Origin: a virus
Strand: one strand, 5' to 3'
Length of the DNA stretch: 27,817 nucleotides
Virus record (IMG/VR): IMGVR_UViG_3300022222_000016
Coordinates: 1 to 27,817 of that record
This document shows, piece after piece, positions 1 to 27,817 of the stretch. How positions within the stretch are numbered: the first letter of the stretch is position 1; each line of letters begins with the position of its first letter. A program made the position numbers and the translations under genes. The notes under the pieces are model-generated. The model made no database searches, was not told the DNA's origin, and was given only the letters and a program-made list of their open reading frames with translations.

Positions 1-108
1 CCCTTGCCCCATGGGCGCCCCTTATATATAGATTCGATCCCCATCGACAGTGCGAAGTGCCCTGTTTTGGGTATAAAGCTGGGATGATTCCTTGTGAGCG
101 GACCATAT

Positions 109-225
109 TTTTCCCGATTTTCCACGGGGTGATGGTGACGTTTGAATGGTGAGTGAGGTGGAGGGATGGGGTGGTGGCGAGAAGAGGGCATGGTGAGGCG
201 TGTGAGGGGATGTTTTCCCGATTTT
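109..225. repeat. 13-bp direct repeat pair in the left non-coding region
   Basis: TTTTCCCGATTTT occurs exactly at 109-121 and again at 213-225, 104 bp apart, in a G-rich stretch with no convincing gene. The rest of 1-300 shows a TATATA-rich patch near 23-30 and many TGG/GGG runs on the plus strand, but nothing I can assign. The repeat could be a protein-binding site, but the sequence gives no further support. Confidence 0.4.
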
Positions 226-299
226 GATGGGGCCGGGTGATTATTTGGGAGGGAGGATGCCCGTGGAGGGGGTGATTTGGGATTAATTCCCGGTACTAC

Positions 300-486
300 G
301 GAAAGAGCGGGTCAGAAAAGCCGCTTGACCGAGTGGCTGATTTGAGGGAATTTACTGGCGGGTAAGCGCAAGAAATGTAGAGGCCGCTCCTTGCGAGTGG
401 CAGCCCGTCAGGGTGGGATCCTCGGTTCTTGGGACCTGTCTTTTTCATAAGCCTCCGAGGTTCGCCGCTTCGGGGGCTTTTGATTT
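300..486 (+). ncRNA. candidate structured RNA upstream of a terminator
   Basis: About 190 bases between the left edge and the convergent end of the leftward operon lack a supported ORF but are rich in local structure. Two hairpins have the same stem arms: GCCGC (320-324) with GTGGC (333-337), and GCCGC (383-387) with GTGGC (397-401). A strong terminator-like hairpin follows at 449-481. A short plus-strand transcript ending there would explain the layout. It does not fold as a canonical tRNA, since no proper T-arm GGTTCGA motif is present, and I recognise no known RNA family. Inference only. Confidence 0.3.
449..486 (+). terminator. rho-independent-type terminator
   Basis: AAGCCTCCGA (449-458) pairs with TCGGGGGCTT (470-479) with one T-G wobble, and is followed by TT, GA and TTTT. 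The T-rich tail lies on the plus-strand side, so it would stop rightward transcription coming from the left edge. It may also insulate against the leftward operon that ends at 504. Confidence 0.6.
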
Positions 487-503
487 TACGGTGACAAAAT
501 CAG

Positions 504-761
504 TCATGGCTGATCTTGTGCGGTAGGCGACTCTGGCGCGCTCATCAGACGTTCGATATACCTGGCCGCTTCCTCATGCTTGGCACGGTGCTCTTTGTAG
601 CCGTTCCAGATTTCTTCCCTGGACTTGCCGGATTGGCCGTGGGGAAGTTTAAGTTGTTCCGCGGTCAATCCCCTGAAGGCGTAGTTTGCACGCTCAAGGT
701 CGTCTCCATGTGCTTGGCTCATTGCGCCGCGCACGATTTGTTGTAGTTCGGCTTTGTTCAT
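504..761 (-). CDS. small hypothetical protein
   Basis: An 85-residue protein beginning MNKAELQQIVRGAM, predicted mostly helical and charged, with an Arg/Lys/Glu-rich central part (around residues 45-70) and a polar Pro/Ser tail. No signal peptide, membrane segment or known motif is visible. It is the last gene of the leftward arm and lies 54 bp downstream of the zinc-ribbon gene. Its stop is about 20 bases from the terminator hairpin at 449-486. Function unknown. The call rests on the open frame, its placement at the end of a same-strand gene series and reasonable amino-acid composition. Confidence 0.55.
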   Translation of the reverse strand: MNKAELQQIVRGAMSQAHGDDLERANYAFRGLTAEQLKLPHGQSGKSREEIWNGYKEHRAKHEEAARYIERLMSAPESPTAQDQP

Positions 762-815
762 AGTCTCAGGTTCGTCGCCTACCAGCGCCTTGCAGCGAAT
801 GGCTCGGCATTGGTT

Positions 816-1229
816 TTAGTGGTTGTCTAAAGTCTTTGGCTCGCCATCGCTGAAGGCGGCGTTCGCCCGACAAATGAAGCGCACCCGCGTTCGCAACTCC
901 CGTAGCACTCGCCCGGTCAGGCTATACCACGCATCGTTGTAGTCCTGATCCCCGTGATTGTGGCTCCACTCCCACCATTCATCGCTGTCGATGTCCGGCT
1001 CATTCGAGCATTCGATCTGCACTTCGGTCGCTACCCAGGAGCCGTCGTCTTCCTGCTGCCATTCGCTCGTCGAGAAGGACAGTTTGCCGCCACAATACGG
1101 GCAAGGTTTTACACCCCGGAACACATGGCCAGTCTCCACCACGCGAATTGCCGAACAAGGCGCTGATGCCAATCCCTGCCCGGTGAGAGCCGGTGAGAAA
1201 GCAACGTCGCTGGCGGGCAGGGCTGGCAT
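816..1229 (-). CDS. zinc-ribbon hypothetical protein whose N-terminus runs through an attC-like site
   Basis: The conserved-looking part begins at KPCPYCGGKLSF, a CxxC zinc-ribbon half like those of Lar-type restriction-alleviation and related small phage proteins, followed by an acidic, Trp-rich stretch (DEWWEWSHNHGDQDYNDAWY). Only one clear CxxC is present; a later ECSN Cys could be a third ligand. The ATG at 1229 lies just after the TAG stop (1234-1232) of the upstream gene, so I use it. The first ~35 residues are encoded by the palindromic attC-like element 1148-1246 and look non-conserved. A GTG at 1124, just past the element, is a plausible true start. The frame also stays open to 1286. 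Function unknown. Confidence 0.5.
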   Translation of the reverse strand: MPALPASDVAFSPALTGQGLASAPCSAIRVVETGHVFRGVKPCPYCGGKLSFSTSEWQQEDDGSWVATEVQIECSNEPDIDSDEWWEWSHNHGDQDYNDAWYSLTGRVLRELRTRVRFICRANAAFSDGEPKTLDNH

Positions 1230-1246
1230 AGCTAGGCGTTCGGCAA
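1148..1246. other. attC-like recombination site (site A)
   Basis: An imperfect palindrome of 99 bp. Outer stem TTGCCGAAC (1148-1156) pairs perfectly with GTTCGGCAA (1238-1246). Next come unpaired 5-nt spacers AAGGC (1157-1161) and TAGGC (1233-1237). The inner stem starts GCT/AGC (1162-1164 with 1230-1232), has an extrahelical G at 1165, then ATGCC/GGCAT, and continues after a small bulge with CCCTGCCCG (1174-1182) paired to CGGGCAGGG (1214-1222). A 31-nt terminal loop remains. This R-spacer-L arrangement with an extra base after 3 bp is the known architecture of integron attC sites. It overlaps the stop of the 1232-1477 gene and the start of the 816-1229 gene. Confidence 0.65.
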
Positions 1247-1477
1247 AACGGACAAGGTTAACCCTGCCGCTGTGGATAAATCCCAATCCGCGACGATGCC
1301 TTGTAGCACTGACAACACAGCTTCTGGCAGGTCGCCGGGGTGCTCAATAGTCAAGTCGCCTTCGAGGTGCGTTAAGGTGATGGAATTTTCATCGGTGGCG
1401 ACAAACGTAAAACGAAATGCCGAACGAGCCGATGGAGAGGAACCGCTAGAAGCGGCGGAGTTTGGTGTGGTTTTCAT
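1232..1477 (-). CDS. small hypothetical protein, putative cassette gene between two attC-like sites
   Basis: 81 residues. The N-terminal ~20 (low complexity, Ser/Ala/Pro-rich) are encoded inside the attC-like site 1419-1521. The part outside the sites runs from about FRFTFVATDENSITLTHLEG to GLTLSVLPNA and looks like a compact domain of beta strands followed by a helix. The C-terminal LPNA is encoded by the R box of the next site (1148-1246). The same [LMS]-[AP]-N-[ADV] C-terminus recurs in other genes that end at such boxes. Start ATG 1477 lies 17 bases after the upstream stop. No known family recognised. A start nearer the core, after the R box at 1419, is possible. Confidence 0.5.
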   Translation of the reverse strand: MKTTPNSAASSGSSPSARSAFRFTFVATDENSITLTHLEGDLTIEHPGDLPEAVLSVLQGIVADWDLSTAAGLTLSVLPNA

Positions 1478-1521
1478 AGATTTTCTTTCGCTTCTATCGG
1501 TCCCTCATCTCATCGTTCGGC
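1419..1521. other. attC-like recombination site (site B)
   Basis: A 103-bp palindrome. GCCGAAC (1419-1425) pairs with GTTCGGC (1515-1521). Spacers are GAGCC (1426-1430) and TCATC (1510-1514). The inner stem pairs 1431-1454 with 1489-1509: GATG, AG, GG, ACCG, one mismatch, then TAGAAGCG. Extrahelical G1435, A1438 and A1441 all lie on the same arm. It covers the 3' end of the 1494-2177 gene and the 5' end of the 1232-1477 gene. Distance between equivalent GTT boxes of sites A and B is 277 bp, a plausible single cassette. Confidence 0.65.
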
Positions 1522-2201
1522 AAAACCCGGCGCAGTGCCGTCGCAGCGTCAGAGTGCTTCATTGAGTTGCCGTCGATGTCGTAGTTTGTGTCGAGGTGCA
1601 TTATCGCGTCAGCGATGGCCGATTCCAGCGCTTCGACCCGCAAAGAGTAGTATGCCGCTTCCTCCGCCCGGCTTTGTCGCTCCACTTTTTCGTTCGTCGA
1701 CATTCGATGCCACACCATGCAGGCCGGGCACGCCTCTGGTTCGGCGGGGTTACCGCCGCAAGAACAAGACATGTTGACCGCTTCGCTCAGATTCCGTTTC
1801 ATATTCTCGCGCTCTATCGTTGCGACGAGGTCTCTCTCTGTTGCGTCCAACTTGAGAGCGGCTTCAATCTCGACGATGGATTTCCGCAGTCGCAGGGTGT
1901 CGCCTGCATCCATTTCGTTCCATGTGATTCCGTTTCGATTTCTGATCGTGCGTTTCCACGTCTCCAGTTGTCGGCGCACTTTCGATTCGCACGTCTTGTG
2001 TCGATCCAGCCATTCCCGGTATCGGCGCACGTATCCGATCCCTTCGTCGTCCACAGCCCAGCGCCCCGTCGCCTGCGCGTCCGCGATTTCAATTATGGAG
2101 CATTCTTGGCTCGTGACGATGGCTCCACCCTCGGCCACGAGTTGTTCGATCAGTTCTGCGGGTTGTTTGGTTTTCATAGTTGTCTCATTTCGCCTCTATC
2201 G
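1468..2201 (-). repeat. duplicated leader around two start codons (1468-1499 and 2168-2201)
   Basis: Read on the minus strand, both copies contain CGATAGA[A/G]GCGAAA, a short variable stretch, and CTATGAAAACCA. The distal copy encodes the end of the 2185-2577 gene and the start of the 1494-2177 gene. The proximal copy encodes the end of the 1494-2177 gene and the start of the 1232-1477 gene. The two proteins therefore both begin MKT. The copies are about 700 bp apart. This points to duplication of a gene-junction sequence during assembly of this block. Confidence 0.55.
1494..2177 (-). CDS. hypothetical coiled-coil protein with a Cys cluster
   Basis: 227 residues. The N-terminal half is Arg/Glu-rich and probably helical. 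Around residues 135-155 there is a Cys motif, CSCGGNPAEPEACPACMVWH (CxC...CxxC then His), likely a zinc site. The region after it (SRAEEAAYYSLRVEALESAIADAI) is a probable coiled coil. The C-terminus LPNDEMRDR is encoded by the R box and inner stem of attC-like site B. Stop of the preceding gene (2185) is 7 bases from this start. No family recognised. It lies in the early arm downstream of replication genes, so a DNA-related accessory role is possible but unproven. Confidence 0.6.
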   Translation of the reverse strand: MKTKQPAELIEQLVAEGGAIVTSQECSIIEIADAQATGRWAVDDEGIGYVRRYREWLDRHKTCESKVRRQLETWKRTIRNRNGITWNEMDAGDTLRLRKSIVEIEAALKLDATERDLVATIERENMKRNLSEAVNMSCSCGGNPAEPEACPACMVWHRMSTNEKVERQSRAEEAAYYSLRVEALESAIADAIMHLDTNYDIDGNSMKHSDAATALRRVLPNDEMRDR

Positions 2202-2577
2202 ATTTCATCGTTGGTCTCTTCCACCGTTCGATTCGAGCGAGTATCTTCTCGGCAGCTTTCTCGCAGCTATCCCGCTCACTTTCCTTGGAGACCGCCCAGC
2301 CATTGAAGAATCCCACCTCTCCTTGGATTATATTTGCGATCATTCGACATTTGCGCCGTCGCTGATGCCCGCGGTTCGGCGAATCCAATGGCCGGATTTC
2401 GCATTCCGTTGGTCGCTCCGTGTCGAAGTGCTTCCCGCAACCTCCACGCTCGGACCGGCAGACGTGGCCTAGATATTCCGTGCGTCCATCATCCGAGAAT
2501 AGGCGAGTCCATGTTACTACGTTCGTCTTCCCGCAGAAGGGGCAAGCGACCATCGGCTTCGGATCCTCGCCAGTCAT
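2185..2577 (-). CDS. zinc-ribbon protein, Ogr/Delta-like in part
   Basis: 130 residues. The N-terminal ~50 contain ACPFCGKTNVVTWTRLFSDD and then HVCRSERGGCGKHFDT, a CxxC...CxxxxxxxC pattern with a terminal aromatic that resembles the Ogr/Delta family of phage late-gene activators (one zinc bound by four Cys). The C-terminal half (about 70-130) is basic and helical (RRRKCRMIANIIQGEVGFFNG...) and does not look like that family. Its ATG overlaps the stop of the 2574-2858 gene by ATGA. It could be a transcription activator or just a generic zinc ribbon. Confidence 0.55.
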   Translation of the reverse strand: MTGEDPKPMVACPFCGKTNVVTWTRLFSDDGRTEYLGHVCRSERGGCGKHFDTERPTECEIRPLDSPNRGHQRRRKCRMIANIIQGEVGFFNGWAVSKESERDSCEKAAEKILARIERWKRPTMKSIEAK

Positions 2578-2858
2578 TTGGATGTCTCCGGTTCGCAGTC
2601 GTGAGTTTCATCGTTAGGCATCAGATTGATTGCGCTTTCCGCAAGTCGCCATATGCGTTGTACCACGTCGTAATCCATGTCATTATCGTATGGGTGCCCT
2701 TCTTCGGATGCTTGGCTCAATTCCTCCATTGTGGCACCCTCGCTGCCGATTCCTCCGGTGGGCATCCATTCGGCGATCTCTTGGATTTCCCGTAATATGA
2801 GCAATATGCCCAACAAATCGGATGCAGATAACGCTCGTTTAGGGTCTGTCGTGCTCAT
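2574..2858 (-). CDS. hypothetical protein
   Basis: 94 residues from ATG 2858 (MSTTDPKRALSASDLLG). The frame is open upstream to 3122, but the 2858 start overlaps the stop of the preceding gene in an ATGA, as at most neighbouring junctions, so it is preferred. The protein is acidic and helical, with LLGILLILREIQEIAEW and DMDYDVVQRIWRLAESAINLMPNDETHD. The LMPNDE stretch is encoded by GCCTAAC plus GATGA (minus strand 2619-2608), matching the R box and spacer of site B, so its C-terminal end may be recombination-site sequence. Function unknown. Confidence 0.6.
   Translation of the reverse strand: MSTTDPKRALSASDLLGILLILREIQEIAEWMPTGGIGSEGATMEELSQASEEGHPYDNDMDYDVVQRIWRLAESAINLMPNDETHDCEPETSK
2608..2619. 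other. isolated attC-like R box
   Basis: Plus-strand TCATC-GTTAGGC: spacer 2608-2612 identical to that of site B, then GTTAGGC (2613-2619), which fits the classical integron core consensus GTTRRRY exactly. I found no paired second half nearby, so this is a half-site or a remnant. Confidence 0.35.
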
Positions 2859-3052
2859 GGCTTCGGCGGTGATGAACTTTCCATTGCGTTGACGACATCC
2901 ATCCAAATGATCACGGGTGCGGTTTTCTGATTGGACGCTCGATATTTGGCGCTCTTCCATGCGCGTTCCAGTTCGGCATATGTGATCGACGGGAGGGATG
3001 CGGCGGTTTTGGCGCATTTGGTGAAGGTATAATTGGCCAGGTTTTTTTTCAT
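2855..3052 (-). CDS. small basic hypothetical protein
   Basis: 65 residues, MKKNLANYTFTKCAKTAASL to SSSPPKP. It is basic in the first half, with a probable helix AYAELERAWKSAKY-like region in the middle (TYAELERAWKSAKYRASNQK). Both its ends overlap neighbours by ATGA: with the helicase stop at 3049 and with the start of the next gene at 2858. This strongly supports it as a translated gene. No known motif is seen. Position immediately after the helicase suggests a replication accessory, but this is only context. Confidence 0.65.
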   Translation of the reverse strand: MKKNLANYTFTKCAKTAASLPSITYAELERAWKSAKYRASNQKTAPVIIWMDVVNAMESSSPPKP

Positions 3053-4359
3053 TTTGGTTGTTCCTTGGTTGAGAGATCATCGAACCGGACGTGTTGACCG
3101 TTCCATGCGAGGGTGATGACATCGCCGGACGGGCCGTTTGTGTTTTTAGCGATTAGAAGTTTTCGGGTATTGACCTCGCAATCCTCTGTTGGGAGGATTT
3201 TGAGGGCGAGTTTCGCGTCGAAGAAGATTTGTCGGGAATCTCGAACCTTACCGTTCTCGTTCAGTTGGGATAGGACGATGACCGGGCAACCGATTTCCTT
3301 GGACATGGCTTTTGCGGCCATTGAGGTTTTGGCGACCTCTCGTTCCCGGTTCTGTTCGTTATTTGCTTTCTCAGGGGAAACCAGTTGGAGATAGTCCAGA
3401 ACGATCAGGCCGACGTGTTTTTTTGCATTGGCTTCCCGGGCGATGGACCGCATTTGAGTTGGGGTCATATCGGAATCATCGCGCACGATAATATCGAGCG
3501 CTGCGATGCGATGAAGGGCGGCTCCTGCCCTGTCGATCATGTGGGCTGGCCATTCCGGCATGCGAAGGCTAGTCAGGTTGACACCACCGATATTTGAGAC
3601 CAGCCGATCAATCACCATTTGCTGCGTCATTTCCAGGGTGAATACCAGAATTCGCTCACCTTTGAGAGCGAGGCGACCGGCAATTTGCAGTGCGAGGGCG
3701 GTTTTCCCTCCACCGGATTCCCCGGCAATGCAGATCATGTCTCCGGGCACCATGCCGCCGATGATGCGATCCAAAGAGCCCAGCCCGGTTGACAAACCCG
3801 GTTCCTTCGTCCCGAGACACACGGCTTCATAATGATCCCGGGCCGCGTTGATTGCTTGTTTCCATGTCATTTCAGGTTCGGCAATGGTGTTCGAGGAACG
3901 GATCAGCGAATGCAAGGCCAGCTCGACCTGTTCCTGAACATCTTCCATGGGCATGGATGAATCATGTGCCTTTGACACCAAATCGGTTGCCGTCGTGATG
4001 ATTCGGCGCAACTGCTGCTTATCAGTGACCAGTTTCAGGTAGAACTTGGCATTGGCGGCGGTCGGGAGGAGCTGGGTGAGGCGAGAGACGGCTATCGCCC
4101 CCCCTACGGCATCCAGATCCCCGGACTGATGCAGGAATGAAGTCAGTGTGACGGCATCAATGGGCATGTCAGCCTCCTGCATGGACGCCATGGCCCCGTA
4201 AATCGTCCGGTTGGCCGGGATATAGAACAGGTCATCACCCGGCACGGAGGCGATCAAAGGGATTATCTTTTCTGGATCCACGGTTGCGCACCCGATCAAT
4301 GCCTCTTCGGCGGTGCCATCAAACGGAAGCCAGCGGTCAGGAGTGTCGAATGCGGTCAT
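3049..4359 (-). CDS. dnaB: replicative DNA helicase, DnaB family
   Basis: 436 residues, slightly shorter than bacterial DnaB. The N-terminal helical domain (about 15-150) has the family pattern EEALIGCATVDPEKI...FYIPANRTIYGAM...MPIDAVTLTSFL. The RecA-like ATPase domain follows a linker. Walker A is GESGGGKTA at about 213-221, the catalytic Glu lies in FTLEM (about 243), Walker B is LIVLDYLQL at about 318-326, and sensor-type VIVLSQLNE follows. The C-terminus carries AKNTNGPSGDVITLAWNGQHVRF, including the usual Lys/Arg-rich finger region. It unwinds DNA at the phage fork as a hexamer. The upstream gene (4365) is a likely initiator or loader. No primase was found in this window, so host DnaG may be recruited. 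Confidence 0.96.
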   Translation of the reverse strand: MTAFDTPDRWLPFDGTAEEALIGCATVDPEKIIPLIASVPGDDLFYIPANRTIYGAMASMQEADMPIDAVTLTSFLHQSGDLDAVGGAIAVSRLTQLLPTAANAKFYLKLVTDKQQLRRIITTATDLVSKAHDSSMPMEDVQEQVELALHSLIRSSNTIAEPEMTWKQAINAARDHYEAVCLGTKEPGLSTGLGSLDRIIGGMVPGDMICIAGESGGGKTALALQIAGRLALKGERILVFTLEMTQQMVIDRLVSNIGGVNLTSLRMPEWPAHMIDRAGAALHRIAALDIIVRDDSDMTPTQMRSIAREANAKKHVGLIVLDYLQLVSPEKANNEQNREREVAKTSMAAKAMSKEIGCPVIVLSQLNENGKVRDSRQIFFDAKLALKILPTEDCEVNTRKLLIAKNTNGPSGDVITLAWNGQHVRFDDLSTKEQPK

Positions 4360-4364
4360 TGGGG

Positions 4365-5246
4365 TCAGAGCTTGGCTGCGATTGCTGATTTCATTGCGTC
4401 GTTCGGTTTTGGGACTGCATTTGCGGCGAGTTCGACCTTGGCCTTGTTAATTTCAGATTCAAAGTTGTTAAGGAGAGTTGAAAGATTGCCTCGAATATAG
4501 GAAGTCTCGCCTCGACTCCTTTTCTCCCACCCATCGGCGTAAAATCGTTCGAGATCGGCAATTTCCTGTTTTGAGAACTCGGGCAGGTTTTGGAACGCCC
4601 GAATGTCGGTAGATTTCCATGCGGTTGTCGGTCGCTGTTTAACCATGGCGGCAATCCGAATTGCGAGAGGATGAACTGGAACCCCGATTTTCTCAGAACC
4701 ACGGACAGGAGCGGAGCGACAAACCGGGTGTGTGGGGGGTGTATTTGTATTTAAAGATGAAGATAAAGACAAAGACAAAGAGTTGGCATTTGGTTGGTAG
4801 GGTGGTTGAAGGGTGGTTGAGGAATGGTTGGAAGGGTGGTTCAAGGGTGGTTCAAGGGTGGTTGAACCACCCTTGAAATCCGCTGGATTTATTGATTCCC
4901 TCTGTCGAACAGCCTTTTGCTCGGATGATTTCTTGCCACCGGCGGAGCTTTTCCGCCTCCATTCCGATTGTTTTTCCCTCTCCTTGTCCAGTCGGTCGTG
5001 ATTTAATCGGTCCGGACGATCGCTGGACGGCTGGAACATTGTCAGCACGGCGGTTGCGAGGGCGATTGATGCGCCCTTTCCAATTAACCGCGCCACACTC
5101 TCGGGGTCGGACGGGATACTGCCGTGCTGCCAGCAAAATGCCAGCAACCGGATATACGCCCCCTCTTCCTCCAGGGTCAGCATTGCGACCCTTTGGCTAC
5201 CGAGCCATCCTGACGGGTAAAACTGGAACGCTGGTGATTGATTCAT
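4365..5246 (-). CDS. phage replication protein with DUF1376-type N-terminal domain
   Basis: 293 residues. Residues 1-90 (PAFQFYPSGWLGSQRVAMLT, then EEEGAYIRLLAFCWQHGSIP and LARLIGK-like text) match the DUF1376 family, common next to phage helicases and replication initiators. A charged linker (about 85-120) leads to a low-complexity part (about 125-165) encoded by the iteron cluster and a Ser-Leu run. The C-terminal region (about 200-293) is helical, with IADLERFYADGWEKRSRGETSYIRGNLSTLLNNFESE, resembling the primosomal tail of other phage initiators. It lies 5 bp upstream of dnaB. Probable role: origin recognition and/or helicase loading. The function is inferred from family context. Confidence 0.75.
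   Translation of the reverse strand: MNQSPAFQFYPSGWLGSQRVAMLTLEEEGAYIRLLAFCWQHGSIPSDPESVARLIGKGASIALATAVLTMFQPSSDRPDRLNHDRLDKEREKQSEWRRKSSAGGKKSSEQKAVRQRESINPADFKGGSTTLEPPLNHPSNHSSTTLQPPYQPNANSLSLSLSSSLNTNTPPTHPVCRSAPVRGSEKIGVPVHPLAIRIAAMVKQRPTTAWKSTDIRAFQNLPEFSKQEIADLERFYADGWEKRSRGETSYIRGNLSTLLNNFESEINKAKVELAANAVPKPNDAMKSAIAAKL
4800..4877. repeat. iteron cluster with 13-bp inverted repeat, candidate internal replication origin
   Basis: Six tandem units of 11-12 bp: GGGTGGTTGAA (4800-4810), GGGTGGTTGAG (4811-4821), a diverged GAATGGTTGGAA (4822-4833), GGGTGGTTCAA twice (4834-4844, 4845-4855) and GGGTGGTTGAA (4856-4866). The last units run into a perfect inverted repeat: TTCAAGGGTGGTT (4851-4863) and AACCACCCTTGAA (4865-4877) about a single centre base. 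To the left (about 4745-4790) lies a purine, A-rich stretch with repeated AAAGAY. All of this lies inside the replication-protein gene, like the origin iterons inside lambda gene O. Confidence 0.6.
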
Positions 5247-5252
5247 CTCAAT

Positions 5253-5624
5253 TTATTGTTTAACGGGATAAATCATGATGATTTTCGTCCCTTCGTCTTC
5301 TTCGCGGTGGACTTTGATTTGCCAGGTCTCGATATAGACATCTTTTTCCCGGTCGTCATCCAAGAGTTCAGCGCGACGTAGGCCGTCCGTAAGGAATTTG
5401 ACGACGGTGTTGTCAGGATCGAGGAGCCGTCGCCTGCGGATTTCAAAGAGGAGAGCAACGCGACCTGCGCTTCCTTTTTGATACCCTGAACGAAACGCCA
5501 ATGTCGGTACAGGATCTGGTTGAGGCTGGGCGGCAGGTGTCCCGGCAACCACAATTCCAGCCTTTTGCCAACTTCCGTCGGGGAGTTTTTCATAGCCGAT
5601 TTTGCGAAGATCGTCTTCGGTCAT
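5253..5624 (-). CDS. RusA-type Holliday junction resolvase; family N-terminus lies in an overlapping frame
   Basis: 123 residues, close to the usual RusA length of about 120. The catalytic segment LLDPDNTVVKFLTDGLRRAELLDDD (about 67-91) carries the spaced Asp residues (D69, D71, D80, D89-D91) and Lys76 expected for RusA metal-dependent junction cleavage, and ends with a Glu-rich beta strand typical of the family. Oddly, the RusA-like N-terminal motif LPPSLNQILYRHWRF with following helix IKKEAQVALLSSL is found in the -1/+1 shifted frame over 5593-5440, while this frame has MTEDDLRKIGYEKLPDGSW and a Pro-rich stretch instead. Either a frameshift has split the gene or two overlapping genes exist. 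Its start overlaps the upstream stop (ATGA). Confidence 0.7.
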   Translation of the reverse strand: MTEDDLRKIGYEKLPDGSWQKAGIVVAGTPAAQPQPDPVPTLAFRSGYQKGSAGRVALLFEIRRRRLLDPDNTVVKFLTDGLRRAELLDDDREKDVYIETWQIKVHREEDEGTKIIMIYPVKQ

Positions 5625-5956
5625 TGAGCGCCCTGTCCGGTCGCCAGCACAGCTAACGCATTCTTTTGTTCCTTGAACTTGCGTAGTTTATAGGCCCGAC
5701 GCCGCTTGATTTCAGCCGGAGTCATTTTTGCCTTTGCTGCACGGGTGCCGTGAGTGGTGTTCCCGGGTCGTTTCGGAACATCCGGGGGCAGGTAGTCGTT
5801 CATGTTCGGCTTCGGGATGCGATGCAGCGCCCGCAAATGAGAGGGGCACGCCAGTTGAACCAACTGGCAAAAGCCGACCGCCTCCGGAACCCCGGCACAC
5901 ATGGCCTTGAACGCGGCCCGGTAATTCTTTGGGACGCCGTTCAGCTGGAGATTCAT
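5621..5956 (-). CDS. hypothetical basic protein
   Basis: 111 residues from ATG 5956, which overlaps the stop of the preceding gene (ATGA). A longer GTG start at 5989 is less likely. The first half (MNLQLNGVPKNYRAAFKAMC, then CQLVQLACPSHLRALHRI) is helical with three Cys. The second half is strongly basic (GTRAAKAKMTPAEIKRRRAYKLRKFKEQKNA) and could bind DNA or RNA. No known family recognised. It sits between the Cys-rich first gene of the operon and the resolvase, so a replication or recombination accessory role is possible. Confidence 0.6.
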   Translation of the reverse strand: MNLQLNGVPKNYRAAFKAMCAGVPEAVGFCQLVQLACPSHLRALHRIPKPNMNDYLPPDVPKRPGNTTHGTRAAKAKMTPAEIKRRRAYKLRKFKEQKNALAVLATGQGAQ

Positions 5957-6471
5957 GGGGCAAACACCTCCGCACTGGCAAAAACGCACTGGTCATCTCC
6001 GATTTTCACCCATGATTGTGGACCCTCGGAGATCACGAACCGCCCGAGCGTGGGGTGATCGGCTGGAACCAAGCCGGCAAACGTGCCCTCGCCCGTAAAA
6101 TCGACAGACTTCACCCGGACCGGCGACCCGATGGAGAAAGTGACGCATGGATTTTGCGCCGTTTCTGGGGGGATAATCTCCACCGGGCCGGGAATGTCGG
6201 TTGATTCGATTACGGGTGATGGCGCCGCAATGGGAACGATCCGCCCAAAATTCGGCCCAACAATCGCCCGAGCCATCGATCTCAGCTTGGTCAGGTGCGC
6301 CCGCTGGTTGTCGGTCAGAGGTTTCCCAATATACCGGAACATCTTGGCCACCCGGACGCATTCACAGACCGGGCACAAGGTTGAAATCTTGGCCTTCCGA
6401 ACCTGGCATTGTGTGCAGATGCCACGCTCCCGAAGTTTGCGGGCAATCAGCGTCGTCCGGCATGGGTTCAT
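5953..6471 (-). CDS. Cys-rich hypothetical protein, first gene of the leftward operon
   Basis: 172 residues from ATG 6471 (MNPCRTTLIARKLRERG). A GTG at 6489 in frame is an alternative but would leave almost no leader after the predicted promoter. A CxxC-x12-CxxC module (CTQCQVRKAKISTLCPVC, then CECVRV) in residues ~19-45 is probably a zinc finger. A basic helix (NQRAHLTKLRSMARAIVGPNFG) follows. The C-terminal ~75 residues are a beta-rich domain (VRVKSVDFTGEGTFAGLV...RFVISEGPQSWVKIGDDQCVF) resembling a small SH3-like barrel. As the promoter-proximal early gene next to operator-like repeats it may be a regulator, but no classical HTH is evident. Confidence 0.6.
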   Translation of the reverse strand: MNPCRTTLIARKLRERGICTQCQVRKAKISTLCPVCECVRVAKMFRYIGKPLTDNQRAHLTKLRSMARAIVGPNFGRIVPIAAPSPVIESTDIPGPVEIIPPETAQNPCVTFSIGSPVRVKSVDFTGEGTFAGLVPADHPTLGRFVISEGPQSWVKIGDDQCVFASAEVFAP

Positions 6472-6497
6472 GGTGCGCGTTCTGATCACGGTTCAGG

Positions 6498-6587
6498 ATG
6501 TAAATCCATACACACGCATGGTCAATGAAAAAAATCGGCGGACACGAAAAAAAGATGTTGCCATCCCGTGCGCACGTGTGTATTTAC
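6498..6587. promoter_or_regulatory. divergent promoter region with inverted-repeat operator-like sequences
   Basis: Between the leftward and rightward operons. Leftward promoter: TTGACC (plus-strand GGTCAA, 6520-6525), 16-bp spacer, TTACAT (plus-strand ATGTAA, 6498-6503). Rightward promoter: TTGCCA (6558-6563), 17-bp spacer, TATTTA (6581-6586). A long inverted repeat overlaps both: GTAAAT..ATACACACG (6500-6516) and CGTGTGTATTTAC (6575-6587). Each arm covers the spacer or -10 of one promoter, as expected for a repressor controlling both directions. The rightward start site would be only a few bases before ATG 6598, so that transcript would have a very short leader. Confidence 0.5.
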
Positions 6588-6597
6588 TGGCAACGAA

Positions 6598-6732
6598 ATG
6601 AAACGCCGCCGCAATATTCTCTGGAAACTGGCCACCGATAAAAAGGCGGTCGTCATTGCGCGACGCCGGAAAATCAAGGGTGGGGTCAGCGGGCTCCTCG
6701 AACAAATCGTCACCAAAGAAAGCGAAAAGTGA
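6598..6732 (+). CDS. small basic protein, first gene of the rightward operon
   Basis: 44 residues, MKRRRNILWKLATDKKAVV followed by ARRRKIKGGVSGLLEQIVTKESEK. It is strongly basic (KRRR, RRRKIK) with a probable C-terminal helix, consistent with a small nucleic-acid-binding or regulatory protein, though no HTH is demonstrable. Its stop overlaps the ATG of the next frame (TGATG arrangement at 6730-6734), which favours real translation. It lies immediately after the predicted rightward promoter. Confidence 0.45.
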   Translation: MKRRRNILWKLATDKKAVVIARRRKIKGGVSGLLEQIVTKESEK

Positions 6733-6884
6733 TGAATATCGAACTGATCAGCATTGCCGTGATGTGTGCAGGGTATCTACTTTTACTTTCCGTTTACCAA
6801 ATGATCGACAACCGCAATGCGCGAAAACTCAAACAAAGATGGGAATTTGACCGTGCAAATCGAGTTCACAACCGACGAGGCTGA
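6732..6884 (+). CDS. small single-span membrane protein
   Basis: 50 residues. MNIELISIAVMCAGYLLLLSVYQMI forms one hydrophobic span (about 3-24), followed by a basic cytoplasmic-type tail (NRNARKLKQRWEFDRANRVHNRRG). The start overlaps the preceding stop. Its 3' end overlaps the start of the 6817-7044 gene in another frame by 68 bases, a larger overlap than elsewhere, so that downstream gene may start later (GTG 6853). Role unknown. Confidence 0.45.
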   Translation: MNIELISIAVMCAGYLLLLSVYQMIDNRNARKLKQRWEFDRANRVHNRRG

Positions 6885-7044
6885 ACAAGTCCGTCAAATC
6901 TTTAGGGCGTTCAAGGTGGAGATTATCAATCGGATAATCGTCACCGGTGGATGCGATCACGTTGTCGCGGAAATTGATTGGGACAATCTATATCTCAAAT
7001 TCCACGACGCGACTTTCCAACCCGAACAACAACCAAATCCATGA
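6817..7044 (+). CDS. small hypothetical protein
   Basis: 75 residues with alternating beta and helix pattern: LTVQIEFTTDEAEQVRQIFRAF, then EIINRIIVTGGCDHVVAEID and WDNLYLKFHDATFQPEQQ. The stop overlaps the start of the recombination-associated gene at 7041 (ATGA), showing translational coupling. GTG 6853 is an alternative start that trims the polar first 12 residues and the overlap with the upstream membrane protein. No family recognised. Confidence 0.6.
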   Translation: MRENSNKDGNLTVQIEFTTDEAEQVRQIFRAFKVEIINRIIVTGGCDHVVAEIDWDNLYLKFHDATFQPEQQPNP

Positions 7045-8150
7045 GTACCGAACTACAAGAAAAATCCTCGCCGTTTTCGCGAACGGCATCATCATCACAA
7101 GTCGAAATAGAATCCCAACGAGCAGTGGCGGAGGTGCAATCCGCCATGATTCTCGCCCGTCGATTCCCGCGTGATCACGTCGCTGCGCTCGACCGGATTC
7201 TCAATGCCTGCACCCGCCCATCATTGGCTGAGGGCGCGCTTTACACCTACAGCCGGGGAGGAACTGACATCAGCGGGCCATCAATTCGGCTCGCTGAGAC
7301 GATTGCCCAGAATTGGGGGAACATTCAGTTCGGCGTGCGCGAGTTGGAACAACGCGAAGGCGAGAGTGTCGTCGAGGCGTTTGCGTGGGATTTGGAAACC
7401 AACACACGGCAAGTAAAGGTCTTTCAGGTTCGCCACGAAAGGCACACCGATCAAGGCGTCAAAATGCTGACTAAACCCCGAGACATTTATGAACTGGTCG
7501 CCAACCATGGAGCCCGCCGTCTCCGTGCGTGTATTCTAGGGGTGGTTCCCGGCGACATCGTTGAAGAAGCGGTTAAACAATGCGAGGTGACTCTTCAAAG
7601 CAGCGCCGAGTCAAATCCCGAGAAAGTGAAGGCCCTGATCGCAGCGTTCGGCGCCATGAGAATCACTTCTACCCAGATCGAGAAGCGCATCCAGCGCCGG
7701 ATTGACTCCATCCAACCAGCGCAAATCGTTCAACTCCGAAAGATTTACGCCAGCATGCGCGACGGAATGAGCAAGCCGGAGGACTGGTTTGAATATGAAC
7801 CCGAGTTTGAAACCGCAAGCCCGACAACCACCGCAACCATCGATACCCCGACTTCGTCCCGCCGCCGTGGCAGACCACCGAAAACGGTTGATGTTCCCAT
7901 TGATGACATCGCTCCCGTCCCCGTCGAGACCGCTCCAGTCGAATCCTTAGCCTCCCGAATCGACAAGCTATCCGCCGATGGAAAAGTCACATCGGGCGAC
8001 GTTCTGGCCTATCTCCAGACAGTCGGCAAAGCGCATGGCGCATGGAACACCCTTGACCTGTCCAATGATGATGCCCGCTATGTGTTAGACAACTGGCCGC
8101 ACGTCCTTGAAAAGACCAGCGCCTACCTCGAAGGGGAGGCATTGCCATGA
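7041..8150 (+). CDS. phage recombination-associated protein, candidate single-strand annealing protein
   Basis: 369 residues from ATG 7041. The conserved-looking core (about 30-250) includes RRFPRDHVAALDRILNACTR, GTDISGPSIRLAETIAQNWG, DLETNTRQVKVFQVRHERHT, DIYELVANHGARRLRACILG and QIEKRIQRRIDSIQPAQIVQL. This protein type is widespread in phages beside exonuclease and SSB genes, as here. The C-terminal third is low complexity with an AT-hook-like RRRGRPPK (about 273-280), then an acidic/Pro linker and a short helical end. Annealing activity is inferred from the SSB-like and nuclease genes that follow with coupled starts; no Rad52/RecT signature is provable by eye. The longer frame from 6978 is rejected in favour of the ATGA start. 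Confidence 0.6.
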   Translation: MSTELQEKSSPFSRTASSSQVEIESQRAVAEVQSAMILARRFPRDHVAALDRILNACTRPSLAEGALYTYSRGGTDISGPSIRLAETIAQNWGNIQFGVRELEQREGESVVEAFAWDLETNTRQVKVFQVRHERHTDQGVKMLTKPRDIYELVANHGARRLRACILGVVPGDIVEEAVKQCEVTLQSSAESNPEKVKALIAAFGAMRITSTQIEKRIQRRIDSIQPAQIVQLRKIYASMRDGMSKPEDWFEYEPEFETASPTTTATIDTPTSSRRRGRPPKTVDVPIDDIAPVPVETAPVESLASRIDKLSADGKVTSGDVLAYLQTVGKAHGAWNTLDLSNDDARYVLDNWPHVLEKTSAYLEGEALP

Positions 8151-8449
8151 TGTCCATAAGCATCAACGTAACCAAAATTGACAAGGCATTGATCAAGCCG
8201 GGAAAAAAACCTGATGCCGTTACAGGAAAAGTCGGGCAATACATTGATCTGGTTTGCTTTGATAAGCCTGACAATTACGGCAACGACGGATTTGTTGTTC
8301 AGGGAGTTTCCAAGGAACAGCGTGCGGCAGGCGTCAAGGGCCCGATCATAGGCAACTGGAAGAATATTGGGGCTATCCGACAGCCATCGCAGCCAGCACG
8401 ACAGCAACCGTCCAACAGCCAATCGCAGGAAGATGATATTCCTTTCTGA
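8147..8449 (+). CDS. small protein with SSB-type acidic tail
   Basis: 100 residues. The N-terminal ~65 are beta-rich (ISINVTKIDKALIKPGKKPD, YIDLVCFDKPDNYGNDGFVV), consistent with a small OB-like fold. A Gln/Pro/Ser linker follows (RQPSQPARQQPSNSQSQ), and the protein ends in EDDIPF, the hallmark C-terminal tip by which bacterial and phage SSBs recruit replication and repair partners. At 100 residues it is shorter than bacterial SSB. Its ATG overlaps the previous stop, and the nuclease starts 4 bases after its stop. Probably coats single strands during phage recombination or replication. Confidence 0.7.
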   Translation: MMSISINVTKIDKALIKPGKKPDAVTGKVGQYIDLVCFDKPDNYGNDGFVVQGVSKEQRAAGVKGPIIGNWKNIGAIRQPSQPARQQPSNSQSQEDDIPF

Positions 8450-8452
8450 CAA

Positions 8453-9592
8453 ATGAGCGACGATCCACGAATGGGACTTCCAAGCGCTTCATCCATGGAA
8501 GCATTGGAACTCTGCCCCGGCAGGCATCTGGCGTGCCAAGGCATCGAGGACACCAGAACCAAGGACACCACGTTTGGCGACCGTGTTCATTTCGTTCTCT
8601 GCGAGATGGCTAATGGAAACGCCGCGCATCGAGACATTGATGAATCAGTAAACTCCGCCGCTATTGATCTCTGGAAAAAAGGCAATGATCTTGTAGAATG
8701 GTGGAAGCAAGCGAATGAAATCACTGATTGCTCTGAACTAATCGAACGACGATTGCTGTTGTCGAGCCGGGACGGCGTGCCATTGATGACCGGACAGGGA
8801 GACAGGATTGTAATAAGCCGGGATCACGCGCTTATTATTGACTACAAAAGTCTTCCGGGCGACGTATCAGACTCGAAAGACAATGGGCAACTCCGCAGCC
8901 TAGTCGCACTGGTCGGGCATTCGTACGACGCTGTGTTTACAATCACCGGAGCCATCATTCAGCGTATGACAGGCAAACCGGAGCCCGTTGTCTATCGTGG
9001 TGAAGAAATCGACGCAGCGATTGATTGGTCGGAGCGAGTGGCGATTGCCGCCATGGACCCCAACGCCCCGCGCAACCCTGGCGAGAAACAATGCAAATGG
9101 TGCCGGTTCAAGCCTAATTGCCCGGAAGCGAACGCCAAGGCCGTCGCCGTAGTCGAAAAGCTCGGCCCGGTGGATCTCGTCACCCACAAGATCGCATCAC
9201 TCGCACCCGACCGCTTGGCACAACTATTTGATCAGGTCACGTTTGCTCAAACCATCCTGAAAACAGCCCGTGAAGAAATCGAGAAGCGAGTGGACGCAGA
9301 ATCCATCCCCGGTCTTGAACGAGGGGAAGGGTCAAAAACTAGCGAGGTTTCTGACATGGGGGCGTTGTTCTCCAGGTTGCGCGATAAATACGGCATAGAC
9401 GACGCTCGGTTCGTGCGCGGGGCGACAATCAGCAAAAAGGAGATCAAGGCCATGATCAAAGAGTGGAATCAAGAAATGTCCGGTGCAGCGCTCGACAAGG
9501 CTTGTGCGACATTACTAGTTGGAATTGTCACAGAGAAACTGAAAAGGGGTAGCGTTGGAAGGGTGAACGATGAGGTATCCCACGATGACTGA
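8453..9592 (+). CDS. PD-(D/E)XK nuclease, Cas4/AddB-like (DUF2800-type phage exonuclease)
   Basis: 379 residues. N-terminal GLPSASSMEALELCPGRHLA gives the Ser-rich turn and a single Cys (C21). The nuclease core shows GQGDRIVISRDHALIIDYKS (about 114-133), with Asp117 and the catalytic D130-x-K132. A distal Cys trio CKWCRFKPNC (about 211-220), with C21, matches the four-Cys iron-sulfur arrangement of Cas4 and AddB nucleases. The C-terminal ~130 residues are helical. It probably resects double-stranded ends for the annealing protein two genes upstream. It overlaps the next gene by 8 bases. Confidence 0.8.
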   Translation: MSDDPRMGLPSASSMEALELCPGRHLACQGIEDTRTKDTTFGDRVHFVLCEMANGNAAHRDIDESVNSAAIDLWKKGNDLVEWWKQANEITDCSELIERRLLLSSRDGVPLMTGQGDRIVISRDHALIIDYKSLPGDVSDSKDNGQLRSLVALVGHSYDAVFTITGAIIQRMTGKPEPVVYRGEEIDAAIDWSERVAIAAMDPNAPRNPGEKQCKWCRFKPNCPEANAKAVAVVEKLGPVDLVTHKIASLAPDRLAQLFDQVTFAQTILKTAREEIEKRVDAESIPGLERGEGSKTSEVSDMGALFSRLRDKYGIDDARFVRGATISKKEIKAMIKEWNQEMSGAALDKACATLLVGIVTEKLKRGSVGRVNDEVSHDD

Positions 9593-10295
9593 CACCGCCA
9601 CGTCGATGCAATTCGCGCTCTCTAACGACGCCAGCCCGACACGGGGCGGGTCATCGTTGGGATCACCGTCTTGTTCACCGTTCTTGACCGTGACGGGCGC
9701 GGATGAGCGGACGGACGTAGCGGCACTGGCAAAGCTGACCGCCGAAATCGGGCTGCTCTACACGGCGACGCCAGAAGGTCGGAACCGCTACCCGCGCTGG
9801 GAGTGGATTCGGGAAACCTCGATCGAACTCCGAAAGGCGTCCCTGCATGTCTGCGGACGCGGAGCGCGTGCGTTGCTGATGGACGGGAAACTGTCAGTCA
9901 GCGGCTTCCAGCGGATCCAAGTCAACGGGGGGATTCTTGCACTGGAGGTGGAACACCTCTGCACGATGTATCCACGCCATACGATCATCACTCAGCACCA
10001 CGTCAAAAACGCGCACCTGCTCGCCGTGCGGCCAATCAATCACGCAATCCTGCTCGACACCAGCGGTGGTCGGGGAATCTCTCCAAGCGAATGGACGCAA
10101 CCAACGACCGAAAAGGCAGTCGGATTCGCGGGCGGTCTAGGCCCGGACAATCTCGCCGCTGAAATGCTGACGATCCGAGAAACCGCCCGCCCCGGATGGT
10201 GGGCTGACATGGAGGGAAAACTCCGCGTCGGTGACTGGTTCTCGCTCGAACTCGCGGGCGAGGTGGTCGCGCAATTCTCTTCGGCGAACGCCTAG
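9585..10295 (+). CDS. hypothetical protein with cassette-like N-terminus
   Basis: 236 residues from ATG 9585 (MTDTATSMQFALSNDASPTR). ATG 9570 is also in frame. The first ~35 residues are Ser/Thr/Pro-rich and lie over a degenerate attC-like palindrome (9620-9662). The remaining ~200 look like a normal globular domain (DVAALAKLTAEIGLLYTATP, WEWIRETSIELRKASLHVCG, FQRIQVNGGILALEVEHLC). A GTG at about 9690 could be the real start. The C-terminus SSANA comes from the R box of site C (10283). No family recognised. Confidence 0.6.
   Translation: MTDTATSMQFALSNDASPTRGGSSLGSPSCSPFLTVTGADERTDVAALAKLTAEIGLLYTATPEGRNRYPRWEWIRETSIELRKASLHVCGRGARALLMDGKLSVSGFQRIQVNGGILALEVEHLCTMYPRHTIITQHHVKNAHLLAVRPINHAILLDTSGGRGISPSEWTQPTTEKAVGFAGGLGPDNLAAEMLTIRETARPGWWADMEGKLRVGDWFSLELAGEVVAQFSSANA
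9620..9662. other. degenerate attC-like palindrome
   Basis: CTCTAAC (9620-9626), spacer GACGC, a short GC-rich inner stem, spacer TCATC, then GTTGGGA (9656-9662). Box and spacer lengths follow the other sites and the TCATC spacer is shared with site B. The outer boxes pair in only 4 of 7 positions, and at 43 bp it is shorter than normal attC sites. Possibly a remnant. Confidence 0.25.
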
Positions 10296-10369
10296 CTCAT
10301 GGACGCCGACCTATTAACTCCGCTGCAAGAAGGACGCCCGTCGGCGTTTCATGCAGCGTTTTGTTCGCC
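10283..10369. other. attC-like recombination site (site C)
   Basis: An 87-bp palindrome. GGCGAAC (10283-10289) pairs perfectly with GTTCGCC (10363-10369). Spacers are GCCTA (10290-10294) and GTTTT (10358-10362). Inner stem: GCT/AGC, extrahelical C at 10354, CATG/CATG, then ACGCCGAC (10303-10310) with GTCGGCGT (10340-10347) after a one-base irregularity. The spacer and first inner bases (GAACGCCTAGCT) are identical to those of site A, which lies about 9 kb away on the opposite arm. It covers the stop of the 9585-10295 gene and the first ~24 codons of the Dam-type gene. Confidence 0.7.
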
Positions 10370-10868
10370 TCGCGGGGGGATGGGCGGTCATCATTCCGCC
10401 AGGGCTGACAAGGATGAATGGCTGACACCACCTGAACTTCTCCGCACCCTTGGAGAGTTCGACTTGGATCCGTGCTCGCCAATGGAACGCCCGTGGCCGA
10501 CTGCCGCGCAACATCTCACATGGAAAGACAACGGACTGCTTGCCGCGTGGCAGGGTCGCGTCTTCTGTAATCCTCCGTATGGTCGCGAGGCTGGCCGATG
10601 GCTCGCGAGGTGTGCGGAACATGGCAACGCCACCGCGCTGATCTTCGCCCGCACCGAAACGGCCGACTGGCAAGCGCATGTGTGGGCAAAGGCGGATGCG
10701 ATTTTCTTCCTCTTCGGGCGTCTGCACTTCCACCATGTGGACGGACGCCGCGCCGCAGCCAACTCTGGCGCACCTTCGGCACTGATCTCCTACAACGCCG
10801 AGAACACACGCTTCTTGGAAAACTCCATGCTACCCGGGCGCTTAGTCCGTCTGGCGAACGACAAATGA
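10299..10868 (+). CDS. phage DNA N6-adenine methyltransferase (Dam-type)
   Basis: 189 residues in the longest frame. The family core starts at DEWLTPPELLRTLGEFDLDP, the typical opening of phage DNA N-6-adenine methyltransferases. It continues with WQGRVFCNPPYGREAGRW, where NPPY (91-94) is the catalytic motif IV of adenine-N6 methyltransferases, and NATALIFARTETADWQAHVW. It methylates adenine in DNA, probably protecting the phage genome from host restriction. Residues 1-24 are encoded by attC-like site C. An ATG at 10380 (MGGHHSARADKDEW), 10 bases past the site, fits the family N-terminus better. The C-terminus LANDK derives from another R-box sequence (GGCGAAC, 10853-10859). Confidence 0.88.
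   Translation: MDADLLTPLQEGRPSAFHAAFCSPRGGMGGHHSARADKDEWLTPPELLRTLGEFDLDPCSPMERPWPTAAQHLTWKDNGLLAAWQGRVFCNPPYGREAGRWLARCAEHGNATALIFARTETADWQAHVWAKADAIFFLFGRLHFHHVDGRRAAANSGAPSALISYNAENTRFLENSMLPGRLVRLANDK
10853..10859. other. isolated attC-like R box at the end of the Dam-type gene
   Basis: GGCGAAC, identical to the R box of site C, encodes the LAN of the Dam-type C-terminus. No complementary arm was found in the next 200 bp. Further single boxes of this kind lie at 11379-11385 (AGCGAAC, end of the DUF4326 gene) and 22111-22117 (GGCGAAC, near the end of the 21782-22168 gene). Confidence 0.35.
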
Positions 10869-11035
10869 GCTCCAACTTCAAACTCAACCGCGCACTGATC
10901 AATGCCAAGTTAACACCCGGAACAGCTATGGATATACTCCAAGATCACGGCATCGTCTCCGATAACGCAATCCACATCGAGGACGTGGCCACAACAGATA
11001 TTCCAAACGCAATTAGGTTCATCGAGTCACAATGA
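10865..11035 (+). CDS. small hypothetical protein
   Basis: 56 residues, MSSNFKLNRALINAKLTPGT, then AMDILQDHGIVSDNAIHIEDVATTDIPNAIRFIESQ. The start overlaps the Dam-type stop and the stop overlaps the next start (both ATGA), so it is very likely translated. Predicted mixed helix and strand; no motif recognised. Belongs to the same accessory block as the methyltransferase. Confidence 0.6.
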   Translation: MSSNFKLNRALINAKLTPGTAMDILQDHGIVSDNAIHIEDVATTDIPNAIRFIESQ

Positions 11036-11391
11036 ATAAAAACTCACAAAGCGCCAAAAACTCCTGCGCGCCAGTGCGTGTGCAACTCTCGCGCAAGCGA
11101 GGGTGGAGAAAGCCCGAAAACACGGTGGTCGTGTCGCGTCCGTCAATCTTCGGGAATCCGTTTTGGAAAGGCTACGGTTGCCGCATGAGCGCTGCGTGGT
11201 CGTATCAGGTCGCCGTGGAAATGGAACTGCTTGTCCTGCGCCTCGGACTGCCGGGAATCGACCCATACTTCCGGCGCATCGCTGAGCGCCTGCCGGAACT
11301 GCGCGGAAAAAATCTAGCGTGCTGGTGTCCGAAAGAATTGCCTGACTGCTATTGCCATGCTGGCACGCTGATAAATCTAGCGAACGTCTGA
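11032..11391 (+). CDS. DUF4326 family protein
   Basis: 119 residues. After a polar start (MNKNSQSAKNSCAP) comes VRVQLSRKRGWRKPENTVVV, SRPSIFGNPFWKGYG and RGKNLACWCPKELPDCYCHA, the characteristic DUF4326 sequence (R-L..W/G-NPF and LACWC..CHxxxL). Members are common in phages, and their biochemical role is not established to my knowledge. The Cys/His cluster (CWC...CYCH) may bind metal. The C-terminus LANV comes from a recombination-box-like sequence (AGCGAAC 11379-11385). A 27-bp gap separates it from the terminase gene. Confidence 0.75.
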   Translation: MNKNSQSAKNSCAPVRVQLSRKRGWRKPENTVVVSRPSIFGNPFWKGYGCRMSAAWSYQVAVEMELLVLRLGLPGIDPYFRRIAERLPELRGKNLACWCPKELPDCYCHAGTLINLANV

Positions 11392-11418
11392 AAACCTTGC
11401 ACGGCGAGACGTGAATTT

Positions 11419-13332
11419 ATGATCAAGTTTCCATCCGATATTCGTGGAATGGCATCGCTCGAACTGCCGGAAAACTGGCAGGAACTTTGGGCTTCCACAT
11501 GGTCATTGGAAGAAAAAGAGGAGGCGTGTAGGCGCCTGTCTCACAGCGAACGAAAGGGGGTCGCATGCCAGGTCAAGTCGGCCGCGCTTGTCGCGATGTT
11601 GGTTGAGGACGCGAGGCAGTACAAAGACAGCTTTGATTCAGCATGCCCAATAGCGAGCTTCTATCCCAGCTACAACCAGGCGCAAATCCTGAATGCGTGG
11701 CATCCCGCATTTGAACCTGACGAAGCGCCGACCGGGTATCGGTCGGTATTGATTTTCCTAGAAAACAGAGGTGGGAAAACGACCGCCGTGGTGATTGACA
11801 CGCTGCTTTGGATGATCCCGAATGACCCCGCTTGGGCAATGTTTCAACCCATGGAAGACGAATTTGGGAGAGGCACCTACACGGTTCTTCCACGGCCGGA
11901 ATGGGCGACATGGAAAGCGACCGGGAAGATGATTTTGCCTTGGTTGAAAGGTCCGCCAAAAGCGGGGCGGCATTGTTCAATCTGGCATGGAGTGCCTGAT
12001 CGATCTCATTGGGAACAAGTTGTTGGTGCCGAATATAGGAAATGGATTCCCAGCTACGAGATCGCCACTCGCGGACCGAAGAACGAGGAGGACTGGAACA
12101 AGACAGAGATGTATTTTAAGACCCGCTGGGGGCACATCGTATATGGGAAACTCTATGGGTCCGACACCCTGGCATGGTCCGGCAAAGCGTGTTGGCGCGT
12201 GAATTTCGATGAGGGAATGGACAAGGCGACATTGGGAGAAGCGCTGCCTCGCGTGCAGTCGGAGGGATCATTATATTGGGCGTACACGCCAGCCGAGGCG
12301 AGGAACACCGGCAGAAGAACTCAACTGGCGTTCCAATGTTACCAGGGGAAATATCCACTTGTTGGCAAGGTGAAATCGTTCACGGATTTGGGTGGGATCG
12401 ATACGATCCCGGACCGGATCATGCCAGCGGCCAAGAAAGCGGACGACAAGGCCCGGTACGCCAAGATGGGTGCGGAGGGAAAAGTTCGGGCGCGAGGCGG
12501 ATTTTTTACATCCAGCCCACTTGTTTTCAATCATTTCGAGCGTGAATTTCACGTGCTTCCAATGGATAGCCGGGAAGCAATCGAGAAGTGGGGGGGCGTG
12601 GCGAACTTTTTCCGTGGCATTGACGAGGGCATTGCGCACCCCGCCGCGTGCGTTTGGGCCATGCTACTCCCAACTGGCGAATGGATCCTTTACCGTGACT
12701 ACAAAATAACGAATCGGTCGATCAGCGAGCGAGTTAAGGACATAGTGGAGGCATCCGGCAATGAATTGACTGAAACCAAGACAATCGGACCCGACAATCA
12801 GGTTGCCATGCGATACAAAGAACGATACGTGCGCGAGAAGTTTCGGGCTACACTGGCAGACTGGCATCTCTGGAACCGGAAAAACGAAAGCTTGCGCGAT
12901 TCCCGGGCGGATGACTACCGAAAGGCGGGGATGCTGATCCGAAAATCAACCCAGCTTGGACCCGCCGCCCGGTGCGATAATGTAAATGATTTGATGCGGA
13001 AAGACCATACCCGACTACATTTGCTCACAGGATACGCCCCCGGCACCCGGCTCTACGTCACACGGAATTGCGGGGACGTGATTGAGCGAATGGAAAACTA
13101 TTTGCAAGCGCAATACAGCAGTGGCCAGAACGCCGGGGAGTTCAAGGGCAATCCCGACGAGCTTGGGGACGACATACCAGATGCCTTTTGCTACGCGCTT
13201 CTGGGAGGATTCCGATGGATCCCACCCGCTGATATATTTGGAATCGGGGTTGACGGGGAGGGAAATGACTTGCAATCTTCCACGGATACTGCTTTCAACC
13301 CAATCACCGGATACCAGTCAATATCAAGATGA
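11419..13332 (+). CDS. terminase large subunit
   Basis: 637 residues. The ATPase domain has a Walker A-like VLIFLENRGGKTTAVVID (about 110-126), with GGKTT in place of the classical GxxxxGKS. This is followed by the adenine-motif region (VLPRPEWATWKATGKMILPW) and Walker B-like CWRVNFDEGM with the Asp-Glu pair. The nuclease domain includes FFRGIDEGIAHPAACVWAML (first catalytic Asp), YRDYKITNRSISERVKDIVE and NPDELGDDIPDAFCYALLGG (C-terminal Asp cluster), giving an RNase H-like fold. It packages and cuts DNA at the portal. No small terminase subunit was recognised. Its stop overlaps the next start. Confidence 0.88.
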   Translation: MIKFPSDIRGMASLELPENWQELWASTWSLEEKEEACRRLSHSERKGVACQVKSAALVAMLVEDARQYKDSFDSACPIASFYPSYNQAQILNAWHPAFEPDEAPTGYRSVLIFLENRGGKTTAVVIDTLLWMIPNDPAWAMFQPMEDEFGRGTYTVLPRPEWATWKATGKMILPWLKGPPKAGRHCSIWHGVPDRSHWEQVVGAEYRKWIPSYEIATRGPKNEEDWNKTEMYFKTRWGHIVYGKLYGSDTLAWSGKACWRVNFDEGMDKATLGEALPRVQSEGSLYWAYTPAEARNTGRRTQLAFQCYQGKYPLVGKVKSFTDLGGIDTIPDRIMPAAKKADDKARYAKMGAEGKVRARGGFFTSSPLVFNHFEREFHVLPMDSREAIEKWGGVANFFRGIDEGIAHPAACVWAMLLPTGEWILYRDYKITNRSISERVKDIVEASGNELTETKTIGPDNQVAMRYKERYVREKFRATLADWHLWNRKNESLRDSRADDYRKAGMLIRKSTQLGPAARCDNVNDLMRKDHTRLHLLTGYAPGTRLYVTRNCGDVIERMENYLQAQYSSGQNAGEFKGNPDELGDDIPDAFCYALLGGFRWIPPADIFGIGVDGEGNDLQSSTDTAFNPITGYQSISR

Positions 13333-13850
13333 TCAGCGACTCCAAAGCCGACGCCATGCTTTCCACTGACTCCGAACGGGATCAGGGGGATGAGGAGGAT
13401 ATTTTCCATAGAGACGAAGTTGAGGTTGATGGGAAAATGGTCCCGATCAGCCACACAACAGGGGAACCCGACAAGCGAAGTCTGAAAAAGCCTGATGGAT
13501 GGGTGTCCCCACTCAAAGAGTTCGCTGACCGCTCTGCCCGAGCCAAGCGCATGATGCCTGAAATCAAGACGATCCAGGTTGACGAGGTTCTGACCATCGA
13601 GGCGCAACGCACGAAGCTGGGCGGGAATTGCCTGATCCTGATCAACGACATGCAATCGAGGATCGCTTTGGCTGGCGCAAAAACGATTGGCCCTGTAGAA
13701 GCGTCGCAGATTATGGAGCGAACCGCCCGCGTTTACGAGACGATCATGGGAAGTCAGCAGCAGAAAAATCAGTTCAATTTCATCTCTTGCCAGCAGGCCA
13801 ATGTGGCCGAACGAATCATCCAACAATACGGTCAAACCGCACCCGCATAA
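13329..13850 (+). CDS. hypothetical protein between terminase and portal
   Basis: 173 residues. An acidic N-terminus (SERDQGDEEDIFHRDEVEVD) leads to a helical C-terminal part (KTIQVDEVLTIEAQRTKLGG, ALAGAKTIGPVEASQIMERT, QQKNQFNFISCQQANVAERI). It overlaps both neighbours by ATGA or TAATG. No HTH was seen, so I do not call it a small terminase, although its place in the packaging cluster would allow a packaging or portal-accessory role. Confidence 0.65.
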   Translation: MISDSKADAMLSTDSERDQGDEEDIFHRDEVEVDGKMVPISHTTGEPDKRSLKKPDGWVSPLKEFADRSARAKRMMPEIKTIQVDEVLTIEAQRTKLGGNCLILINDMQSRIALAGAKTIGPVEASQIMERTARVYETIMGSQQQKNQFNFISCQQANVAERIIQQYGQTAPA

Positions 13851-16120
13851 TGAGCCCCGACCCCAGAGACACTGCCCCGTCAATCGACAATCAAACGCCT
13901 CAGATCGACCCGAATATGGCGAGCGACCCCGATCTTTGTAAGGAAATCATCCAGTTCATTTATCGGAACTACTTTTATCCCTACCTCCTGAATCAACAAA
14001 GGTTGCACTCGGTTTGGTTGGGCATTGACCGGGCATGGCGATGTATGAACGCAAGCTCCGATCTTTCCTACGACCCTTTCGCGGAGAAATCAGAAGAGTG
14101 GAATAAGCGTGTCGGATCTGGAAAAAACAACGGCAACGCATCCGTTTCGCCGTCCGACATTTACCAACAGGTAAACGCCCTCTCGACGATGGCGTTTGGT
14201 TTATCGTGGAAGAACGGAGTCCCGGCCAAGTTCAAGAAACCCGAGACTCTGACTGAGCATCCGCTTTACAACCCCAACCAGCAGGCCGTTGCGGCCGCGA
14301 ATGAACGATTGGGGCAGGAATCAAACAAGTCGGACCTGCGTCTGACGTATCGGAAGTGCTATCCCGACTACATAAAATTCAGTCATACGTGGGCATTATA
14401 CGACTATGACAGGAGATTCGAGGCCGTTATGGACCCGACCACCGGCCAACCCGTATTGATTCCCTCGACGTTCTTCACTCGGGCGGAAAAACTGAATATC
14501 GATCAGGTTTACATTGATTATTTAGTGTCGGTTTCGCCCATCGAATCGCAGGACTGCCCGATCATACGACGAATGGTGACAAAATCCGCGCTGTTCAAAA
14601 ACGAATACGAACCGCAGGTCAATCCGTTCGGATGGCTGAATATTGACGATGCGATCTCTGAAACATCGACACTCTACGCCATGTCGAAACAGGACATGCA
14701 ATATGCCTCCGCGCTTCTCCAGACGCGATACGGCATTTCAGACAGCAGCGCGGGCCAACGCCCCGTCACGACCATCAAACAGCTTTACACGGCGTTTGCC
14801 ATGCTCCCGATCTACCAAGACGAGACCGGCAAGTTCAAAATCACAAACGAAGCGATTGACGTGACCGGCCCCGACGGCACGCCCCAGAAGGCATTCATCA
14901 GGCCCCAAAGGTTTATCGTGGAGTGGTATGGATACCCGGATCAACGGGGCGGCATTTGCCTTCGCATTCAGAAAAACCCGACAGCAAAGGACAAGGTTCC
15001 GCTGCGGTGTATTGTTCACAAGGTCGAGGATACCAGCATGTCAATCCCGGTCTCTGTGTCAGAAATCGCATGGGGCGCTTACAACCAGCTCGCCACGGCA
15101 CAGGAACAGTTTCACGACAGCAAAAACTATACGATCAATCGTCCATGGAAAGTCAATACGAACGCCAGCGGATTGCTCACGAAAAACCTGAACAAACCGG
15201 GGTCAAACATCCCTGTTGATGACCCATCCGACGCCGTTCGAGCGGAGGCGCAGAGCTACGATGAGACAATCACGCTCATCCCATACATGCAAATGATGAA
15301 GGGTGAGATAAAAAATATCTTTGGTGCCACCGACACCCTGCTTGGAGAGGTCAGCAGCGGCAGGCGCGCTGCCTCCGAGATTATGACGGCGGCGGATTCG
15401 GCGCGAACACCAATCATAGTTGACATTGATTCTTTCAATAGACAGTTCGTCGGGGCCTACGCCGAGTTCATGTTGGACAATCTCAATAAGTGGGGTGATC
15501 GCGATTGGATTCGGAAACGCACAGGACTGGAATGGTTCCCGAACATGGAGATCGAGACGGATGTCGCTAGCGACGTGATGGACAACATGATCGCGCAACA
15601 AAATACCAGGTATTTTATCGAGACGTTCGGCAACAACCCAATGTTTGCGCAGTACCTGAATACCCCAGGCGCAATCGTGAAACTGGCGCAACTCATGGGA
15701 ATCAGAGGAATCGAGGAAGTGATCAATGACGGTGGATACGAACAGGCGAAAGCGGAGGCGATGCAGACCGTCACCCGCATCCTCGGCGACGGCGAACCCG
15801 TCCCGCCATCCCCGGAAGATCCCGATGAACTGTTTTTGACCGTGTTCCAACAGGCGCTCAAAGATCCATATTGGCAGAAGAGCGCCCCTCAGAACATTCC
15901 CATCCTGATTGACCGAATTGGGTTGCAACAGCAGCAGGCCATGCTGAAGCAGATGCAGGAAATGCGGGCGCAGATCATGCAACAGCAAATGGCCCTGACA
16001 GCGCAAGCCGATGAGAAAGCAGGCAAAGCCGGACCCGGCAGGGCGTCCAGCGGCACGGCGCCCACAAGCCCCGGCAGGGCGTTCCAGCAAGAGGCGGGCC
16101 GGTCCATGGGCGGAAATTAA
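13850..16120 (+). CDS. portal protein (podovirus-size head-to-tail connector)
   Basis: 756 residues from ATG 13850, which overlaps the previous stop. The frame is open 74 codons upstream but that part lies over the preceding gene. Size and order (terminase, portal, later scaffold and coat) resemble P22-like phages. Visible features: N-terminal helices (CKEIIQFIYRNYFYPYLLNQ), a long alpha/beta body, and MMKGEIKNIFGATDTLLGEV, SSGRRAASEIMTAADSARTP in the conserved portal helix region. The C-terminus has a Gln/Met-rich coiled coil (LQQQQAMLKQMQEMRAQIMQ) and a Gly/Pro/Ala tail, probably the barrel. It forms the dodecameric DNA channel. Confidence 0.85.
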   Translation: MSPDPRDTAPSIDNQTPQIDPNMASDPDLCKEIIQFIYRNYFYPYLLNQQRLHSVWLGIDRAWRCMNASSDLSYDPFAEKSEEWNKRVGSGKNNGNASVSPSDIYQQVNALSTMAFGLSWKNGVPAKFKKPETLTEHPLYNPNQQAVAAANERLGQESNKSDLRLTYRKCYPDYIKFSHTWALYDYDRRFEAVMDPTTGQPVLIPSTFFTRAEKLNIDQVYIDYLVSVSPIESQDCPIIRRMVTKSALFKNEYEPQVNPFGWLNIDDAISETSTLYAMSKQDMQYASALLQTRYGISDSSAGQRPVTTIKQLYTAFAMLPIYQDETGKFKITNEAIDVTGPDGTPQKAFIRPQRFIVEWYGYPDQRGGICLRIQKNPTAKDKVPLRCIVHKVEDTSMSIPVSVSEIAWGAYNQLATAQEQFHDSKNYTINRPWKVNTNASGLLTKNLNKPGSNIPVDDPSDAVRAEAQSYDETITLIPYMQMMKGEIKNIFGATDTLLGEVSSGRRAASEIMTAADSARTPIIVDIDSFNRQFVGAYAEFMLDNLNKWGDRDWIRKRTGLEWFPNMEIETDVASDVMDNMIAQQNTRYFIETFGNNPMFAQYLNTPGAIVKLAQLMGIRGIEEVINDGGYEQAKAEAMQTVTRILGDGEPVPPSPEDPDELFLTVFQQALKDPYWQKSAPQNIPILIDRIGLQQQQAMLKQMQEMRAQIMQQQMALTAQADEKAGKAGPGRASSGTAPTSPGRAFQQEAGRSMGGN

Positions 16121-16180
16121 TTCGGCGCCCGTGAAGATTTTCATGGACACGAAACCGGTTTTGTGAGAAATCTGTGTCAG

Positions 16181-16357
16181 ATGAACCGAAACGCGCAGGC
16201 CCTGGCCAGACTCAAAAAGGGAAAGAGACTCAAGCTGACCGCCGATGAGCGGAAGCGCCGGTCTGTCCGCCTGGAGGGCGCACGGCTCAAGCGCCAGCAA
16301 ATGCGCGAGATCGAGGCGTCGAGGATCGTGGCGGAGATCATCGGAGACGACGAGTAG
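16181..16357 (+). CDS. small basic hypothetical protein
   Basis: 58 residues from ATG 16181 (MNRNAQALARLKKGKRLKLT). GTG 16163 would add six. It is strongly basic and helical (ADERKRRSVRLEGARLKRQQ, MREIEASRIVAEIIGDDE). It lies 60 bp after the portal and 4 bp before the glycosyltransferase gene. Could be a DNA-binding or internal virion protein; no motif is recognisable. The 60-bp gap before it contains no clear terminator. Confidence 0.5.
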   Translation: MNRNAQALARLKKGKRLKLTADERKRRSVRLEGARLKRQQMREIEASRIVAEIIGDDE

Positions 16358-16361
16358 AGCC

Positions 16362-17444
16362 ATGGTGATCCTGTCTTCGCCCGTTACCGCTACGCACGAC
16401 GGCGTTTCGCTCGCCCCGTTCGCCCGGTACGTGGTGACGATCAGCCAAGGGGATGCCATTATCGACGCCCTGAGAAGCAACGACTTGAAGCCGGTCGAGG
16501 CCAGCAACTTCAATTCATACGAGCGCCGATATTCCGGCCATGATTTGAACGCCAAAACCCTGTGTATTTACCGGCACGCGGCGTTTGGAGATCAGTTGAT
16601 GACGACCGCTATTCCGGCTTATTTGAAAACGCGATGGCCGAAGGCGCACGTCATCATGTCGTGCGGTATTGGTGTGTCCGAAGTCTGGGAAAACAACCCT
16701 GACGTGGATTTCTGTTCGGGAGCGGTCCCGTTTGAAACGGCTAAATTATCAGATTACCACCTGTTTTTTGAGTCCATGCTGGAATGCAACGGACTAGAAG
16801 AACAGGGGAACGCCTACGACGATATGTTCGCGTTCGGCGGGATGCTGGATGTTCCCAATGAGTTTAAGCGTCCGCACATTTATATCGGAACGACGGACAT
16901 TAAACGGGATTCGGAATGGCGCAACTACATCGGTAAGGAGCCGTATATCGTTTACCAATGGAACGCCGGGAACCCCGTGCGCCAGTATCCGCCCGACATG
17001 GCCGCGAAGTTGCTCGAACAATGGGTGGACACGAAAATCGTGGTCGTTGGCAAAACAAAGGACAAGATACCAAGTCTCTCGCACGTCGTTGACCTGACGA
17101 ACCGGACCAATCATTTCCGGCAGTTGATCCCGATCATCCGGCAGTCGAAAGCGGTTGTCTGCCCCGATTCCAGCATCAGCCACTTGTGCGCGGCGTTCCC
17201 CGGGGAAGTCAAGGCGATCAGTCTTTGGGGACCGTTCTCGCCGGATGACAGGATTCTGTATTACGAAAATCACACGGCATTGCAGGGGAGATGTCCGCAC
17301 GCGCCATGTCGGACACATTCATTCAAGCCGCCAATTGACAAATGCCGGGATGCCGGAGCGGAATACGTTCGGGCCGACAACTGCGCGGCGTTGGCGACAA
17401 TCACGACCCATGAGATCGTTTCGGCGATAAAGAATATTTTATGA
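16362..17444 (+). CDS. glycosyltransferase family 9-like (heptosyltransferase fold)
   Basis: 360 residues from ATG 16362. The frame opens earlier, but that overlaps the basic small gene. It shows the GT9/ADP-heptosyltransferase plan: CIYRHAAFGDQLMTTAIPAY followed by LKTRWPKAHVIM (R..GD....P...LK...P.A.I), a linker, then YIVYQWNAGNPVRQYPPDMA and the donor-binding VCPDSSISHLCAAFPGEVKA, ISLWGPFSPDDR. A Cys-rich C-terminal part (GRCPHAPCRTHSF, DKCRDAG) is unusual. It likely transfers a sugar to a surface glycan or virion component. Start of a five-gene transfer module; its stop overlaps the next ATG. Confidence 0.8.
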   Translation: MVILSSPVTATHDGVSLAPFARYVVTISQGDAIIDALRSNDLKPVEASNFNSYERRYSGHDLNAKTLCIYRHAAFGDQLMTTAIPAYLKTRWPKAHVIMSCGIGVSEVWENNPDVDFCSGAVPFETAKLSDYHLFFESMLECNGLEEQGNAYDDMFAFGGMLDVPNEFKRPHIYIGTTDIKRDSEWRNYIGKEPYIVYQWNAGNPVRQYPPDMAAKLLEQWVDTKIVVVGKTKDKIPSLSHVVDLTNRTNHFRQLIPIIRQSKAVVCPDSSISHLCAAFPGEVKAISLWGPFSPDDRILYYENHTALQGRCPHAPCRTHSFKPPIDKCRDAGAEYVRADNCAALATITTHEIVSAIKNIL

Positions 17445-18067
17445 GCAATCGATTCACAGAAGACTATTACCTCTGCGGACGTACAACGGGGTTGTCAAAT
17501 TACGAAAATTATCGATGGCTGCCCGAGTTGACGATTCCCATGGCAATCAATCTTGCGAGGCGATTGGGCATGACGTTTGGAGACAGCGCCCTCGATGTGG
17601 GTTGCGCCCGTGGCTACGCGGTCAAGGCGCTAAAGCAGATTGGGATTCAGGCATGGGGATATGACATTTCCGAGTGGGCCATTGCGAACTGCGACCCGGA
17701 CGTGAAGCGATGGGTTTCAAATAAAATGTGGAATTGTAATTATGATTTCGTATATAGCCTGAACACACTCGAACACGTGCAGGAGGATGAGTTGCCCGAG
17801 TTGCTTCGTAAAATGTGCGCGATGGCGCGGGCCAAGGTTTTCATTCTGGTCCCGCTCGCCTACGCGAATGGCAAGTTCATCCACCCGAAAGAGGAGTTGG
17901 ACGAAACGCATATTTTGCGATGGACGTTTGACGTGTGGATGCGCGCACTCAGCGGCGTAAGCACAGACTTCACGGTGTCGGGATCATATTTCTATCCCGG
18001 CCTGAAACCGGCAGCGGAAGAGTCCCCGACCGGCTACGGATTTTTCATTATGGAAAGGTCAAACTAA
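17441..18067 (+). CDS. class I SAM-dependent methyltransferase
   Basis: 208 residues. Motif I is ALDVGCARGYAVKALKQIGI (about 50-69), with the acidic motif II in AWGYDISEWAIANC. YDFVYSLNTLEHVQEDELPE is the motif IV region (N-T-L-E-H-V), as in small-molecule and glycan methyltransferases. Not a DNA methyltransferase, since no (D/N)PPY is present. ATGA overlap with the GT9 gene and adjacency to GT2 suggest that it methylates a sugar or nucleotide sugar. Confidence 0.82.
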   Translation: MSNRFTEDYYLCGRTTGLSNYENYRWLPELTIPMAINLARRLGMTFGDSALDVGCARGYAVKALKQIGIQAWGYDISEWAIANCDPDVKRWVSNKMWNCNYDFVYSLNTLEHVQEDELPELLRKMCAMARAKVFILVPLAYANGKFIHPKEELDETHILRWTFDVWMRALSGVSTDFTVSGSYFYPGLKPAAEESPTGYGFFIMERSN

Positions 18068-18068
18068 A

Positions 18069-18818
18069 ATGGCATCAATCGGATTAACATTCAACATATA
18101 CAACGACGCACTGGCGCTGCCCGGCCTGCTTGAGAACGCGGCCCCGTTTTTCGACGCTATTACGGCAGTCCATGCGGGACCGAACGGCAAGCTGTCGGAC
18201 GACGGCACCATTGAAATCCTCGAACGATGGGGCGTGCGTATCTGCATGTCGTCCATCAACGAAGGCTTCGGGGCGGTCAGAACGCAATGTATTCGCGAAA
18301 GCATGACGGATTGGGTGATGATCATGGACGCCGACGAACGGTTTTTCCCACTAATGCCAGCGTTGACATGTGAAGGGACTGAAAAGTATCCCGATATCGA
18401 CGCTCCGAATTTGACCGTTATCAATGAAGGCAAGATTTACAACCAGGGCGCATTGCTTCGGAAGGTGATCGAAACCCCGGGAGCGTTCGCGATTCGTACA
18501 TCCAGGCGTCATTGGTTCGACTACTCCATGAAACGACCCACCCAGAACTGGCAGACCGTCGAGCCAGACTGGCAGCTTCGGATCGTCAAGAACGACCCCC
18601 GCGTTCGGTACACGTCAAACGTGAAAATGCATGAACGAATTGTGTTCGGTGACACGGGCAAGGAACCGTCTCATGTTGCGTTCAATCAGGAGCTTACAAA
18701 CGCGCTTTACCACGATCATTTTCATTGCTTCTGGAAGCCACAGGAACCGGCGCAACGGGAACATGACGTTCGTATTTACGACGCGCTTTGCAACAACACA
18801 GACATTCCCAGCGAATGA
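18069..18818 (+). CDS. glycosyltransferase family 2-like
   Basis: 249 residues. The N-terminus IGLTFNIYNDALALPGLLEN is the GT-A nucleotide-binding strand and helix. GTIEILERWGVRICMSSINE and then CIRESMTDWVMIMDADERFF place the metal-binding DAD motif at about 87-89. The C-terminal part (PTQNWQTVEPDWQLRIVKND) and KMHERIVF resemble the acceptor half of GT2 enzymes. Lies one base after the methyltransferase stop. Probably cooperates with GT9 in decorating a surface glycan or capsid/tail protein. Confidence 0.8.
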   Translation: MASIGLTFNIYNDALALPGLLENAAPFFDAITAVHAGPNGKLSDDGTIEILERWGVRICMSSINEGFGAVRTQCIRESMTDWVMIMDADERFFPLMPALTCEGTEKYPDIDAPNLTVINEGKIYNQGALLRKVIETPGAFAIRTSRRHWFDYSMKRPTQNWQTVEPDWQLRIVKNDPRVRYTSNVKMHERIVFGDTGKEPSHVAFNQELTNALYHDHFHCFWKPQEPAQREHDVRIYDALCNNTDIPSE

Positions 18819-19426
18819 AACTTCTCAACATCGGATGCGGAGCAACCCGGCCCGGAAATCCATGGACGAACGTGGATACGCTCAAGAAGTTCTTTTCGAC
18901 TGACGAGCGGTTTGGTGGTGAGCTTGAAGAAATCAACAAGGAACCCAACTACGTTGAGCATGACATCACGGTGTTGCCGTGGCCGTTCCCAGAAAATGAG
19001 TTTGATGCGGTTCTGGCGAGCCATGTAATTGAGCATTTCGATTGCCGGGTTGGATCGGCGATTATGTCGGAAGCGAGGCGGGTTCTCAAGCCGGACGGGC
19101 TTCTTGTGGTGAGCGTTCCAGATGTCACTTATTTTCGGTCGGTCTATCGTGATGACCGCAACGAGAACTGGCATCAGCTGTTTGGGATCACCGATCCCAA
19201 GAACCCCATTCCGACATGGTTCGAGGCCGCGTTGTGGTTCAATGAGCACCACGCCATTCTTGCGGATGATTCGGTGTGGGCATACTTCATTCGGGCTGGG
19301 TTCAAAGTGGAATCCATTCGCCAATGGGAACCGGACGCGACAACCGGGGAAAACCCATTGCGCGACATAATCAAGGGCGTTTTGAACAGATCAAAATTCT
19401 CGCTGGTAATGATCGGGAGGAAATAA
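18815..19426 (+). CDS. class I SAM-dependent methyltransferase
   Basis: 203 residues from ATG 18815, overlapping the GT2 stop (ATGA). The protein begins directly with motif I: MKLLNIGCGATRPG. Next come NEFDAVLASHVIEHFDCRVG and ARRVLKPDGLLVVSVPDVTY (motifs IV-VI), typical of methyltransferase type 11/UbiE-like enzymes. The compact N-terminus, with no extra domain, indicates that it relies on partner proteins for substrate binding or acts on small molecules. Last methyltransferase of the sugar module, coupled by TAATG to the radical SAM gene. Confidence 0.82.
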   Translation: MKLLNIGCGATRPGNPWTNVDTLKKFFSTDERFGGELEEINKEPNYVEHDITVLPWPFPENEFDAVLASHVIEHFDCRVGSAIMSEARRVLKPDGLLVVSVPDVTYFRSVYRDDRNENWHQLFGITDPKNPIPTWFEAALWFNEHHAILADDSVWAYFIRAGFKVESIRQWEPDATTGENPLRDIIKGVLNRSKFSLVMIGRK

Positions 19427-20538
19427 TGGAGCTCAAACACTCATTCACAAGCACGGGCCACAAGTTTTTCCATCATGAAGAGGCGATGGCAAAGCTGAGG
19501 AATGGTCAGGGGATGCCCATTGTCACGCATCTGATGCCGACTGATGTGTGCCAGCACACGTGCGCATTTTGTTCGGTTGTCACCCGAGACGGGAAGGCGC
19601 TTTCGCTTTCACAGATTGCCGGATACCTCGATCAATTGGTTCCGATTGGGTTGAAGTCCGTTATTATCAGCGGTGGCGGAAACCCGATTTTGTTTCGGTG
19701 CCGAGACACCGGGAAAGGATTCAACGACCTGGCATGGATGATTCACTCCAGGGGTCTTGAAATCGGCTTGATCACGAACGGGATGCCGTTGAAAACGTAT
19801 GCCAGCGGACGAAATAGTTGGCGCACGGTCGCCCCGTCAACGCTGGACTTGTTCAAGTGGATTCGCATTTCCATGAGCGGACTGGATCACAAAGAGCGCG
19901 AAGTCTACGTTCCAGACATTGACCGCGACCTTACGACTCTCGGATTCAGTTATGTTTACCATGACATTTACGAGGAACCTGCCGAGACGAACCATGGCAA
20001 GGTGGCGACCCCGGAAGAGTGGGGCGGGAAGGGGCGGGTCCAGATGGGCAAGGATCGGTTGCCATGGATTCAATCCATGATCACGGGATACGTGAACGCA
20101 TGTTCCCCCCGCTACGTGCGTCTCCTGCCGAACTGTAACCAACCGGATTTAATCGCCAGCCGATGCGAGGAACTTCAAGCGGTGGCAAATGCCATTGACC
20201 CTGACGTGGTGTTCGTGCAATACAAGCCGCCACAAGCGCCGAACAAATGTTTTCTAGGATACGTTCACCCGGTCTTAAATAGCGATGGATACGTTTACCC
20301 GTGCGACAGTTGCGTTCTCAACGCAGCGGCTGGACACAAGTTTGCAGAGCCGTGGAGGGTGTGCCGATGGGATGAGATTGGCGAACTGTATAAGCGGCCG
20401 GTGGAATCCCTTGTGGATCCCAAGAAACTTTGCCCCGGGTGCGTGTTCACCCAAAGCAACTTGATCCTCGAACAAGTAGTAAATGGAATGAAAACACAAC
20501 CCCCGGCACAAGTGCCAATCCACCCAAACTTTGTCTGA
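19426..20538 (+). CDS. radical SAM enzyme with SPASM-like C-terminal Cys cluster
   Basis: 370 residues from ATG 19426 with an upstream GGAGG Shine-Dalgarno. The cluster-binding motif C42-xxx-C46-xx-C49 (VCQHTCAFCSV) is followed by the SAM-binding ISGGGNP (GGE-like) and GLEIGLITNGMPL. C-terminal Cys residues (CFLGYVHP, GYVYPCDSCVLN, KKLCPGCVF) indicate a SPASM/Twitch auxiliary-cluster domain, as in enzymes that modify peptides or sugars. Substrate unknown. The neighbours suggest a glycan precursor or a virion protein. Confidence 0.82.
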   Translation: MELKHSFTSTGHKFFHHEEAMAKLRNGQGMPIVTHLMPTDVCQHTCAFCSVVTRDGKALSLSQIAGYLDQLVPIGLKSVIISGGGNPILFRCRDTGKGFNDLAWMIHSRGLEIGLITNGMPLKTYASGRNSWRTVAPSTLDLFKWIRISMSGLDHKEREVYVPDIDRDLTTLGFSYVYHDIYEEPAETNHGKVATPEEWGGKGRVQMGKDRLPWIQSMITGYVNACSPRYVRLLPNCNQPDLIASRCEELQAVANAIDPDVVFVQYKPPQAPNKCFLGYVHPVLNSDGYVYPCDSCVLNAAAGHKFAEPWRVCRWDEIGELYKRPVESLVDPKKLCPGCVFTQSNLILEQVVNGMKTQPPAQVPIHPNFV

Positions 20539-20540
20539 TT

Positions 20541-20846
20541 ATGCCAACAATAAATGTCATCGGAAATAAGGTTCTGGTCAGGTTCCGCGAATGGAAAGAG
20601 GAAGGGATCATCCATATCCCCGACAAATATAAGCCGCAACCCGTCGAAGCGGACGTTGTGGCGGTTGGTCCCAAGGCGCATTGGGCTATTGAACCCGGTC
20701 AAAAGGTTCTTGTGTCGCGCATGGTGGGGACGTATTTTGACTTTGATGGAGACCGGGTTTGTTTGGTGCCGGATTCAGGAATCATTTTAATTGATGAGGT
20801 GGATAAATCGCCTCCAGTTGTCGGGAAACAAAACAACAGCGCCTAG
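20541..20846 (+). CDS. GroES-like (Cpn10) co-chaperonin
   Basis: 101 residues from ATG 20541. MPTINVIGNKVLVRFREWKE, EGIIHIPDKYKPQPVEADVV, AVGPKAHWAIEPGQKVLVSR and CLVPDSGIILIDEV follow the GroES beta-barrel pattern (..V.GD+VLV+......GI.+P.....p....V.AVG.g......+..Gd.V+.......+........d+L......). The mobile loop is short. Like T4 gp31 or other phage co-chaperonins, it could adapt host GroEL for capsid folding; the capsid genes lie 3 kb downstream. Start is 2 bp after the radical SAM stop. Confidence 0.78.
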   Translation: MPTINVIGNKVLVRFREWKEEGIIHIPDKYKPQPVEADVVAVGPKAHWAIEPGQKVLVSRMVGTYFDFDGDRVCLVPDSGIILIDEVDKSPPVVGKQNNSA

Positions 20847-20866
20847 ATGCGCAGAAAGAAAACATA

Positions 20867-21040
20867 ATGTCAATCGCACTCGTTTACTGGATATTGATGC
20901 TGCTTTGGCTGGTATTCGGAATTTGGTCGGGGTGGCCGATGACCGGCGCAAACGTTCGCCCATTGGGCGGCACATTGCTTCTGTTCATCCTGCTTGTGTT
21001 GCTGGGGTGGAGGGCGTTCGGACCACCGATTCATTCGTGA
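20867..21040 (+). CDS. small two-span membrane protein
   Basis: 57 residues. MSIALVYWILMLLWLVFGIW forms a first hydrophobic span, the linker SGWPMTGANVRPLG follows, and GTLLLFILLVLLGWRAFG forms a second. Two short spans with a small loop resemble small phage holins or unassigned phage membrane proteins, but no endolysin lies beside it. A weak AGAAAG-type ribosome site precedes the ATG. Not a shadow: the frame has strong membrane composition. Confidence 0.5.
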   Translation: MSIALVYWILMLLWLVFGIWSGWPMTGANVRPLGGTLLLFILLVLLGWRAFGPPIHS

Positions 21041-21042
21041 AT

Positions 21043-21214
21043 CGCAAAAAGCACCTATGACGCCTGACGCCGCCATTGCGTTTATGGTTGGTATGATGCT
21101 GGGAGCGTGGTTAGGAGTTGCGCTGGCTACGACTGATATGTGGTGGCCGATATGGTACAAACAGCGTTTATCCTCAGCGAACGCAAAGAGCACCTATGAC
21201 GCCTGACACCGCCA
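21043..21214 (+). repeat. 33-bp near-identical direct repeat spanning two start codons
   Basis: 21043-21075 and 21182-21214 match at 31 of 33 positions. Each includes GCACCTATGACGCCTGAC and encodes the same first residues MTPD. The second copy is the R''-side spacer and inner arm of attC-like site D. The first is therefore a partial copy of that site, missing its second half. The 139-bp interval holds one small gene. Confidence 0.7.
21057..21206 (+). CDS. small single-span membrane protein between two repeat copies
   Basis: 49 residues, MTPDAAIAFMVGMMLGAWLG then VALATTDMWWPIWYKQRLSSANAKSTYDA. A hydrophobic segment (about 5-25) with several Met/Gly residues looks like one membrane span. The first four residues come from the repeat, and the last ~9 (SSANAKSTYDA) from the next repeat and R box. 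It fits a tiny cassette gene. Low confidence in function; moderate in translation. Confidence 0.4.
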   Translation: MTPDAAIAFMVGMMLGAWLGVALATTDMWWPIWYKQRLSSANAKSTYDA

Positions 21215-21297
21215 CTCCGCTGCAAGAGGAGGCCCATAACGTCGCCCCCGCTCCGAGTCTGGACGGGGCGGCATTAGGTGGCTCGCTTTGTTGGGCC
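21176..21297. other. attC-like recombination site (site D)
   Basis: Boxes AGCGAAC (21176-21182) and GTTGGGC (21290-21296; fits GTTRRRY exactly) pair at only 4 of 7. Spacers are GCAAA (21183-21187) and GCTTT (21285-21289). The inner stem is strong: GAGC/GCTC, extrahelical G21280, ACCTA/TAGGT, one more extra base, TG/CA, a mismatch, then CGCCT with GGGCG (last pair a wobble). A further local hairpin (CGCCCC with GGGGCG) lies in the long loop. It covers the stop of the 21057 gene and the first ~34 codons of the Mom/GNAT-like gene, whose internal ATG 21301 follows 4 bases after the GTT box. Confidence 0.65.
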
Positions 21298-21792
21298 AGT
21301 ATGGTTTCTTTTGACCCCATACCGCTGGCAGAAGCGAATGCGTTGCTTGTGGCCTGGGGGCATAAAATGGGGCCGTGCAAGCGCGGCAATGCTCGCGGAT
21401 GGTCGCACGCCCTGATGCACGAAGGCCGCCCCGTGGCGGTTACAGTCACCGCAACACTGATTCGGGAACGAGTAGGCGGAGCCGCACACCTGACGCGGGA
21501 CAACACAATCGAGCTTGCCCGGTTATGCGCCGAAAGAAGCGGCCTCTGCCGAGTGGCATTGCGACTTTGGCGCGAATTTGTATTTCCGGCTCTGCCCTAC
21601 GAATGGGCCATGAGCTACCAAGATGCTGATCTGCACAGCGGCAACACATACCGCTTCGACGGCTGGACCCGCGTGGCTCGCGCCAGAAGCGGCCCTGACA
21701 CAAGATCCGGCAGAGCAGGGCGAGACAAATGGGTATGGGTGTATCGGCCTAACGTCGAAGTCACCAACAAGGGGAGCGAAAATGAGCACTGA
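21196..21792 (+). CDS. Mom/GNAT-like protein, putative DNA-modification acyltransferase
   Basis: 198 residues in the long frame. The family-like part starts at Met36 (ATG 21301; MVSFDPIPLAEANALLVAWG) and includes NARGWSHALMHEGRPVAVTV, DNTIELARLCAERSGLCRVA and YEWAMSYQDADLHSGNTYRF followed by DGWTRVAR. This (I-ELARLC...R+ALRL....P....+SY.D...H.G..Y+...W) corresponds to GNAT-fold proteins related to phage Mu Mom and the XF1762-type acetyltransferases. Mom converts adenine to a carbamoylmethyl form that blocks restriction. Whether this member modifies DNA is inference. Residues 1-34 are encoded by attC-like site D and are probably not native. Confidence 0.6.
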   Translation: MTPDTATPLQEEAHNVAPAPSLDGAALGGSLCWASMVSFDPIPLAEANALLVAWGHKMGPCKRGNARGWSHALMHEGRPVAVTVTATLIRERVGGAAHLTRDNTIELARLCAERSGLCRVALRLWREFVFPALPYEWAMSYQDADLHSGNTYRFDGWTRVARARSGPDTRSGRAGRDKWVWVYRPNVEVTNKGSENEH

Positions 21793-22168
21793 ATCCACAC
21801 CAGAAGTCCCGCGCTCCCCGCAGTTTGGTGGACTGTCTGGTTCGCCTGTTTTTGTTCGGGATTACGGTCATCTGGTCGAAGCCGAATATCGGGTCGGGCC
21901 AGAAATTACCTGCGAGGCTGTAGCCAGAAAATGCGCTGACGGATGGGTGATCGACGGAATCGAAACCCTCCCCACATGGCGATGCCACGGCCACGCCCGC
22001 GCCGTACTCGAACGGATTGTAGCAATCTCTGGAATGCCAGTCCGCGCAATCGAGATAGATCCCGGCGCGGAAGACTTCTGGGCGCACATGTCGGAGATTG
22101 GAATCAATCTGGCGAACGCAGAGTCCAGCAACGGCGAAACAACGAGGCACGACCAACCCGTAGCCTGA
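21782..22168 (+). CDS. hypothetical protein with GNAT-like C-terminal motif
   Basis: 128 residues from ATG 21782, overlapping the previous stop by 11 bases. The N-terminal ~20 are Ser/Pro-rich. The segment IETLPTWRCHGHARAVLERI, VAISGMPVRAIEIDPGAEDF, WAHMSEIGINL is reminiscent of the acyl-CoA binding loop and last strand of GNAT enzymes (G-hGhArAvL...paeiFw), but the classical Q/R-x-x-G-x-G is altered to RCHGHA. The C-terminal tail after LANAESSNGE is polar and starts at an R-box sequence (GGCGAAC 22111-22117). Function uncertain. Confidence 0.5.
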   Translation: MSTESTPEVPRSPQFGGLSGSPVFVRDYGHLVEAEYRVGPEITCEAVARKCADGWVIDGIETLPTWRCHGHARAVLERIVAISGMPVRAIEIDPGAEDFWAHMSEIGINLANAESSNGETTRHDQPVA

Positions 22169-22173
22169 TTTTT

Positions 22174-22341
22174 ATGAAAATTAACGAACTCATTACCAGC
22201 TTAGAACGCGGGCTTGATCGCGCCGAAGAAAAGACATGGATCGCGTTTGCGATAAACGCAGACTCGGAAGCGGAAGAACTTTTGGCAGACCTAAAACGGA
22301 TCAGGGATGAAAACGAACTGAGCCATGACTGCCCCTCCTGA
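22174..22341 (+). CDS. small acidic helical protein
   Basis: 55 residues, MKINELITSLERGLDRAEEK, TWIAFAINADSEAEELLADLKRIRDENELSHDCPS. Almost entirely helical and acidic, probable coiled coil. Its 3' end overlaps the start of the following methyltransferase gene by 17 bases, so the latter may start later. No known family. Confidence 0.5.
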   Translation: MKINELITSLERGLDRAEEKTWIAFAINADSEAEELLADLKRIRDENELSHDCPS

Positions 22342-22897
22342 AACTCTCGAACTCGCGGAAGATGTGGCGATGCAGTCATTGCCTGCATCGCCTTGTTCTG
22401 CTTTGGGTGTGGTGCTCGATGCCTGCTGTGGATCGCGGATGATGTGGATGGACAAGGAAGACTCTCGCGTGACCTTCCAAGACCGCAGGAACGAAAGCTA
22501 TCCGATCAAGCCGGATCGCACATACCCAAGTGGCACGACCATCCATGTGCGTCCCGATGTGATCGCCGACTTCACGGCAATGCCGTTCCCGGATGCGTCC
22601 TTCTGGCATGTGGTGTTCGATCCTCCGCACATCATCCGCAACGCGGAACTCGGGACGGTGACGAAGAAATACGGGTGCCTGAATGGCGACTGGAAAGCGA
22701 TGCTCGCGGGCGGCTTCCGTGAATGCTTCCGCGTCCTCAAGCCGAATGGAACGCTCATCTTCAAGTGGTGCGAGACGCAAATCCCGCTGCGGGAAATCCT
22801 TGCGCTCACGCCAGAGAAACCACTCTACGGCCACAGGAGCGGAAAGGCAAGCAAGACACATTGGGTGGCATTCTTGAAGCAGAACACGCAAGGATAA
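22325..22897 (+). CDS. phage SAM-dependent methyltransferase with DPPH motif
   Basis: 190 residues in the long frame. Core: VVLDACCGSRMMWMDKEDSR (motif I, about 30-48), VIADFTAMPFPDASFWHVVF, DPPHIIRN (99-106, in the position of DPPY), ECFRVLKPNGTLIFKWCETQ, PLREILALTPEKPLYGHRSG, KASKTHWVAFLK. This arrangement is typical of small phage methyltransferases often annotated as DNA or class I methyltransferases. The DPPH variant suggests an amino-methyltransferase, but the target is unknown. Residues 1-25 lie on a palindrome ending in GTTCTGC (22366-22401) and look extraneous; a TTG/GTG start near 22401-22412 is possible. Confidence 0.75.
   Translation: MTAPPETLELAEDVAMQSLPASPCSALGVVLDACCGSRMMWMDKEDSRVTFQDRRNESYPIKPDRTYPSGTTIHVRPDVIADFTAMPFPDASFWHVVFDPPHIIRNAELGTVTKKYGCLNGDWKAMLAGGFRECFRVLKPNGTLIFKWCETQIPLREILALTPEKPLYGHRSGKASKTHWVAFLKQNTQG
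22366..22401. other. perfect hairpin plus GTT box at the start of the methyltransferase gene
   Basis: GGCGATGCAG (22366-22375) pairs perfectly with CTGCATCGCC (22383-22392) around a 7-nt loop, and GTTCTGC follows at 22395-22401. Position and downstream sequence GCCTTGTTC resemble the right half of site A. The left outer box is missing and the spacer is paired, so it is at best a degenerate attC-like element. Confidence 0.35.
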
Positions 22898-22903
22898 ACC
22901 CAC

Positions 22904-23155
22904 ATGGACCTGAAAACAGCCAGAGAACTCGCATCCAACACCCGGTTTCTGATCTTGATTCAGGCCGTGGCAGGGGAGCGTGAGATAGCCGCGATGAAAC
23001 GATGCGCCACCAAGGACAGGGCAATCGACCAAATCCGGCAGGACCAGGGAGCGGCCGACGAATGCCGCTTCTGGAAAAACATCTTGGACCACCTCAGAGC
23101 TTCAACCGCCACATCCCCGGATGAAGATTCTCAAAAAAAAGGGATTGACACCTAG
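22904..23155 (+). CDS. hypothetical helical protein
   Basis: 83 residues, MDLKTARELASNTRFLILIQ, AVAGEREIAAMKRCATKDRA, DQIRQDQGAADECRFWKNIL. Amphipathic helices and an acidic C-terminus. It lies directly upstream of the putative scaffold, separated by 8 bases with a GGAA ribosome-site-like sequence. A head-assembly accessory or small structural protein is possible. No family recognised. Confidence 0.55.
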   Translation: MDLKTARELASNTRFLILIQAVAGEREIAAMKRCATKDRAIDQIRQDQGAADECRFWKNILDHLRASTATSPDEDSQKKGIDT

Positions 23156-23163
23156 GAAATAAT

Positions 23164-23916
23164 ATGGCAGACATCACGCATACGGAAGGTATTTCGGAGC
23201 AGACTCCAGTGATCGCTTCGGACGAAACCCCGACAAATCAGCAGCAACCACCACCGCCGACACCGCCTCCTCAGTCGAAAGAGATCGAGGAACTTCGGCA
23301 AAAGCTGGAACGAACCGAGCAAGTCGCCCGGAAGTACCAGAGCGAGGTGGACCGGATGCGAAACGCATTCGCACCTGAGCAGCAAGCTCCATCATCCCCG
23401 GCTGACATCGCCGCTCAAAACGCCTACACGGCGTTGAAATCGAAGGGATTCAAGGAACAAGACGCTCAAGACATGGCCTTCGCTCTCGGATCGAGCGTGA
23501 ACGCCGCCCTGCAACCCATCCTCGGCCAATTGAACGCTTCACAGGCGCATTCTCAATTGCCAAACGTGATTCAGCAGACGGCGAACTCCGACCCAATTGT
23601 GGCCGAACTACTCCAGAACCCAGCCGCATACAGGGAAATGGAGGACATCGTTCGATACAACGCCAGTCAAGGGGTCGCCCCCAACGCACAGATGGTCCAA
23701 AACGCGGCGTACATGGTGTTCGGCAGGCTCAATGCCTTGCAGCGCACCCAGCAACAACCGCAGCAACCGGCCCCAGCGCCCCTCCAGTTCGCGGGACAAA
23801 CCTTCCAGGGAGCATCGGGGTTCCATATACGGCCGCAAGTAAATCCGCAGGCCAATATGAATGATGGTCAGCGCCAGCTCGACGCCGAACTGAAAGCTAG
23901 GATGGGACTCAAGTAG
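23164..23916 (+). CDS. putative capsid scaffolding protein
   Basis: 250 residues. An acidic, Thr/Pro/Gln-rich N-terminus (TPTNQQQPPPPTPPPQ) is followed by a coiled coil KEIEELRQKLERTEQVARKY (about 39-62). A helical, Gln/Ala-rich middle (KSKGFKEQDAQDMAFALGSS, DIVRYNASQGVAPNAQMVQN) and a Gln/Pro low-complexity end with a basic C-terminus follow. Composition and position upstream of the capsid genes fit a phage scaffold. Homology is not provable by eye. A terminator lies 55 bases after its stop. Confidence 0.6.
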   Translation: MADITHTEGISEQTPVIASDETPTNQQQPPPPTPPPQSKEIEELRQKLERTEQVARKYQSEVDRMRNAFAPEQQAPSSPADIAAQNAYTALKSKGFKEQDAQDMAFALGSSVNAALQPILGQLNASQAHSQLPNVIQQTANSDPIVAELLQNPAAYREMEDIVRYNASQGVAPNAQMVQNAAYMVFGRLNALQRTQQQPQQPAPAPLQFAGQTFQGASGFHIRPQVNPQANMNDGQRQLDAELKARMGLK

Positions 23917-23970
23917 ATCCCAACATTTTCCCAACAAGTCCCGGTCCGTAAAGGATCGGGCAACAGCGAG

Positions 23971-24001
23971 AAACCCGACCTAAACACGGTCGGGTTTTTC
24001 T
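23971..24001 (+). terminator. rho-independent terminator
   Basis: AAACCCGACC (23971-23980) pairs perfectly with GGTCGGGTTT (23988-23997) around a 7-nt loop, followed by TT-C-TTT. A 10-bp GC-rich stem with a T-tract on the plus strand ends the transcript after the scaffold gene. The capsid genes downstream probably use another promoter or read-through. Confidence 0.85.
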
Positions 24002-24039
24002 TTGCCAAAACCAAACCTGAAACAACCCCCCCAAACCCA

Positions 24040-24477
24040 ATGCCATCCCTCGAAATCATCGATGAATCAATTGAACCCGCTGCCGGAATCTTTCGGACGC
24101 GGGCTGATCAGACCCGTTTCCGTAGCACGTTCGGCGTGATCGAAGGAACCCCGCGTGACGGGTTTCAACCTGAGAACGTATTGAACCAGCGACAGGTCTA
24201 TTCCCACATCGGCAAAGCAGGTTCTGCTTGGGAACGATACCGCAAACCCGGCAAGGAAGGCGGGGAGAACATCGTCGAATACGCCGGTATGAAATTGGTC
24301 GAGATGATCATTCCCAAAGAGGAAATGGACGAAAAGCAGGCCGACGAGGCAAGGCTCAGCCGGGATCGAATCGATGGAACCCGTTCAGTGGCCCGTGTCG
24401 GATTGGAAAAGACCGGCATGAAACCTGAAGAATCCGACTACAACACCCGCGTCGTTGATAATCCAGACGCCGATTGA
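24040..24477 (+). CDS. hypothetical virion-region protein
   Basis: 145 residues, MPSLEIIDESIEPAAGIFRT, STFGVIEGTPRDGFQPENVL, SAWERYRKPGKEGGENIVEY, IIPKEEMDEKQADEARLSRD. Charged and mostly helical in the C-terminal half. Placed between the terminator and the decoration-like gene, it may be a head-associated protein. No family recognised. The first ATG in this frame is used. A 50-bp gap with an AAGGAG ribosome site separates it from the next gene. Confidence 0.55.
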   Translation: MPSLEIIDESIEPAAGIFRTRADQTRFRSTFGVIEGTPRDGFQPENVLNQRQVYSHIGKAGSAWERYRKPGKEGGENIVEYAGMKLVEMIIPKEEMDEKQADEARLSRDRIDGTRSVARVGLEKTGMKPEESDYNTRVVDNPDAD

Positions 24478-24527
24478 CCACCACCAGAATCCTCAATCAA
24501 CCACCACACTAAGGAGACACAAGCACC

Positions 24528-25037
24528 ATGGCATCCGCACCCGTTACATTTCCCTGGCTCGCCTCTGACAACGGCCAGATCGCAGTCACACGACCCCAGA
24601 TTACTGATTCGAGCAACACGTTCGCCGCCTATCAGTTCGTCAAGGTCTCGTCCAACGCTCTCGCCGAATGCGCCACCGATGACGTGGTTTGCTACGGCCT
24701 TGTAATGGACCCATCGCATACCTCGACCGACGCACCTTTTGTGGCGCCGTTCGGAGAGTTGCATGAAGTCATTGACCCCGCTAATGCGCAATTCGTGGTG
24801 AACATCACGGACAGCAGCGGCACAGTCGGCAGCGGATCAACCCGTCAGATCGACGTAGCCATTGGCACTGCGTATGCTCTCTACCTCGGTAGCGGTGACT
24901 ACGACGGCATCGCCTTCGTGGACAAGAGCGATACGACCAATGATTTCTTCATTGTGCAAGGACGATACGAAGGCGACGCCTCCACCGATTTCAACGGGCG
25001 CGTTTATGTTTCGCTCGCCGATGGCGTTCGGCAGTAA
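24528..25037 (+). CDS. putative capsid decoration/stabilising protein
   Basis: 169 residues behind a strong AAGGAG site 12 bases from the ATG, suggesting high expression. The sequence is beta-rich with many Asp/Ser/Thr/Val/Ala (APVTFPWLASDNGQIAVTRP, YQFVKVSSNALAECATDDVV, YALYLGSGDYDGIAFVDKSD, DFNGRVYVSLADGVRQ) and no signal peptide. Its position immediately before the major capsid gene and the good ribosome sites of both suggest a head decoration protein of the DUF2190 or gpD type. This is inference from composition and context. Confidence 0.5.
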   Translation: MASAPVTFPWLASDNGQIAVTRPQITDSSNTFAAYQFVKVSSNALAECATDDVVCYGLVMDPSHTSTDAPFVAPFGELHEVIDPANAQFVVNITDSSGTVGSGSTRQIDVAIGTAYALYLGSGDYDGIAFVDKSDTTNDFFIVQGRYEGDASTDFNGRVYVSLADGVRQ

Positions 25038-25076
25038 TCCACAACCCACTCAACCCAACATAGGAGACAAACCACC

Positions 25077-26042
25077 ATGGCAACCACAACCTCACCAATG
25101 ACGCTGGAACAGTGGGCGGATACACTGAACCGGAACATCTCGGATTATTTCCGCTACATCTACGACAAAGCACCGGAAGAATATTCCAGGCTGCTAAAGG
25201 TGGAGCCGACGAGCCGATGGTTCGACCAGTATGCCGGTGCGCAGGGCATCGCCAAGCCGGTTGCGAACCGCGACCTTGAGCCAATCCCCCAGCGTTCCCC
25301 GGTAAAGTCGAATACCAGCAAGATCATTCAGACCTCATACCGATCCGGTATGACGATTGAGCGACTGATGATCGAGGCGCCCGACGCAAACAACACCGCC
25401 CCGCTTGACAACATGCAGGACTTCATCGAGAGCGAAAAGACCTTGCGGAACCAGGTGGCGGCTGACGTTTACAACAACGGGTTTTCAGTTCAGCCCTACG
25501 ACTTAACCGAAGCGGATGGTACCCAGCGGGCGCTGTTCTCGACAACGCACAAGCGGGAAGACAATGGCGCGACATTCTCGAACTTTTTGAACGTCGCCCT
25601 GCCTCCGAATTTGGCCACGATGTATGAGATCATCGCGACCTTTAAGCGGTATCAAGACAACGTGGGCAACTTCATCGGAATGGACACGGCATTTACAATG
25701 CTGATTCCTACCTTGAAACCCGACTGGATGAAGGCGGCGGATCAAATCTGCATGTCGCCCGACAACCCCGAGACGGCGGATCGTGCGGTGAATACCCTTC
25801 GTTCCAAGTTCCCGATCAGTTGCGAGCCGATCAATAACTTCACCAGCTCAACCAAGTGGTTCGTTCGTGCCGATATCTCGAAGCGATATTTCCCGATCAG
25901 GATGAAGGTGTTTTCGGAACCGCAGTTGTCGCCCCTCAAAGAAAGCGGCAACAACCCGGATGCATACTTCACTCGCATGCGTTCCATCCTCGGGGTCGGC
26001 GTGTTCGGGTCCGCCCGTGGCGTGTTCGGGGTTGGCATTTGA
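25077..26042 (+). CDS. major capsid protein
   Basis: 321 residues. Begins MATTTSPMTLEQWADTLNRN after a GGAGA ribosome site. Contains WFDQYAGAQGIAKPVANRDL, SKIIQTSYRSGMTIERLMIE, EKTLRNQVAADVYNNGF, FIGMDTAFTMLIPTLKPDWM and TSSTKWFVRADISKRYFPIR. The mix of an N-terminal helical arm, a long extended segment and a central helix (spine) agrees with an HK97-fold coat, and length and position (after scaffold and decoration protein) fit. I cannot prove the fold by eye. The Gly/Val-rich C-terminus (GVGVFGSARGVFGVGI) is notable. Confidence 0.72.
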   Translation: MATTTSPMTLEQWADTLNRNISDYFRYIYDKAPEEYSRLLKVEPTSRWFDQYAGAQGIAKPVANRDLEPIPQRSPVKSNTSKIIQTSYRSGMTIERLMIEAPDANNTAPLDNMQDFIESEKTLRNQVAADVYNNGFSVQPYDLTEADGTQRALFSTTHKREDNGATFSNFLNVALPPNLATMYEIIATFKRYQDNVGNFIGMDTAFTMLIPTLKPDWMKAADQICMSPDNPETADRAVNTLRSKFPISCEPINNFTSSTKWFVRADISKRYFPIRMKVFSEPQLSPLKESGNNPDAYFTRMRSILGVGVFGSARGVFGVGI

Positions 26043-26067
26043 ACCGTTAACCGGAGAACCTATCACC

Positions 26068-26490
26068 ATGAGCGCTACAAACGCAACGGGGGCGATTTAC
26101 AACGACCGACAAGGGAGTATTCCGGTTCGGCACACACTGGTAATCTCGGCTAATACGAGCACCACGGCGAAACACTGGTTGACCGTGCAGGCCAGCCCGT
26201 CGAACCCGGTTTTGCTTGAGGCGAAAGCGTGTGTGTCAACAGTTGATGGCGGTGGAAGCCCGACTCTCAGCCTTGGTTACACCGCCAGCACATACACCGA
26301 TTTGCTTTCGACCGTATCGACGGCGACCGCTGCAACCGGGGGCACGTTCCTTCCGGCGAACAACGTGATCGGCCAAAAGAGGATCGATGCAGACACGGCG
26401 ATTTATTATAAACAAGGTGGAACTCCCGATGGCGCGGGGGTGACAACTATTTTCCTTACCGTGACGACGATAAACACCGAGAGCGAGTAA
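26068..26490 (+). CDS. hypothetical structural protein
   Basis: 140 residues from ATG 26068. Thr/Ser/Ala-rich and beta-strand dominated (SIPVRHTLVISANTSTTAKH, LLEAKACVSTVDGGGSPTLS, ATGGTFLPANNVIGQKRIDA, TTIFLTVTTINTESE), as in virion surface or neck proteins. It lies 25 bp after the capsid gene with a GGAGA ribosome-site sequence. No known family recognised. The frame is open further upstream, but that would overlap the capsid gene. Confidence 0.6.
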   Translation: MSATNATGAIYNDRQGSIPVRHTLVISANTSTTAKHWLTVQASPSNPVLLEAKACVSTVDGGGSPTLSLGYTASTYTDLLSTVSTATAATGGTFLPANNVIGQKRIDADTAIYYKQGGTPDGAGVTTIFLTVTTINTESE

Positions 26491-26516
26491 TTGCCGCTCT
26501 CAAGGAGTGAAATCCT

Positions 26517-26681
26517 ATGAGCGACGAAAATCTCATTCTTAACGGGTCCAATGCGACCCTGAACGTGACCAATCTCGCGGCTGCACCGTCAGGAACAAGC
26601 TCCCTTACGGCGCTTCCGCTTGGCACATCGGACGATACGGCGACGGGCGAGATCGTCCTTAAAATCATCATCGTATCATGA
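26517..26681 (+). CDS. short repeat-module protein, paralogous to the next gene's N-terminus
   Basis: 54 residues, MSDENLILNGSNATLNVTNL, AAAPSGTSSLTALPLGTSDD, TATGEIVLKIIIVS, behind AAGGAG (8 bases from the ATG). About 50 residues align with residues 6-55 of the following protein (LILDGNNATLTVTNLAAAPS...GEIAVKAKIV). The stop overlaps the next start by ATGA. Probably a stand-alone copy of a virion N-terminal anchor domain. Confidence 0.65.
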   Translation: MSDENLILNGSNATLNVTNLAAAPSGTSSLTALPLGTSDDTATGEIVLKIIIVS

Positions 26682-27172
26682 GCCATCAACCCAATCTCAT
26701 TCTGGATGGCAACAACGCCACGCTGACCGTTACGAACCTTGCTGCGGCTCCTTCGGGGGCATCAACACTTAACGGCGTTCCAATTGGCACAGTTGGAGCA
26801 ACCGCCACAGGTGAGATTGCGGTGAAGGCGAAGATTGTTGGTGGTCCGTTTTACGCGACCGCGCTAGCGATCACATTTGCCACTCCGCTCAGCACGAACG
26901 CCTCGACCGGCAGCATTTTCTACTTCACGGCGACCAGCAACTTCACGCTCGCCAATCCGACTGGCGCATACAACGGCCAGCGCATCACATGGAGAATCTC
27001 GCAGGATGGCACTGGCGGGCGCATCATCACGCTGGGAGCAAAATTCAATCTTGGGGATGATGTTACGGCGGTTGTCCTGTCCACCGGTGCCGGTGCCTAC
27101 GATTACCTGACGGTCATTTACAACGCGCAGACCGACACGTTTGATGTGTTTCCGTTGCTGACAGGATTTTAG
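26678..27172 (+). CDS. virion protein with anchor module and beta-rich C-terminal domain
   Basis: 164 residues. The N-terminal ~55 (MSHQPNLILDGNNATLTVTN) duplicate the preceding gene. The C-terminal ~100 (FYATALAITFATPLSTNAST, YFTATSNFTLANPTGAYNGQ, WRISQDGTGGRIITLGAKFN, DYLTVIYNAQTDTFDVF) are Thr/Gly/Asn-rich beta strands, resembling receptor-binding or carbohydrate-binding tail proteins of phages (the NF.L.NPTG..G..I.w.i.qDgtG pattern). It probably belongs to a tail or fibre assembly. The stop is 2 bases from the next start. Confidence 0.65.
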   Translation: MSHQPNLILDGNNATLTVTNLAAAPSGASTLNGVPIGTVGATATGEIAVKAKIVGGPFYATALAITFATPLSTNASTGSIFYFTATSNFTLANPTGAYNGQRITWRISQDGTGGRIITLGAKFNLGDDVTAVVLSTGAGAYDYLTVIYNAQTDTFDVFPLLTGF

Positions 27173-27174
27173 CC

Positions 27175-27817
27175 ATGGCTACCGTTTATTTACCTCCGGG
27201 GAATTACGGCACCGCTGATTTCGAGACGCCGAATGATTACGTCGCGGCAGGGTTTACGGGGTTTCGAGGGAACACACTTCTTAACGCTCTGTCAGCCCCA
27301 ATCTGTTCTTCGCTCGTTAACGTCCTATCGGTAGGAACCAGATCGATCACTGGAGTTGGTTTTCTTGGCGCACCGAGCTCGTTATCCGTTTTCCTTGAAG
27401 ACTCCGGTGGTCAGAATATCACTTTGACGCTTACTAATTGTTACTTTGCGAGTAATGTATTTTTTGCTTGTTTTGGAAGTGTATCAATAAACGTGGTGCT
27501 CAATAACTGCGTTTTCGCTGACAACATTTACGTTGAAGCGGGAACTTTTGGAGGTATTGGAGCCTCCGCGTACGTGTATATAAACCATTGCATCGTGCTT
27601 GGTGAAGTTTTCTTGAATGATTCCTTGGGAGACATTACCGCCACGGCGAAAAACACGATTATAAATGGTCTTGCCTATCAGACTTGGAGCTTCGGCAGCG
27701 GGTCGGGTGTTGCGGTTAATCCGGCTGTTGTTTGGCCGAATACGACAAACCTACTCACCCCAATCAATATCGTCCCGATCAAGGGAAAAGTCGGCGTGAT
27801 CGGGGCCGGTCTTGCTT
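27175..27817 (+). CDS. tail fibre/spike-like protein, truncated at the window end
   Basis: At least 214 codons from ATG 27175 (MATVYLPPGNYGTADFETPN) with no stop before the window ends. Short repeating strands such as SLSVFLEDSGGQNITLTLTN, NVVLNNCVFADNIYVEAG and ASAYVYINHCIVLGEVFLND suggest a right-handed parallel beta-helix, the common fold of phage spikes and fibres, which bind or degrade host surface glycans. Codon use is more A/T-rich than in upstream genes, in line with horizontally exchanged receptor-binding proteins. No catalytic motif is visible in the part present. Confidence 0.6.
   Translation, partial: MATVYLPPGNYGTADFETPNDYVAAGFTGFRGNTLLNALSAPICSSLVNVLSVGTRSITGVGFLGAPSSLSVFLEDSGGQNITLTLTNCYFASNVFFACFGSVSINVVLNNCVFADNIYVEAGTFGGIGASAYVYINHCIVLGEVFLNDSLGDITATAKNTIINGLAYQTWSFGSGSGVAVNPAVVWPNTTNLLTPINIVPIKGKVGVIGAGLA

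What the first reader, a model, noticed from the sequence alone, without database searches (positions are those of the whole stretch)
1148..21297. A family of integron attC-like sites dispersed inside a phage genome
Seen: four palindromes (1148-1246, 1419-1521, 10283-10369, 21176-21297) share one design. Outer 7-bp boxes contain AAC/GTT, both sides have exactly 5 unpaired bases, and the inner stem carries an extrahelical base after 3-4 bp. Primary sequence differs between sites while the fold is kept, except that sites A and C share GAACGCCTAGCT. Known: R box, spacer, L box with an extrahelical base is the recognised folded form of integron attC sites, and GTTRRRY is the core consensus (GTTGGGC at site D and GTTAGGC at 2613 fit exactly; the GTTCGSY boxes differ at one to two positions). 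Inference: the phage acquires accessory genes as cassettes, using its own or a host IntI-type recombinase.
Basis: partly seen in the sequence, partly recalled or inferred. Interest (0 to 1): 0.95.

Follow-up and report, generated by a model that had tools for sequence, protein, structure and literature searches.

The report
Mirror-image integron cassettes swapping in phages
This bacterial virus carries genuine integron recombination hairpins at which near-identical sister viruses have swapped whole genes, mostly DNA-methylation genes, but each gene sits backwards relative to its hairpin compared with bacterial integrons, which points to a separate, virus-adapted pool of exchangeable genes.

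Summary
The four palindromes have integron attC architecture, and I found two more (9562-9679, 21747-21846). A covariance model built only from chromosomal Verrucomicrobiota attC sites ranks these six as its six best window hits (28.7-18.5 bits; next 10.4). Near-identical phage contigs (about 99% identical) differ by whole genes, and 6 of 9 gene-content junctions fall on the CGTT/AACG core. Four of six predicted R' boxes are junctions; no R'' box is. Within arrays the R'' box matches the R' box at the far end of its cassette, as in bacterial integrons.

Every window cassette is mirrored: attC lies at the gene's start, not after its stop. The hairpin is translated as the N-terminal tail, and the preceding gene runs in frame through the R' box. 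Bacterial integrons scored the same way are almost all standard. The GTTCGSY boxes are the normal Verrucomicrobiota dialect, not a defect.

No tyrosine recombinase was found in the window phage, so IntI probably acts in trans. Related viral contigs with mirrored methyltransferase cassettes do encode IntI; a close IntI sits in a Mu-like prophage of Haloferula. Phage attC arrays were already known (Qi 2023). The mirrored, coding cassettes and natural exchange are new to me.

The parts
1150..1244 (+). attC site A; R'' GCCGAAC at left, R' GTTCGGC (1238-1244) at right = recombination box; EHBs on left arm
   Evidence: scanner 21.6, shuffle max 19.7; CM 26.3 bits on + strand; homology with sister phage G1 ends at 1244-1247
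1419..1521 (+). attC site B; R' GTTCGGC (1515-1521); three EHBs on left arm
   Evidence: scanner 20.4; CM 28.7 bits on + strand against 7.0 on -
   Evidence: scanner 20.9; CM 18.5 bits on -; three different right arms follow GGTGAACG in window, G1 and L030
10283..10369 (-). attC site C; R' box 10283-10289; the start codon of the Dam-like gene lies in the hairpin
   Evidence: scanner 19.9; CM 28.5 bits on -
21176..21296 (-). attC site D; R' box 21176-21182
   Evidence: CM 19.0 bits on -; three different right arms follow CAGCGAACG in window, L029/L030 and L031
   Evidence: CM 24.7 bits on -; three different left arms precede AACGTCGAAGTCACC in window, G1 and L031
861..867 (+). R' box GTTCGCC at a gene end; site of presence/absence of a 1074-bp cassette
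   Evidence: sister phage G1 carries 1074 extra bp (cytosine DNA methyltransferase by its motifs) between two GGCGGCGTT copies
1692..1698 (+). R'-like box GTTCGTC; junction with G1
   Evidence: right-hand homology with G1 starts at CGTTCG
816..1286 (-). cassette gene of unknown function; start side in site A; crosses box 861 in frame (...RANAAF...)
1232..1477 (-). cassette gene of unknown function; start codon inside site B, C-terminus ...LPNA* in site A
9570..10295 (+). cassette gene of unknown function; begins in site E, ends ...SSANA* at site C
10299..10868 (+). Dam-type DNA adenine methyltransferase gene; start in site C, ends ...LANDK*
   Evidence: PF05869 46.4 bits; phrog_111
10853..10859 (+). 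gene-end box GGCGAAC, in frame
   Evidence: sequence
11032..11391 (+). DUF4326 gene ending ...LANV* at box 11379-11385
   Evidence: PF14216 59.7 bits
21196..21792 (+). cassette gene of unknown function; first codon inside site D; N-terminal ~35 aa encoded by the hairpin
22111..22117 (+). gene-end box GGCGAAC that matches R'' of site F
   Evidence: sequence
22325..22897 (+). DNA methyltransferase gene; an 84%-identical relative lies inverted at the other cassette locus of G1
   Evidence: phrog_954 E 2e-65
6978..8150 (+). single-strand-annealing (RecT-like) protein gene, fixed phage backbone next to locus 2
   Evidence: phrog_3657 E 1e-101; distant mycophage match annotated RecT-like
8453..9592 (+). 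PD-(D/E)XK exonuclease gene; its 3' end carries the R' box of site E
   Evidence: PF12705, PF10926; phrog_69

Best explanation
The sites are functional integron attC sites of the Verrucomicrobiota type, carried by a tailed phage at two loci. An integron integrase (IntI) acting in trans, from the host's chromosomal integron or from a co-infecting phage, recombines the folded single strand at the G|TT core of R' boxes and so inserts, removes and exchanges single-gene cassettes, many of them DNA methyltransferases. The cassettes are mirrored relative to bacterial ones: attC is at the gene's start, supplying the start codon, apparently a ribosome-binding site, and a translated N-terminal tail of about 25-35 residues; each gene's end reads in frame through the next R' box ([A/P]-N-x), and the next attC supplies its stop codon. 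Shown: the attC architecture, the box-to-box chain, junctions at R' cores, mirrored polarity, absence of a detectable tyrosine recombinase in the phage contigs. Inferred: IntI in trans, Verrucomicrobiota host, and that the payload mainly serves anti-restriction.
For: Covariance model from Verrucomicrobiota chromosomal attC: six top window hits, on the predicted strands; the best hit in 14 unrelated phage contigs is 14.6 bits. Scanner against 1000 shuffles. Junctions between ~99% identical contigs at AACG/CGTT: w863, 1244, ~1691, 9569, 21183, 21751, with three different arms meeting the same half-site at three of them. Four of six predicted R' cuts within 4 nt of one of nine junctions: P about 1e-9 under random placement. 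EHB side predicts the junction side at all four sites that have a junction. Box chain: R'' matches the far-end R' at 3.57 of 4 variable positions against 2.48 for its own R' (21 phage pairs, p<5e-5); bacterial control 3.42 against 2.32. Mirrored polarity: phage contigs 31:9 against 1:34 in IntI loci of other bacteria plus plasmids and 5:39 in Verrucomicrobiota. IntI in related viral contigs with mirrored methyltransferase cassettes: TIGR02249 265.6 bits (cut-off 265) and 252.3 bits, best solved relative Vibrio IntI4, 2a3v. IntI L063 groups with Haloferula (Verrucomicrobiota) IntI at support 100. IntI-like genes in 101 of 388 Verrucomicrobiota genomes.
Against: No recombination was observed. 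Three gene-content junctions (w10341, w11398/11399, w22897) and small rearrangements at 1860-2520 do not lie on R' cores, so other recombination also happens. The host of the window phage is not shown: its capsid protein has no relative in 376 Verrucomicrobiota genomes or in the phage collection. Nine automatic calls in phage contigs came out 'standard'; several are clearly the wrong, antisense ORF, not all were checked by hand. All contigs are metagenome assemblies.
Confidence: 0.85

Rival explanations
1. The phages themselves own the system: IntI is encoded by a subset of phages in the population (as in G006, G008, L069, L070 and the Haloferula prophage) and works in trans on sister phages that lost it or never had it. 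The host integron is not involved.
For: IntI lies beside mirrored cassettes in several viral contigs. The Haloferula IntI sits next to Mu-like head genes, identified by their sequence. L062 and L066-L070 form a phage-only clade.
Against: No contig of the window phage's own group has a tyrosine recombinase. Host integrons with the same box dialect are common, so a helper phage is not needed.
Confidence: 0.35
2. Ordinary phage mosaicism: RecT-type annealing or illegitimate recombination at short conserved linker sequences at gene ends (GCGAACG), with the hairpins acting as terminators or regulatory elements.
For: The phage encodes a RecT-like annealing protein and an exonuclease beside locus 2. 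Three junctions are not at R' cores.
Against: The shared cores are only 4-10 bp. Junctions fall on the R' side and never on the R'' side of the same hairpins. The R'' to far-end R' chain and the one-sided EHBs have no role in homologous recombination, and a chromosomal attC model finds the sites.
Confidence: 0.06
3. A different single-strand hairpin recombinase (IS200/IS605-type Y1 transposase or REP-associated RAYT) moves these genes.
For: Hairpins next to a fixed tetranucleotide, single-strand polarity.
Against: Two 7-bp boxes, 5-nt spacers on both sides and two EHBs are attC features, not features of Y1 ends; IntI, not a Y1 transposase, lies beside related arrays. I did not run a dedicated Y1 transposase search.
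Confidence: 0.02
4. The mirrored polarity is an artefact of gene calling: the true genes run the other way.
For: Calls by longest ORF are noisy; 9 of 40 phage calls were 'standard'.
Against: In cassettes whose gene is recognised by family, homology or motif (Dam in window, G1 and L031 methyltransferases, five in L048, and those of L047, L049, L069, L070) the direction is mirrored. The same method gives 34:1 and 39:5 standard in bacteria.
Confidence: 0.03

Closest known systems
Integron attC sites and gene cassettes of Verrucomicrobiota chromosomal integrons (e.g. L182, L185, L165, L177)
   Same: Same box dialect (GCCGAAC, AGCGAAC, GGCGAAC), AACAA/AACCA after R'', 5-6 nt spacers, EHB after 3 bp and a second one further in, same box chain; site A shares GCCGAACAAGGCGCT with sites in L182.
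   Different: Chromosomal genes end at their attC (39 standard, 5 mirrored); in the phages the gene starts in it. Phage arrays are short and mostly methyltransferases, without a nearby intI in the window group.
CALINs (attC arrays without intI) in phages, Qi et al. 2023, PMC9892861
   Same: attC arrays in phage genomes, methyltransferase cassettes, some without integrase; five of six tested sites were recombined by IntI1.
   Different: By my scanner and model the re-examined arrays of Tetrasphaera phage TJE1, Shewanella phage M16-3 and Vibrio phage Va_90-11-286_p16 have standard polarity. The sections of the paper I read report no mirrored coding cassettes and no comparison of near-identical phages.
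Virus Rctr41k (KX853513)
   Same: Phage contig with an IntI-like gene and four attC-like sites whose box chain puts R'' on the right while all genes run +, i.e. mirrored.
   Different: Different arm sequences; annotated only as xerD; not found by model R1.
Reverse integron of Treponema denticola (PMC7691350)
   Same: intI and cassette genes point the same way, as in L047, L049, L070.
   Different: In Treponema it is intI that is reversed and attC still follows the gene (R'' and L'' downstream of ddl); here the gene is reversed relative to attC.
Class 1 integrons on plasmids (L075, L076)
   Same: Same architecture, EHB pattern and box chain; sites score 17.5-18.7 on the same scanner.
   Different: attC follows the gene (5:0 standard); boxes GTTA rather than GTTC.

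Membership tests
Integron attC site | Paired outer R''/R' boxes with AAC/GTT | tested here: met
   A, B, C, E 7/7 pairs; D 4/7 and F 5/7, explained by box exchange
Integron attC site | R' matches GTTRRRY | tested here: not met
   R' of A, B, C, D, E is GTTC...; F GTTAGGC fits. The general consensus is failed by most boxes, but Verrucomicrobiota chromosomal attC sites show the same GTTC/GTTG/GTTA boxes
Integron attC site | 5-6 nt unpaired spacers, L box, EHBs on the L'' arm only | tested here: met
   all six sites; class 1 controls same
Integron attC site | Found by an attC covariance model | tested here: met
   home-made model from 28 chromosomal sites, six top hits 18.5-28.7 bits, next 10.4. 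IntegronFinder and HattCI themselves were not available
Integron gene cassette | Gene presence or absence with breakpoints at G|TT of R' | tested here: met
   six of nine gene-content junctions
Integron gene cassette | R'' complementary to the R' half at the far end of the cassette | tested here: met
   3.57/4 against 2.48/4, p<5e-5
Integron gene cassette | attC follows the ORF (gene to attC polarity) | tested here: not met
   window 6 of 6 mirrored; phage set 31:9 mirrored
Complete integron | intI encoded next to the array | tested here: not met
   no PF00589 match in window, G001-G004, G010, G011; met in G006, G008, L069, L070
Complete integron | attI site | not tested
   no intI in the window group, so no place to look
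Integron attC site | Recombined by IntI as folded bottom strand | not testable with these tools
   needs an attC x attI assay

The most novel reading that the evidence does not exclude
Phages maintain their own, mirror-image pool of integron cassettes, fully coding (hairpin translated into the N-terminus, box into the C-terminus) and devoted largely to interchangeable anti-restriction methyltransferases, which they reshuffle in nature with IntI supplied by host or companion phage. The pool is separated from the bacterial one by polarity.
Probability: 0.5. Interest if true: 0.9.

Novelty: new variant of a known kind. Interest (0 to 1): 0.8.

Why it matters
attC sites in phage genomes were known, but whether phages use them in nature was open. 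Here near-identical phages differ exactly at the cut sites, so cassette exchange can be followed at base resolution. The mirrored, translated attC shows that the usual gene-then-attC layout is not required by the recombination chemistry, and gives a handle on how cassettes arise, which to my knowledge is still unexplained. If the methyltransferase payload is anti-restriction, this is a device for swapping counter-defence genes between phages, and the polarity gives a simple way to recognise it in sequence data.

Tried and rejected
Rfam scan: only a DUF3800-VII RNA at 357-445, unrelated to the sites. Default inverted-repeat search finds only site B among the four, because EHBs and spacers break the arms. 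Phage-collection search with the capsid protein: no match. Search for the capsid protein in 376 Verrucomicrobiota genomes: none, so the host is not shown that way. Methyltransferase relatives in 11 Verrucomicrobiota genomes: only one locus has a strong attC hit, so this gene family is not generally a chromosomal cassette. Haloferula locus L106: no attC at threshold although it has the IntI. 'It is a reverse integron as in Treponema': rejected, the reversed element differs. 'GTTCGSY boxes are degenerate': rejected after Verrucomicrobiota chromosomal arrays showed the same boxes. The genome contigs IntI search gave loci 31-51% identical to the phage IntI, nearly all outside Verrucomicrobiota, useful mainly as polarity controls.
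Full report
WHAT IS THERE. The window is a linear IMG/VR record of 27,817 bp from a tailed phage: DnaB-type helicase, primosomal protein, RecT-like annealing protein, PD-(D/E)XK exonuclease, weak matches to a major head protein and a tail assembly protein. Genes left of about 6.4 kb run on the minus strand, the others on the plus strand. I scored every AAC...GTT pair for attC architecture (7-base boxes, 5-6 nt spacers, stem with bulges). A, B, C and a new site E (9562-9679) score 19.9-21.6; the best of 1000 dinucleotide shuffles is 19.7. D and a new site F (21747-21846) score 15.9 and 16.4, within the shuffle range, because their own two boxes do not match. All six have two or three extrahelical bases on one arm only: left in A and B, right in C, D, E and F.

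INDEPENDENT MODEL. I built a covariance model from 28 attC sites of chromosomal Verrucomicrobiota integrons, with no phage sequence. In the window, unfiltered, the six sites are its six best hits (28.7, 28.5, 26.3, 24.7, 19.0, 18.5 bits); the next is 10.4. It assigns A and B to the plus strand and C, D, E, F to the minus strand, as the extrahelical bases predict. Class 1 integron sites score 37.8, 30.7 and 15.0; the best hit in 14 unrelated phage contigs is 14.6.

NATURAL CASSETTE EXCHANGE. Contigs almost identical to the window (G1 = IMGVR 3300020186_000054; L029, L030, L031, L039, L041) come from four metagenomes. They align at about 99% and then switch abruptly. At 9569 the shared left arm ends GGTGAACG and window, G1 and L030 continue differently. 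At 21183 the shared arm ends CAGCGAACG and window, L030 and L031 differ. At 21751 three left arms join one right arm at AACGTCGAAGTCACC. At 861-867 G1 has 1074 extra bp (a cytosine methyltransferase by its motifs) between two GGCGGCGTT copies. At site A homology ends inside the GTTCGGC box, and near 1691 it starts at CGTTCG. A methyltransferase gene near the right end of the window has an 84%-identical relative in opposite orientation at the other locus of G1, and another cassette gene sits at different places in L030 and L031 at 91% identity. Shared cores of 4-10 bp are too short to be assembly overlaps. Four of six predicted R' cuts coincide with one of nine junctions (P about 1e-9); no R'' box does. 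Exceptions: w10341, w11398/11399, w22897 and small rearrangements at 1860-2520.

BOX CHAIN. In an integrated cassette the R'' box should fit the R' half at the other end of the same cassette, not the R' box of its own hairpin. This holds in 21 phage pairs (3.57 against 2.48 of 4 variable positions, permutation p<5e-5) and in 19 bacterial pairs (3.42 against 2.32). L048, with six sites and five methyltransferase genes in a row, chains perfectly.

MIRRORED POLARITY. With polarity fixed by extrahelical bases (and by the model and the box chain where tested), the gene direction can be asked. In the window all six cassettes are mirrored: attC precedes the gene, the start codon lies in the hairpin, and the preceding gene ends in frame through the R' box as [A/P]-N-x, with its stop supplied by the next attC. 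By an automatic longest-ORF rule phage contigs give 31 mirrored to 9 standard, IntI loci of other bacteria 1:29, plasmids 0:5 and Verrucomicrobiota integrons 5:39. Fisher p is 6e-12 and 5e-10, though near-identical contigs make the counts non-independent. Several 'standard' phage calls picked an antisense ORF over a recognisable methyltransferase (G1 27975, L047 1522). Published arrays in Tetrasphaera phage TJE1, Shewanella phage M16-3 and a Vibrio phage are standard by the same method; Virus Rctr41k is mirrored by its box chain.

RECOMBINASE AND HOST. No Phage_integrase match was found in the window, G1, L029-L031, L039 or L041 records. G1 and L030 together span both loci and the structural genes, so a missed gene is unlikely but possible. 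IntI is present in viral contigs with mirrored methyltransferase cassettes: G008 (265.6 bits, cut-off 265) and G006 (252.3), also L069 and L070. The G006 IntI groups with one from Haloferula luteola (Verrucomicrobiota) at support 100; beside that gene are ORFs that by sequence are Mu-like head genes. IntI-like genes occur in 101 of 388 Verrucomicrobiota genomes, and chromosomal arrays there use the same GTTC/GTTG boxes. I infer that a Verrucomicrobiota IntI, of host or companion phage, acts in trans; this is not shown.

PAYLOAD. Recognised cassette products are almost all DNA methyltransferases (Dam-like, N6_N4_Mtase, phrog_954 family), which fits evasion of restriction, as Qi et al. proposed for phage cassettes. 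Several products have no known family.

NOVELTY. attC arrays and methyltransferase cassettes in phages, and use of phage attC sites by IntI1, are known (PMC9892861). Not found in the papers I could search: mirrored cassettes with translated attC, cassette swaps between near-identical phages, and Verrucomicrobiota-type phage integrons. The literature search covered open-licence papers only.

Noticed in passing
window 357-445 (+): DUF3800-VII RNA, 66.8 bits against a gathering score of 36.2, in the region left of cassette locus 1; function unknown.
   Followed up: no
window 4840-4877: Perfect 16-bp inverted repeat with a 6-nt loop (TTCAAGGGTGGTTCAA) inside the primosomal (DUF1376) gene; not an attC; possibly a replication signal.
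   Followed up: no
window 21043-21075 and 21182-21214: 33-bp near-repeat (94%): a second copy of the left arm of site D whose core reads GAATCG instead of GAACG, probably a decayed attC.
   Followed up: partly
window 16245-20538: Block of glycosyltransferase family 9, two methyltransferase-like genes and an Fe-S-type protein between the cassette sites, conserved in L029-L031; no corresponding stretch in G1's alignment, whose contig ends lie in this locus.
   Followed up: no
G1 25757-26896 (reverse-complement coordinates): The cytosine methyltransferase ORF extends past both cassette boundaries, borrowing its last residues from the flank, so insertion changes the C-terminus of whichever gene lies upstream.
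   Followed up: partly
L074 (KX853513 Virus Rctr41k) 8415-10101: Four chained attC-like sites of a different sequence type, mirrored, in a phage contig that also encodes an IntI-like protein annotated only as xerD.
   Followed up: partly
L106 9956-13943 (Haloferula luteola): IntI gene next to Mu-like prophage head genes, with no recognisable attC array nearby.
   Followed up: partly
L030 2646-2698 and 4097-4149: Identical 53-bp direct repeat around gene starts in the variable locus; origin unexplained.
   Followed up: no
L177 (Verrucomicrobiota chromosome) 10899-19170: Ten-site array in which half of the genes were called mirrored; either gene-calling noise or a chromosomal array of mixed polarity.
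   Followed up: no
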